DNA of 64,000 nt from Boothiomyces macroporosus. Taxonomy: Eukaryota > Chytridiomycota > Chytridiomycetes > Rhizophydiales > Terramycetaceae. The notes beneath the pieces were generated by a model. The model saw nothing but the letters and a program-made list of their open reading frames with translations, searched no databases and was not told where the DNA came from. Made by a program: the position numbers and the translations under genes. Position 1 is the first letter of the stretch, and each line of letters opens with the position of its first letter. The stretch is taken from NCBI GenBank assembly GCA_027604185.1, contig JADGKB010000001.1, forward strand, positions 62,001 to 126,000, read 5' to 3'. This document shows, one piece after another, positions 1 through 64,000 of the stretch.

Positions 1-578
1 TTCTTCCCTCTTCATCTCTTCCTGCATTTCCAATCTCCTTTGCTCCAACTGTCTTTTAGCCAGTTTCAACATTTCCTGATTTAATCCAACTTTTTTCTTT
101 TCCGCATTATTCGATATTTGCTTTAAAGATGGTTTTTTAATTATTTCAATTTCTATATCGCTTTCATCTGGTTGCGCATCCACTTGGATAAGATGATCAG
201 TTTTGGGTTTAGTATTTACAGGTTCCTCGGCAGCTTCCGGAATGAAATCTGGTTCAACTTTCTTTTGATATTTCTGTAGGAATTTGTTGATGGATAGTTT
301 TGATTTAGCAACCGGAAGTTCCACATGTAATTCTACGTAAATCTGTGAATACCTCTAATAGCTTTTTGGGAAGTAATCTGTGCTTCTATTCTATCCTTTT
401 TCGTTGGACGTTTGGGGACGTTAATGTAATCATAATTACTTTCATCTGACTCATCGCTTAAATACGGCTCTTCTGTTGCTGGAGCAGCTTCATCCTGGAC
501 TTGCGCTTCTTCTTGTTGCTGATCTTGCACCGTTTCTTTTTCCACTTCTTCATCAGAGCTGTCTATTATTTTTCGCAT
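1..578 (-). CDS. Claspin/Mrc1-like replication checkpoint mediator, N-terminal part (cut by window edge)
   Basis: Exons 578..353 and 332..1 on the minus strand, still open at the edge, giving 186 residues. The 20-nt intron gtattcacagatttacgtag joins IRE to LHVELP and restores a long frame. The N-terminus is very acidic (DSSDEE, LSDESDESNYDY), followed by RPTKKDRIEAQ, SQKAIRE, LHVELPVAKSKLSINKFLQKY and a charged helix. This order (acidic tract, basic helix ending in an RE motif, then a short strand leading into SINKFL) resembles the conserved N-terminal block of Mrc1/claspin, which travels with the replisome and passes checkpoint signals to the effector kinase. That is family knowledge. The identification rests on a short low-complexity stretch, and another acidic coiled-coil nuclear protein is possible. 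It diverges from the centrin gene across a promoter that carries a 52-bp duplication. Confidence 0.45.
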
Positions 579-677
579 TGCGATTAGGAAAAAGTTTGAT
601 TTTCGGACATTTAATCATTGGCTCAATCAAATGCGATTGAGAACCAAGTAGGGTGGAATGCTTGGTCTACAATCCGC

Positions 678-781
678 CTTGTCCGAAGCAAGTCTCTTTT
701 GAATCTTGCTAGCACTGATATTAACCCAACTTGTCCGAAGCAAGTCTCTTTTGAATCTTGCTAGCACTGATATTAACCCAA
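678..781. repeat. Perfect 52-bp tandem duplication (two copies)
   Basis: Positions 678-729 and 730-781 are identical, each starting cttgtccgaagcaagtc and ending attaacccaa; a third start (cttgg) follows at 782. The duplication sits in the 296-bp divergent interval between the Mrc1-like gene and centrin, so it doubles any promoter elements in the unit. Perfect identity implies a recent event. Confidence 0.95.
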
Positions 782-874
782 CTTGGCATTCAGGAATATT
801 CCAGTTACTATTATTGTATAGCAACACGATAATCTCCCGTATTTTCTTTTTGCTGTCATTTCATCTTTGCGTGG

Positions 875-1570
875 ATGTCAAGCTTTCTCGCAGTACCAGG
901 CGGAAGCAATCAACAGCAGCAGTCATCAACTGAGCCCGAATTATTATCATCAACAAGATCACTATCAAGAAATTTACCAGCAACACGTTCATTCGTTGCT
1001 TCTAATGGGAGTAGCAGAAGGATCTCTGTAACTAAAAGAAAAAAGATATTTACAAAGGAAGAAAAGAAAGAGATTGAAGGAATATTCAACTTGTTTGATA
1101 CCGATGGTTCAGGGTAAGACTTTACTTACGAGAACTATGGAAACCGCAGAGTTATCCGTGGTACTATGGGCAATGGGATTTCAACCCGAGGTAAATAAAA
1201 CTAAACTAGCCTGGCGAAACAGAGGAAATGGTGGCTGCATTCTTCATGTGTTCTCTGGAAGAGGCTCATGAAAAGTCAATTACAGTAGAAGAATTTGTGG
1301 ATCTGATGGTGGAAAAATTGGTATTAATGGACTAATTTCGCCTACAAGAGATATCTCCCAAGGCCTTCGCCAAAGCTTTCAAATCTACGATGCAGACAAT
1401 AAAGGGTTCATAGTCATGAAGGACATCAAACGCGTATGCAAAGAAATTAATGAATCTGTGTCTGATCAGGATCTAGAAATGATGATGAGCCATAGTATTG
1501 CCAGATTAACCTAGTCGATAAGAGTGGGGATGGGAGCGTAACAATAGACGAGTGGAGTAAATCATTCTAA
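875..1570 (+). CDS. Centrin (EF-hand protein of basal bodies/centrioles)
   Basis: Exons 875..1113, 1133..1190, 1210..1320, 1341..1494 and 1515..1570 encode 205 residues. After a basic, Ser-rich N-terminal extension come EF-hand 1 with loop DTDGSGTMETAEL (about residues 75-87), a degenerate second hand, a third hand YDADNKGFIVMKDI, the segment EINESVSDQDLEMMM, and EF-hand 4 IDKSGDGSVTIDEW. Spacing and the helix between hands match centrin rather than calmodulin. Centrins are basal body and spindle-pole components, so this supports a flagellate life stage. Introns are 19, 19, 20 and 20 nt. The third, 1321..1340, ends in CG instead of AG, yet only its removal joins LMVEKL to PTRDIS in frame. This is described as a separate entry. 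The start is the first ATG that gives the extension; a later start is not excluded. Confidence 0.85.
1321..1340 (+). other. Centrin intron 3 with GT-CG termini
   Basis: The 20-nt sequence gtattaatggactaatttcg must be removed to keep the centrin frame. Its end, actaatttcg, is one base from the normal actaatttag seen in the SMC1 intron at 60552..60571. No GT-AG pair in the vicinity gives a correct frame. It may be a true non-canonical acceptor, a defective allele, or a base error. Confidence 0.6.
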
Positions 1571-1774
1571 ACGTAGTTCGTGTCATGTCCGAATCCTTCT
1601 AACTTATTCCATCGTGGCTAATAAAGAGGCTGATAATCAAAAGGCCAACCTTTTCACTCTTATTCTCACTTTACTCTCACATCGTTTTTTTTCAATTTAA
1701 AAAAAAGTCCACTTTCTGCTAGCCCTAAATTGAATAACCCTCGCTCGCAAAGTAACAACCTTTTTTAATGGTAG

Positions 1775-3121
1775 ATGTCTGGACCAAATTCTGTATCTGA
1801 ACAACAACCCCAGGATGTTAGAACTCTTGCAACTGATTTTGAATTTCCAGAGTCGGCACCAGCATACAGAGGCGACACTTCAGTTACAAATATCGAGTCG
1901 CTGTTGGTGATGGATCTCGACGCTTACAACTATATTTCGGCTTTTCTGTTTGAAGGTATGGGCACGGAAGAAGCAGAAATACAATCCATGGACTTGGGCC
2001 AGAGACAGCAACTATTTCGCAGCTATTTGTTGCAAAGTAAACTATATTTAAGATAGATACACGCTTTTTCGATGTATTAAAGAGACCAGAGCTGCTTCCA
2101 TTGCCAACGTTGAAGCGCTTGAATATAGCCTCTGCATTGTTGGCGATAGAAGAGCTTGCTTCCATCAGAAGAGATTATCAAAATGAACCTGAACTAGAAG
2201 AGGATCAAGCTGAAAATTACATGAAAAACAAGCGCATGGCCAAGAGCTATGAACGACTGGTTGAATTCTTGGCAGGAGACGCACTCACTGTGCAAGAAAA
2301 AGAAGAATCCTTTGTAATTTCCATGATTGTAGAGTTTAAAATTTTGGTAATCCTATTTAATGGTAGCATTTCCTTTCTGATTTAGCTGCTGGTCATTATA
2401 CCGATGGACAATACCAAACTTTTGTTACAGAAACTGCTAGGCAGAATCTTGAAAATATTGTTAATGTAAATATCAGCGATTCGCAAGGCTTTTCTAAAGA
2501 AGCTTTTGGTACACTTAGCCACCAACTAATGCTTCGCAGAACCCAGCTGTTCCAAGCAATTGATGCTGGCGAAGTATCTCTGGATTCTTCAATTTCCATT
2601 CAAACCGAGCAAACACTGCTGAAATGTTTGGTGTCTATTGCAATTGCAGCCAACACTGATATGCTGCCTGTGTTACATCCTGGATATCATGTGCATTCAT
2701 CAAACAGAATCCAACAAATGGCTCGCCAAACTTTGATTTCACTTCGCCATGCCCGCTCTCAAAAGTACTCTTTATTAACATAGTGAAAAACTAGACTCAC
2801 TAGGTATTAACTCAAGAACTATTGCTAAAAAAAGCAAGGCTGCCAGACAAAGAAAAGTATCATCTGAAGGAGGTAGTTTATCCTAATATAGAATTCAAAA
2901 TTGCCCGAAAGAGAAAGGTTTGGACTGATGAAGAGACTGAAGCACTACGAGAAGGAATGGAGCAATTTGGAAACGATTGGGTGACGATTCAAAAGCATTA
3001 CAGCCATATTCTTAAAGACCGTCATCCTGTTAGTTTAAAAGATCGTGCAAGGTCAATGCGAAGGATATTGACTAGAGAAGGAAAGCCCCTGGGTGTGTGG
3101 GAGAATGGATCAGCTCCATAA
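1775..3121 (+). CDS. TRF/Tbf1-like telomere-type Myb DNA-binding protein
   Basis: Exons 1775..2036, 2057..2346, 2367..2764, 2784..2872 and 2892..3121 encode 422 residues, with introns of 20, 20, 19 and 19 nt. The C-terminal Myb/SANT repeat lies at about residues 350-405: RKRKVWTDEETEALREGME, then NDWVTIQKHY, then HPVSLKDRARSMRRIL. The VSLKDRARSM helix corresponds to the telobox signature VDLKDKWRN of TRF1/TRF2/Taz1 and most closely to the QLKDKARNW form of yeast Tbf1. The N-terminal 340 residues are alpha-helical, as expected for a TRF-homology dimerisation region (DLDAYNYISAFLFEG, FDVLKRPELLPLPTLKRLN), but I call that part only by position. Members bind double-stranded telomeric repeats or similar promoter sites; which applies here cannot be told. 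Start chosen at MSGPNSVSE, preceded by stops. Confidence 0.7.
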
Positions 3122-3147
3122 TAAACTAACTTCTTGGTCAATTCATT

Positions 3148-4170
3148 TTGGAATATTTGTCACTATTTAGATTGCAGTGGATGCAGAGGCACGTGTCTAT
3201 TTGCTCCACTTTCAAATACTCTATGAATGTGGAAAAGCAGGTATTACCTTCTGAAATTTGGGACCGAATCTGGCTTTATTGCGATTTGCAAACTACAAAA
3301 GCAACACGAGAATTACAAAGTGACTATGTCAAGAATAGAAGGGCTCTTACTTTTCATGACGCTGCATTCAATGGAAACTTGGAAAATATCAAATGGCTGA
3401 AAGAGAATGGGTGTGCCTGGGATGTTCGAACTTTCAATGGTGCAGCAGTGAATGGAAATTTTGACAATATGAAATGGCTTAAAGAAAATGGCTGTCCTTG
3501 CGATGAAAATACCTTCTACTGGGCAGCAAGGAAAGGAATACTCGAAAATTTGACTTGGTTGAAAGAGAATGGCTGTCCCTGGAGTGTCTGGACATTTAGT
3601 GGTGCAGCAATCAATGGAAATCTGGAAAACATGAAATGGTTAAAGGCAAATGGCTGTCCTTGGGATAGTCAGACATTTTGTGAAGCGGCAAGAGACGGAA
3701 ACTTGGAGAATATGAAATGGTTAAAGGAGAATGAGTGCCCCTGGGATGCAAGTGTGTTTAGGTCTGCAGTTGAACATGGAAAATTGGAAAACATAAAATG
3801 GTTGAAAGATAATGGATGTACATGGGACGAATCCTCATTTTTTATTGCAGCAAAGGGTGGAAACTTGGAAATTATCAAATGGCTGAAAGAGAATGGGTGT
3901 GCCTGGGATGTTCGAACTTTCAATGGTGCAGCAGGTAACGGAAACTTTAAAAACATGAAATGGCTCAAGGAGAATGGATGTCCCTGGAATAAAGAAACGT
4001 TTAAATGGGCTGCGTATAATGGAAATCTGGAGAACATGAAATGGTTGCTAGACAATGGATGTCCATGGGATAGGGAAACTTTCAAATGGGCGGCAGATAC
4101 AGGAAATCTGGAAAACATCCAATGGCTCAAAAGGAATTTAGTTTGGTGGCGAAAGATTTTTTGTAAGTAA
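3148..4170 (+). CDS. WLKENG-type ankyrin-like repeat protein with F-box-like start
   Basis: Single exon of up to 340 residues. The second Met at 3223 (MNVEKQVLPSEIWDRIW) is the likelier start, because LPSEIWDRIWLYCDL resembles the first helix of an F-box. From about residue 80 there are nine full repeats and one partial of exactly 27 residues (81 nt), consensus NGNLENMKWLKENGCPWDxxTF. This is the variant ankyrin repeat common in amoebozoan, some early fungal and giant-virus proteins, thought to mediate protein binding. A 62-nt block at 3387-3448 recurs without change at 3873-3934, exactly six repeats away, indicating recent recombination inside the array. No intron is visible. The closest functional idea is a substrate adaptor for ubiquitination, which is inference only. 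Confidence 0.75.
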   Translation: MEYLSLFRLQWMQRHVSICSTFKYSMNVEKQVLPSEIWDRIWLYCDLQTTKATRELQSDYVKNRRALTFHDAAFNGNLENIKWLKENGCAWDVRTFNGAAVNGNFDNMKWLKENGCPCDENTFYWAARKGILENLTWLKENGCPWSVWTFSGAAINGNLENMKWLKANGCPWDSQTFCEAARDGNLENMKWLKENECPWDASVFRSAVEHGKLENIKWLKDNGCTWDESSFFIAAKGGNLEIIKWLKENGCAWDVRTFNGAAGNGNFKNMKWLKENGCPWNKETFKWAAYNGNLENMKWLLDNGCPWDRETFKWAADTGNLENIQWLKRNLVWWRKIFCK

Positions 4171-4383
4171 ACAGAGTTCCTATGGTTCACTGCGTTAGAT
4201 GCAATGTTCTGATTGAGAAATATTCACGTATTGTTAATAAATGAGTGGATAAAAATACTTGATACCACATTTCCATTTACGAGTGCTATTATATTGGTGA
4301 ATCAGTTGATAGATTCATACGCATTCACTTTGCGACTTTGGTATTTGAGACTGCGATTTCTAAAAGATTCCAAGATACTTTTA

Positions 4384-4995
4384 TTAACATTGTCTAGTCA
4401 TTACATAGTTTGTAATTTCAGTACCATAGACTAGTGATTCCTCCTCTATAACAACAAACCCAAACTTTTTGTAAAACCTTACATTGGCATCTTCCTGAGT
4501 TGTAAGATACACCACATCTCCCTTTGGAATCATTTCCAGCACTTTGTTCATCATCAGAGTTCCAAGGCCGTTTCCTCTAACAGTAGAATCAATGCAAACA
4601 GCTTCCAAAGTCCATACTTTTCCTTGTTTACTGCCCAATTCTTTCCAATGATCGTTAAGTTGACTAAGCCATTTAAAGCTTTGGGATTCGATAAAGAATG
4701 GGACTAGAGCGTATCCAGATACTATGACATCCCATAACGAGACTGCCATGGCTGATTGATCAGGGGTAGCTAGTGCAACATGTCCGATCGGTTTATCACC
4801 ATCTACCAATACAAAGGATTTCGGAAGCATTAGTCTAGCTCTGCATGAAGACAGGTATGGGAAGATTTGATGTCTCTTTTTGTCATTGGGAAATATACTC
4901 TTCCAAAGTGGTGTATCAATAAATGTTCTCTCAACAAGTTTCTGAAAAGCCCTGTCTGTAGTGGATGTAGCTGGAATTAGTTGCAGTGTGGACAT
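4384..4995 (-). CDS. GNAT-family N-acetyltransferase
   Basis: Single exon, 203 residues. The acetyl-CoA binding motif A is clear: WTLEAVCIDSTVRGNGLGTL, with RGNGLG fitting Q/R-x-x-G-x-G/A, followed by helix MMNKVLEMI and motif B NVRFYKKFGFVVIEEE. The N-terminal half has the usual strand-helix pattern (FVLVDGDKPIGHVAL). The overall length is normal for a small GNAT enzyme. The architecture resembles fungal GNAT enzymes of unknown substrate, so no substrate is proposed. The stop codon TAA lies inside TTAATAAAAG, so a polyadenylation hexamer overlaps the stop. The neighbour downstream on the opposite strand is the repeat protein, ending 213 bp away. Confidence 0.8.
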   Translation of the reverse strand: MSTLQLIPATSTTDRAFQKLVERTFIDTPLWKSIFPNDKKRHQIFPYLSSCRARLMLPKSFVLVDGDKPIGHVALATPDQSAMAVSLWDVIVSGYALVPFFIESQSFKWLSQLNDHWKELGSKQGKVWTLEAVCIDSTVRGNGLGTLMMNKVLEMIPKGDVVYLTTQEDANVRFYKKFGFVVIEEESLVYGTEITNYVMTRQC

Positions 4996-5086
4996 TTCTT
5001 ATTCAAAGAAATTGATCCTTTTAAGTTGCTCGGTTATTCCGAGTTCCCCAACAGCTCTAGAGTCAAAGCCTTGAAATGAAGTCGAA

Positions 5087-6220
5087 TTAGTAAATGTTTA
5101 TTCGGTTTGTGAAATCGTTAATTAATGGGTTTTGCAGTTCGCTAATAGTACAGCAACACGCTGCTGCTGGATCCATACTCCCACTTAATGAGCCCAAGTA
5201 ATATTCATTGCCAGGAAAACTATTAGAGTCCCAAGCATACGTACCAACCAGCAATAAATCCTCATCAAGTTTATCAGCCAAATTCCGTTTTGTGGAGATG
5301 ATTTTAATATCTCTCACTTTGGGTGGAAACGCACCATTTATCCATGCAAAGTTAACAGTGTGTATGTATTCAGTACGAGTATCTTTTAATACTTTGACGA
5401 ATTCATCAATAAAGATGCTGGGCTGTTGATCAGAGTATCTCCATACACCCAGCCCCAAACCAGTCACATTCAAATACACCTTTTTTTGATACTCTTTACC
5501 TCTCTCTTCAGCTTCCGCTACTAAAGTCTCAAACGTAATTCGCATTCTTTCTCTGTATCTTTGTTCGCTAAACCCATTCGAGTGCTTTGAAGAATAGACT
5601 GGTTTCCATTCATCTGGTACATCTCCTTTCAGTATAAATCGAGATTCCATTTCATCTGGGTTTTCAAATCTGCTCCCGACTAATCCAACAACAATCCCAA
5701 AGTCTTGATGGCTTTCATCAAATTCGGCGTGGTTAAACTTGTTGCCATTGTTGATGAAATATGTCGGTGTAGACACTCCAACTAGTGCCGAAATAGCCAT
5801 TTCTTCATAAGTCAGGTATTCTTGGATAGGCAACTCTAGAGATCCATGCGGTACATTTTTCCATTCTCTGGTAGTTGGAAGGTACTTGCCATCTAGTTTC
5901 AAAGTGGTATCGGATGGGTTCATAAAGACCAATGGTCGCTTTACAATCAATCGCTTAATCAGATCTTTGCTAGTCATCCCAGCATACAACTGCCTTTCCA
6001 ATAGACTTCCAACCTCTCGTTTGTTTTCCAAAAACTTTTCAATCACTGCAACAGTTTTCCTATGAGTAATAATCCTCGTTCCTTGCGCATGTTTTAATAT
6101 CTCGGAAGAAGGCTTGTATTTTGCAATTGACTGTATTCGGTTTTCGATTGTCTTTACTCTTCCGAGCGCTGGCAGCGAATGAAACTCAATTGATTTCTGT
6201 ACCAGAGATTCGAAGTTCAT
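5087..6220 (-). CDS. DUF4804-type conserved protein
   Basis: Single exon, 377 residues. The central region TYEEMAISALVGVSTPTYFI, then NNGNKFNHAEFDES, DFGIVVGLVGSRFENPDEME, and an upstream GMTSKDLIKRLIVKRPLVFM block resemble the DUF4804 family, scattered through fungi, amoebae and animals and without assigned function. A later segment, KKVYLNVTGLGLGVWRY, reads like the C-terminal half of the same family. There is no signal peptide or membrane span. The family assignment is from memory of the motif pattern and should be confirmed by a profile search. The AATAAA hexamer lies inside the last codons (NRINIY, CGA ATA AAC), so even the coding end may serve as 3-prime signal. No intron is seen. Confidence 0.6.
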   Translation of the reverse strand: MNFESLVQKSIEFHSLPALGRVKTIENRIQSIAKYKPSSEILKHAQGTRIITHRKTVAVIEKFLENKREVGSLLERQLYAGMTSKDLIKRLIVKRPLVFMNPSDTTLKLDGKYLPTTREWKNVPHGSLELPIQEYLTYEEMAISALVGVSTPTYFINNGNKFNHAEFDESHQDFGIVVGLVGSRFENPDEMESRFILKGDVPDEWKPVYSSKHSNGFSEQRYRERMRITFETLVAEAEERGKEYQKKVYLNVTGLGLGVWRYSDQQPSIFIDEFVKVLKDTRTEYIHTVNFAWINGAFPPKVRDIKIISTKRNLADKLDEDLLLVGTYAWDSNSFPGNEYYLGSLSGSMDPAAACCCTISELQNPLINDFTNRINIY

Positions 6221-6728
6221 GTTTGAGAATCTTACTGTTCTTGTGGCTTATGTTTGCTTCCAATCATCCCTAAATACATCTCTTGCGGCTTATTGACTCA
6301 TATGACACTACAGCAAAGAGTGAATAATATCAAATTTCAACTGGCTAACCGCTTTCTGGCTTTCATTTAATTATTCCGCACCAAAGGTCATTCAGTGATT
6401 TTTAATTTCTAGAGGGGTATTCTATTTTATGCGTGTTTCCGTAAATGGAAGCAGTATGTAGTACAAATGAGAACCAATAGAATGACCACAAGTAAACGTT
6501 TTGGAGAGAGATCATTGCAAAATAAATAGATCTAGATCAGTGCAGCACTAACCAGGGTCAGTGTATATCGAGATTTTTAAGCAAAGTCAGATCTCTCCCA
6601 GATGAGAATTTATCCGCATCAAAGAGTGCAAATTGATAGCGATAGATTATTGCTCTAATAGCTATGGAACATTAACCGCTGATTGTTTATCATAAGATAA
6701 CAATATTGTTTTATTCTCTTTATACAAA
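6221..6728. other. Intergenic, 508 bp
   Basis: Between the start of the DUF4804-type gene and the end of Rlp24, both on the minus strand. It should hold the DUF4804 gene promoter and the Rlp24 3-prime end; AATAAA on the minus strand lies about 17 nt past the Rlp24 stop. I found no gene or RNA in it. Confidence 0.5.
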
Positions 6729-7268
6729 TTAAACGAGTTCCATATCGTTACGCTCTTGCTTTTCCAATTTGTGTTCCATAATCTTCTGTTTAATTTCGTC
6801 GCCTTCAACCAATTCGATATTCTTTTGAAGAGCTTTAATGTTCTCTTGCAATTCTCTTTCCTTCTTTCCAGCCATTCTACATTAACAATTATAAACCTAT
6901 TCTTGTAGTGTACTTTTTCTCTCTTTTGTTTGATTTCTTGAACACGCTTGATTGCCTTGAGAGTGGTTTGCATAAGGTCTCTGTCGTAACGAACTGGAAT
7001 ATTTCTGCGCTTTTCAAATTCAAGAGTAGAGTCCTGTGATTAAGAGCAATTACCACTGTCATTTCCTTTCCTGCTGCCCTTCTGAATGCTTTGGTCCACT
7101 TTACTTTTCTAGGATTTCGTTTCATTTTAAAGTTCTTGTGGCATTTGGATCGGCACTGCTGTTAGTTCAATTTACAAATCGAAAGGTCTTTGAATCATTT
7201 CTAACAAACATAATTCCGTGTCCTGGGTAGCAAGTACTAGAGCAAAAGTAGCATTTTTCCAATCTCAT
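6729..7268 (-). CDS. RLP24: Ribosome biogenesis protein Rlp24 (eL24-like)
   Basis: Exons 7268..7176, 7155..7054, 7033..6897 and 6876..6729 encode 159 residues; three introns of 20 nt each. The product reads [19 protein letters not shown], then [72 protein letters not shown] and a basic C-terminal helix ending NDMELV. The CxxC...CxxxC zinc-binding pattern and the [23 protein letters not shown] block are diagnostic. Rlp24 occupies the eL24 site on pre-60S particles and recruits the Drg1/Afg2 ATPase for its own release in the cytoplasm (family knowledge). Length is close to the animal protein (163) and shorter than the yeast one. Because the sequence is so conserved, this gene gives the cleanest proof of the 20-nt introns. 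Confidence 0.95.
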
Positions 7269-7740
7269 GCTTGCTTTACTCGATTAAAAAAGTCAAATTC
7301 TTTTTCAAAAATAAAAAAAAATAAATAACCAAGCCACCGCTTTTGAAATTCACCACCCGAAAAAGTGACCAATCAAAAGAGGTCATGTATCACTCGGAGA
7401 TTAATCATTGGTTGGAATTGGATGCTGTGACCAATAAAATGAATTGTGAACATTAACATTCTAGAATCAACGGACAACTATCAGAATTGTATGGGCAATT
7501 TAGCGATTTGGATAAGAGGGGTTGTACGTACCACCCTAGTTTACCAATTTTGTAATATCGGCCAGTCCATAGTTTTGTATTGACTTTTTCTGCCTAGAAC
7601 ACGGTAAATGTAGGATATTGATCAACCAAGCAAAAAGATTCAAAAGATTTTAATTTGATTGCAATGTCATATGTGTACAGGCTGACCAAAATTCACAGCC
7701 ATCACAAGGGGAACAAAAAGATGTTTCAGAAACCTTTCCA
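7269..7740. other. Divergent intergenic region, 472 bp
   Basis: Separates Rlp24 (minus) from the small plus-strand gene at 7741. It contains A-rich tracts near 7310-7325 and a TTCTAGAA palindrome at 7459. Short 5-prime exons of the plus-strand gene could lie here, since its reading frame is open upstream to about 7665 without an ATG. No other feature recognised. Confidence 0.4.
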
Positions 7741-8094
7741 ATGAAGTACAATCGAAACGATATATCTGATCGTCTAAAGTCACTCTCGCTAAAGCCCAGA
7801 TATCACCATACCCCGTACAAATCAAAGAAATACCCTCTCACGCCATTGACAGTCAGTGAAAAAATCTATCTGGGCAGAGTACCTAAAATAGTAATTACCA
7901 AGCCAATACAGAAAAGTAACTCTGATTCCAATCTTAAAAAGAAGATGATCAAAACAAATTCTTTGGGCGACATTGATCAATTAGGAAAGCAAATGAATGA
8001 CGTGGTTGTTAGCGGATGGAAAGGCACTTTTGATGACAATACCATCGACACACTAGCCTATATAAAAACAAACCTATTCGTTAAAACAATTTGA
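7741..8094 (+). CDS. Small basic protein of unknown function
   Basis: At least 117 residues from the ATG at 7741. The frame remains open upstream (ADQNSQPSQGEQKDVSETFP) without an initiator, so a small 5-prime exon may be missing. The protein is basic and polar (ISDRLKSLSLKPRYHHTPYK, KKYPLTPLTVSEKIYLG) with a C-terminal part VVVSGWKGTFDDNTIDTLAY. I recognise no domain; it looks largely disordered. The stop is two bases before GAATAAATC. It converges with the F-BAR gene, 27 bp away. Expression is uncertain, but the frame is longer than expected by chance in this AT-rich sequence and fits exactly into the gap. Confidence 0.45.
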   Translation: MKYNRNDISDRLKSLSLKPRYHHTPYKSKKYPLTPLTVSEKIYLGRVPKIVITKPIQKSNSDSNLKKKMIKTNSLGDIDQLGKQMNDVVVSGWKGTFDDNTIDTLAYIKTNLFVKTI

Positions 8095-8121
8095 TGAATA
8101 AATCCGTATTTATTTGAAAGT

Positions 8122-10587
8122 TTATTGAATCTTTTCAACATAGTTGGCAGGGAATGCCCCACTCATTCCATTAATCTCACCATCCCACCAGTCAACATCC
8201 TAATATTAATCAATATTACATTTGATTGCACGACGTTGAGCACATCGCCAGCTTTGAACGATAGCTCTCCGGGTGTTGATGAAGTGAAATCGTATAATGC
8301 TTTTACTTTGATTGGATTTTCATTTATGCGCACATAGTTTGACGGGAACTCTCCTTTTCCGTGTTTGCCTTGACCAACCCACCACATTTCATTGCCAGTA
8401 TCTTTGCTCAAGACTTTAATCACTTCGCCCACTTGGAGTGATAATTCTCCATCACAAGTTGCGTCGTATTGGTATAATACGGTTGCTGTTTGCACTTCAA
8501 ATAGTGTTGGCTCGTTTCGAAGTGGGAGTGATTTTACTGATGATTGGTCTGTTTTGAAATTCATTCCACTTTGTCGTTTCGATAATAGCATCGATACTGG
8601 TCTTTTCTGGGCTGGGGCAGGTTCTGCTTGCACACTTGCTGCCACTGCCTCCCAACCTTTAGTAAATAAGATTGGGAAAACACCAATCTCCCCTGTTCGA
8701 ACCAATTTGCCTTCCCACCACTCTTCTTCAGCGTTAATTCCATCGATGCACTCTATCTGATCGCCCACTTTGAATGAAAGCTCTCCTTCTTCAGTGCCGC
8801 TATAGTCTAGATTAATTATAGTTACCGTAGACTGCCTCCACCATTTTAGAGCCTGACAATGGTAAATTGATTGATGGAAGTGGCTGTTGAACTTTAACTT
8901 GAATATAGTTTGCAGGAATCAGTCCGACTTCAGATGTTTTAATAACCTTGACCTGGATTAGCCAAGCTTACTTTTATCCAGCCTGGATTTTCTGAATTAG
9001 TTTCAACAATTTCCACTTCATCTCCCTCCAAAACAGTTAAATCTCCTTCATTTTCAGCAGTGTATGGATATAAAACAGATGCAATTTGCTTCATACTGGT
9101 GGCAGCACCGTTTGAAGAAGTAACTGCTTCTGGCTTAGGAGGCATGATAGGAGCGACTGCGTCAATGAAAATTACCATTCAGCTTCTTTAAGGTTTCTAT
9201 CTGAATTCCAAATTTAGCTCGTTGGCATTTAAACAAGTCCAAACTGTTTTGAATATCTTGAATCAGCTATTATTAGCCAATATTTACTTCCATTGATGCA
9301 TTTGGATTCCCTGTCTGTGGAGCATTTGTGTAAACATCCACTAGATGTTTGGCACCAGATAATTCTGCTTCTTTGATTGCCTGTAATGACGCAATGAGAT
9401 CATCATGTGCGATTAACTCTCCCAGATGCTTTCCAAGAGAGATCTTGCTAAATTCATCAACCACTAGTTCTTTGGTCTAGATTAACAAAAGTTACTTGGT
9501 CTAAACCAACTGGTTCAAACTGTATATCACTAGTTTCTTTGAAAATAGTATTGTTATCAGCCAAGAATTGAGATAGATCCTTTTCCCTGTTAATCAAACT
9601 TGCTTTTTGTTTGATCGTTTCAGAGGTTGTCAATCCACTGGTAGAGACTTCTTCCTGGAATTTCGAAAATGAATTCACAAGAGTTTGAACTGTTTCGTAA
9701 TACTTGCCATCTAATTTTTGCATGAGGTTTGGCAAATCTTCTTTTTCATACAGCTGAACAAGTCGGTTGTATCCTTGAAGAGATAGCAAATAAATATTCC
9801 TGGCTTCATCCAAGGTTTTTGACTTTTGCTTGGCTTTGGTTTTTAACTGTGTTAACTTTTGGATACTTTTTGAACCACTGAAGCGGCATCTTTACCTGTG
9901 ACCATGGTCTTCAATGACTGTAGCCCAGACTTTGGCTTTTTTAACGCATCTTCGTATTTCTTTTGGGCCAAGTCGCTTTCCTTTGATGCCTTGTCATACA
10001 ACATTTTATGTTTCTCCAATTCTTCAAACGCAGTGGTGATTTCCGTTTGATATTTCACAGCAAATTCGATATGCTAATTTAGCCCTACAACTACCTTTTT
10101 GAGTGACACCGCTTTTTGTTTTCCAAATTCTTTAATGACATCCGATATCTCATTTGTGATCTGCTCGCTCATTGTATCGTGCTTCTTTGATAGCGACTCT
10201 GTTTCCACCAATAGTGTTGAGAATGAGGCATATATTTGACTTTATAAGAATATCGTTACCGAATCTGATCTTCTGGAGTGTCCTGAATCGATCCTGTGGC
10301 TCCAGCAACAAGAAATGGCGAAGGATTATTTCCAAGATATTTCCTCAATTTTCGCATCGCTAGTGTTTTAGATAGCTTTTCCAGTGCCTAGAATCAGATA
10401 TATCCAACTTTAGAGTGCTGATGTTCCAATTCTGACCGTGCCTAAATAAGCTTTCTTGTACCTTCATGTATTCTCTCATAGTGTCCAGCATCTCCATTTC
10501 CGCCTCCGCCTTTAATTGCAGCTTGGTGAGCTGAGCTTGCTGTTGTAATTTAATGGATTTAATCGATGGTTTTTCTATCGTTGCCAT
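8122..10587 (-). CDS. F-BAR protein with four C-terminal SH3 domains (Bzz1/syndapin-like)
   Basis: Twelve exons: 10587..10462, 10441..10409, 10387..10260, 10239..10095, 10073..9867, 9846..9496, 9476..9288, 9266..9176, 9156..8947, 8927..8826, 8806..8220 and 8199..8122; 748 residues, introns 19-21 nt. Residues 1-300 are a helical F-BAR region (REYMKARSELEHQHSKALEK, TTAFEELEKHKMLYDKASKE, LDEARNIYLLSLQGYNRLVQ). Four SH3 domains follow: IASVLYPYTAENEGDLTVLE to GLIPANYIQVK; MVEAVYDYSGTEEGELSFKV to GVFPILFTKGWE; TATVLYQYDATCDGELSLQV to GEFPSNYVRIN; VKALYDFTSSTPGELSFKAG to GAFPANYVEKI. F-BAR/SH3 proteins such as Bzz1 bend membrane and recruit WASP at endocytic actin patches; yeast Bzz1 has two SH3 domains, so four is unusual. 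The stop overlaps AATAAA. This is the intron-richest gene after correction. Confidence 0.85.
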
Positions 10588-10755
10588 ATATTGTGGAGAA
10601 AAAACGTTCGTGGAGAAAACTCATGTTCAAACAAAACAATACCGAAATGATTACCTGATCACATATAATAATACAAGATTAAATGGCAAATGCTCAATGT
10701 GCTTTGTAAACAGCAATCAAAAATAAACACGCGTTTTAAACTAATGAACAATTAA

Positions 10756-11364
10756 TTAGACTTGACTGAAAATATTATGCTGGCTTTGAGTGTTCTTTTC
10801 TTCCATTAGGTTCTTGATCTTTCGCTTTTTGGAGTTGAGCAGATCCTTAAACCTTTTCATCATGATATAGTCTGCGATTTCCTTTTCTTTCACTAAATCA
10901 GAGTATTTCGAGAGTGCAAGATCGCGATCTTGTGTAAGCGCAGCAATTTTGTCTTTGTAGGTTTGTTTGGAGCTATTCAACTCCGCGTTTGACATCAGTA
11001 ATTGATTGATAAATTGTTGCAATGTCATTTCGCAGGGCTGTAATGGTACAGAGCCAAGATTAATATATTCCTGGATCCCCAAAGCATCGTACTGCCAAAC
11101 CAGTTGGTCACCTTCAATCAGCTTTTGGGTATCCGGTTCATTACAAGTAAGCGCTCTAAAAGACACATCGATGTAATCTTCTTTGGACAGTATTGATTGG
11201 TTATCGCTTAACGACACAAAGTCGCTTTCGGTCAATCTCACTTGAAATGAGCTCGTAAGCGAAACTATTTTTAAATCCACTTCCCTCAATCCCTTGTCTG
11301 ATGTTCCGAATAAAAATGTCAATTCTGGTGCTGATTCAAGGTGGATTGCAAAATTCATTATCAA
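10756..11364 (-). CDS. XRCC4/Lif1-like protein (putative non-homologous end-joining factor)
   Basis: Single exon, 202 residues. The N-terminal ~110 residues are strand-rich (FAIHLESAPELTFLFGTSDK, ISLE-like pattern FQVRLTESDFVSLSDNQSI), then a long helix begins (FINQLLMSNAELNSSKQTYK, DRDLALSKYSDLVKEKEIAD) and ends with MKRFKDLLNSKKRKIKNLME. The last segment matches the XRCC4 coiled-coil motif of the form F-x-x-x-L-N-x-K-K-x-K-I-R-x-L, the region that precedes the ligase IV binding site. Head domain plus coiled coil and the length fit the XRCC4/XLF/PAXX superfamily. In family terms it would hold DNA ligase IV at broken ends. Sequence divergence in this family is high, so the call is moderate. 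It diverges from the myosin gene over 218 bp. Confidence 0.55.
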   Translation of the reverse strand: MIMNFAIHLESAPELTFLFGTSDKGLREVDLKIVSLTSSFQVRLTESDFVSLSDNQSILSKEDYIDVSFRALTCNEPDTQKLIEGDQLVWQYDALGIQEYINLGSVPLQPCEMTLQQFINQLLMSNAELNSSKQTYKDKIAALTQDRDLALSKYSDLVKEKEIADYIMMKRFKDLLNSKKRKIKNLMEEKNTQSQHNIFSQV

Positions 11365-11582
11365 GAAAAATCAAGATTTTTCAAACCATGCAAACCGCAA
11401 CATTCAAGTGCTACTTGGATCATGGTAATTTTGTCTCTTTCGCGACCGGCGACTGTTCCACCAATCAAACAATGAGTTGTAAGAAATCAACAATAAGGGC
11501 AAAAAGAACAATGGCCAAATTTGCAATCACGTGGGTTGTTGAAAATCATCGAAAACACGTCAGATAATCTTTGACAAACAAG

Positions 11583-14500
11583 ATGGCAAGCCAGTTTCTT
11601 GCAAGAATAACCCCGAACGGATTAAACGATGCGATGGCTGGGTCAAACTGGCACGAAAAGAAATGGGTTTGGGTTGCCGACAAGAAGGAAGGCTTCCTTG
11701 CAGCAACCATAGTAAAAGAAAATGGCGACGAAGTCGAAATTGAATTAGAGGATAACACCGTATACGAAATTTAACCTAGAAACGAACTGTAAATATCAAT
11801 GACACTGAAAAAATGAATCCTCCAAAGTTTGATCGTGTAGAAGATATGGCAGAATTGACTCATCTAAATGAAGCATCTGTCGTACACAATCTTAAATTGA
11901 GATACACAACCAATTTGATTTATGTAAGCCTATTACTAAATTAGACTTACTCTGGTCTTTTCTGTGTCACTGTGAATCCATACAAAAAATTACCAATCTA
12001 CTCTGATGACATTGTAAAGGCATACAAGGGCAAGAAGCGGTCCGAAATGCCACCACACGTTTACTCTGTCGTGGACCAGTCCTACCATGATATGATTGAA
12101 AACAAAGAAAACCAGTCTATTTTGATTACGTAAATTGTTTTTTGACAATAGTGGTGAATCTGGTGCAGGTAAAACTGAAAACACCAAAAAGGTTATTCAA
12201 TACCTTGCAAGTGCCACGTCTTCTACTGGAAAGTTGGGAGAATTGGAACAGCAAATTATCCAAGCCAATCCTATTTTGGAAGCTTTTGGTAACGCGCAAA
12301 CTATCAGAAACAACAACTCTTCGCGTTTCGGTAAATTTATTCGAATTGAATTTAACTCTGGTGGTCAGATTGCTGGGGCAAACATTGAACGATACCTTTT
12401 GGAAAAGTCTAGAGTTACCCACCAAACCACCAAGGAAAGAAACTACCACATCTTTTACCAGCTCTTGAAAGGCTCGTCTCCTGAATTAAAGCGTATTATT
12501 AGTACTAACGATAGAACTATTGCTTTTGGATGGTACTGCTAACGACTACCGTTTCACCAAGAATTCAAACAAGAATGTCGATGGTGTGGATGATACTGCC
12601 GATTTCAAGGCTCTTAAAGAGTCATTGAAGGTTATGAACTTTAATGAAAACGACCAAAACAACTTATTTAGAGTTGTCGCTGCTGTTTTGCATCTCGGAA
12701 ACTTGACTGTTGATGCTGACCGAGAGGACCAAGCAAACTTGACTTCCCAAGCTGGTCCGATTGTTGAAAAGGTCTGCCATGTTCTTGGAATTCCTGTTGC
12801 CGAATTTACTAGAGCATTGTTGAAGCCTAGAATCAAAGCTGGCCGTGACTGGGTAACCCAAGCCAGAAATGTTGGCCAAGTCTACTACTCCATTGAAGCT
12901 TTGTCTAGATCTTTGTACGAAAGAATGTTTGGAGAATTGGTTGACAGAATCAATCAAACATTGTATACTCCTGCTCAAAAGGCAACTTTTATTGGTGTTC
13001 TCGATATTGCCGGTTTCGAAATCTTTGAAAAGAATAGTTTCGAACAACTGCAAATCAACTATACTAACGAGAGATTGCAACAGTTCTTTAACCACCATAT
13101 GTTTATTTTAGAACAAGAAGAATACAAGCGAGAAGGTATTGAATGGAAATTCATCGACTTTGGTTTGGATCTCCAACCAACCATTGATTTGATTGAAAAG
13201 ACTTCCCCAATTGGTATCTTGTCTCTGTTGGACGAAGAGTGTGTCATGCCAAAAGCTACCGACAAGACCTTTATTGGCAAGTTGAACGGTTTGTGGAAGG
13301 GTAAATCCGCCAAGTATGACGTGCCAAGGTTCAGCGACGGTTTCATTCTACAACACTATGCTGGCAAAGTAGAATATAGTGTTGAGGGATGGCTAGACAA
13401 GAACAAGGATCCTTTGAACGAAAATGTAACAAAGCTCCTTTCCGCCTCTACGGAAAAGTATATTGCTGAATTGTTCAAGGATTCAGTTGGCGACGAAGAA
13501 GACGTAAACCCAGGAAAGCCTCGTGGAGTAACCAAGAAGGGTGCTTTCCGAACTGTCTCTCAAAAGCACAAGGAAGGCTTGACCCTTTTGATGAACCAGC
13601 TGTACTCTACCCAGCCACACTTTGTTCGTTGTATTATTCCAAACGAAGAAAAGAAGCCTAGTAAAATTGACATCAACTTGGTCTTGGATCAGTTGAGATG
13701 CAATGGTGTCTTGGAAGGTATCAGAATTTGCCGTGCTGGTTTCCCTAACAGATTGATCTTCCAAGATTTCAGAACCAGATATGAAGTATTGGGACCTGCT
13801 GTTATTCCAAAGGGATACATTGAAGGTAGAAAAGCAGCAACTCTCCTCCTTGAACACTTGAATCTTGACAAGAATCAATACAGAATTGGTTCCACCAAGG
13901 TATTCTTCCGTGCTGGTGTCTTGGCAGAACTTGAAAACAGAAGAGATGTTCAACTAGGCAAGCTGGTCATCCGTATTCAAGCAATTATGAGGGGATATCT
14001 TGCAAGAAGAACCTACAAACGCAAGATTGAACAATTCAGAGCCATTAGAATCATTCAAAAGAATGCAAGAATCTATGTACTTTTAAGAGAATGGTCTTGG
14101 TGGAAACTTTATGTCAAGGTCAAACCATTGCTTAACGTTACACGCAATGAAGAAGAGGCCAAAAAGCGTGAAGCTCAGCTCAAGGAGTTGGAAGAGCGCG
14201 CTGCAAAAGAGGCAGAAGAACGTGCCAAAGTCGAAGCCCTGCGTCTTGCACTGGAACAGGAAAAGAAGCACTTAGAATCCTTGTTGTTGCAAGAACAAAA
14301 CGCTGCTGCTGACCAGGCAGAAATCTTGGCCAGAACTCAAAAGAGAGAAGTTGATTTGAACGATAGAGTCAAAGATATTTTGAAGGAGTTGGAAGACAAA
14401 GAAGCTCAAACAGAACAGCTCTTGGCTGCCAAGAAAAAGCTTGATGCCGAAATTAAAGCATTGCAGGACCAGGCTGCTAGTGATGCTTCATCCATCGATC

Positions 14501-17500
14501 GTCTTGAAAAAGAAAAACAAAGCAAAGATCAGCGATTAAAGGAAATTGAAGAGGAACTCCAATTGGAACTCCAAAGAGTTGCCAAGCTCGATGCAGATAA
14601 AAAGGCTGTTGAAAAGCAGCTCCATGATTTGGAATTCCAACTTTCCGTTTCTGGCGATAGCCAAGCCGAACTTGCAAAGAACAAGGCCAAAATTCAAGCA
14701 GCCCTTTCGGAATTGGAGCAAAAGCATGAACAGGAAGTCTCTGAAAAACAAAGGGTGGAACAAAAGCGTGCCTCATTGGAATTGGAACTTCAAAAAGCTC
14801 TCAACACTATTGCTGATTTGGAAAGAATCAAGTCAGAGCTTGAATTTACTTTGAAAAAGAGAGAGTCGGAAATTGCTTCTTTGAACGAAAATTTGGCCGC
14901 TCAAAGTGCTGAAAAGGATGGCATCGAAAGACAACGTAGGGAATTGGCTATCAAATTACAAACCCTGCAAGAAGAATTTGACAATGAAAAGTCCGAAAAG
15001 GAAAAGGTCGCAAAGCAGAAAAAGAAGGTCGAAGAAGAAGTTGAAGAGCTCCACAGAATTATGCAAGAAAAGGGCAATGAAGAATCAAAACAGGGCGAAA
15101 TCCGTAGATTAAGAGATCAAGAAGTTGCCAATTTAAAGACCCAGTTGAACCAAACTCAAGAAGAGTTGGATGACACAAGAAAGAAGGGCCATATTGCAGT
15201 AGAAAAGTTGAACAATGACTTGGAATCTGTAAGACAAGACGTAGTCAACATTACAAAGTCTAAGCAAACTGTTGAACTGCAAGTTGCTGAATTGAAAGAA
15301 ATGATTGAAAGAGCTGAAGAACAACGTGCTAAATTGGAAAAGTCCAAGAGACAAACCGACAGTGAATTGGAAGCTTTGAGATCCAAAGCAGGAGAAATGG
15401 AAGTCAATTTGACTGAAACAAGATCTCAAAAAGAGATGCTGGAAAAGCAAATTGCTTCAGCAACTTCAAAGTTAGATGCTCTTGAAACTGAAAACAGCAG
15501 ATTAGAACGCGAAAAACAAAGTATCAACAGACAAAGTGAATCCATCAAAGAAGAATTGGAACAAGAAGTTCAAAAAAGACAAGCTTTGGAAAGCCAAAAG
15601 AAGAAGCTGTCTATGGAAGTGTCTGATTTACAAGCCAGAGTTGAAGAGGAACAACTGTCAAAGGCAGATGCCCTTCAAAAACTTCAATTGAAATCCAGTG
15701 AATTGGAACAAATCAAAGATAAATACAACAAGGATGTTCTCTCGAGAACCGCTGAATTCGAAGATGCTAAAAAGAAGGTTGACAAAGAAATCATTGAATT
15801 GACAGCTCGTCTTGAAGAAGCAGAAAGAAATTCAAGCAATCTTGATCGTACCCGTGCCAGATTAAGCACTGAAATCGAAGATTTGAAATTGGAAATTGAG
15901 AGAGAACACAACACTGCAAGAAACGCCGAGAGATTACTCAAGCAAGTAGAGGCTCAGGTAAATGCTGCCAATCTGAACTTGGAAAACGAAAGAAGACAGC
16001 GTGAAGTTGCTGATTCAAATGCTAGAAAATTGCAAGCTTCATTGGATTCACTACAGCTCTCTGTTGAAGAAAAGAACTCTCAAATTGCTGCATTGCAAAA
16101 GAGCAAAAACGACATGGATGCTGAATTGAAGTCCTTAATTAACGAAATCGGTGATGGTGGCAGAAACCAGCATGAACTGGAAAAAACCAAACGTAGATTG
16201 GATGCAAAGATTGAAGAACTTACTCTGCAAGTTGAAGTTGAGGAAAAGGCCAAGCAGTTTGCTGAAGATGCTAAAAAATCATTGGAAATCCAATTTTCAG
16301 AATTTAGAAAAAAGTCCGAGTATGACATTCAGGCAAAAGAAGCTTTGATGGAAGAAACCAGAAAGATGCTCATGAAAGAAGTAAATAGCTTGGGTGAGCA
16401 GTTGGATGAAGCCAATAATGCAAAGAATGATGCTCTCAAGCAAAAGAAGAAGCTGGAAGAACAATTTGAAGAGTTAAGCTCTAGAGCTGAAAATTCTGCC
16501 AAAGGGCAATCTGACTTGCAGAAACTAAAGTCCAGAAACGAGGCAATTGTTAAAGAATTGCAAGCTCGTTTGGAGGAAGAAGAGCGCAACCGCCAAAACC
16601 TTCAAGAATTGGCTCAACGTCATGAAAAGAAAGCCAACACCCTCCAATCTGAAATTGAAAGGCTTGAAATGCAAATTGATAGCGTTGAAAGATCCAAGAA
16701 GCAACTTGACAAGAAGATTGCAGAATTAGACAAGGAACTCAACTCTGGCGAAGACAGCAAGCAAAACTTGCTTGAACTCAAGAGAAGATTGCTCAACGAA
16801 AACCAAACCTTAAAGACCCAACTTGAAGAGTCAGAAGAAGCTCGCGAAGCTTTACAAGCTGCCAAGAATGCTCAAAGCAACGAAGGACCACTTCGTGGAG
16901 CCGCCATTTTAGAGTATGAAGACAAGATTTCTAAATTGGAAGAATCTAGACGAGCATTGATGGCTGCGCAGAGATTGGCTGCGCAAGAAATCGATGAAAA
17001 GACTGCTGCTTTGCAATCCAGCGAAAAGACAAAGAAACAATTGCAAACGGAATTGGATGACCTAAAAGCCAGATTAGAATCCGAAACAGTTGCCAAAGGT
17101 GAAGAAAGTGCAAGCAGACGAAAACTTGCTGCTGAATTGCGTGACTTGCAGTTAAGATACGATGCTGAAACGCTCAAATCAGCCGAATTGAATGAAGCAC
17201 TTGCACTTTACAAAGCTCGTGCAGACCAAGCTTCTGAAAAATTGGAAGCTGCTGAATTAGGAAGAATGAAAGCCGAAAAGAGCGAGTCTGCAAACAAGGC
17301 AGCTATTAAAGAATTGGAAGACAAATATGCAGACATTGTTAAAGCCAAGAGAGCGGCTGAGGATCAAGCCAAATCTTTCGAACAGCAGCTCGTTGATTTA
17401 CAAGACAAACAAGAAGAATCTGCTCATGAACTTGCCGACTTGTTGGTTGCAAAGCGTAAACTGCAAGACGAACTCAATCAAATCAATGAAAGAAATCGTG

Positions 17501-18616
17501 CAGATTTGAACGAAAGAGAAGCATTCGAAGACCAAGCTAGAAAGAAATACCAAAAAGAAATCAAATCTTTGATGGCAGACCTTGAAGGCGAAAAGGTTAA
17601 AGGTATCTCCATGAAGGAGAATATCAGGGATCTTGAACAAGAAATTGAAGGCTTGAACATCAAGATTGACGCTGAATTGCGCTCTTCTGTCCAATGGAAG
17701 AAAGAAAAGGAAAAGTTGGAAAGCAAACTGGAAGACATTACTAGAGCTCATTCTGATTTGTTGAGTTACAATGATGACCTTCAAAATTCCGTTAATTCAT
17801 TGAATAGTACCGTTAGAGAACTGCGCGGTGTTGTTGACGAAAAAGAAACTCAAATCGCTCAATTCGAAAAGATGAAGAAATCTTATGAACAAAGACTTCA
17901 CGAATTGGATGCTGAATACAGCAACTCTCTTCGCGACAAGAACAACATGAACAAGAACGTTGCCAGCTTGGATGCCCAAGCACAAGAATTGCGTGATATG
18001 CTTGATGAAGGACAAAAAGCATTGAAGAGTGCTGAAGACAGAGCCAAACGCTCTGAACAGCACGCCTCTGATGTTCAACAAGAATTGACCAAAGAAAGAA
18101 GCTTGAACATTGAGCTCGAAAAGGCAAAGTTAATCTTGGAAAAGTCTCTCAAAGAATTATCTTCACGTTTATATGAATATGAAGGCCTTAACTTGGCGCG
18201 CGAGTCAATGACAAGCAGGAGACTGGAATCCCGCCTGGATGAATTAACCGCCCAACTTGATAGTGAACAAAAAGAAAAGAATGAAGCATTAAAGAACTTG
18301 CGTAAATCCGAAAGAGTTATTAGAGAATTACAATTCGCTGTTGGTGAAAAAGAGAAACTCAAGCAAAAGTTTGAAGAAGAACAAGACAAGATGGAGCAAA
18401 AGCTGAAGAAGATGAAGGCGCAATTAGAAGAATTGGTAAGCTTGAAACTAAACAACAGGAACTTTCAGAAAGCAGCTTGCAACTTGCTAAGCGTAGAGCT
18501 GAAAGAGAGGCTTCCGAATTCAAAGAACGATCCCTGCGGTAATTACTTATTAATATAGATTTGAAAAAGAATGCGATAAACTCAAGGGCCGCGCAGATAG
18601 AGGTGTTGCTGTTTGA
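11583..18616 (+). CDS. Myosin II heavy chain (conventional, long coiled-coil tail)
   Basis: Exons 11583..11759, 11780..11923, 11945..12129, 12152..12492, 12515..18435, 18459..18538 and 18559..18616 encode 2,301 residues. The N-terminal SH3-like fold contains [20 protein letters not shown]; the P-loop [14 protein letters not shown] spans about residues 170-183; switch regions [13 protein letters not shown] and [16 protein letters not shown] follow; then [20 protein letters not shown] and the converter. One IQ motif ([17 protein letters not shown]) precedes [14 protein letters not shown], the head-tail junction typical of class II. About 1,480 residues of heptad coiled coil follow. Fungal Myo1 works in the cytokinetic ring. 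The intron at 12493..12514 (22 nt with tactaac) was chosen over a 13-nt alternative because it restores ELKQLLLLDGT. Introns sit only near both ends; the central 5.9 kb is one exon. The tail is longer than in most fungal Myo1 proteins. Confidence 0.95.
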
Positions 18617-18663
18617 GCCTTCCATTAAAAACGTTACTTTTTTTAATTGAATGATCCTATTTA

Positions 18664-19035
18664 TTAAAGTTCTTTTAAAATTCCTCTAAGCCTATCCCGT
18701 TCCTGCAGCAGCGCTTCAACTTTCCTTTCCTTTCCATATACTATAGCTGCATTGGAGAAAAAGACGGCGACTGTAGTTCCAAAAAAGATTGCGGCTCCAA
18801 TAAATATGGGGCTTTTCCTGAATGGTACTTTATACCATGCTGGAGGTTTAATGTCGAATGTATTCTTTACTCTTTGCTGATAATCCCCAGTTGTTTTTGG
18901 AATTCCAGATTCCGAATAATATGGTGATTTGGGATCCAGAACAATTGGCTTTAATAACGACTGGGACTCTGGTAGTTCTGTTAATTGTGGTATTTTGGAA
19001 AGACCCAATTTCGTTGCTATTTCTTTGTCTTTCAT
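18664..19035 (-). CDS. Small one-helix membrane protein, unknown
   Basis: 123 residues from the Met at 19035; an upstream Met at 19074 would overlap the start of the divergent Hir3 gene and is less likely. A hydrophobic segment PIFIGAAIFFGTTVAVFFSN spans roughly residues 75-95, followed by a charged helix ERKVEALLQERDRLRGILKE. The N-terminal part is soluble and proline-rich (SPYYSESGIPKTTGDYQQRV). The layout (soluble head, single span, short charged tail) resembles small mitochondrial inner-membrane or ER proteins, but I do not recognise a family. The stop TAA is followed at once by TAAATAGG, an AATAAA overlap. It shares a promoter of only about 30 bp with Hir3. Confidence 0.6.
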   Translation of the reverse strand: MKDKEIATKLGLSKIPQLTELPESQSLLKPIVLDPKSPYYSESGIPKTTGDYQQRVKNTFDIKPPAWYKVPFRKSPIFIGAAIFFGTTVAVFFSNAAIVYGKERKVEALLQERDRLRGILKEL

Positions 19036-19064
19036 AAAAAATTCCAAAAAATTGATTTCCAGAA

Positions 19065-22000
19065 ATGGTCGCATTTGAAATCTTGAATGATGAGGACCAG
19101 CAGCATATCGCAGTTGAAGATCATATTATTAGAGAAAAGGAAGTAAGCTAGGGCTAAGATAGATTGAATCCCTGCTCTCCAGATATACCAGCGCACTTGT
19201 CCGCATCAAATCAAACCCAGCAGAAACGAAAGCTGAATTTGAAAGTATTATAAAGTCGAAATATTTCAAAGAAAAGTTGGAAAAGATTAGCGATATTCAT
19301 GATTCATCAATCCATGTGTTGAAATATTGCGTTTACAAAAACTATGCGACCTTATTGGAAGGACCAGATCGGCTAAAGTATTTCGAAATGGCGATAGATG
19401 TGGACCCTTCGGATTTGAAATTGCTGTTAAAAGTCTCGGATCTAAGGATGGAAAAAGGTGATTATCAGGAATGCTTGGACAGACTGTTGCAAGCTTTGGA
19501 GCTTCAGCTATTGCCTGATGAAAGGGTAATGATTATGGTTAAAATCCAAAAGGTTTTTCTCTTTGACAACAGTTAATGTATGACTATGGGTGCTTTAGGG
19601 AAGCGCTAGAATGGGGCAATTTGGTTCTGAAATTGGATCCAAATGAGAAAACTGCACTGGGTATTAAAGCGGAAATAATCAGAGACCATTTGCATGGAGG
19701 TTATCTATTAGTATCTGATATTCCGATGCAGGAAATCTACAAATTCAAGTCAAATCCTATAACACTGTCAGTCCCACGAAAGCCCCTTTACATAGGTAAA
19801 TCAGTTTTTAATTTCTGCCAACAATGCAAAACCGCAATGCTACAACCTAAAAATATCAAATAGTAGCACTTTGAGAGATTTCACTTTAAAGCTGGTCTCG
19901 ACTTTTTTGAAAATTCAGTAATTTGGCTTGATGATAGGGCAAGCGAAGAGTTTATCCCTCATGTTAAAGTTGAAATAGTTGAAAAGGGCGAAGAAATGGA
20001 TATTGATGAACCAATAGAGCCAGAAAGTGATTTTCCAATGCCTGATGAGAATCTTCAGGAAAATCCAAATGAATACACGGAAGACGAGGAAAACTTTGGA
20101 CAGGAGGAGGAGGTAGAATCCAGCGAAAAGGAGCATCAAACTGGCGCCACTATCGATCCAATCCCTGAAAATGGCATGGATGATGATATGCAAGTTGACA
20201 CTCAGGAGATCACTAATTTGGACCTTTCTCAGAAAGCAAGCGATCCAGAGGTTCATGATGAAGACTTTAATTCACAAAAGATCACAAATACGGAGAGTGC
20301 AGAAGAACAAATGCCTTCCCCTACAATGGGAGTTGGTGCAGACAAGGAAATTGTAAAGGAGGATACGAAAGATACCACAGAGGAGGAACCAGCGAAAGAT
20401 GATGAAGAACAATCCGATAGCTCTGAAGGCACTCAAAAGAAACGAAAGCCAAAGAGAAAAAGAGTATCTGAAAGGGTAAAACGACAGCATACGGTAGAAG
20501 AAGAGGAAGAAGATTTGAAGTTGGAGGAAATTACCACTTTGAATCAAAACCTACCACCCCACCAGCAATTTACCGAAAATGGCGTTTCTATTGCTGGCAC
20601 TATTAGTGATTACACGGAATTCAACAATTATTTGGCTAGTGAATTGCTTGCCAAACAGATAACCCGAAAGAAAATCAAAAGAAAAGTACATGCGCTTAAT
20701 TTTGCATTTTGGGATCAAACGGATGATCATGCTTTTTTTACATCGACAGAAGAGTGTCAAGAATTTATAGCAAGCTTGAGTTCAAATCACCAATCTACAA
20801 TTTCAATGATAGTATGCAAGCTTATAATTAAATTGATTGAAAAGGATGTCAAAGACAACACACCTTCGGCAAAAATGTATGCAATACTAAGCGTGCTGCT
20901 TCATGTATGTTCTAGGACCACATCTGTTTTTGATTTCATTATTGGAGATCTAAGGAACTCTCCTTTCTTTGGATCTATCCATAATCAAATTGGAGCAGTG
21001 CTATTTATTGCCGAAATGCTCTTTGATTCAATCTTGGATAGCTCAAAAAAGGAATTCTATGAAGATTGTGATGAAGAAATAGGCGGAACTGGATCAATTA
21101 ATCCTTTAGTTCGATGCTCCCGATTAGATTTGTTCAACAGAGCCATGACAAAGATTAGACAATGGGCAGATACTGAAGAAGTTGATCCATCTTATGTTTT
21201 ACGATATTACTGGCTAATCGCAAAAAGAGAAGAAGTGGTTGGAACTCCATACACAGTAGTTAAATCATTGGAGGATTGCGTTGATTTCTACAATGTGCAT
21301 TATCCAAAAGGAGAGGTAGTTACTGTCCTGGCAAGCACTACAGAAAACAAGATTGACCGGGATTCGATCGCTTTCAAGATAAAATACCAACAGCTTCGAT
21401 TGCATATTGATGAAACCCAGTCCCTGATGAATGACATGAAATTGGAACAAGTAGTGGAGCGACTGGAAAGCCTGTTGTTGAACATGAGAAGCAATGTCGA
21501 AATTCCCGGAAAAGACATTATAAATCAAATGCCACCTTTAAAGCGGCTAGAGCTTATGGAGATGCTGAAGGTATCCTGTATTACATTGGGACTGGAAAAA
21601 TCTGCATTCATGAGTATTCAAGAAGGATGCTATCTATTAATTAGCTACCTCCAGGAAAAGTCTTTGGATATTTATGTTGTACTAGAAAAGGTGATTATTC
21701 ATAACCTAGTTTTCAGAACTGATTCATGAACTGGTAAATACTGTTCTTCAAGACAATTCTTGGAAGGCAAAATACTTGGAAACACCCTTGGAAGATTCAG
21801 AGTTTAGCTTTGTTGCATTTACGTGTGTAAAGATATCTTGGATAATCGCACAAAATATCAAGGATATTTCAGTTTCCCCAAAAAACACTTTTCACTCGAG
21901 AATGAGAATCTTGAAGAACTTTTGTGCGAATAGCTGGGTATTGTTTGCTCATTACCTTGCTCCAAACAGAGACGATAAGGATCAAAATGACAAATTGAGC

Positions 22001-24212
22001 GAAATTTTAATATGGGCGCACGATCAATTGGGCAAGTTTGGATTGTGTGGAGGTTCGGATGGTATATTCCTAAAGTATAACGTAAACCATATTTCCAGAT
22101 ATGGTGCGGCTTATGATCATGAAATCTACCAGTGCTATGCCTGCCTGTATGGCACAGAATTGAAAGCAAATCCAAATCAATACCTTTGGGATCATAAATG
22201 CAAGCACTCAGAGTTTGACGAACATGCTGCAGTTACCTTATTCAAATTCCTTAAGCCTATTTTGATGGAAAAAATGTCCACTTCGAATTTTAGAATGCTT
22301 CCTAAAGACCTTCGATTTTGTATGGATTTAATTTGTAAGATATATCCAGAACCACCGTTGGAGCAAGGTAATTTTTTTTAATGCAGTGTATGTAAAATCA
22401 AATCTATTGGCAATCAAAGCTCTCCTTTCCTCTGATATTCATGTGAAAACTGCTGATCCAAGTCAGTCTCAAAATCTAGCTGTAAGAATGATTCCCGAAT
22501 ACGCTAATGATATTCCAGGTAAGCTCAATTAACAAAAGTGGTGTGCTTTGATTTATTCTACATACAAGGAAAGGTTTTGCTGAACGGTTACTACAATAAA
22601 CAAGAAAAGGATTCCGCGACTGGACTCAACACCGCTATTGAGAAATTCATCCAGCATCTTGCACTCAAACCATTTGATATGGATGCGTGGGTTTCATTGG
22701 CAACTTGTTACACTGCATTGGCATATGAAATTCTGTCAGTCAATATAACTAGTTATACGGATAGAATCAAGATCGCAGAGTACCAAAAGGTACATGCCAT
22801 TAATTTAGCATGCATTTCACTGTTTTGTACGAGCGACAAAGCTTGAAAGACAACAGCGACATCAACTAACGAAATTTGATTTGGAGCAAAATGCAAATTG
22901 CCTTTGGTCTTGTTTTGCACTACTGTGTCAATCGATAATTTCAGGTACGAGTATCAGTAATTATAGCGCCAATGAATTCTATGGTTATCAAAAACGAACC
23001 TATGGTCAAAAAGCTGTGGGAGACAAAGATCAAAGAGAGCCCAGATCAAGATGTAGTGGTGCCGACATTTACAGAAAATTCTGCAGAAAAGTCCATCAGA
23101 TATCTGTATGGAATAATGGCATTTTGCTTCAAAAAAGCAATCAGTTATAATTCGGCAGAATGGAGTTACTACTATAGACTTGCACATGTTTACCGCAAGT
23201 TAGAGAAAGAACCAGACCAAGTGATTGAATGCTATTTGAAAGCAATTTCAATTATGCCTTCCGAGTCTACGTCAAAAGAACAAGATCCTATACTCGATCC
23301 AATCTACAAATGCGCATCATATCTGCTTAAATGTAAACAAAGCCGTAGTCTACGAGATGTCCATATTAGTGAAACGATTGATAAACTTTGTGCATTGCAC
23401 CCACAACTGAATGAAACATTTAAATCAGTCGCTGCTACTGGATTTTCACATCTAGCAAGTCAGCCGCTCTCAATTTGTAAACTTGTTTTTGTTCTAGTAT
23501 CGATCAAGAAAGTGGACAAGAGACGGTGGTATCACAGGCCATACTATAGGTTGGCGTGGATGTATCTCAATATCATAAAGCAGCCAGAATTGGCAAAAGA
23601 GGAGATGTGCAGTTTGTTGAATATTAAATCCAAAGCCGGCATGCGCAAATTATGGAAAACTGATCTGGAATTGTAATTTATTGCTAACCCAGACCTGGAA
23701 GGTTTTATATATACTATCACCAATACATCAAGTTCCTTATTGAAGTAGCTACACTCACAAACGACGTGAACGTGCTTTGGAACCTTTCCAAAAAGCTAAA
23801 AACTGAGGACGCAATTATGTTGCAACAGAATCTGCTTTTGGAGGCAAGAAAATCCATTCTGGCCGTTTTAAGCTCATACACCAAAGTCAGCGATCAAGAT
23901 TTTAAAGAAATGAGCGTAAAGTCAACAATAGATCCTGAAATCGAAAAGAGAATCGCTGTTACTACAAAACCAAAGACTGATTTCCACTCGTTGCATTTAG
24001 CCTGTGAATTAAAAAGAAGTAGGAAATCAGTCGAACCAGCTTTAGAAAAGTTTATCTTGAATCTTTATTGTAAATTGTATTTGGAAGCTAGTAAAACAGA
24101 AACTATTCAAACCGATCCGGCGAGTAAACCAAAAAAGTCTAGTGCCAAGGACTTGTCTAAAAATATTATGGCTAGAGCTTTAGCAATTACAAAAAATATC
24201 AAAGAAGAATAA
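19065..24212 (+). CDS. Hir3/CABIN1-type subunit of the HIR histone chaperone complex
   Basis: Exons 19065..19142, 19163..19552, 19573..19795, 19892..21690, 21710..22367, 22387..22518, 22539..22789, 22809..22944, 22967..23672 and 23693..24212, about 1,630 residues. N-terminal TPR-like repeats begin MVAFEILNDEDQQHIAVEDH; then an acidic linker and RKRVSERVKRQHTVEEEEED; then the conserved blocks GLCGGSDGIFLKYNVNHISR, EIYQCYACLYGTELKANPNQ, IKKVDKRRWYHRPYYRLAWM and PGRFYIYYHQYIKFLIEVAT. These follow the order found in fungal Hir3 and human CABIN1. The HIR complex deposits H3-H4 outside replication and represses histone genes. Eight introns are 19-22 nt. The junction at 19796..19891 is uncertain: two consecutive in-frame TAG codons lie there, and only a 96-nt GT-AG removal restores the frame. 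The stop overlaps AATAAA. Confidence 0.85.
19796..19891 (+). other. Unresolved junction in Hir3 (candidate 96-nt intron)
   Basis: The frame meets TAG TAG at 19861-19866. No GT-AG pair of about 20 nt restores it. Removing 19796..19891 (gtaaatcag ... ctttaaag) joins PLYI to AGLDFFENS in frame, but this would be four times longer than almost all other introns and would discard a readable segment (VFNFCQQCKTAMLQPKNIK). A sequencing error, a non-canonical intron or a natural stop are alternatives. Confidence 0.35.
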
Positions 24213-24235
24213 AGCCTTATTAATCTATTCATTTT

Positions 24236-25297
24236 CTATGCATCTAGTTGCTCTATTGCGTTCCGAAGCACATCTGCAAGAACAGCCGCCCTACGGCTGG
24301 TCAAGTTGCTCGCAACAAGACAAATATCTTTATAAATATCCACAAATCTATTCTGCCCTTTGTTACTCACGAGCAGATACTGTAAATCATGTAACTCTTG
24401 ATCATTTAGCGCCAACAAGCGGTTTGAAATATCAACAAGCAAGTCCATATCCATTCTAAACCAATTCAATTCGCATTCCAAATCAGTCATTGGAAGCAAG
24501 TTTTTGTTGTACACTAGTCCACTAACAAAACATAATCGTGGCAAAGAAATCATTACCAACGGATCGCATTCCAGGCAAGCATCTCTATCTAATATTCCAC
24601 TTTTCACGCATCTGTTAATAGTTTCATTCATCAAAATCTTTTTAGCAAAAGAGTACCTGAAACATACTGATATCTTCTTGTTTAGAGATCATTCCTCTTG
24701 GACTATACCTGTACATCCACTGACAAAGATGTTTTTCAAATTCTGTCCAAGCCAAATCGAATCTACGCAGAGTTGGACTATGTAAATCATAAAGTACAAT
24801 AAATCCTTGTAAGGAGGCAAAGGGTTTACCATTGTCCGTTGATTAATCTCAATCAACGTCAGGTTGAATATGCTAAACAGATGCTGGCCGCTTTCGCGTA
24901 AATCTGTGATTAATTGTAAATCAGGAGCGAGGTTATAGTATAGTGTCATTGCATGGTAAAATACAGATTCGTTGAAACCTGAGAGTAGTTCTTCCTTGTC
25001 TTGGTTGGACAGATAATCCAAGTAGCTCCTATCAATACGTTCATCCATTTCCATATAAATCAGATGGAGAGAGTCTAACAGTAGTCGTTGTTGATAATGT
25101 ACGCTAGACTGCCTGGATTGTGAATTGGGCTTCTTTTTCAGTCTAGCTATAGCGTGTTTCCAGCTTATACATGAATGATAGAAAAACGTTAGGGGTTGGG
25201 TTTCATTAAATCTCGTTCGTTCTTCATCAATTATGATTTGAGGATATAGCTCTATTACTTGATTTATTGGAATTGCCTGGGCTCCAAAGTATACCAT
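24236..25297 (-). CDS. LST2/ZFYVE28-like protein lacking the FYVE domain
   Basis: Exons 25297..24709, 24676..24657 and 24637..24236 encode 336 residues. Matches to the N-terminal LST2 region are MVYFGAQAIPINQ (compare LWFGAECLAAG), the block ILMNETINRCVKSGILDRDA, LVMISLPRLCFVSGLVYNKN and ALNDQELHDLQYLL, in the right order. LST2 proteins are endosomal regulators of receptor signalling in animals. Here the protein ends after this region, with no FYVE zinc finger, and the family's first ~90 residues also seem missing, with only 112 bp to the next gene upstream. The middle exon is just 20 nt. The first intron is 32 nt (a 35-nt acceptor is equally in frame), one of only two length outliers. Confidence 0.6.
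24677..24708 (-). other. 32-nt intron in LST2-like gene, next to a 20-nt exon
   Basis: Needed to join GCTE to DISMFQ, which then continues over a 19-nt intron to ILMNET. The acceptor could be three bases further (35 nt). The 20-nt exon 24657..24676 between the introns is one of the shortest in the window. Confidence 0.55.
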
Positions 25298-25409
25298 TTC
25301 ACGTCAACTTTTGACGCGGGCCAAAATTTGATGGAATACTATTTTTGGTATATTGCAACACTGTTATTACCAAAGTTCTTTATTATTGTAAGCAAATTCA
25401 AATTACAGG

Positions 25410-26760
25410 TTATACTTCGTCGACTACCAACTCCCTCTCCTTCTGGCCAGTCTTGTTTACCAGTTCATACTCTTCCCTAACTGATTGTTTTTCGATCACT
25501 TCCACAATCAACCCTTTAAACACGCATTCAGCTAGTAAATCATCAAGCTTGGGATATTTCTCTCGTATTGAATTCTGTTTCTTTATAATTAGTTTAAACA
25601 ATTTTGATTGGTAGATTGAGCAGTTTCTAGTTAGTGTTCACTTACTGTTTAGTATTAAATAAATCAAAGAGATAATCCCATTGAATATCTTGGCATTTCA
25701 TCATATCATAAATTTCCAACATCTTGACTACATATGAGAGATCCAATCTATGTCAGAAAGTAAGATACTGTTTCAACAAATCCACAGAAGCTACTATGTG
25801 TGATTGTGATTCTAACGCCTTCATAAACTGCAGTTTGATTGGTTCACAATAACCAGTAAATTTCATATTTGCAACAAAATCAATAATCTCGTTTCTGATC
25901 TCTGAATCAGAGCTATCTAGCATTTTCACAATATTTTCAAACATTTTCGGCAGGTTAGAGTTGGAATCCGACTCTTTTTCTGCATTATAGTTACACAATA
26001 AGGTGTTACAATCGTGTAAATCCAAGATATTTAATATTCTTAGGATTGTACTGCAAAATGCACGAACAATCTGAATATCACTGCTAACCATCTTTGTAAA
26101 CATACAATCCAAAAAGCCACTATCTCTAATCATTGCGTAGAGCGAATCTTCAGAATCTAAATATTTTTTTGTATAGATTGCAGTAAAGCAACATACAATG
26201 GCATCCTGTACTGGTTGATTGATTATTTGTTTTACCATCAAGAATATCCAGCTTTTAAAGGAAAACAATAGCCTGGGGTGGTATATTAGAGCAGTCATAA
26301 AGATCTTGCGGAAATGAAACAGTGATCCTTTAGCAGCTGGTTTCAATATGAGAAATATTTGATTAACGAGTTCATCCGTGTACACTTTCTTTAATAAGTT
26401 GTGTGGTTTTGTAATCAGCTCCATTGCGATAAAAGACTCTTTCAAATCGCTATTTCTGGGTCTTTCGTAATTGACAATCTCCAATGAAATAACAGAATCC
26501 TGATTATCTTTGTCAAACGAAACTCCAACAAGCGGATCATTTTGGCTCTCCTTGTACATGAAATCGCGATCTTTGTATAGTGTGATTCTATTTACAAAAT
26601 CTTGAATTGCTTTATCGCCCTGCAAGTAATCAGTGATTGCTGGGGATAAATAAGGCGATTTCAGCGAAAGAAATTCATCCATCAGCTTGTATTCTATATG
26701 CGGAGTGGTGGTCAAGTCATTTATGTTTAGCCCTATATGTTCAGAAGGTGATTGAATCAT
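25410..26760 (-). CDS. Alpha-helical repeat protein, possibly SAPS/PP6-regulatory type
   Basis: Exons 26760..25769, 25747..25646 and 25626..25410 encode 436 residues, introns 21 and 19 nt. The product is helical throughout: EYKLMDEFLSLKSPYLSPAI, TDYLQGDKAIQDFVNRITLY, LVNQIFLILKPAAKGSLFHF, RKIFMTALIYHPRLLF, then heat-like repeats and EKYPKLDDLLAECVFKGLIV near the end. The opening resembles the start of SAPS proteins (Sit4/PP6 phosphatase-associated), where a D-E-F/I-L segment precedes a helix telling how the chain ends with a failed repeat; the similarity is weak. Any armadillo-like scaffold would fit equally. Both introns end the upstream frame with a stop if retained. It diverges from the B-box gene by 386 bp and runs head-to-tail with the LST2-like gene. 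Confidence 0.5.
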
Positions 26761-27146
26761 GTCCGATTTAAAAAATCAAAATTTGTGGATTGTTAAAAAC
26801 ATTAAAATACTGGATGCTCTGATTACGTACTAATATAGGAACGAGAATGGGTAACTTGTTCAAGTCCAGTAATGGGTCAAGTGTTGTAAAGGACAACTGT
26901 CCACTCCACTTGGGTTATTGAGAGCTTACAGTTGGGATAAGAGAATCAGACTGGAAATGGGTGTAATCCAACCCATAATGTGCTCCCAATATAGGAAATG
27001 CTGTCAATCAAACTCCCTTTGACCAACTGAACCCCGCGGTTATAGGCCCATATGGTAAACTTTAGTTTTCTCAAATTATATATTTGAACTTGGATAATTT
27101 GGAGGTAAACAGCCATTGATATTCCACTCACGGATTTTTTCCAAAA
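26761..27146. other. Divergent intergenic region, 386 bp
   Basis: Separates the helical-repeat gene (minus) and the B-box gene (plus), so it should hold two promoters. A small inverted repeat, atgggt...acccat, lies near 26956-26976. No gene or RNA recognised. Confidence 0.4.
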
Positions 27147-30100
27147 ATGAAAAATGAAAAGTGTGATCTTTGTGTGCAAGACAGGCAGCTGCCTTCAACC
27201 GATATTTGCGAATCCTGCAAAGTTTACCTGTGCGAAGAGCACGCAAAGAACCACAAACAGACCAAGTATACCGCCCACCACAATGTAATACGATTGGAAT
27301 ATATCAATGACAAGTTCAAGGAAGAATTCCACAAACACCGGCTGGTCGTATTGAATCCAGAACTTTGTAGTACTCATCCTTCCGAAACAATTGACAAATT
27401 CTGCATGCACTGTAAGCTGTTAGTTTGTTCTTCCTGCGCGCACCAGTCACATATTTCTCATAGAACAGATACCATCACCGATGCTGTTGATGGGCTTTGT
27501 GGAGATTTCAAAATGAATATTAACCCCGATTTGACTTGCTACGAGTTGATGGAAAAAGAAGTTGAATCTACTTTCCTGAAAAAATCTGCCAAATTTGACT
27601 CTGAAATCCAACTCATGTTCAAGAAAATCAAAGCTAAAAGGGAGGAATTGTCTGTAGAGCGGAAGGCCTCGCTGTTGGAAATTCAAGATCAAAAAAAGAA
27701 TCATGTTCGGCTTATCAAAACAATGTCGGAATGGAACGATAGAACGAATCCGATTAAATTGCTGAAAGAGTATCAAGTGAACATGCGCTTTGTCAATGAA
27801 TACAAGAATAGACTGTTGGAAGATCCGAAAGGTAATATTGTTTTAACGAAGCCCCATCCAAAAAGAGGCACAAAGTATTGTCTGATGCAGTGAAATCCGC
27901 TTTGCCGTTTGTTCCAAGCTATACGCCTGAACAAAATGAACAATTGAAGGAATTAATTCGAATTGATGAATCAGAACCAAAGAAGAGTTTCAAAAAAGGC
28001 GATATCGTTGAATTACCTCCCACTAAAGTACTTTCCATCAAGCCACCTGTTACTCCATTCAATCTTGCAGTCAAATCATCTTTTAGTGGAAATGACAGTT
28101 TGCCAACTAATGAAAATCATACAGTAACTCAATCAAACTCGGTGGAAATGTCAATGGAACAAGCTGTAAATATTAATCCTGTCATTGCTGACAAAGACGT
28201 TTCAAATATTCCTGTTGTTGATGTTGAAAGTGTGTCATTATCCGAGCCTATTCTGGATGGTCAAAAACTTGCATCGGCAGCATCCTTATCCTTGCCTCCT
28301 AAACAAATGATTATTATCAAACCACCATATAAGCCAATTGAAATCAAACCGCCTGCAACTGCTGAACCGTGTAATTCGGAAATGTCTACTTCAGCAATTA
28401 ATGCTGAACCAATTTATCAGGAGGATATGACTGCTGTATCTGAATTAGTAGTGCAAGACTTATCTACAACTGTTGTCTTGCCTGCTAAACAGCCTGTAGT
28501 TATCAAACCACCTTTCAAGCCTGTTGAAATTAAGGCTCCTCAAATAGGTGCAGACTCCTCTTTGCCAAATAATGTGCAATCATCCAATGTTGATGGAACA
28601 CCCATCTCAAGTGATACAGAAATTGCAAATACAGTGGAAACTCCAATTATAATTCCTGCGAAAAAGCCTGTTATTATTAAACCCCCTTACAAACCTGTAG
28701 TGATCATGCCTCCTGCCGAAAATGAGACTGATTCATTGATTGAAAAGGATAAAAAATTGGTAACACAGCTATCGCTTGCACAAAATATTTCAAATATTTT
28801 AGATGAAGGAAAATCAATTCTTCGAAATCCTGTATTTTCAGAGTTTGATTTGAACCAAGTTAAAGACTTTACCCCCAGTTTAACTACAGCTGCGTCTAGT
28901 TCAGGTGCTAATCAATCAACTGAAACTTGTTTTGCACCCCGCTCTCCTTTGGCGAAATCAAATTCATTTTCCCTAAAGGATGTAAAAATGGATGATATCA
29001 AAGAGTTTGTACCAATTTGTGATTCCATTGATGCTGGAAATTTAGAACCAGAATTACTAGTTGATGAACAGAACTCTGACAACAAAAAGTCTTTAGATTT
29101 GAAATCCATTGTCTTGAAAGGTGTAAAGGAATTTGTACCGGGAATAGGGCTTGAAATTCACCCTTCTTTGGAAATTGATAATGTACTATCGAATAATCCA
29201 GACTCGTTTGATACTGGAGCAAAGAAACTAGAAGTGAAAAAGTCAAGTTTCAAAAATATTGTATTGGGTAATTTCAAGGAGTTTGTGCCAGCTGCAGCTG
29301 TTAACAAGGTACCAGAAAACGAGAATATTTCACCTGAAGTAAGAGGCACGACTACTTTTGAAAATGGCACAACTACTTTTGAAAATGGCACGACCAAGGT
29401 TGAATATGAGGCAGTGAATGATCCTGTTATTGTCAATCAGCCAAAGGCAAAATCACTTGATTTGAAAACTTTAGATTTGGATGTTGTCAATGATTATGTT
29501 CCAGAAAGCTCCATACTAAATATCAAAAAACTTGATGATAGCCACAATATATCAACTAAAATGGATGATGGAGCAAACAGAATCGGCAAAAAGGAAAAGG
29601 AATCCAGTCCAGGGTGTGCTGTACCCCTGGATGCCATAGTAGAATTTACTCCAACGTGCTGTTTAGAGGATGCCAATCCTACAGAAGAGACAAATAAACA
29701 TGATAATGCAGACAACAATGAAAACTCCAACATAACAGATCAAACGGTCCCAGCTGGCATCAACCTGCAATCGCTAATAGTGGATTCCGGAGAAGAATTT
29801 GAACAAGAAAAAGATGAATATCCTCGGGATCAGAATGCTCCTAAAGATACCGAGGTTGATGTCGCATCAATCGAAATTGATTTGGACATCGATTCAACAG
29901 GAAATGAAGAATGTGAAAAAACCAATCTTGAAAAGAAATCGGGCAAAAGTTTAGAAGACGATTTGCAAAATGACAGGCGTGCGTTTGTCAAACCAAGTGA
30001 GTTAGAGAAAGAACTTGCCAGAAAAGACGTTGCAGATTGGGCTAGAAGAGAGTCTGTTCTACAGGTTCCTGCTAGTGTTGATTTGCTAAATTTCGAAAGG

Positions 30101-30352
30101 GTAAATACTGCTGTGTATTCTTCAAAAGATTTGAAATCCATGAACACCTTTGATGATTTCGCTCCGTATTTCGGCAATCAAATTGATGAAGGTAATTTGA
30201 AGCCTGTGGTATACGATTTTAAGGAATTTGAAGATGCTCTTCCCAAAGACTTGTTGGTAGACAACTCGCTGGATGAGCTAATGAATACCTTGATGGGTCC
30301 AAAGGCAATTAGAGATAAAATTAAATCGGATCTGATGAAATTAAATTTGTAA
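27147..30352 (+). CDS. B-box zinc-finger protein with KPPYKP and KEFVP repeats (novel architecture)
   Basis: Exons 27147..27831 and 27852..30352 (intron gtaatattgttttaacgaag, 20 nt) encode 1,061 residues. Residues 1-110 carry two B-box-like zinc modules: CDLCVQ...CESCKVYLCEEHAKNH and CSTHPSETIDKFCMHCKLLV followed by CSSCAHQSHISH. A coiled coil lies at about 130-215. The rest is acidic and disordered with two repeat families. One is (I/V)IIKPPYKPIEIKPP, seen near residues 381, 444 and 500. The other is LKxIVLKGVKEFVP, in variants near 564 (VKDFTP), 611 (IKEFVP), 652 (VKEFVP), 702 (FKEFVP), 772 (VNDYVP) and 823 (IVEFTP). A conserved-looking C-terminus follows (FDDFAPYFGNQIDEGNLKPV). B-box plus coiled coil recalls TRIM proteins, but no RING is present. 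Function unknown; the repeats look like short linear docking motifs. Confidence 0.8.
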
Positions 30353-30379
30353 TAAATAGAATATATTGCAGATACATTG

Positions 30380-31779
30380 TTACAATATCACTGAATCCCC
30401 AAGAGCTAGTGATGGAGTATAAGAAGCAGGTTCATTTTGGGATTGCACATATGATTCTCCAAGTTCGCCTGTGGGAATTTTGACTGAATTTCCTACATCT
30501 ATGACGACTGATGGATACCTCGATGATGTTAAAGTTGGCTTGTCGCTATTCAAAATGTCAAGTTCGGACTGATTGAAAACCTGGTGCTCTAATAGTTGAT
30601 CTACCGAAAGCACATCAAATGAAGATCCTTGCCCGCTGTCATGCGCAGTTGCATCTGATACATCTAGTTTCGGCATTGCAAAAGGTAAAGTAGTTGATTC
30701 CGGTTCAATTTTTGGTGTACCTGGCTTGGTTGGTGTATGACAAGTACCAAAATAAATGACAATAGCGTGAAAGAAACCTTTCATATTGATGGATGCGGAA
30801 AAGAAGGGGTGCACGTATGTGAAATAGAATGGGCCTGGGAAGCTCTTTGTACTCTGGACAATATAGACAAAGTAGGTATCTGAAAGGAGAAAGGGCAACC
30901 AGATAATGATATTGACTACACTGAATAGAAGCATGAACCTGTACATTGCAACGAGACTTTTAGGTGTTTGCTCTTTTTTGATTCGAGGGTTTATAGCAAT
31001 TAGGCAAAGGGAATAAAGTGTAACCATGGCGATAAATACAATCCATAGTACTACAATTTCCACAGTCCAAAAAACAAAGTATTCTGCGTTGGTGTAGTAG
31101 TTGTACCAGTCATAAATCAGAAAGCCAAGAGGTGGAAGAGCCATGAGTAAGATTATCCTGTAAGGAACGTTGAAATCAGACATGATGATGTAGTATGCAA
31201 CAATGGCTATGGCAAGTGTCAAGAAAGCAGATAAGCGGAACGAGAATCCGTAAAGCAAACCACACGGTTGAACAAAGTAATGCTTGATGCTATTATCGGT
31301 AAATACATCGTATCCAATGTCATTCGAAAAGTGGAAAACTAGGTCAGCTTAACATTACAGTTCATAATTAGGTCAAGGGCCAAAAGTACCTTTACAAGTA
31401 CCCCAAAATTGTTTTTCGGCAGCTTGTTGAAATGAAATGCAATTACAACACCGATTATGCCCAATCCTGTGGATACGAATTCTACTATATGGTCGGCAGT
31501 CCACTCAAACATGTTTGTTCTGATTTCTCTTGGTACTTGTAGTAAAAAGTGAAACACGATTCCCAATTTGGAAGTAAGTTGATCCTGTATTTGGACTGTT
31601 GAGTTGCTCTTAAATAGTAGTTGGAAGGCCCTCGATTCAAGAAAGATTATTGCGCTGGGTACATGACTTTGGGAGTCTATAAAATTGGAATCAGAAAATA
31701 CTATGGAGGGCTCAATGATTGCAGTGCAATTAAGCATCATGCGTGAGAGATGGCCAATTACAGAGACAGTAAATCTCAA
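30380..31779 (-). CDS. Seven-transmembrane receptor-like protein (putative GPCR)
   Basis: Exons 31779..31359 and 31338..30380 encode 459 residues; the 20-nt intron gtaatgttaagctgacctag lies in helix 2. An N-terminal region of about 105 residues is followed by seven hydrophobic segments: HIVEFVSTGLGIIGVVIAFH, NFGVLVKVLLALDLIMN, FSFRLSAFLTLAIAIVAYYI, YRIILLMALPPLGFLIYDWY, EIVVLWIVFIAMVTLYSLCL, YRFMLLFSVVNIIIWLPFLL and SINMKGFFHAIVIYFGT. A Cys in QPCGLLYG before helix 3 fits the extracellular disulfide of GPCRs. The C-terminal 140 residues are soluble and Ser/Thr/Pro-rich. The pattern recalls cAMP/glucose-receptor type fungal GPCRs, but no class-defining motif is clear. Ligand unknown. Upstream exons are possible because residues 1-15 are weakly supported. 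Confidence 0.65.
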
Positions 31780-32220
31780 AGCTGGATGCAGACACCCTTG
31801 TTGAAAAGATAGAATTTCCCAACAGCCAATTCTTTACAACAATGGGTCCATTGTTTGAAAACTCTTAATCAGTGGTGGAACAAGAAATGCTTCCTACTGT
31901 GCTGGTCAATCAGTTGCAACTCTTTGACCGCACCCACTGAAATTGGTTCATTACCATTGACATTGCGTGGTCCGCCAGTCCCCAATCCATAATGATGCAT
32001 GATGAGTAATCACGTGAGACATTTTCCACTCAAGAGTTTGCTTCAGTTGATGAGCAAGGAGGATTTTTCCAAGCTTTTCAAGGGCTGAAAGTATGAGGAC
32101 ATTAAAGACTGTTTCATCATGTGTTTGTGAGAGCCAATGAGCTTAAATTATAACATCATCAGCGCCACAATAAAGCCGGCCATATAAAACCAGCAGCAGA
32201 AAAATTTCAATCGAAAAACG
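31780..32220. other. Divergent intergenic region, 441 bp
   Basis: Between the receptor-like gene (minus) and ALAS (plus). Two promoters are expected here. I see no gene, RNA or clear repeat. Confidence 0.4.
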
Positions 32221-33910
32221 ATGCTCGACCTCAAATTCGTAAAGGCTGCCATCGCAGTATGTCCGTACCTCGCAAGAACACCTGTAAACAAGCTCAGAAA
32301 AATGTCAACCATGCCTGCTATTCGCCAAGTAGGTATGCCAAACGCTCTGTATGCCAAAGCTTCAAAATGTCCAATGATGAAGAACGCTTTGAAGGGCCAA
32401 TCAGCTGGCATTTCCACTTCCTCTAAATGTCCTTACGCATCAACGGTCGACTCCATCGTCGAAGTTGGCAAGCCTGGAACCCTCTCTTCCTTCTTGTCCA
32501 AGAACCCAAGTGGTTGACTTTTTCTAATGATAGAATTGAACAACGCTCTCTTCAATCAACATCAAAAGAATGGAGTATTTGATTATGAAACTTTTTACCA
32601 TCAAGAGTTGGAAAAAAAGAAGAACGATCGCAGTTACCGTTACTTCAACAACATCAACAGACTGGCAAAGCTCTACCCAACCGCTCACACCGGAACTGGG
32701 GAGCACGTTACAGTCTGGTGCTCAAACGATTATTTAGGAATGAGTAAACATCCTGAAGTCATTGAAGCAATGAAGTACTTTTTACTTTAATGTTAGGGAA
32801 ACTTTGGACAAGTATGGTGCCGGTGCTGGTGGTACTCGTAACATTGCTGGAAATGCTCAGTTGCATTTGACTTTGGAAAGAGAATTGGCTGATCTTCACA
32901 AAAAGGAAGCTGCTTTGGTCTTTTCATCTTGCTTTGTTGCAAACGATGCAACCATCTCTACTTTAGCCAGCAAATTGCCAGGGTGTGTAATCTTTTCCGA
33001 CTCCTCCAACCATGCTTCAATGATTCAAGGTATCCGTAACTCTCGTGCCAAGAAGCACATCTTCCGTCATAACGATGTAGCTCACTTGGAATCCTTGCTG
33101 CAACAATACGACATCAACACCCCTAAACTTATTGCTTATGAATCTGTATACTCTATGTGTGGATCTTTGGGACCAATCAAGGAAATCACTGCTCTTGCCA
33201 AAAAGTATAATGCTATTACTTTCTGTGATGAAGTTCATGCCGTTGGTATGTACGGTAAAACCGGCGCTGGTGTTGCTGAATATGTTGAAGCTATGGCTGG
33301 AATTGATATCATTACCGGTACTCTTGGAAAAGCGTTTGGTGTTGTTGGTGGATATATCGCTGGATCTGCAGCCTTTGTAGATATGATTCGTTCTTATGCC
33401 CCTGGATTTATCTTTACCACCTCATTACCTCCTGTTGTTGTTTCTGGTGCTCTTACTTCTATTCGCCACTTGAAGAAATCTCAAGTCGAACGTTCTGGCC
33501 AACAATTGAACACTAGAGCTTTGAAGGCAACCTTGCAATCCAAAGGGATTCCAGTTGTTCCTAATCCGTCTCATATCGTTCCAGTTATGGTTGGAGATGC
33601 TGAAACCGCAAAGTCTATTTCTGATGAACTCTTGTACAAGTACAAGATTTACGTTCAATCCATCAACTACCCAACTGTAAATGTTGGGGAAGAACGCTTG
33701 CGTATCACTCCTACCCCTGGACATCATGAAGCTCATATGCAACACTTGGTTGGTGCTCTTGAAACTATTTGGGAAGAACGTGGATTAAAGTATGTTGAAG
33801 ACTGGGCTAAGGCTGGTTCTCCTCTTGGTATTGGAAGCACTCACGTCGATCAATTGGTTCGCTCTGCCGATTTGGTAAACCCTAACCAAACCGTTGCAGC
33901 AACCGCTTAA
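32221..33910 (+). CDS. HEM1: 5-aminolevulinate synthase (mitochondrial, first step of haem synthesis)
   Basis: Exons 32221..32512, 32534..32774 and 32797..33910 encode 548 residues; introns 21 and 22 nt. The enzyme condenses glycine and succinyl-CoA using PLP. Visible blocks are [72 protein letters not shown], and [18 protein letters not shown], where Lys of GTLGKAFG binds PLP. The N-terminal presequence is basic and contains three Cys-Pro pairs (AVCPYL, SKCPMM, SKCPYA), the haem-regulatory motif known to limit import or stability of ALAS when haem is abundant. Fungi, animals and alphaproteobacteria use this route, so the gene fits an opisthokont. Length is normal for fungal Hem1. The C-terminal [12 protein letters not shown] extension is typical too. 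Confidence 0.95.
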
Positions 33911-33974
33911 ATTGTTTGAATGAATCCTTGTTTTGCTTGAATTTTCAAAGTTTGTTTTTTTCGCGTCTGCCATT

Positions 33975-35210
33975 ATGAATGCGCATAAGTCGTTTTGGAG
34001 TGTTGACTCTTCGCAGCACTCTGAAAGGGGAGAAAAGAGACTGAGGTCCTTTTTCTTAATGATAGTATATCGTCTCGCAGCGACAATATTGAACTGGAGA
34101 TTACTTCAAAAACGCAAGAGCGGATACACAGAGTAGTAGAAAGTCAATATTTCAACTTTGGTGTATTCCTGGTGATAATGATCAACATTGTAGTGATCGG
34201 ATTTCAAATTACTGAATCAGTGAATAACGACTATGGATATTATCTTTCAATCGCGGATTCTATCATTATTGGGATATTCATGTACGAAGTCATTCTGCGG
34301 TTATATGTGTGGAGGTGGAAGTTTTTTTATAGTAAATGGCTGATATTTGGTAAATAACCTTTAACAAGACTTGGTGATGGTGTTGCTGTCACTATGCGTT
34401 ACAATTATTCCCAATGTCGTTCTAACTATTCAGCAATCATCTTTACTTGATTTACTCAGAATGACAAGAACTCTAAGGTTGATTCGTTCAGTAAGGACGC
34501 TTCGTAACATCAACGCAGTGAAATCAATTCAAATCATACTGGAAACATTGAATCAATCCTTAATTGCAATGTCCAACATTTTTCTTTTGACACTATTGAT
34601 TGGATGTAAAATTGAACTAATGTAGACATGTATACCTTGGCTGGAGTATTTCTATATGGATCAATTGATTCATACAATTTTGGATCAGTAGGAAATGCTG
34701 CAATGGTCTTTCTGCAAGTTGCATCTTTGGATTCATGGTCAAATATATACATGAAAAGCAAGTCTCAAGCGCCGGATATGTTTTTTGTCCTGGCTTCATT
34801 CATTGTCATCCAATCTTTCGTGCTATTCAAGTACTCTTTGCTGATTTAGCCTACTTACTGCCGTAATCGTAGATAATTTGACTTTGCTCAGAAAGCGTTT
34901 GACAATTGTAGCCAATGCAAAGAAACAGGAAGACAATCTACAATCAGATTTCCTAAAAAAGATGGTACTGTGTGCTAATGTAAGCGAAGAAACAAATCCA
35001 AGATTAGTACGAACGCAGAAAATCAGATGGGCATTGATAACTACTACTCTGGCGATTTACCGTGGAAGTAATTAATATTTAACGAGAAATAAGGAGATTA
35101 TGGCTTCGTACTATATGAATCTTGCTAGCTTGGAACACAACATGAATTTATATGATAGACACAACCGTCTGGTAGAAGATTTGATAGGAATATTAAAGAA
35201 AAACAAATAA
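33975..35210 (+). CDS. CatSper-like single-domain voltage-gated cation channel
   Basis: Exons 33975..34045, 34066..34349, 34369..34605, 34626..34830, 34850..34964, 34985..35067 and 35087..35210 encode 372 residues; six introns of 19-20 nt. One six-helix domain is present: S1 FNFGVFLVIMINIVVIGFQI; S2-S3 SIADSIIIGIFMYEVILRLY and KWLIFDLVMVLLSLCVTIIP; S4 LRMTRTLRLIRSVRTLRNIN with six arginines at three-residue spacing; S5 FLLTLLIGYMYTLAGVFLYG; pore FLQVASLDSWSNIY; S6 FVLFNLLTAVIVDN. The pore sequence SLDSW matches the CatSper T-x-D-x-W filter. A C-terminal coiled coil (ASLEHNMNLYDRHNRLVEDL) fits CatSper subunits as well. CatSper is the Ca2+ channel of the flagellum, so this agrees with centrin. 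It follows ALAS after only 64 bp. Confidence 0.8.
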
Positions 35211-35390
35211 TGAACACAGGCTTTTCGGGTGCTCAAAATCCCTGAAAAAATTACAATAAATAGAAGCAGCAACTTGTAATCTCAAAGGCGGTTCCAAATT
35301 TTCCTTTTAAAAAATTAAAAGCAAGGCTAAAACTTTCTGAAACCTGAGATCAATCATACCCGTACAAGTCACATTTGTGACGAGTGGCGT

Positions 35391-36799
35391 ATGTTTTCTC
35401 CCTTTAGTCGCTCTTGTGAAATTCTTCCTCAAATACAAATGTCGGTTGAACAGAATAATGCGGGAGATACCCCAGTGATTTCACTTGAAATTCAACTCTT
35501 TCCACACTCGGAAACTCCACTACATCGCCAAGACCAGAACAGACCGTTTTTGTTCACACCAGTGGAAAAGAAGGTTGTATATGGAAATATTGTTCAAATT
35601 GGTAGAAAAATTGATAGATCAAAAGACACCCACAGAGGTACTACAAGGGAAGACAGAGCTGCACAAAATGTTTCGACTGATTACAACCACATGTCCTCCG
35701 ATAAGGATGGAAGAACCAACTATGATTGCGTGGCTTTCAGGAGTAAAGTAGTCAGTAGACACCATGCGGAAATATGGGTTGGAAAGGATGAACAAGTAAG
35801 ACATATTTAAACATAGTTGTACTTTAGAGATGTCGGCAGTTCTTCGGGAAGTTTCCTTAACCGTCTTCGTTTATCGCCAAGTGGAAAAGAAAGCCGGCCT
35901 TATCCGCTAAAATCGGGTGATATTATTCAGCTGGGTGTCGACTACCAAGGCCGCCAAGAAGGTAATATTCTGATAACATAGAAATATACAAAGCGGTGAT
36001 GATTAAAGTGTTTATAAATTCTAAAAAGGGACCGGCAAAAGTTGCAAATAAGCAAAAGTAAAAGGGATCTAACGATAGGCTGAACAAAGCAATGAGAATG
36101 TTGTTGAGCGCAATGAATCCAAATTCGCAAGCCGGTGATGACAATGGTCCAATCGATTGCTGTATTTGTATCAATACTATGGCACCATTCCAAGCCCTTT
36201 TCCTTGCCCCATGTTCGCACTGTTTCCACTATAAATGTGTTACATCTTTATTGGGGGCAGGATTCATGTTTCAGTGTCCTTTGTGTAGACAAGTTGCAAA
36301 TTTAGAAGCAAGTGTTCAAGATGATCAGGATGAAGAAATGTTAGTTGAGGATGATGATTGTAACTCTGTCTCGGCAGGAAATTCTGGGGGTGAAGAGATT
36401 GTAGCCCCAGCTGCTGAACAGCAATCCTCTCCAATGAATATACCTGGTTCGGAAAGACCTGCAGCAACTGTATTAGAACGCATTATTTCCCCATCAACGC
36501 CTGAAAATCACAGTAGCATGCCAATGAATCTTGATAGACAAGCTACTGTACAGTCGCCCCCTGAACCTGAAGTGCATGCTGACAATGCAAACGAACTATA
36601 TGAATCCCTAATTAAGCTCTCAACGATGATGTCTGACGGAGATGTAACTATGAACGACAATGACCAATTGCAACAAAATATTACCAAAGTCAAGGCTATA
36701 TTAGGACCAATATTTGGAAACACTGCTGAAATGAGTGCTACCCAGAAAGAAATGCTTGCCAATTTACTATTCTCCACTTCAAACGAACAAGGAAACTAA
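35391..36799 (+). CDS. FHA-RING E3 ubiquitin ligase (Dma1/Dma2/CHFR-like)
   Basis: Exons 35391..35795, 35817..35961, 35982..36057 and 36079..36799, introns 21, 20 and 21 nt; 448 residues from the first Met or 432 from the second (MSVEQNN). The FHA domain runs from VVYGNIVQIGRK through FRSKVVSRHHAEIWVGKDEQ and FRDVGSSSGSFLNRLRLSPS to SGDIIQLGVDYQGRQE; the S-R-H and S-S-x-G-x-F residues of phosphothreonine binding are intact. The RING follows: CCICINTMAPFQALFLAPCS, HCFHYKCVTSLLGAGFMFQC, PLCR. FHA first and RING second, with the LAPCSHCFHYKC form, is the Dma arrangement in fungi, which controls the mitotic exit/septation network. The C-terminal 180 residues are acidic and probably disordered. 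It converges with the ABCG gene, 49 bp away. Confidence 0.85.
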
Positions 36800-36848
36800 T
36801 TATTCGGTAATTTTTTCAAATATAAATAAGTTTTCATAAATTTCTAGT

Positions 36849-38698
36849 TTATTCAAGTCTAATTATCGGTCTGCTTGTTCTTTCAAAGACAAAACCTGCA
36901 ATCAAAGCAAACCCAGCACAGAGCAAAATGTTGCACCAAATATCTGCCATTATTTTAGGGTTGCCAAGTGCAAAAGTGTCTACAATCATTTGCCCATCCT
37001 TGTAACAAATCTTTTTTGGGTCAGAGCAGTCTATCTTTGCTCCAATAAATTCGTTTTGCACGTATGCTTTGTTGGAATACGAAATTACTGAAATGTACTG
37101 CATCCTAGTATAAAGTTGTCTTACCATTTGAACGCTGGGCTTGCAGAGTCGAGGTTGAGTATTGGGCCACCAAAAAGCATGAAAACAGTGATTACCAAAG
37201 GTCCAACAATTTGCCCAACTTGGATCGATGGGATAGCAGATGCCACAAGGATCCCAATTGAAACTGACGTAATGGTATGTGACAATCCAATTAGGAGATA
37301 GATGCCATATTTTTCCATGGAGTTTTGAAACCCAATCATCCAATACATTGGCACAGTTAGAAGGAAACATACAAGCACTGCCGAGGGTATGTACGTAATA
37401 AAAGATGCCAAAAATGCTGCTGATGAACTGTACGCACCTGCACTCCTTTCTCGACGAATAACAGCGCGTTCTTTTGGCAAAGTTGCAATAATTGGCATCA
37501 CCGTGGCAAACGATAGATTGATACATAAAAAGAACAATACTCCTACTCTGTTTTGAATACCGCCAGCATCCATTGGCGATTGCCAGAAAAGAGTTCCCAG
37601 CATAATGAGCATAATTACCGTCTGTGCTGCTTTTGCAATGAATGCAGGCTTATCCCGAACTACCATCTTTGCGCTTCTGCCGAATAATGACAAGAAATCA
37701 TTAATCCAGGATGAGCGATTTACCCCTTCTTCGCAATCATCAATATCTTTCAAGAGTTTGGTTTGGTTGAATCTATCCGCACTCTTGATTTCCCATTCTT
37801 TTTTGAACTGCAAGATTCTTTCCTCAGACTGCTTTTTCAATTCTTCAGATCGTTGGTCCAAGGTGGTAATGTCTAGAAAGAAATCTGATGGATTTGTGTT
37901 TGGGGGAATACTGAATCCCAACTTTTCAAAATGCTCTAATGCTTCAGCAGTTGGTCCCAACCATAGTGTTTCACCCGCACTTAAGAGTAAAATGTTGTCG
38001 AATAGTTCAATGATATCGGTTCTAGGTTGATGAACTGTCATCACAACAATCTTGTTTTGCTTGACAGCCAACTTCTTTACCATTTCGACAAGGTTAAACG
38101 CATTGAATGAATCCAATCCACTGGTAGGTTCATCCAAGAAGATGATATCTGGGGTCGTAACAATTTCTACTCCAATTGACACTCGTTTACGTTCACCGCC
38201 AGAAATTCCTCTTACATTTTCGTCACCAATCACTGTATTTCGACAATTGTTTAATCCAAGGTCCATTATGATTTCATTTACTCTTTCATCCTTTTCAGCC
38301 TTTGGCAAGTAGTGTGGTAAGCGAAATCTGGCAGAGTAATCAAGTGTCTCTTGAACAGTAAGGTTTGGGAACATCAAATCTGCTTGCTCGACGTAAGCGC
38401 AATCAGTTTTCCAACTGACTTGGCTTCTAGGTCTGTCTTTGAATAGAATGTCACCAGTCAATTCACCAGCGCCAATCCTACCCGCCAATACATTTAGCAA
38501 TGTCGATTTCCCAGCACCTAGCATTAGTATTCCCATACCTGATCCTCCCATTATTCCCAATACCTGCCCAGAATGAACTTTTCCAGACATGTTGTGCAGC
38601 ACTTGCCTTGACTCTTTCCCATTTGATATGGTAAAACTGACATTTGACCAGGAGAATGCAAAACTTTCTGTTGGTTTGAAATCGTCCTTCTTTTGCAT
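36849..38698 (-). CDS. ABCG-type half transporter
   Basis: Exons 38698..38539, 38517..37125 and 37104..36849 encode 602 residues. The nucleotide-binding domain leads: VLGIMGGSGAGKSTLLNVLA (Walker A, about residue 50), GISGGERKRVSIGVEIVTTP (signature), DIIFLDEPTSGLDSFNAFNL (Walker B) and MTVHQPRTDIIELFDNILLL. About six transmembrane segments follow (NRVGVLFFLCINLSFATVMP, YGIYLLIGLSHTITSVSIGI, CNILLCAGFALIAGFVFE). NBD-then-membrane order and one domain of each define ABCG half transporters, which dimerise to export lipids or sterols. The 21-nt intron at 38518..38538 lies within Walker A and stays in frame without a stop, so unspliced reading gives a false seven-residue insertion (GMGILML). The stop overlaps AATAAA. 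Confidence 0.92.
38518..38538 (-). other. In-frame 21-nt intron inside the Walker A codons of the ABCG gene
   Basis: Starts gtatgggaatac and ends taatgctag with the usual branch-like tactaatg. Removal turns GGSGMGILMLGAGKS into GGSGAGKS, the canonical P-loop. It is the only 3n-length intron I found without an in-frame stop. Confidence 0.85.
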
Positions 38699-39061
38699 TT
38701 TTACTCAAACTATTGCTTTCCTTGGCAAGACAAAGGGTAGGGGCCTTCCTATTTGGGACTCACAGCACAAGAGATCTGTCAATGGTAGAACAAAAGATAG
38801 CTCAATTGCCAATGACCTTCAATTGGATACGCCAAGTTAAATAAAAGATGCGGATATATTCAATTTGGTTGGTATGAGTGCCAGTTGACACTTATAAAAA
38901 TTACCTGCCACTTAAAGATAGCTATTCCAAAATCGAATAGATGAGTAGTCATAAATTGCTACTATGGAAGTGGTAAAGGAATACACGCTCAAAAGTGCAA
39001 ATAAATTCAAGAATAACGGGATGTTTATTACAAAGCTTCTTTGTTAACCTCCATTTCCAAG
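38699..39061. other. Intergenic, 363 bp
   Basis: Between the ABCG start and the end of a small minus-strand gene. It must contain the ABCG promoter. Nothing else recognised. Confidence 0.4.
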
Positions 39062-39364
39062 TTAGTTTGAATCACCCTTTTCCAAAAAGTGCTCTAAAAC
39101 TTGTTTAATTCGATCATTTTCTGCAAACAAATCATTAATGAATGTATTGATCTTTTTCAACTCCGAATTGACTTCGTGTCGATGACGCCTAGAGTGATCC
39201 AGTTGATGCTGCATAATTCGCTGTTCAAGATCGCGTAGTTTGGTCATGATTGGGTTTTGTGAGCAGTACACACACTGAGATGAAAACCCAGTAGTAGGAA
39301 CATTAGAATCGTTAACTGATGCTTTTTTGAATATTTCAAACCAATTTCTCATGATTTTATTCAA
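39062..39364 (-). CDS. Small coiled-coil protein with a CxxC pair, unknown
   Basis: Single exon, 100 residues. The N-terminal part has FSSQCVYCSQNPIMTK, and the rest is a charged helix (LRDLEQRIMQHQLDHSRRHR, EVNSELKKINTFINDLFAEN, DRIKQVLEHFLEKG), probably a short coiled coil. One CxxC is not a zinc finger by itself. I recognise no family. A second Met four residues in (MRNWFEIF) is an alternative start. The gene lies 49 bp past the F-box gene, in the same direction, and fits the spacing seen elsewhere. Confidence 0.5.
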   Translation of the reverse strand: MNKIMRNWFEIFKKASVNDSNVPTTGFSSQCVYCSQNPIMTKLRDLEQRIMQHQLDHSRRHRHEVNSELKKINTFINDLFAENDRIKQVLEHFLEKGDSN

Positions 39365-39413
39365 TTTTGCTTGAATTTATAATGTGGACCATTCAATGTC
39401 AAAAATGTCAATG

Positions 39414-40576
39414 TTATGAATCCACCATTAAATAAAAGCATCCAACAAATGGCGACTGAAAAATTCCGATCAGCACTTTTCCTTTTTGATATATTTTGAA
39501 TTGCTGATCGGGTATAAACGAGCAGCCGTCACACGTCAAGGTAGTGTTTTCAAGTACCATTTCAGTATCCTCTGGGTGCAAATATTGATACGCTTCAAAC
39601 CTCGCAGAATATACACCATTGTATTTCTCTGGCTCGCGGCATGTAGTACTGCACATTGTTTTGTCAATATAAAATGTGCCTATAATTTTCATGAAATTCC
39701 CCAAATCTTGGGTTTGATTGACAATCAACCGACATTGCCTCCCTTCTGTTGAATCTACTGCTATATAATATATCCCTGTATATCTATTATTATTTGTAAA
39801 TGTAATTCGAGGTGGAGGTATGCTAATTGATTCTTCCATTACAATACAAAATACACCGCAGTTGTTTTCATCTCCTGGATTATACATCCCAATTGCTACA
39901 TAGCCATCTAGTAGTCCATAGTAATTGTTTGGTATAGCGATATCTTCCCCTCGAACTATTTCTATTTCTTTAAAGACAATGTGTCTGATTAATTGTCTAT
40001 TGGTAACAGAATTGACAATAAATCTAGTCGGAAATGGATTGTAAATGTCCAGCAAATTACCCAAGACCTACATTAAAGAGATCGTACCAAAGTTAATGAA
40101 TCGTTTAATGTTTTCCATCTGCAAAACCCTTTGATTTCCCCCACACTTAGTCTTCCCAAATTTCCAACTGAAGTACATTCTAAACCAACCGCTTCAGCCA
40201 TTAATCCATACAGCTGAATTTTTTGGCAGCTTTGCAATACGAGCTCCATGGGATATGGCTCGAAATTGTTTGTTAACGGGTCGATACAATACCCTCGCCA
40301 TCCAGTCCTAGCTTGATCCAACCGTTCATAAAACGTTTTCCAAGTCTCAAACGCTTCATGCTTCATTCGAATATCATGATACGGTAAATCGATTCCAAAT
40401 CTTACTCTGGCATGATGGCGGTATAACTGTAATTGTTGCGATACAAGATACAGTCTTTTGCAAGTACATGATAGTCGTGATGCGGTTTGGATATCCAGGC
40501 GTTTTAGTAGGTATATGCACTCTTCAAGTGATAGTAAATCAATTGGGGATGGCATCTTGAAAGCCGCGTTCATCAA
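39414..40576 (-). CDS. F-box protein with an unrecognised C-terminal domain
   Basis: Exons 40576..40088 and 40067..39414 (intron gtacgatctctttaatgtag) encode 380 residues. The F-box-like segment is PSPIDLLSLEECIYLLKRLD, then IQTASRLSCTCKRLYLVSQQ (about residues 9-48), with the usual Leu pattern and the C-K-x-L-Y ending. After a helical linker with a conserved-looking WRGYCIDP, the C-terminal 220 residues are strand-rich (IEIVRGEDIAIPNNYYGLLD, CGVFCIVMEESISIPPPRIT, NRYTGIYYIAVDSTEGRQCR, KYNGVYSARFEAYQYLHPED). It may be a beta-barrel or jelly-roll substrate domain as in some F-box proteins; I cannot name it. F-box proteins connect substrates to SCF ligases. The chosen start is the first Met; MPSPIDL at residue 8 is possible. 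Confidence 0.65.
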
Positions 40577-40608
40577 TGGTAAAAAATAAACAATAAATAA
40601 ATATTTTA

Positions 40609-42382
40609 TTACAGAATAGTTAGTTCTTGTTCTAGTAGTCCATCGATATACTGGTTGGAGAACTGGTCAATTTCGCCTGATATTTTGAAGATCGTGTCTT
40701 TGATAAGATCATCAGATATACTATGGTTATATTAAATTACCTTTCTATAGCATCCCAGGGCGGCTGTGATTCAGAGTAATCAAAGTAAACTGATAGCCAC
40801 TTGCTCCTCCTTTCCTTGTCATTTATAATTCTTTCAATTGTATTGTTGGGTAGAATAATAGGCTTTAGCGTTCTTTCTTTGTCTATCGCAGTACTGGTAC
40901 CTTCGGTCTTGGTAATCTTTCTAGTAGGAAACTCTACATGGCTTTCAATTACAATTTCATTTGGTTCTTGTTGGTCAAACGCACTCTTGGGCTTTACTTG
41001 GTCTATTGGTTGAACAGTTTTGTCCACTGCCGGATAAGTGTCTTCAATATTCTCTACTATTACCTGATCTAGGTTCTGTCGAGGTTTGGGAGAAGGTATA
41101 CATAGCAAATCGTATTCGGTGAGTTCAAACTCTCCCACTTCTTTAACTTTTGACTCGTTATACAATCCAAATATATTCTTTGAAGCCACGGATATTGGCC
41201 TCATTTGTGGTTTCGGTGGTGATGACTGCTCAGTACTATTTTCTTCCCTTTTCCCTATAGTAATCGTTTCGTCTTCCTTTGCCTGATTGATATGGCGGGC
41301 AAGCTTCTGGTCAATCATATTCGATGTTCTAATGTAATGCTCCTGTACTGACTGCAGCATGGGATCTAGTTTTGAATTGATTTGGGATAATATTATGTCT
41401 ATAATCTCTCGGTTGTCTGGTTGTGTGCGTTCTGGGCTACTGGCAGAAGATTTTTCCTTTATTGGATCCTTGTCTTTTCGTGGTTCTGGAGAGGACAGGT
41501 TTGATTTCGAGGATGAATTACCAATTCTACTGTTCTCTATCTTGTCAGAGCTAGATTTGGTTGGCAACCTTTTCGGTTCCTTTTCTTGGATTTGCTTTGA
41601 CGGCATTTTGGGCGACTTTTTCAAAGCCTTGGGAGAACCAACAACCTTTTCTGTTTTCTTTGGCTGGGGAACAGATTTAGATAGGGCAGTTGTGCTATAG
41701 TTGGACTTTCGATGAGCAGTTTTCTTTTCCAATTCGCTTCGCAACCTTCTCTGTTCATTTAATTCTTTCAATCTCTTTTGTTAGGCAAAGGTACTTGTTT
41801 CCTTATAGCGGCCATCAATCTGGAATCGCTTTCGTCTCTCATTGTTTCAAATTCTGTCTTGTAATTCCTTTCCTTTGACACCAATCCAGATCTACTGACA
41901 TTTCCCCTCGCCAGAGCAGGGACTTCAAATTCCTTCTTTTCTTTCTTTTTGATTACTGGTGTAGCTTTCCCAAATAACAGTGGCTTCTGTATTTCCTCCA
42001 GCTTTTCATCCCGCCTTTCTTTTTCTACTTTTATTTTTAGTCTCTGACTTTGAATAAATTGTTTTATATCAGATAATGAAGGTTGCTTGACTTTCTTTTG
42101 CTTTGGCACTATTTGTTTGGGCTGCGTCGGTTTTTGGCCCACAGTTGCTTTGGTAGGGATATTTACATTCCTTTCCGGTGATCTAGGTACTACTTTGGGA
42201 ATGCTTTCTCCTTGCTTTGTAGGAGAAGGATTTACTGGCGATCCTTCCGTCTTGATGAACTGATCAGGGTGAGAGTTGAACTGCTTCATCTTTGCTAGTA
42301 TCAGAGAGTGTAGCTTTGAATTTCTGCTATTGAGGAGGGCTACTTCCTTCCTCGCCAGGTCTTGGGCTTTTTCAAAATCCAT
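40609..42382 (-). CDS. Lysine-rich disordered/coiled-coil protein, possibly cytoskeletal or centriolar
   Basis: Exons 42382..41795, 41774..40741 and 40720..40609 encode 577 residues; introns 20 and 20 nt. An N-terminal helix (MDFEKAQDLARKEVALLNSR) is followed by basic, Ser/Pro/Lys-rich disordered sequence and short coiled coils (SLSDIKQFIQSQRLKIKVEK, RLKELNEQRRLRSELEKKTA). The C-terminus is folded-looking: VYFDYSESQPPWDAIESISD, DLIKDTIFKISGEIDQFSNQ, YIDGLLEQELTIL. A final D-x-L-I-x-x-x-I-x-x-x-x-x-E-L motif resembles C-terminal ends of centriolar satellite proteins such as the moonraker type, but I cannot confirm that. It shares a 52-bp promoter with the V-ATPase gene. The stop overlaps AATAAA. 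Confidence 0.5.
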
Positions 42383-42434
42383 CCTCTATACCACTCGAAA
42401 AATTAATAATTTTCGCGACTTTTTTAATCTCGAA

Positions 42435-45092
42435 ATGAGTGAAGAAAAAACCAGCTTGTTTCGGTCAGAGCCAATGGCTCTCACTCAAGTAACTCTCGCT
42501 AATCGCAGCTGTATATTCCTTTAGAAATCGCCCCTCAAACCATCGCAGAGTTGGGAGAGCTTGGCTTGATGCAGTTTAATGATGTAACAATATCTAATGC
42601 TAGTTAAACCCAAAAGTCAACGAGTTTCAGAGGACTTTTGTGAATGAAATCAAGAGATTGAACGATTTGGAAAGAAAATTGCGCTTCCTTATCTCGCAAG
42701 CTGACAAGGCAGCCGTTACTCTTCAACCAGTGGACCCACTAACGCCATACGCAAGAACACGATCGCAACTGGAAATTGATCAATTGGATACGCAACTAGG
42801 AGAATTGGAAGCTAGGATTGAACAAATGAATACTTCACATGTTAGTTTGAACAAGAGATTTTTGGAGTTGACCGAATTGCGACACGTCTTGAGAGAAACT
42901 GCAGTATTCTTCCAAATTGTACTCGTTCATTTACAATAGGCGGAATCAAGAGCTGACGAAATTGCTGTTGGAGGCAATACTAGGGAAGATTCTGGTTTGT
43001 TGGCAAACCAACAGCGTGAATCGATGGATCCCGGTGCATCTGGTGGCCATACCATCAACATTGGGTAATTTCAATTTGATTGTAGATTTGTAGCTGGTGT
43101 TATTCCAAGAGCCAAGATGGGAATTTTTGAAAGGATTCTATTCAGAGCGCTCAGAGGAAACTTGTTTATGAACCACGCTGAAATCCAGGAGCTAATCATC
43201 GATCCAGTTTCTGATGAAACAGTTACCAAAAATGTATTCATTGTTTTCGCTCACGGAAAAGAGTTGCTCAACAAAATCAAAAAGATTAGTGAAAGTATGG
43301 GTGCGACATTATATCCGGTAGATGAACACCCAGACAAACGTCGTGAAAGCGCTTTAGAAGTTATGGCAAGGATTGAAGATCTGAGACATGTGTTGGATAA
43401 TACTAAAGCTGCGCGAAGAGCAGAACTCAGTAGAGTAGCTGAGCACTTGAATCACTGGTCGGTTATCATTGAAAAAGAAAAGGCGATCCACCATCAAATG
43501 AACAAAATGAGTTATGATGTCAACCGAAAAGCTTTGATTTCTGAAGGTTGGTGCCCAAAAGCTTCGATTGGAGCCATTCAATACTCACTTCGAGCAGTTA
43601 CAGTATAAACTTTCTAAATATTAGGAACGTACCGGAACTACCATTCCTCCGTTGCTTAATGAACTGCCAACTACTCGTACACCGCCAACTTCGCAAAGAG
43701 TAAACAAGATTACCAACGCATTTCAAATTATTGTCGACGCTTATGGCGTTGCAAAGTATGGAGAAGTCAATCCTGGATTGTTTACTATTATTACATTCCC
43801 ATTCTTGTTTGCGGTTATGTTTGGCGATTTCGGGCACGGTATATTGGTAACCATTTTCGCGATTTGGGTTGTTACTAATGAAAAGACCTTGGCAAAAAAG
43901 AAGTGGGGAGAGGTAAGCGGAATTTAAACTCTAGATGTGGGTTATTCTCTTTGGTGGTAGATATATTATCTTGTTAATGGGTATTTTCTCTATTTTTACT
44001 GGTTTGGTTTACAACGATATGTTTTCTCAATCCATGACTTTAATGTCCTCAGAATACACCTTCCAATACCACAATGACAGTGGGAAATGGATTGGCTCAA
44101 AGACATCAACATATGGCTTCGGTGTGGATCCAGCATGGCAAACCAGCGACAACTTTTTGATTTTTGCTAATTCGTACAAGATGAAAATGTCCATTATCAT
44201 TGGTGTTCTCCACATGGCTTTCGGTATGTGTCTTCAAGTCTTTAATCACCTTCATTTCCGTAAGCCAATGTACATTATCTTGGAGTTTGTTCCCCAGATC
44301 TTGTTCTTTATGTCTCTGTTTGGATACTTGGTGTTTTTGATTTTCTTCAAATGGCTAACTTATTACGAAAATACATCTGAAGCCCCTGGTCTACTCAACA
44401 CACTAATTTATATGGTCCTTTCACCTGGATCCATTGCTATGCCGCTATTTCCCGGTCAAGTAACTAGTTTTAATCGTTAGGGTCCTCTTCAAGTATTCTT
44501 GGTCTTTATTGCATTCATTTCTATCCCATGGATGTTACTGGGCAAACCATTATATGAATTGCAAGAGCACAAGAGAACTGTTGGTGCAGGATATGCCCCT
44601 ACGTCACATGGCACTGAACAAGCAGCAATGCTGGCTGAACAAGGAGAACAAGCACATGAAGAAAGCCAAGAAGATGACCATGGTGGCCATGGAGGAGTAT
44701 TTCCTAATTAATTCTAGAAATTTGAATTTTCCGATGTGATGATGCATCAAATGATTCACACTATTGAATTTACACTCAGCGGTATTTCCAATACTGCGTC
44801 TTACTTGCGTTTGTGGGCGCTGTCCCTTGCACACGCTCAACTGTCGGATGTTTTGTGGGAAATGGTATTGCTACCAGCCTTAACATCGGCTAATGCATTT
44901 GCTATCGTAATCGGCTTCTATATGTGGTTCACCATGACTGTTAGTATTTTGATTTGCATGGAAGGTATGTCTGCATTCTTGCACGCACTTCGTTTGCACT
45001 GGGTCGAATTCCAAAGCAAGTTTTACGGAGGTACAGGTACGCAATTTCTTCCATTCTCCTTCCAAGCAATATTTGAGGATCAAGAAGAATAA
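42435..45092 (+). CDS. VPH1: V-type proton ATPase subunit a (Vph1/Stv1)
   Basis: Nine exons: 42435..42488, 42509..42583, 42604..42918, 42940..43064, 43086..43602, 43625..43912, 43935..44459, 44481..44696 and 44718..45092; 829 residues, eight introns of 20-22 nt. The cytosolic half starts [20 protein letters not shown] and contains [20 protein letters not shown] and [20 protein letters not shown]. The membrane half has [48 protein letters not shown] and [20 protein letters not shown]; the Arg in [15 protein letters not shown] is the residue essential for proton transfer to the c-ring. It belongs to Vo of vacuolar/endosomal membranes. Length and domain order are normal for fungi (about 840). 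The stop lies within GAATAAATT. The symbol marks the orthologous family only, since the organelle isoform cannot be judged. Confidence 0.96.
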
Positions 45093-45123
45093 ATTCGCTA
45101 GTTTTTTCAATTACAGTTATATA

Positions 45124-46293
45124 TTAAAGCAAACTATAGAATATAAAAGGGAACAGTAGGAAGATACTGGAATAAGTGGAAGATGATGATACAACTTTTG
45201 GCGAGTATGTAGGGGGCGGCATGTTGTTTGCAGTGGCAGTAGCTGAAGTGTTTGCGACATAAAAGTAGTAGTCGGCAGTGTAATCTACAAATGCAACTTC
45301 GCCAGACTTGCAAGTAGATGGCGGCACTCCTTGGAACGTATTTACTCTTGCCAAGAAAGTCACATCATTCAAGATACCGTTTGGTGTATTTGTAGTATTA
45401 GATTTCAACAATACCCACGGAATATTAGCTGGATCTGGAGATGGAACTTTGGTAATTGGTGTTCCAGAAACAGTGCTTTTGTCACCTATAGCGATCCAAG
45501 TTGGTACTCCATTTACAAAGACATATTGAATAGAAGGAGTAAGTTGGTACTCTGCACCTTGCTTGAACAATGCCGCAGTCACGTTGCTTAGTGTAAATGT
45601 GCTAGTTTTGTCGTCGCAAATATAGTTCTGTGTACCTATGCCTTGGTAATGCGATTTGAGGGTATTTCCAGCTGGTAATGGCAAAGTTGTAGGAATGGAA
45701 TATTGAGTGGTAACAGGATTTGGCGGGGCTGTCAAAGTTGGGACTACATAAGCGGTTGGTTTAGTAACTGTTGGAGCTTTGAAACCAGTTGGAACATAGA
45801 ACCAGTAATCAGCAGAATAATCCACTTGAGCAGTTTGGCCACCAGTGCATGAAGCTGGAGGTTGTCCACCATTCGTATTAATTCGTACAAAGTACGAGAC
45901 CCCTGAAAACAACCCAGGAACATTGTTGTTTGCAACAGCTTTCAACAGAACATTAGGCACGCTAAAACTAGCGTTGGTTGCAGGTACTTTAGCTTGAGGA
46001 GCGCCAGTAATGGTAGAGTTGTCGGCAGCAGATATCCATGTTGGTTTTCCATCAACAAAGATATAGTATGCAGTAGGAGTTAAAGAAAAGTCAGTAGATT
46101 CTTTGAATAAAGTGGACGTAACCGAATCTAGAGCAAAAGCACCAGACGTTGTATTACAAATGTAGTTTTGAGTTCCCATTCCTTGAAGTTTAATTGATAA
46201 CTCGTTCCCATCCGGAACTACAATTCCTGCAGGAAGGGCAGCTTGTACCATAGAGAGCAAAATAGAGCAAATCATTGAATGGCTCATCCACAA
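45124..46293 (-). CDS. Secreted, probably GPI-anchored protein with two DUF3455 domains
   Basis: Single exon, 389 residues, or 384 from the second Met (MICSILLSMVQAALPAG), which gives a compact signal peptide. Two similar ~150-residue halves begin LSIKLQGMGTQNYICNTTSG and LKSHYQGIGTQNYICDDKTS, each continuing with an F-V-D/N-G-x-P-T-W segment and ending VDYSADYWFYVPTG or VDYTADYYFYVANT. That is the DUF3455 pattern seen in fungal secreted proteins of unknown role. The C-terminus (SSSTYSSIFLLFPFIFYSLL) is a hydrophobic tail after a Ser-rich stretch, fitting GPI attachment. Two paired cysteines per half suggest disulfides. The tandem form looks like an internal duplication. It converges with the V-ATPase gene, 31 bp apart. 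Confidence 0.8.
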   Translation of the reverse strand: MWMSHSMICSILLSMVQAALPAGIVVPDGNELSIKLQGMGTQNYICNTTSGAFALDSVTSTLFKESTDFSLTPTAYYIFVDGKPTWISAADNSTITGAPQAKVPATNASFSVPNVLLKAVANNNVPGLFSGVSYFVRINTNGGQPPASCTGGQTAQVDYSADYWFYVPTGFKAPTVTKPTAYVVPTLTAPPNPVTTQYSIPTTLPLPAGNTLKSHYQGIGTQNYICDDKTSTFTLSNVTAALFKQGAEYQLTPSIQYVFVNGVPTWIAIGDKSTVSGTPITKVPSPDPANIPWVLLKSNTTNTPNGILNDVTFLARVNTFQGVPPSTCKSGEVAFVDYTADYYFYVANTSATATANNMPPPTYSPKVVSSSSTYSSIFLLFPFIFYSLL

Positions 46294-46638
46294 TGCAAAT
46301 TAATTTATAGTATTTTGCTACATGACGTCGTTCTTGGAGGCTGGCTATTGGGGACTATCCAGTTTCAGAAAAGGACACAAGGCGCCGAAAACTATTTGTG
46401 CAAAAGGCGTCCCATTTGGAATGATGTCATTACCAGGAGGTAGAATGTGGTACTTGTAACATGGTATCATCTTAAAGGCGGAGAAATGAGTTCATTCCAT
46501 TTCTGATGCACCGGTCAATGGACAGCATTTCCTAATTAAACCACCAAACTAGAACACCTCCATCACTCAAATAATCGGTGGAAATACCATGGCCATATAT
46601 GAGTGACAGCAATTTGCACCTTGGATTTTTTTTCACAA
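46294..46638. other. Divergent intergenic region, 345 bp
   Basis: Between the DUF3455 gene (minus) and the Efm7-like gene (plus). Two promoters expected; no specific element recognised. Confidence 0.4.
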
Positions 46639-47422
46639 ATGGTGAGTGCTGAGGAGGATTTGGACGTTTTTGAAAGCGGTTTATCCACACTATTCAATGA
46701 ACCGGAAGTGAATTATGGAGACGTTGGGCAAACAGTTACAGTTGAATTGCCCAATGAACCCAAAATATCGCTAATGCTTCCAGGTACTTCAAGTTAATCC
46801 AGATGTCGACCCAACGAACGTAAAGCTGTTTGCTCACCATGTGTGGAAAGGCTCGATCCTGCTCTCCAAAATACTACAATCAAAACAAATACAGGGCAAA
46901 GTATTAGAGCTGGGAGCAGGGTGCGGATTACCTTCGATAGTTTTAGCAAGGAAAGGAATTCAAGTTGTGAGTTCCGATTACCCAGATCCAGATATTATTG
47001 CAAAGCTAAAGCAAAATGTAAAAAACAATAACGTCAATGTTGAAGTTATTGGACACATATGGGGAGTAAGGAATGACGAATTGCAAGGAAAATTCGACCA
47101 TATAATAATGTCGGATACGCTGTGGATGGCTCATCAGCATGATAACCTATTGCAAGATCTGGATGAATATCTAACTCCAAATGGTTCCGTTATTGGAGTT
47201 GCAGGGTTCCATTCAGGTATATATGCAGTTGAAAAGTTCTTTAAGCTAGCAGAAGAAAAGTTTGACCGCATACACTACCAAACCTACATTATTCCTATCG
47301 GACATGGGCTATGCGAACATATGGAATGGGAGCGAGCCCCCAAAGGAATTGTAATCTCAAACGATATCAAAGAGAGAGCAAGATACATCTTCCACTATGA
47401 ATTCAAACGAAAAGCTCAATAA
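46639..47422 (+). CDS. EFM7: Efm7/Nnt1-like protein N-terminal and lysine methyltransferase
   Basis: Exons 46639..46783 and 46803..47422 (19-nt intron gtacttcaagttaatccag) encode 254 residues. The seven-strand methyltransferase fold shows motif I KVLELGAGCGLPSIVLARKG, the acidic post-I SSDYPDPDIIAKLKQN, IGHIWG and FDHIIMSDTLWMAHQHDNLL. LFAHHVWKGSILLSKILQ ahead of motif I and MSDTLWM after it are features of the Efm7 group, which methylates the N-terminal Gly and Lys of elongation factor 1A in yeast. The start Met gives EEDLDVFESGLSTLFNEPEV, as in fungal orthologues. The alternative is another METTL21-like protein methyltransferase. The stop codon overlaps AATAAA (CAATAAATAC). Confidence 0.85.
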
Positions 47423-47508
47423 ATACTAGTATAATGCAGATTGGCTTATTACCACATAGTAACTTTTACTCATGGTGGCACAATTTTTTATTTTTTTTTG
47501 TTTCTTGA

Positions 47509-48681
47509 ATGGGTGAAAAGAGAGCTAGAGGATTAAAAAAGTCAAAGGAATCACAGAAGAAAGTGAAAACTGAAGAGGAAGAAGAAACTGTAGTGCTTGA
47601 AATCCATGGGCAAAACGATATGGATGAGCTTGAACAGCTGTTTACCTCTGCGCTTGCTCAATTGGGTAAGCTCAACTAATTTAGATGAGGATAACGCTGA
47701 GCAAGCAATTCTTTTATTCAGAGGAGTTATTCACGAATGCGACAAGATGCTTCGAGTCAGGAAAGAAGGAGTCCCAGATGCAACTGAAGAGGAGAAAGCA
47801 GTGATTGAGGAATCGATTAAAAGCTGTCCAGTGTTGCCTTATTCTTTCTATGTTACTTATGCTAATGGATTGTACTATTTATCGCTGATTGAAGATATTT
47901 CCAACGAAGATAAGGTAAGGAGTCATAATCTGTCAAAACAAAGAACAGCCTAATCTTAGATTGGCTTATTGGAACACGGATTGGAATTGTTGGAACAAGC
48001 TGAAGAACTTGAAAAGCATGAATCTATCCCACATGCAGCTTGCCGCTTGATATTGCAAAAGTCTGTTTTGAAGAATGAACCAATTCCAAAAGAATTCCAT
48101 GACCAAGTCGATCTGTTACTCGCATCAAAGAATATTCCAAACTTGTTGGAAATATTCCAGTTGTCTAACGGATACACTGATATACTTGAAAGTGCTGAAA
48201 AGAAAATTGAATGGACCGAAACTAATGCTAAAAACTGGCAAAAAGTTGTAAAATTGGACAAGGAAAACGAAAAATGTTTTATTGGATTGGGTAACTGCTT
48301 CCTTGGTCTTGCTGATGACTTGATTCAATTGCAAGAAGAAGCAGAAGACGTCAAAAATGAGCAAGTGGTTCCTTACCTCCAAAAAGGTAATAGAACTCTA
48401 ATCAAGCAATCAATGCATTCAAAGAAGCTGTCAAAATACAATCAAAAAAGACTGATTTGGAAAAAAGCACTCAAATTAACCTATTACTATTCTTGGGTGA
48501 AAGTCTTGTTAATATGGGCAATTTGACCGATATTGATGATGACGGAGCTGACAATTCAGAATCACAAAAACATTATGCTGAAGCAGTAGAGACTTTTGAA
48601 AAGGTACTGGAGCTCGATAGCGCAGCTTTACCAGAACATTTTGAAGAGTTTTTAAGCCAATGGAAGCAAGACTTTGAATGA
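47509..48681 (+). CDS. ETT1: Ett1-like enhancer of translation termination
   Basis: Exons 47509..47665, 47685..47914, 47960..48386 and 48407..48681 encode 362 residues. The N-terminus is basic (GEKRARGLKKSKESQKKVKT), then EIHGQNDMDELEQLFTSALA, QLDEDNAEQAILLFRGVIHE and CDKMLRVRKEG, followed by TPR-like helices (FYVTYANGLYYLSLIEDISN, CFIGLGNCFLGLADDLIQLQ, LPEHFEEFLSQWKQDFE). The order matches fungal Ett1, a nuclear protein needed for efficient translation termination and ribosome assembly. The family occurs almost only in fungi. Two introns are 19 and 20 nt, but the second, 47915..47959, is 45 nt with an in-frame stop: the longest certain intron in the window. The first ATG at 47509 starts the basic N-terminus. 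Confidence 0.82.
47915..47959 (+). other. 45-nt intron in ETT1 (length outlier)
   Basis: Begins gtaaggagtcataatc and ends cctaatcttag. Its removal joins NEDK to IGLLEHGLELLEQAEEL in frame. It has the same branch/acceptor end (cctaatcttag) as the short introns, with about 25 extra bases near the donor side. Confidence 0.8.
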
Positions 48682-48695
48682 AATAATAATCTTTT

Positions 48696-50196
48696 TTATT
48701 TGTTATAATTTAATAGTCGCAGTCTAGTTTGGCGTTTTCCAATTATTAGCAAAGCTGTAATTAGGTCAATGCCCACACTAGTTCCACAAATGAGATACCT
48801 GGTGTATTTCATTAATTCCATGAATGTCAGCGAATGATTCGCAGCATAAGAATTGAGTGCGGCTTGAATATTCTCTTTACTCCATTCGATATCTAGCTCA
48901 GAAGACAATGCTTTTGCTAAATCTGTTAGTTTTTGGCCATCTAATTTCTCTATTGCTTTCTTTGCATGGTTGGTTGAATAATCGGGAGAACACAGTAATG
49001 GATAAATTAATGAATGAATTTGTTGAACATTGTTTGCTCTATTTTTGATAGCCTTGAGAATATCTTTGAATGTATCAATTTCAAGTTTATCCTGGTCATA
49101 TATCCTAGAATAAGAACTATTTACTTTGTATTATGCTGCAGCATAAACTCCTTCCTAATTGATTCAACAAAATCTACATTGTGGTCAATCTTGTTTCCTA
49201 TGTGCAACTTGTTCAAGTAATCTAGTTTGTCGTATGATACAATACAATTGGCTTTGTTGACGTTACTAATATCAAACTAAAATTAACTTGAATTACATTT
49301 TCAACTAATTCTGGTAAACTAAAGAATTCCTTTGTTGTTCCTGGGGACCAACCCAATAAAGCAACAAAATTTAATAGTGCTTCAGGCAAGTATCCATTCT
49401 CTCTGAAATAAGAAACGTGTACATCATTCTGCCTTTTACTAAGCTTGCTTCCATCTTTTCGCATTAGTAAGGGAAGATGGGCGAATTTTGGAGGTGTCCA
49501 TCCAAAAGCCTCGTATAAACATATATGCTTTGGAGTTGATGGAATCCACTCATCACCCCTTAGAACATGAGTAATTCCCATCAAGTGATCATCTACTACG
49601 TTTGCCAAATGGTACGTTGGTAATCCATCAGACTTCAGTAATATCATATCATCCAGTGTTTTAGTCGCCACTTGGACTTTACCATGAACCAAGTCATCCA
49701 CAATAGTAAACTTTCTTTCTAATGGCACTTTGAACCTAACTGTAAATGGCTGTCGTTCCATATTCAACTTTTCTTCCTCTGTCAAGTTCAAACACCGTCT
49801 ATCATATCCGGAGCCTTTCGCTTTCTTTTGAATTGCACGAACATGTTCTAATCGTTCTGGTGTGCAGTAGCATTTGTATGCAGCACCTTTATCAATCAAA
49901 ATATTTGCATACTTCTGGTAAATTTCTTTCCTTTCTGATTGGATTAGCACGGTAGGTTCATAATTCAGCATGCACCATTCCAATAACTCTTTTATTTGCT
50001 CTTTACTTCCAGGTACTGTCCTTGTTGCATCGGTGTCTTCAATCCTCAAGTGAAATTTACCGCCGGTCTTGTGGGCAAGTAGATAATTGAATAGCGCGGT
50101 GCGAAGCCCCCCTAAATGAAGTGCTCCTGTAGGGCTTGGGGCAAATCTGGTTACAGCAGTCCTGAACTGAATCCCAAATATTTTTTTCAGTCTCAT
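48696..50196 (-). CDS. MSE1: Mitochondrial glutamyl-tRNA synthetase (Mse1/EARS2)
   Basis: Exons 50196..49297, 49276..49125 and 49104..48696 encode 486 residues; two introns of 20 nt. After a short basic presequence (MRLKKIFGIQFRTAVT) comes the HIGH-like block RFAPSPTGALHLGGLRTALF, then FHLRIEDTDATRTVPGS, YHLANVVDDHLMGITHVLRG, and the KMSKS-like KDGSKLSKRQNDV. The C-terminal anticodon-binding part starts LPELVENFDISNVNKANCIV and ends near YLICGTSVGIDLITALLIIG. The organisation is the bacterial/organelle type, so this is the mitochondrial enzyme (possibly also making Glu-tRNA(Gln) for amidation). An upstream Met at 50361 would overlap the divergent proteasome gene and is rejected. Stop: AACAAATAAAAA overlaps AATAAA. 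It converges with ETT1, 14 bp away. Confidence 0.95.
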
Positions 50197-50246
50197 TTTT
50201 TCAAAGTGAAAAACACCCTGGCAATTTTTCTCTAATCCAAAACAAA

Positions 50247-50943
50247 ATGGTAAACCAAAGATTAACAAAAGAGCATCACAGAATATAATGGCGGCAGTGT
50301 AATGGCAATGGTCGGGAAGAATTGTGTAGCAATTGCCTGTGATAAGAGATTTGGTGTTCAAGCACTTACCCTTGGAATGGACTTTGACAAAATATTTCCA
50401 GTCAACGATAAGCTTATGATTGGATTGGCCGGATTAGCGACTGACGTAGAAACACTGTAATTATAATTTAATCCAGACATGAAAAGTTTAGATTCAAAGT
50501 CAACATGTACAAACTGAATGAAGATCGTGAAATCACACCAAAGACTTTTGCACATTTAGTCTCCTCGACTTTATACGAAAAGAGGTTTCCTTTTTCTAAG
50601 ATAGATTCGGACCATATTTCGTAGATCCAGTCGTTGCTGGTTTGAATCCAGATGGAACGCCATTCATTTGTTCAACGGATTTAATTGGATGTATTAATTT
50701 TGCAAAAGACTTTGTTGTTGCCGGAACTGCATCTTCAATGATGTACGGTATGTGCGAAAGTTTGTGGGAACCGGATCTCGTAATTCAATTTAATTTTAGG
50801 AACCAGAGAGTTTATTTGAAACAATTTCTCAAGCAATGTTGAATGCAGTTGATAGAGATGCCTCGTCGGGTTGGGGTATTTTGGTTCATGTCATCACACC
50901 AGAGAAAATCATCTCTAGAACTCTAAGAGCAAGAATGGATTAA
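50247..50943 (+). CDS. PUP3: 20S proteasome subunit beta-3 (Pup3/PSMB3)
   Basis: Exons 50247..50249, 50272..50456, 50477..50584, 50605..50779 and 50800..50943 encode 204 residues, almost exactly the yeast length. The product starts [20 protein letters not shown], continues [80 protein letters not shown] and [20 protein letters not shown]. Beta-3 is a non-catalytic inner-ring subunit with no propeptide or catalytic Thr1, consistent with what is seen. The first exon is only the ATG: a 22-nt intron follows directly, and its removal gives [14 protein letters not shown], the expected conserved N-terminus. The remaining introns are 20 nt each. The stop is followed at once by TAAAATT, overlapping AATAAA. 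It is divergent from MSE1 over 50 bp. Confidence 0.96.
50250..50271 (+). other. Intron directly after the start codon of PUP3 (3-nt first exon)
   Basis: gtaaaccaaagattaacaaa plus AG, 22 nt, separates ATG from AGC ATC ACA GAA. Without splicing the ATG frame does not reach the proteasome protein. The normal N-terminus of beta-3 (M-S-I-x-x-Y-N-G-G) is recovered. Confidence 0.88.
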
Positions 50944-50985
50944 TAAAATTGATTAGTTTTAAACGAAAATCTCTTTGTACAGTGT

Positions 50986-51384
50986 TTATTGATTCTTGGT
51001 CAAAGCAACTTGTAGGTCACCGTTGGTTGTGCCTAATGGGAAAGTAGCTGTGAATGGCGAGTCTCCGCAGATGGCTCTGGCAGCAAATACGCCAGCTTCC
51101 CATCTTCCTTTGCTGACATTTATAGTTGCGCCAGCGTTAACAGGCTTGATTTCAAACTTGGCGTCTCCAGAGATTCCAGTAGACGAAGCAGGATTGCCTT
51201 GACACTTTTCAATTTTACCTGCTATCCCACCACAAATTGATAAAATTGCAACGTTGATTTGGTGGCTATTGAGCTTGGTAGCTTTATCAGTACACACAAC
51301 ATTCTTTGCAGCATTTGGGTCTAAAACTCGTTTTCCAGGAACTGGAGAGCAAGATGCGATAGTCAACAAATATACAAACTTCAT
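50986..51384 (-). CDS. Small secreted cysteine-containing protein
   Basis: Single exon, 132 residues. A signal peptide is likely (MKFVYLLTIASCSPVPG), followed by a compact domain with five further Cys: VVCTDKATKL, ILSICGGIAGKIEKCQGNPA and ARAICGDSPFTATFPLG. The pattern resembles small fungal secreted proteins of the Ecp2/Hce2 or avidin-like style but I cannot assign it. The short signal region and Cys content suggest an extracellular, disulfide-stabilised protein of wall or host interface. CAATAAACA overlaps the stop. It converges with PUP3, 42 bp away. Confidence 0.6.
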   Translation of the reverse strand: MKFVYLLTIASCSPVPGKRVLDPNAAKNVVCTDKATKLNSHQINVAILSICGGIAGKIEKCQGNPASSTGISGDAKFEIKPVNAGATINVSKGRWEAGVFAARAICGDSPFTATFPLGTTNGDLQVALTKNQ

Positions 51385-51942
51385 TATTCGTACTGATTAC
51401 TTGGGGTTCAATTTATAGTTTTTTTCATTGGGCTTTACCATAGAGTAGGACTTTTGGCTGATATGAAACGCTGGTGTAGGGACAACAGAGCCTGTTGATG
51501 CAATGGAATCAGGGATACAGATCAGTGACCTTGGAAAAGCAACGGTCAAAGGCCCAAATTAAATCAAAGAGAATGGGGATACACGACAGAGGATTTATTA
51601 ATTCCAGATATATGGTACACACAATTTCAGTAGACACAATAGATTCGTGCTAGATACACTAGGTACATTGTAAGCACAATAGATTCATGGTAAGCACAAT
51701 AAACACAGTAGGCACAATAAGTTCATGGTAAGTATAGTAGATTCACTTTTTGTACAATAGATACACAGTAGGCACAATAAACACAGTAGGTTCAATAGGT
51801 AGTAGCTTGGTGGTAGACACAATATCACGAGACAGACACATTCGGCACACTAGATACAGGGTAGACACAAGTTCGCAAGTAGCATATAACAACACATATA
51901 AATACACGATAAGCAGAAACAGAATTTCAATAAAGTAATAAA
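51385..51942. other. Intergenic region, 558 bp, mostly repetitive
   Basis: Lies between the small secreted protein (start 51384) and the end of the expansin-like gene at 51943, both minus. It contains the promoter for the former and a degenerate simple repeat tract (51600-51890). No gene seen: the frames across the tract have no coherent protein and no domain. Confidence 0.5.
51600..51890. repeat. Degenerate minisatellite rich in cacaatag/attcatggtaag words
   Basis: Words such as taagcacaatagattcatgg, aagcacaataaacacagtag and ggcacaataagttcatgg recur every 17-25 bases across about 290 bp. Units are imperfect and their boundaries vary, so no single period is assigned. It lies just past the 3-prime end of the expansin-like gene and seems untranslated. 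Confidence 0.75.
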
Positions 51943-52841
51943 TTAATGGCAAGAGATGTAATCTCCATTTGGATGGCATGTAGTACCTGCTGCACAAGCT
52001 AGTTTAACAAAAGATTTGAATGAGGTACATATCAAGAATGAATTATCACTACAAATCATTCTCTTTCCAGTCGAGCAGCCTGGGTCAGGGGTTGGTGAAA
52101 CAGTGGGCTTTGGAAGTGGAACCAATTTAGTGGAAGTAGCGATCTGATAAGGTGACGGTGTATGGACAATTTTGGCAGTAGCTGTATGATCAGGAGATAG
52201 AGTATGGATTTTTGGTACATCAGGAGATAGAGTATGGACTTTTGGTACATCAGGAGATAGAGTATGGATTTTTGGTACATCAGGAGATAGACATGCGCCA
52301 GAAATACAGCTACCAACACCACAATAATCGGATCCAATACCACAGTAGCCATATTTGGAACAGCACTTTCCTGCAGAACAGCCTCCAGCTGCAGTACAAG
52401 ACTTACTAATTTGGGGTACAGTTGATTCAACAACTCCCAAAGCAAGTGGACAATCCACAAATTCCCAAGTGACTAATATTCTTCCAGTTTGTATTGCATT
52501 ATGTGCACTGCCAGTCAATTCAGCAAACATTTGAAAGGATAAATCCAAACCAGGTCTGGTTGGCAGTTTGTCCACAAATGGTCCAATTGAACTGACACCA
52601 TTGTAATTAACTTTTACACACATTCCACATTTAGAACTGTCGTAAGCATCCATACCAACAGCAACGAAATCTAAATTAATAATGGAATACAATTATGGTT
52701 TACTGGATCTAGCCCACAACTTCCAATTCCAAATGGACCGGCTGAAGACGGCTGACCAGGAACAGGAACAGGTCCGTAGTAAGTTGCTTCCCCAGAGAAT
52801 GTCAAACAAGCTTGTATCAGAATCAAGTATTTGAATAGCAT
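51943..52841 (-). CDS. Secreted expansin-like (DPBB) protein with hevein-type chitin-binding domain, paralogue A
   Basis: Exons 52841..52691 and 52670..51943 (intron gtattccattattaatttag) encode 292 residues. Signal peptide MLFKYLILIQACLTFSGEA is followed by a double-psi beta-barrel like expansin/RlpA: TYYGPVPVPGQ, PFGIGSCGLDPVNHNYFVAV, GMDAYDSSKCGMCVKVNYNG, VDKLPTRPGLDLSFQMFAEL. A chitin-binding type 1 domain comes next (GGCSAGKCCSKYGYCGIGSD, YCGVGSCISGACLS, eight Cys). Then three SPDVPKIHTL repeats and a Ser/Thr/Pro stretch, and a short Cys-rich tail (CSTGKRMICSDNSFLICTSF). Likely binds chitin or loosens polysaccharide outside the cell. No GPI tail. It is the closest relative of the gene at 53504..54523, which lacks the intron. 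Confidence 0.85.
52201..52290 (-). repeat. Three 30-bp coding repeats (SPDVPKIHTL)
   Basis: Units at 52201, 52231 and 52261 (agtatggatttttggtacat, then caggagatag) are identical except for one base, which gives I or V. They encode a 10-residue linker repeat in the expansin-like protein. A partial unit lies at 52187-52200. Confidence 0.92.
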
Positions 52842-53134
52842 GTGGGATCTGTATTTTATAGCCTTTAAATATATTCCATAACCAAGATTAATGTGTCGGA
52901 GTTTAAGCAACTCGCGGCCCTTTATTTTAATTAACCATAGTCGTAAAATAATCGCACGGCAACAGCAGACAGTATTTCATTTGTCGGAGTTTTTTTCACT
53001 CCCGTTTATTTAAGGATGACGATAAATTTTAAGGACAGTAATCCCCAAATAAACAACAATAATCCTTTTTAATCCAAGACCCAATAAATTCACTCCTCAC
53101 TTTCAAAAATTCTCCTTTTTTTAACTTTACAAAA

Positions 53135-53393
53135 ATGTCCGAAACGGAATCAGAAATGGTAAAGTTGAAACAAGAATTCGAACAACTTGTTCGTGAATAT
53201 AACCAGCAATCGAACGTAGATATCGAGACTTACTTGAAGCAACGAATTGAATTGCTTCATGAATATAATGAAATCAAGGATATCGGGTAGCTTTGCTTAA
53301 TGTAGACAGCAGCTATTGGGAATCTGTGCAGAAAAGTATGGAACTACTGTAAAGGAAATGTACAAAAAATACGAATTGGATTTGGAAGATTAA
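53135..53393 (+). CDS. SWI5: Swi5/Sae3-like recombination accessory protein
   Basis: Exons 53135..53286 and 53306..53393 (19-nt intron gtagctttgcttaatgtag) encode 79 residues. The product is MSETESEMVKLKQEFEQLVR, EYNQQSNVDIETYLKQRIEL, LHEYNEIKDIGQQLLGICAE, KYGTTVKEMYKKYELDLED. LLHEYNEIKDxxQxLLG and the ending KEMYxxYxLxLED are the signature of the Swi5 C-terminal domain. Swi5 pairs with Sfr1/Mei5 and stimulates strand exchange by Rad51 and Dmc1. The intron hides this short gene from simple frame searches. The stop is followed directly by TAAATTG, overlapping AATAAA. It diverges from paralogue A of the expansin-like genes over 293 bp. Confidence 0.88.
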
Positions 53394-53503
53394 TAAATTG
53401 CATGATTGTAGGAATGGATTTTGATTTCTTTTTGAAGGATTGATGTCTGAGAGGTTTATTGTACTGTTCAGAGTTAAAACCAAGTTTAAAAATTACAGCT
53501 TTA

Positions 53504-54523
53504 TTAATAGAGGTTGAATATCAGTAATACTAAACTCGAAATTTGTCTACCAACTGCACTACTCACTATCACAGTAGGTGCCTGCTGGGAATAGATTGGA
53601 GCACTTGGATTTGTTGTTGCTGGATAATTCATCATTGTAGCTTGGATTGCACTGGTTGTTACTTTGGCAATTTGTTCAGTTGTAGTTGGGTGATATACTT
53701 TTGTAGTAGTTTGAACAGTTTGTTGTGTAGTGGTTTCTATTGGCTTTGCTGGTTGAACAGGCTGAACCGGTGGAGGATTATTTTGTACTGGTGGTGGGTT
53801 GTTTTGAACTGGTGGTGGGTTGTTTTGCACTGGTGGAGGATTGTTTTGTACTGGTGGTGGATTGTTTTGAACTGGTGGAGGATTTGGCTTTGGTGCTGCA
53901 GCAGGTTGTTTACCGAAACATGCACCAGACTTGCAGCCAGCACCACAGTATGATGCACCATTACCGCAATAACCGTATGCAGAACAGCACATTCCAGCAG
54001 CACATCCTCCATTTGAATCACAGGCAGAAGGAGCAAGTTGTGCAACAGGCGCTGGTGCTTGAGGAGGAGTTTGTTGTACTGGCGCTTGAGGTTGCGGTTT
54101 GGCAATTGGTGCTGAAGGTGAAGATCCTACCGCACCTCTTCCAGGCGGACAAGAGACAAAGTCCCAGTCTACTTGGATTTTACCCATATTTAACGCATTT
54201 TGAACTCCGCCAGTCAACTCTACAAACATTTGAAAACTAAGATCCACTCCAGGTCTACTTGGCAGCTTATCAGCAAACAACCCAACTGAAGTCTTTCCAT
54301 TAAAGTTTACTTGAACACACTGTCCACATTTAGACCCGTCATACGCATCAGTGCCTACAGCAACAAAGTAATTATGATCAATTGGGTCATTTCCACAACT
54401 TCCAATGCCAAACGGCCCTGGGGATGAGATTGCAGCATATCCTGGCACAGGACCATAAAAAGTCGCTGCACCTGAAAACCCAGCAACGATACCAGCAAAT
54501 ACAAGAGATAGTAAGGAATTCAT
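53504..54523 (-). CDS. Secreted expansin-like (DPBB) protein with chitin-binding domain and proline repeats, paralogue B
   Basis: Single exon, 339 residues. Signal peptide MNSLLSLVFAGIVAGFSGAA, then the DPBB domain (TFYGPVPGYAAISSPGPFGI, DPIDHNYFVAVGTDAYDGSK, CGQCVQVNFNGKTSVGLFAD, KLPSRPGVDLSFQMFVELTG), a Pro/Gln linker, a chitin-binding type 1 domain (GGCAAGMCCSAYGYCGNGAS, YCGAGCKSGACFG), six NPPPVQN repeats, a Thr-rich stretch and a hydrophobic tail SAVGRQISSLVLLIFNLY suited to GPI anchoring. It aligns end to end with paralogue A over the first 130 residues. It has no intron where A has one, and gained the Pro repeats and anchor. A cell-wall role is inferred. The stop overlaps AATAAA. Confidence 0.88.
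   Translation of the reverse strand: MNSLLSLVFAGIVAGFSGAATFYGPVPGYAAISSPGPFGIGSCGNDPIDHNYFVAVGTDAYDGSKCGQCVQVNFNGKTSVGLFADKLPSRPGVDLSFQMFVELTGGVQNALNMGKIQVDWDFVSCPPGRGAVGSSPSAPIAKPQPQAPVQQTPPQAPAPVAQLAPSACDSNGGCAAGMCCSAYGYCGNGASYCGAGCKSGACFGKQPAAAPKPNPPPVQNNPPPVQNNPPPVQNNPPPVQNNPPPVQNNPPPVQPVQPAKPIETTTQQTVQTTTKVYHPTTTEQIAKVTTSAIQATMMNYPATTNPSAPIYSQQAPTVIVSSAVGRQISSLVLLIFNLY
53768..53888 (-). repeat. 21-bp coding repeats (NPPPVQN), about six copies
   Basis: On the plus strand the unit reads ggtggaggattgttttgtac plus one base, with variants gtgggt and gaact. They encode a proline-rich spacer in paralogue B. Period is exactly 21 bp. Confidence 0.9.
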
Positions 54524-54851
54524 TATAGACTCTAGGTAGTTGGTTACTTGAATTCCTTTTTTCTTTTATACCATTTTAAAACAAATGGGGGGACCCTGAC
54601 CGCCATCAAACAGGGGTTAGTGGTGCAAACGAGCCTGCCGGTAACCAATGGTGCTAAATGAAATCCAATGTAGTACAATACACCAGAAAGGATATTTTTC
54701 ATTAAGGTCCTTTATTCAGCTATCAATTTACTTCCACGACCGCAATTTACCGTTTCGTTGCAAGTGCAAGAATTAACTGTCTGGGAGAAACAAGCGCGGC
54801 TTATTGCGTAATGGCAAGCCATCCAGAGATTCAGAATTGGCTGATGAGGTT
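54524..54851. other. Intergenic region, 328 bp
   Basis: Promoter of paralogue B (minus) and 3-prime side of the GNAT gene. No gene, RNA or clear repeat recognised. Confidence 0.4.
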
Positions 54852-55361
54852 TTATTGGAGATGATTATACAAGACAATCTGGCCTGAGGCTTTAAATTCT
54901 TCTTTACGGTCACCAGTGTATTCAACTGTCTGGAATCCTAATTTGTGATACCACTGCACCAACCATTCTTTTCTTCCATCACATTCAGTTCGAATCAAAT
55001 GAATGCCAGATTTCAAGGATTCTTGTTCAAGAAACTTTAAAAGCAGAGTTCCGATTCTTGCTTTTCTATATTCTTCTTTGACCATAATATGCATAATGTA
55101 TATTTGCGGCGAGTCGCAAGGGTTAAAGTAAGGTGGATAGCCAGTTCCGGCCATCAAGTAGCCAACTAATTTGCGATCTGTTTCTGCTACAAAGATGCGT
55201 TCACTCTTTGGTTGCTTGAAATCTAGAGACATCATTGATTCAAAGTTCATTTCATGTCCACCGTTTAGTTCTGTAAGCAAAGCAACATCAGATGGGACCG
55301 CTGGTCGAATACTTACGTCAGAGACCATTTCAATTATGGATTTCCCCTTGCTTTTATCCAA
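54852..55361 (-). CDS. GNAT-family acetyltransferase (second)
   Basis: Single exon, 169 residues; the second Met (MVSDVSIRP, 55328) is an equally plausible start. The GNAT fold shows VSIRPAVPSDVALLTELNGG, IFVAETDRKLVGYLMAGTG, motif A IYIMHIMVKEEYRKARIGTL followed by LLKFLEQESLKSGIHLIRTE, and motif B WLVQWYHKLGFQTVEYTGD. The acetyl-CoA loop is R-K-A-R-I-G, slightly off the consensus Q/R-x-x-G-x-G/A in having A-R at the first Gly. Substrate unknown. It is not closely similar to the GNAT at 4384. Just upstream (55372-55389) lies a perfect four-unit heat-shock element. CAATAAAACC overlaps the stop. Confidence 0.78.
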   Translation of the reverse strand: MDKSKGKSIIEMVSDVSIRPAVPSDVALLTELNGGHEMNFESMMSLDFKQPKSERIFVAETDRKLVGYLMAGTGYPPYFNPCDSPQIYIMHIMVKEEYRKARIGTLLLKFLEQESLKSGIHLIRTECDGRKEWLVQWYHKLGFQTVEYTGDRKEEFKASGQIVLYNHLQ

Positions 55362-55935
55362 ATTTCAAATGTTCTTGAACATTCCCGAAATTATTTGTGC
55401 TCGGAAACACAAATATCACAATGATTCTAGAGTAGCAATCGTTCACCAGATTACACAGCAGTGATTCAGCAGGACTATTGTAAATCTGAATTTAAGATTG
55501 AATGAATATCAATAGAGGTAAACGAAATAGGTATGTTGAAAACTGTTCTGCTGTGCTTGCTTACTGCTGGCCAAGTCTGGCACCTATCCCGAAATTAACT
55601 CACCTGTACACCAGTTTCTACCCAAACCTATCAGGCATTAGGCATTATTCATAGGCACAATTCCATCATATCTTTAGCGTTTTCCAATTTGCTCTCCATT
55701 GGTCGATAGAGTTCCTCCCAAAAAAGTCTGGCTGGTGCAAGATATAGATACTCAGAGTCTATTTCGCCCATATATCTCATTGTTCGGCCGCATTGTGAGT
55801 CATGTTAGTAAACTTGATCTGCCGTTCCTAACTTAGTGGGATACACCATCCGCAAAGCAGCCACTCCGGGTTTTTTCCGTGCTAAAAAAGTGGAAAAAGT
55901 TTAAAGCTTTTTCCATTACCCTTTCTGAGCAGTTC
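55362..55935. other. Divergent intergenic region, 574 bp
   Basis: Between the GNAT gene (minus) and the ABCC gene (plus). Besides the heat-shock element it may contain the 5-prime untranslated region of the ABCC gene, in which a frame without ATG is open from 55879. No other gene seen. Confidence 0.4.
55372..55389. promoter_or_regulatory. Perfect four-unit heat-shock element
   Basis: The sequence TTCTTGAACATTCCCGAA consists of TTC-nn-GAA-nn-TTC-nn-GAA without mismatch, the binding pattern for heat-shock factor trimers. It lies 10 bp above the first Met of the GNAT gene and about 550 bp above the ABCC gene. Function is inferred from pattern only. Confidence 0.6.
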
Positions 55936-59896
<3,961 letters not shown>

Positions 59897-59933
59897 AAAC
59901 TATTTAAAATATAAATAAAAAGCAAATTATTAA

Positions 59934-62900
59934 TCAATTTTCGTACTTTGTCAAATCCAAAGTCATGGTTTTGCTTGTACCTTCGCCAATATCCTTGTAG
60001 ATTCCGACAAGAGAATCTGAATCTTGGTAGAACCCACTCTTCAAACTGATGACAATGAATTGGAAAGACGGACCTTTTTGTTTTTTGATATAGTTGAGAA
60101 CTTTTTGCACATTAGTGTTGTCCAGAGCTGCATCTACCTCATCAAGAATGAAAAATGGCGATGGTTGGTAAGAATGGATTGCAAATAGCAATGCCAAAGA
60201 TACAATGGTCTTTTCGCCGCCAGACAAGAGTTCCATTTCTCTAAATCTTTTCATTGGCGGCATAGCATGATATTTGATTCCATCATTGTACGGCTCATCA
60301 GAATCTTCGAGTGACAAATACGCAGTCCCACCAACAGGAACATTTGCAGATTTCGTCAGTTCTTTGTAGATATCATCTATTGTATCAGCGATATGTGTGT
60401 AGCAGCGATGGAATAGAGTATACCTATGTCAATCAAATAGTACCTTTGCTTTTTGATTTCTTCAAACTTTTCTTTGGCTTCTTTGGCTTCGTTCCGTGCT
60501 TCTTCAAATTCAAGATTAGTTTCTTTTAATTTATGATTGATTTCATCCATTCTAAATTAGTATTGGTAAACCTTTCAGATGTGCGAATGCTTGGTGCTAA
60601 TCTCTCAATCTCATCTTGAATATCTTTCAAATTTTGTTCAATTTGTTCCAGGAATTGTTCGGATCCATCCTACAGTTAAGTTCAATTACTTTTTTGAATT
60701 CATTGGAAAGTTCTGCATAGTCTACCGTTATTTCCTGCATATCAACATCGGCATCGAAAGCAGGGTTGAATTCGGCCAGCGCCAGATTCTTCAAACTGGA
60801 ATCAACAAGAGGAATATCAACTTCTTGCAGTTTACAGCTTCTTAATATTGCAATTTTTTCTGCTTTTAACAGTTCTAATTGTGCTTCTCTTTTGCTAATG
60901 CTTTTGTTTGTAGCTTGTATTTCAGTTTCAATTTCAGAATTCTTTTGTTTGAACGCTTCCATTTCTGAAACTATAGAGTTTAGTCCGTTCTTGGCAGCTT
61001 GCAGATCTGTAGTAAACCCATCAATTTTTTCACGTATGCCATTGATTTTCTGTTCAAATTTAGAAATATCACCTTCCACTTTTTGTAATCTTGATTCTAG
61101 AGAAGCGGCCGTTTCTTGTGTATGCTTGATACGATGGTCTAAATCCTGCAACCGCTTTTCATCAAACAAGATCATGTTTTCTAGTTTGATCTTGGCAGTT
61201 TGATATTCAAGTCTAGTTTCAACTGATTTTTGCAACGAATCACTGTATATCTGATGGTAAGCTCGGATATCTTCAATCCCTGTATCCTGACAAAACTCTT
61301 TGAACACCATAATTTCTTGAGCTTTGATGTGATCATCAATTTCATGCATCTCATTTTGTAAATCTATAATCGTCTTTTTCTTAATTTCCTGATCTCTTTC
61401 GTATTCTTCTTGCTTCTTTTGGAGCTCTTCAAGTTCTTTTGTCTTGTCACTGATTTTTGAAGTCAAAATTAATGCTTCTTCTTGGAATGATTCAATTTTT
61501 CTTAGCAGCCCTTCCGTATCAAATGAATCTTCATCTTGCAATTTACGCTTTCTCGTTTGAATATCTAATAGATCGTCCATGTACTGCTGCTTTTTAGCAA
61601 GTAGTTCTAAATTAGAATATTTTACCTTCAACTTCCTTTTCTTGCCATCTTTTAGAAGAGCTAGCATCTCCGCTACCACCTGTAATCATACCCGTCTTGT
61701 GGAACACGGTACCCTCCAACAATACAACTTTAACTGATTTGTCAAATGCCAAGTGTTTAGCAACAGACAGGTCTTCACTAATCATTGTGTTGCTAACTAC
61801 ATACTTGATTGCCTTTTCATAAACTGGCAAGTATTGAAGGACATCAATGGCTAGTTTAGCACCATTGTAATTTCTGTATTTATCGTGAATTGGTTTCGTA
61901 GATATAGTATCTAGAGGGATAAAAGTTAATTTTTCCAATCGTTGTTCTTTGAGGTAATTGATACATTCAATAGCAGTCTTTTCAGTATCTACTACAACCG
62001 AATCCATTTGTTTTCCCATAATAACAGATACAGCTTGGTCGTATTTTCTTTGGTTCGGCTTGCAAAGATCAATAATCTTTCCTTTGAATCCCGGAAAGAG
62101 CGTCCTTAAGGAATCTATTGCTTCTTTGAGCTTCTTTTTATGTCTGGTAGACTTTTCTTCTTGTTTAGCCTGCAACAATTTGTTTTGTACAACTTCAAGC
62201 TTTTCGTGAATCTGGATTTCCTTTTGAGCCAGCATTTTCCTTTCGGACTCCAACTCGCTCTTTTCTTGCTGTTTTGATTCTAATATTTGTTGATTTTCAT
62301 CCAAGACTATATTAGAAATAATTACCTTTGGATACTTTGGCAAGATTTTTTTCCAACAAGCGCTTTTCATCAGTCAATACAGTAAAATCGATTGGTTTAT
62401 CAGTTTCCTTCAAGGTTTTTAGTCTCGTTTTGATATTCTTTACTTTGAGATATTCAAGTGCCAAATTTGATTCAATCTCTTGCTTTTTTTGCTGGTAAAC
62501 AGCCAATTGCTCTGGATTTAATTGTATATCATCTTGGTTCAATTCATCCATCTTTTTTGCTATGTTGTCCAAATCTTTTTTCAACTGAGCCAAGTCTTGT
62601 GTTTTTGTTTTTTGATTAGACAGTAAATCCGATAGTGATTGTTTAGATTTTGCCACTAGAGAGCTCAAGTGTTTTTGTTCTTGAATCAAGTTCACCATAG
62701 ACAATTGCTTTAACTCTTGATTCGCAGTATTGATTTTCTTTTCATATAGCAAGACTTGCTTTTGATATTTGGCTTGCTGCTGGGTCAATTCCTTCCTTTT
62801 TGTATTTGTTAATTGGCCTTCAAGTTTTTCCTTTGATTCCAATTCTTTTTCCAAAGCAGTGGAATTTTGCTTTAATCGCTGCTCCAGATGATACAACTTC

Positions 62901-63662
62901 CACAGATGCAACAAGACAATCTTGATTAATAACAGTTACTTGATCTTGTTTTTTTGAAATCAAATTTTGATATTTTTTCATTTCGCGCTCTTGCTCCTTG
63001 TATTGCTTTAGCTGAATATTGATATTCTTTTTCTTGTTGTAATTAAGGTTTGTATTTTCTAGTGATTTCTGCATTTCTTGCTTTAGCTGCTCATATTCTT
63101 GCTTGTATTCCAAAGAACCGCTAATCTGTTCAATCAACCTGGTCAAGTCCTTTGGAGATTGCGAAGAGATCTGATTAGCTAAAATTTACTTGTTCAATAT
63201 CACCCTGAAATACCAAAAAGTTTCTTGCTTTCACCAGAATATCCTGATCACCAAGCACTTTCAAATAGTTGGCAAACGTAGTCGTCTTGTCATTGATTTT
63301 GTAAACACTAGAATTTCCTGTTGGTTATCAAGAAAATACCTTGGACGATTCTCTTGAAAGTCAAATCCCCTTCGTCTGTATCCAACACACAACTAACGTA
63401 GCATTCATCTTGAATCCCATCATTATAAATCAACTCTTGTAGCTGAGCTGATCTCAATTGATTGGTTTTTATCCCCAATACGAACGAAATCGCATCCATC
63501 AAGTTAGATTTCCCTATTTTTATATATCAAGTACCTGATCCGTTTGGCCCGATAATGCAGGTAAAGTCATTGATAAAATCAATTGTATGGAGCCTGTATT
63601 AGCCACTTTTACCCTTTGTATGACTTGAAATTGAAGAGACTGATTTGTTTAAGTTTACCCAT
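59934..63662 (-). CDS. SMC1: Cohesin subunit SMC1
   Basis: Eleven exons: 63662..63613, 63593..63535, 63513..63340, 63317..63190, 63170..62940, 62920..62326, 62306..61626, 61606..60690, 60669..60572, 60551..60444 and 60423..59934; 1,176 residues, introns 19-22 nt. The N-terminal ATPase half begins MGKLKQISLFNFKSYKGLHT and carries Walker A CIIGPNGSGKSNLMDAISFV. The first coiled coil starts FQGDIEQISSQSPKDLTRLI (diagnostic for SMC1). The hinge spans about 500-680 (VVVDTEKTAIECINYLKEQR, HKTGMITGGSGDASSS). The C-terminal half has DEPYNDGIKYHAMPPMKRFR, ELLSGGEKTIVSLALLFAIH and FFILDEVDAALDN (Walker B). It pairs with SMC3 in the cohesin ring. The start exon was found from the motif and is not near any earlier ATG. 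It converges with the ABCC gene, 37 bp away. Confidence 0.95.
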
Positions 63663-64000
63663 TCAAGATCAGATTGTCCGAAAAAAGTTTGAATTCAGAC
63701 TCTTTCAAATTCAGCTTTTAAAACTTTTAAAGTTTAAATGTTTAATGAATTCTAGAATTCGTAATGTTGAGCATTTTTGTTTCCAAATACAACTGCAGAA
63801 TTCTAGAATCGATGACTACTGACTTTTCCCTATCTGTATATCGACCAATCTACTAAATCTATTATAAACGTTCCAGTGATATTCCGAAATACTCTTTAAA
63901 AACTTTGTCGAAATTATGAGTGTAAATTCAATCCCAAAGTAAAAAAGAATTTAACCAGATTATTCCTGATTAACGTTTATTTTGAAAACAGTTGGACTGA
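63663..64000. promoter_or_regulatory. SMC1 upstream region with two EcoRI-type palindromes
   Basis: GAATTCTAGAATTC (63747-63760) and GAATTCTAGAATC (63798-63810) are nearly the same palindrome, 51 bp apart. Each contains TTCTAGAA, half of a heat-shock element or a generic palindromic factor site. The rest of the region to the edge shows no gene. Function is inferred. Confidence 0.45.

Follow-up and report, generated by a model that had tools for sequence, protein, structure and literature searches.

The window, a 64-kb stretch (64,000 nucleotides) of the genome of Boothiomyces macroporosus, a soil-dwelling chytrid and thus a true fungus (Chytridiomycota, Rhizophydiales), yields 36 gene models, most of which are interrupted by very short predicted introns. 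The models discussed below are as follows (intron lengths in nt are in parentheses).

333..352, minus strand: 20-nt intron of the first (partial) gene, from the gene finder, frame-forced
6729..7268, minus strand: Rlp24; introns 7156-7175 (20), 7034-7053 (20), 6877-6896 (20)
8122..10587, minus strand: gene that we take to be F-BAR/SH3-like; 11 introns of 19-21 nt from the gene finder
9477-9495, within the F-BAR/SH3-like gene: intron gtaacttttgttaatctag, an example given in the first-pass annotation and located by exact pattern match in this genome
11583..18616, plus strand: myosin II heavy chain; motor-domain introns 11760-11779 (20), 11924-11944 (21), 12130-12151 (22), 12493-12514 (22), and tail introns 18436-18458 (23), 18539-18558 (20), the latter two from the gene finder alone
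19065..24212, plus strand: long model of 1600 aa; 13 predicted introns, 11 of them 19-22 nt, from the gene finder alone
31999..35210, plus strand: apparent fusion model from the gene finder; 9 of 13 introns are 19-22 nt and four longer ones are doubtful
38170..38190, minus strand: 21-nt intron call within an ABCG-type transporter, not frame-forced, a probable false positive
42435..45092, plus strand: V-ATPase subunit a; 8 introns, 42489-42508 (20), 42584-42603 (20), 42919-42939 (21), 43065-43085 (21), 43603-43624 (22), 43913-43934 (22), 44460-44480 (21), 44697-44717 (21)
50247..50943, plus strand: PUP3 (proteasome beta-3); introns 50250-50271 (22), 50457-50476 (20), 50585-50604 (20), 50780-50799 (20)
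59934..63662, minus strand: SMC1; 10 introns, 63594-63612 (19), 63514-63534 (21), 63318-63339 (22), 63171-63189 (19), 62921-62939 (19), 62307-62325 (19), 61607-61625 (19), 60670-60689 (20), 60552-60571 (20), 60424-60443 (20)

In the final models, which use learned splice-site and length weights, 27 of the 36 carry a total of 111 introns, and 101 of these are 19-23 nt long (25 of 19 nt, 44 of 20 nt, 21 of 21 nt, 9 of 22 nt, and 2 of 23 nt). This agrees well with the first-pass annotation, which had placed about 93 introns in 27 genes and described nearly all of them as 19-23 nt. Ninety-five of the 101 are frame-forced, i.e., their retention would either shift the frame (length not divisible by three) or bring in an in-frame stop. 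The peak is also found without gene models: a motif-only count in the window gave 27, 34, and 12 matches at 19, 20, and 21 nt, compared with 4.9, 4.6, and 5.4 expected from 10 sequences simulated under a second-order Markov model, and at most 11 at any of the remaining lengths between 14 and 59 nt. When codon usage was combined with any GT..AG segment of 12-100 nt, with neither length nor site weights, 13, 19, and 10 of the 69 introns called in the window were 19, 20, and 21 nt long.

Several calls in the window are less secure. Frame-forcing is lacking in six of the 101, at least one of which appears false; the call at 38170-38190, which removes residues of what we take to be a conserved ABC-transporter stretch, marks the limit of the method for stopless calls with a length divisible by three. 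Most of the 10 window introns longer than 23 nt are uncertain. In the 1600-aa model, introns of 85 and 39 nt are doubtful and two 21-nt introns are not frame-forced, and the model at 31999..35210 presumably joins a 5-aminolevulinate synthase-like gene to a cation-channel-like gene (names from reading the protein).

Removal of 29 tiny introns restores five conserved proteins (V-ATPase a, SMC1, PUP3, Rlp24, and myosin II), the first four of which had been named as restored in the first-pass annotation; their alignments do hold across the introns, with one-residue gaps in PUP3, off the junctions, and in SMC1. Spliced V-ATPase a (829 aa) differs from the deposited protein of Boothiomyces sp. JEL0866 by 40 mismatches and no gaps, Rlp24 aligns with yeast Rlp24 without a gap across all three junctions, and the 204-aa PUP3 aligns end to end with mouse beta-3, its single gap aside. 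The alignment of myosin II residues 1-358 with smooth-muscle myosin covers the four motor-domain junctions and opens a one-residue gap two residues past the first of them. The SMC1 model was aligned to the deposited SMC1 of B. macroporosus, of relatives, and of S. pombe, and distant homologues have one additional residue at junction 63318-63339. The deposited B. macroporosus SMC1 is without residues 1-41, 130-137, and 413-421 of the spliced model, and these gaps fall at tiny introns. Across three deposited Terramycetaceae SMC1 proteins, every one of the six internal indels either spans a predicted junction or is no more than 3 residues away from one, and the 7-aa insert in the Terramyces protein reads as a retained 21-nt intron. 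Gene annotation in Terramycetaceae is apparently being damaged in this way, as in the deposited B. macroporosus SMC1, which starts 41 residues late and is without the stretch VFQGDIEQ.

The sample comprised seven stretches, each on its own contig and together covering 264 kb of the 15.2-Mb genome, and the length distribution was alike on each of them. A flat finder (12-120 nt) called 332 introns in this sample, with none at 18 nt, then 40, 73, 38, 24, 6, and 2 at 19, 20, 21, 22, 23, and 24 nt, respectively. Introns occur in 92 of the 108 models longer than 200 aa. Against a decoy dinucleotide pair, GT-AG was ahead 165:3 at 19-23 nt and level (85:82) at 24-120 nt, and against five further pairs it was ahead at 19-23 nt by 161:7, 157:7, 159:7, 172:3, and 131:13. 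In the same dinucleotide-pair comparison, GC-AG and other classes had no peak at 19-23 nt, and neither did AT..AC (13 calls at 19-23 nt vs. 22 at 12-18 nt). A mobile intron-like repeat is ruled out, because 347 of 348 intron sequences differ. Of 72 introns of 21 nt, 9 are stopless, fewer than the roughly 22 expected after correction for finder recovery (p 0.0003); such a deficit would be expected from splicing of the introns together with policing of any copies that are retained. Intron-like matches of 19-23 nt within exons showed no significant depletion (91 at the loosest threshold vs. about 105 expected from other lengths). On this computational evidence, the predicted ~20-nt intron class with spliceosomal signals is real.

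How uniform the class is depends in part on the finder. With site weights trained on calls of 17-25 nt, a length-neutral finder placed 342 of 503 calls in the 264 kb at 19-22 nt and 155 outside 19-23 nt, and on 12 small loci outside the training set (about 3-4 kb each, with genes cut at their ends) only 52 of its 98 introns fell within 19-22 nt and the other 46 were scattered. Further, the gene for the branching factor Isy1 has five introns, two of which appear to be 49 and 46 nt long and were both mis-modelled by the length-aware finder; longer introns therefore seem to be tolerated and the tiny class is not absolute, so that the narrow class proposed in the first-pass annotation stands while the word "strict" used there is slightly too strong. 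These observations would fit a real tiny class accompanied by a sizeable share of longer introns that are missed or mis-modelled, its uniformity being partly an artefact of the finder. We consider this unlikely, however, as GT-AG calls outside 19-23 nt are barely above the decoy (100 vs. 87 at 12-120 nt), and 32 of the 34 introns in the five homology-checked window genes and Isy1 are 19-23 nt.

The signals agree with the first-pass description of introns that start with GT, mostly GTA, and end in TAG, AAG, or CAG: among 348 introns in the 264 kb, 320 begin with GTA (GT-AG itself is imposed by the finder, yet beats the decoys), and the 3' ends are TAG in 220, CAG in 73, and AAG in 55. The branch motif is YTNAY, most commonly TTAAT, CTAAT, TTAAC, or CTAAC. 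As assigned by a heuristic picker, the branch A in most introns occupies position 14 or 15 and is followed by 5 or 6 nt (14/5 in 70 introns, 14/6 in 59, 15/5 in 86, and 15/6 in 51, with none at position 13), and the narrow intron length results from these two near-fixed spacers.

Matches to the spliceosomal RNAs in the genome have canonical recognition sequences in U1, U2, and U6. The U1 match (score 68.8, just below the Rfam cut-off of 69.5) has the 5' end AUACUUACCUG, to which the intron 5' sites are complementary; both U2 matches contain GUAGUA, complementary to the branch motif; and U6 carries ACAGAGA. A search of the genome for U5 RNA gave no match, with an equally silent control, and the same was true of RED, sought as a short-intron factor. 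SF1, Cwc25, and Yju2 are encoded, as is an exon-split U2AF65-like protein (231 bits vs. a family cut-off of 310), so the loss of U2AF or SF1 suggested earlier is not seen (for U2AF, the search covered the large-subunit type). Loss of the Cwc25 plug is ruled out, as the plug is intact. Among the parts tested, the predicted gene content gives no sign of spliceosome reduction.

We therefore regard the segments as very probably U2-type spliceosomal introns of B. macroporosus, worn almost everywhere to a physical minimum. Human extracts require a distance of roughly 50 nt from 5' site to branch site (PMC6692369), far above the length of these introns, and non-spliceosomal removal or skipping (DNA elimination, tRNA-type splicing, or ribosome bypassing) might be invoked instead. 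This is highly improbable, since the donor and branch motifs match the U1 and U2 of the same genome, the core parts examined are encoded, Isy1 appears to contain GT-AG introns of 46-49 nt as well, and plain read-through is excluded for 95 of the 101 window introns by in-frame stops and frame changes. An origin of the segments as pseudogene debris, or as indels from sequencing or assembly, is hardly conceivable: some calls divisible by three are probably false, as at 38170-38190, but indels are without a GT..branch..AG structure at fixed spacing, the class recurs on all seven stretches, deposited proteins of relatives run through the corresponding junctions, and the motif-and-length, decoy, and cross-contig tests rule out such an artefact.

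If the segments are spliceosomal introns, the initial ~6 nt would go to U6 and the ~7 nt ending at the branch A to U2, leaving almost no space between the two recognition boxes. Adding a 5-nt tail to these boxes would give the minimal length (14+5=19), and the observed floor is sharp at 19 nt. U1 and U2 in extended form would hardly fit together on one such intron, and recognition would therefore have to proceed by intron definition, in which binding either overlaps or is handed over quickly. With about 13 bits of signal and a fixed spacing, the intron itself may carry nearly all that is needed to find it. More weakly, a replaced N-terminus of Isy1, a factor that reaches the active site, could help a lariat loop of 14-15 nt to fit.

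The Isy1 N-terminus is in fact replaced in B. macroporosus, and altered in several Rhizophydiales, whereas the canonical motif is present in 70 of the best 120 of 327 homologues, and 26 more begin inside it. In Stentor coeruleus, the N-terminus of Isy1 is likewise reported to be non-conserved (PMC9505925). Tentatively, tiny introns may have arisen in a group of Rhizophydiales together with the replacement of this N-terminus, convergently with heterotrich ciliates; if so, lariat loops as small as 14-15 nt (or 10 nt) would be obstructed by the active-site arm of Isy1, and losing that arm would be a molecular step that unlocks the smallest introns. There is about an even chance, however, that the altered N-terminus is a coincidence of clade divergence, unrelated to intron length. 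The link is a correlation, the change is spread over several Rhizophydiales, and the Cwc25 plug, reported as non-conserved in Stentor (PMC9505925), is kept in B. macroporosus; the wide retention of the motif elsewhere and its reported absence from Stentor, also a tiny-intron species, speak for a connection.

The distance from 5' site to branch site that human spliceosomes need is about 50 nt, and B-complex geometry would call for ~52 (PMC6692369). A fungus that splices at 14-15 nt with standard U1, U2, and U6 recognition sequences would bring the minimal intron within reach of experiment in a kingdom for which good yeast tools exist, and would place B. macroporosus at the short extreme of intron length. 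Its predicted introns approach the lower limit of length known for any organism, and no report of a ~20-nt class in fungi was found in the open literature searched, which to that extent bears out the earlier remark that no fungus-like lineage is known to have one. The comparison group then offered, of nucleomorphs and ciliates, was incomplete: mikrocytid parasites, with introns of 16-17 nt, belong in it too (PMC10245619).

Introns of chlorarachniophyte nucleomorphs are 18-21 nt (PMC10245619), almost the same range as in B. macroporosus, and both genomes have many introns in a narrow distribution; the nucleomorph, however, is a relict endosymbiont nucleus, and the B. macroporosus introns are in the main nucleus of a fungus. 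Those of the heterotrich ciliate Stentor are 15-16 nt (PMC9505925) and share with B. macroporosus the fixed spacing, the 5-nt tail past the branch A, and canonical U2/U6 recognition sequences, in addition to the non-conserved Isy1 N-terminus. In Stentor, however, the branch A is at position 10, no strong branch consensus is reported, in contrast to YTNAY, and 18% of genes bear introns (PMC9505925), compared with the 92 of 108 models above. Mikrocytid introns are similarly very short and uniform, but these parasites have a reduced spliceosome, and M. mackini has 224 introns (PMC10245619), whereas B. macroporosus introns are dense. Microsporidia, which are related to fungi, resemble B. macroporosus in having short introns, and differ in having few or none and in their reduced spliceosomes (PMC10245619). 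The shortest intron of Trichomonas, at 23 nt, is like those of B. macroporosus among the shortest reported, although Trichomonas is intron-poor and has a second class of 56-196 nt (PMC12316389).

The DNA studied comprised the 64-kb window (C1:62001-126000) and 200 kb of six other contigs, in all 264 kb or 1.7% of the assembly (15.2 Mb, 216 contigs) of B. macroporosus, a soil saprotroph that is placed in Terramycetaceae, Rhizophydiales, Chytridiomycota. The first-pass annotation held that removal of introns of ~20 nt restores highly conserved proteins, and this is borne out by homology for V-ATPase subunit a (8/8 introns confirmed, without a gap against the Boothiomyces JEL0866 protein), SMC1 (10/10, distant homologues having one additional residue at one junction), PUP3 (4/4) and Rlp24 (3/3), as well as for the myosin motor (4/4). 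Together, these five window genes contain 29 homology-checked introns, all of 19-22 nt. The spliced SMC1 model is 99% identical to the deposited B. macroporosus SMC1 across 97% of its length. The gene for the splicing branching factor Isy1, located outside the window, contains three tiny introns and two longer ones, both placed by reading the DNA against the deposited Boothiomyces JEL0838 protein: a 46-nt intron that this protein and the conservation of EQAAxMQxKIxPEEL appear to require, and a probable 49-nt intron at the N-terminal join. The tiny class thus accounts for 32 of the 34 introns in the five window genes and Isy1.

Three approaches, none of which feeds the answer back, concur that the class is real. 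In a motif count, words of the form GTA, branch, HAG occurred 27, 34, and 12 times at 19, 20, and 21 nt (4.9, 4.6, and 5.4 expected), and were slightly raised at 22 nt (10 vs. 6.5 expected). A flat finder, which reads two strands, uses codon usage only and scores all GT..AG segments equally, returned 332 introns, with none at 18 nt and 40, 73, 38, 24, 6, and 2 at 19-24 nt. When GT..AG competed with a decoy TG..GA, the ratio was 165:3 at 19-23 nt and 15:5 at 12-18 nt, compared to 10:9, 26:20, 20:24, and 29:29 at 24-30, 31-50, 51-80, and 81-120 nt respectively; run by itself, the decoy placed 16 of 309 calls at 19-23 nt. Five more dinucleotide pairs gave 3-13 calls at 19-23 nt, vs. 131-172 for GT-AG.

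A site-weighted finder, whose donor and acceptor weights had been trained on 17-25-nt calls and which used no length weights, made 503 calls, 348 of them at 19-23 nt (80, 157, 72, 33, and 6 respectively) and one at 18 nt. Many of the remaining 155 are likely gene-to-gene bridges, and some are real. In 12 small loci outside the training set, 52 of 98 calls fell at 19-22 nt, with the others scattered. Extrapolated from 348 per 264 kb, ~20,000 tiny introns are expected in the whole genome.

The 348 introns have a GC content of 29% and a narrow internal geometry. A heuristic picker, restricted to 3-12 nt from the intron end, placed the branch A at position 14 (n = 136) or 15 (n = 156) and never at 13; 32 introns have it at 16-18, 23 gave weak picks at 8-12, and one gave no pick. 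It is followed to the intron end by 5 nt (n = 165) or 6 nt (n = 130), so that 19 = 14+5, 20 = 14+6 or 15+5, and 21 = 15+6. The pairs 14/5, 14/6, 15/5, and 15/6 number 70, 59, 86, and 51, and the two spacers look nearly independent. Donor and acceptor carry 6.0 and 7.2 bits respectively, and at a threshold passed by 75% of the introns, 215 kb of coding sequence yielded just 19 matches of 19-23 nt on the sense strand.

According to PMC6692369, human assembly needs ~50 nt from the 5′ site to the branch site, and the B complex would call for ~52. At a distance of 14-15 nt, the pairing boxes of U6 and U2 would all but adjoin; the 19-nt floor may represent the sum of the pairing boxes and a 5-nt tail, and deletion pressure may have driven introns onto it, as proposed for mikrocytids in PMC10245619. 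Among the matches listed from the open-licence literature, which excludes subscription papers and preprints, none described such introns in any fungus, chytrid or otherwise.

Deposited annotations bear traces of these introns. Three stretches of the spliced SMC1 model are missing from the deposited B. macroporosus protein: residues 1-41, which presumably include the ATP-binding loop, 130-137 (VFQGDIEQ), and 413-421. The JEL0866 SMC1 lacks 130-137 and 1014-1019 and has a different N-terminus. In the Terramyces SMC1, 7 residues are inserted at residue 94 and 973-1034 are missing. S. pombe and the remaining chytrids in the comparison possess both the N-terminus and the VFQGD stretch. Leaving out terminal differences, all six internal events are at tiny-intron junctions (at most 3 residues away or spanning them). 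The Terramyces insert may well be a retained 21-nt intron, with which it agrees at every base fixed by codons. In the Globomyces V-ATPase a, both deletions of more than 2 residues are at B. macroporosus junctions, which hints that Globomyces also has tiny introns. Outside Terramycetaceae this sign is weak, because a 31-residue deletion in B. dendrobatidis also spans a junction, and one of 16 residues in B. salamandrivorans spans none.

If retained, 63 of 72 21-nt introns would introduce an in-frame stop, vs. 158 of 274 at the other lengths of 19-23 nt. The finder recovered 38/64 stopless and 88/91 stop-bearing 21-nt test introns; after correction for this recovery, stopless 21-nt introns are still rarer than expected (9/72 vs. 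~22/72, p 0.0003). A comparable stop bias is known in Paramecium. Intron-like words inside exons showed no significant depletion.

The loss of SF1 or U2AF parts that the first-pass annotation proposed to look for is not supported for SF1 and U2AF65: the genome encodes SF1, with SF1-HH, KH and zinc knuckles, and a U2AF65-like protein that contains three RRM stretches and scores 231 bits vs. a family cut-off of 310. The snRNA matches, two to U2 and a single one each to U6 and U1, all have canonical recognition sequences, Cwc25 retains MGGGDLNLKKSWHP, and Yju2 is encoded, with its family match beginning at position 1. Neither U5 snRNA nor the RED family was matched anywhere in the genome, but the controls were equally silent, so this does not amount to evidence of absence. 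Around CWC25, loci on C49 and C100 share 3,288 identical bases, reflecting either assembly redundancy or a recent duplication.

Isy1 differs at its N-terminus, where the canonical MARNEEKAQSMLYRFREAQ is replaced by MAPKTLAQKQE... in B. macroporosus and Boothiomyces JEL0838. The N-terminus is also altered in Globomyces, Kappamyces, and Gorgonomyces. The motif is kept with minor changes in one ascomycete, one animal record, one amoeba, and seven chytrids, which we take to belong outside Rhizophydiales; B. salamandrivorans is undecisive, as its deposited protein begins inside the motif. A missed first exon has little room, since a predicted divergent gene begins ~40 bases upstream. The motif is present in 70 of the 120 best-listed homologues; another 26 start within it, and 24 match neither pattern, several of these being near forms or truncated and six apparently complete:

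Isy1 homologues apparently complete without the motif: P0121-P0123, P0167, P0192, P0208

P0167 and P0208 are proteins from JGI metagenome contigs. The Isy1 N-terminal motif is likewise reported as non-conserved in Stentor, a ciliate with 15-16-nt introns (PMC9505925). That the change in Isy1 is adaptive should be taken as a lead rather than a finding.

Elsewhere in the genome, match pairs on C20 at 38221/83288 and 74242/119309 both lie 45,067 bases apart, which points to an internal duplication of ~36 kb or more, if continuous, without 30001-34933. Within the window, a predicted intronless gene at 3223-4170, which we take to encode ankyrin-like repeats with NGCPW words, has intron-rich neighbors, and two tandem copies of a ~52-base unit (acttgtccgaagcaagtctc...) lie at about 672-785, where no gene is predicted. 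Two related secreted-looking proteins (51943-52841 and 53559-54523) combine an expansin-like part with a CCSxYGYCG motif, presumably a chitin-binding module.
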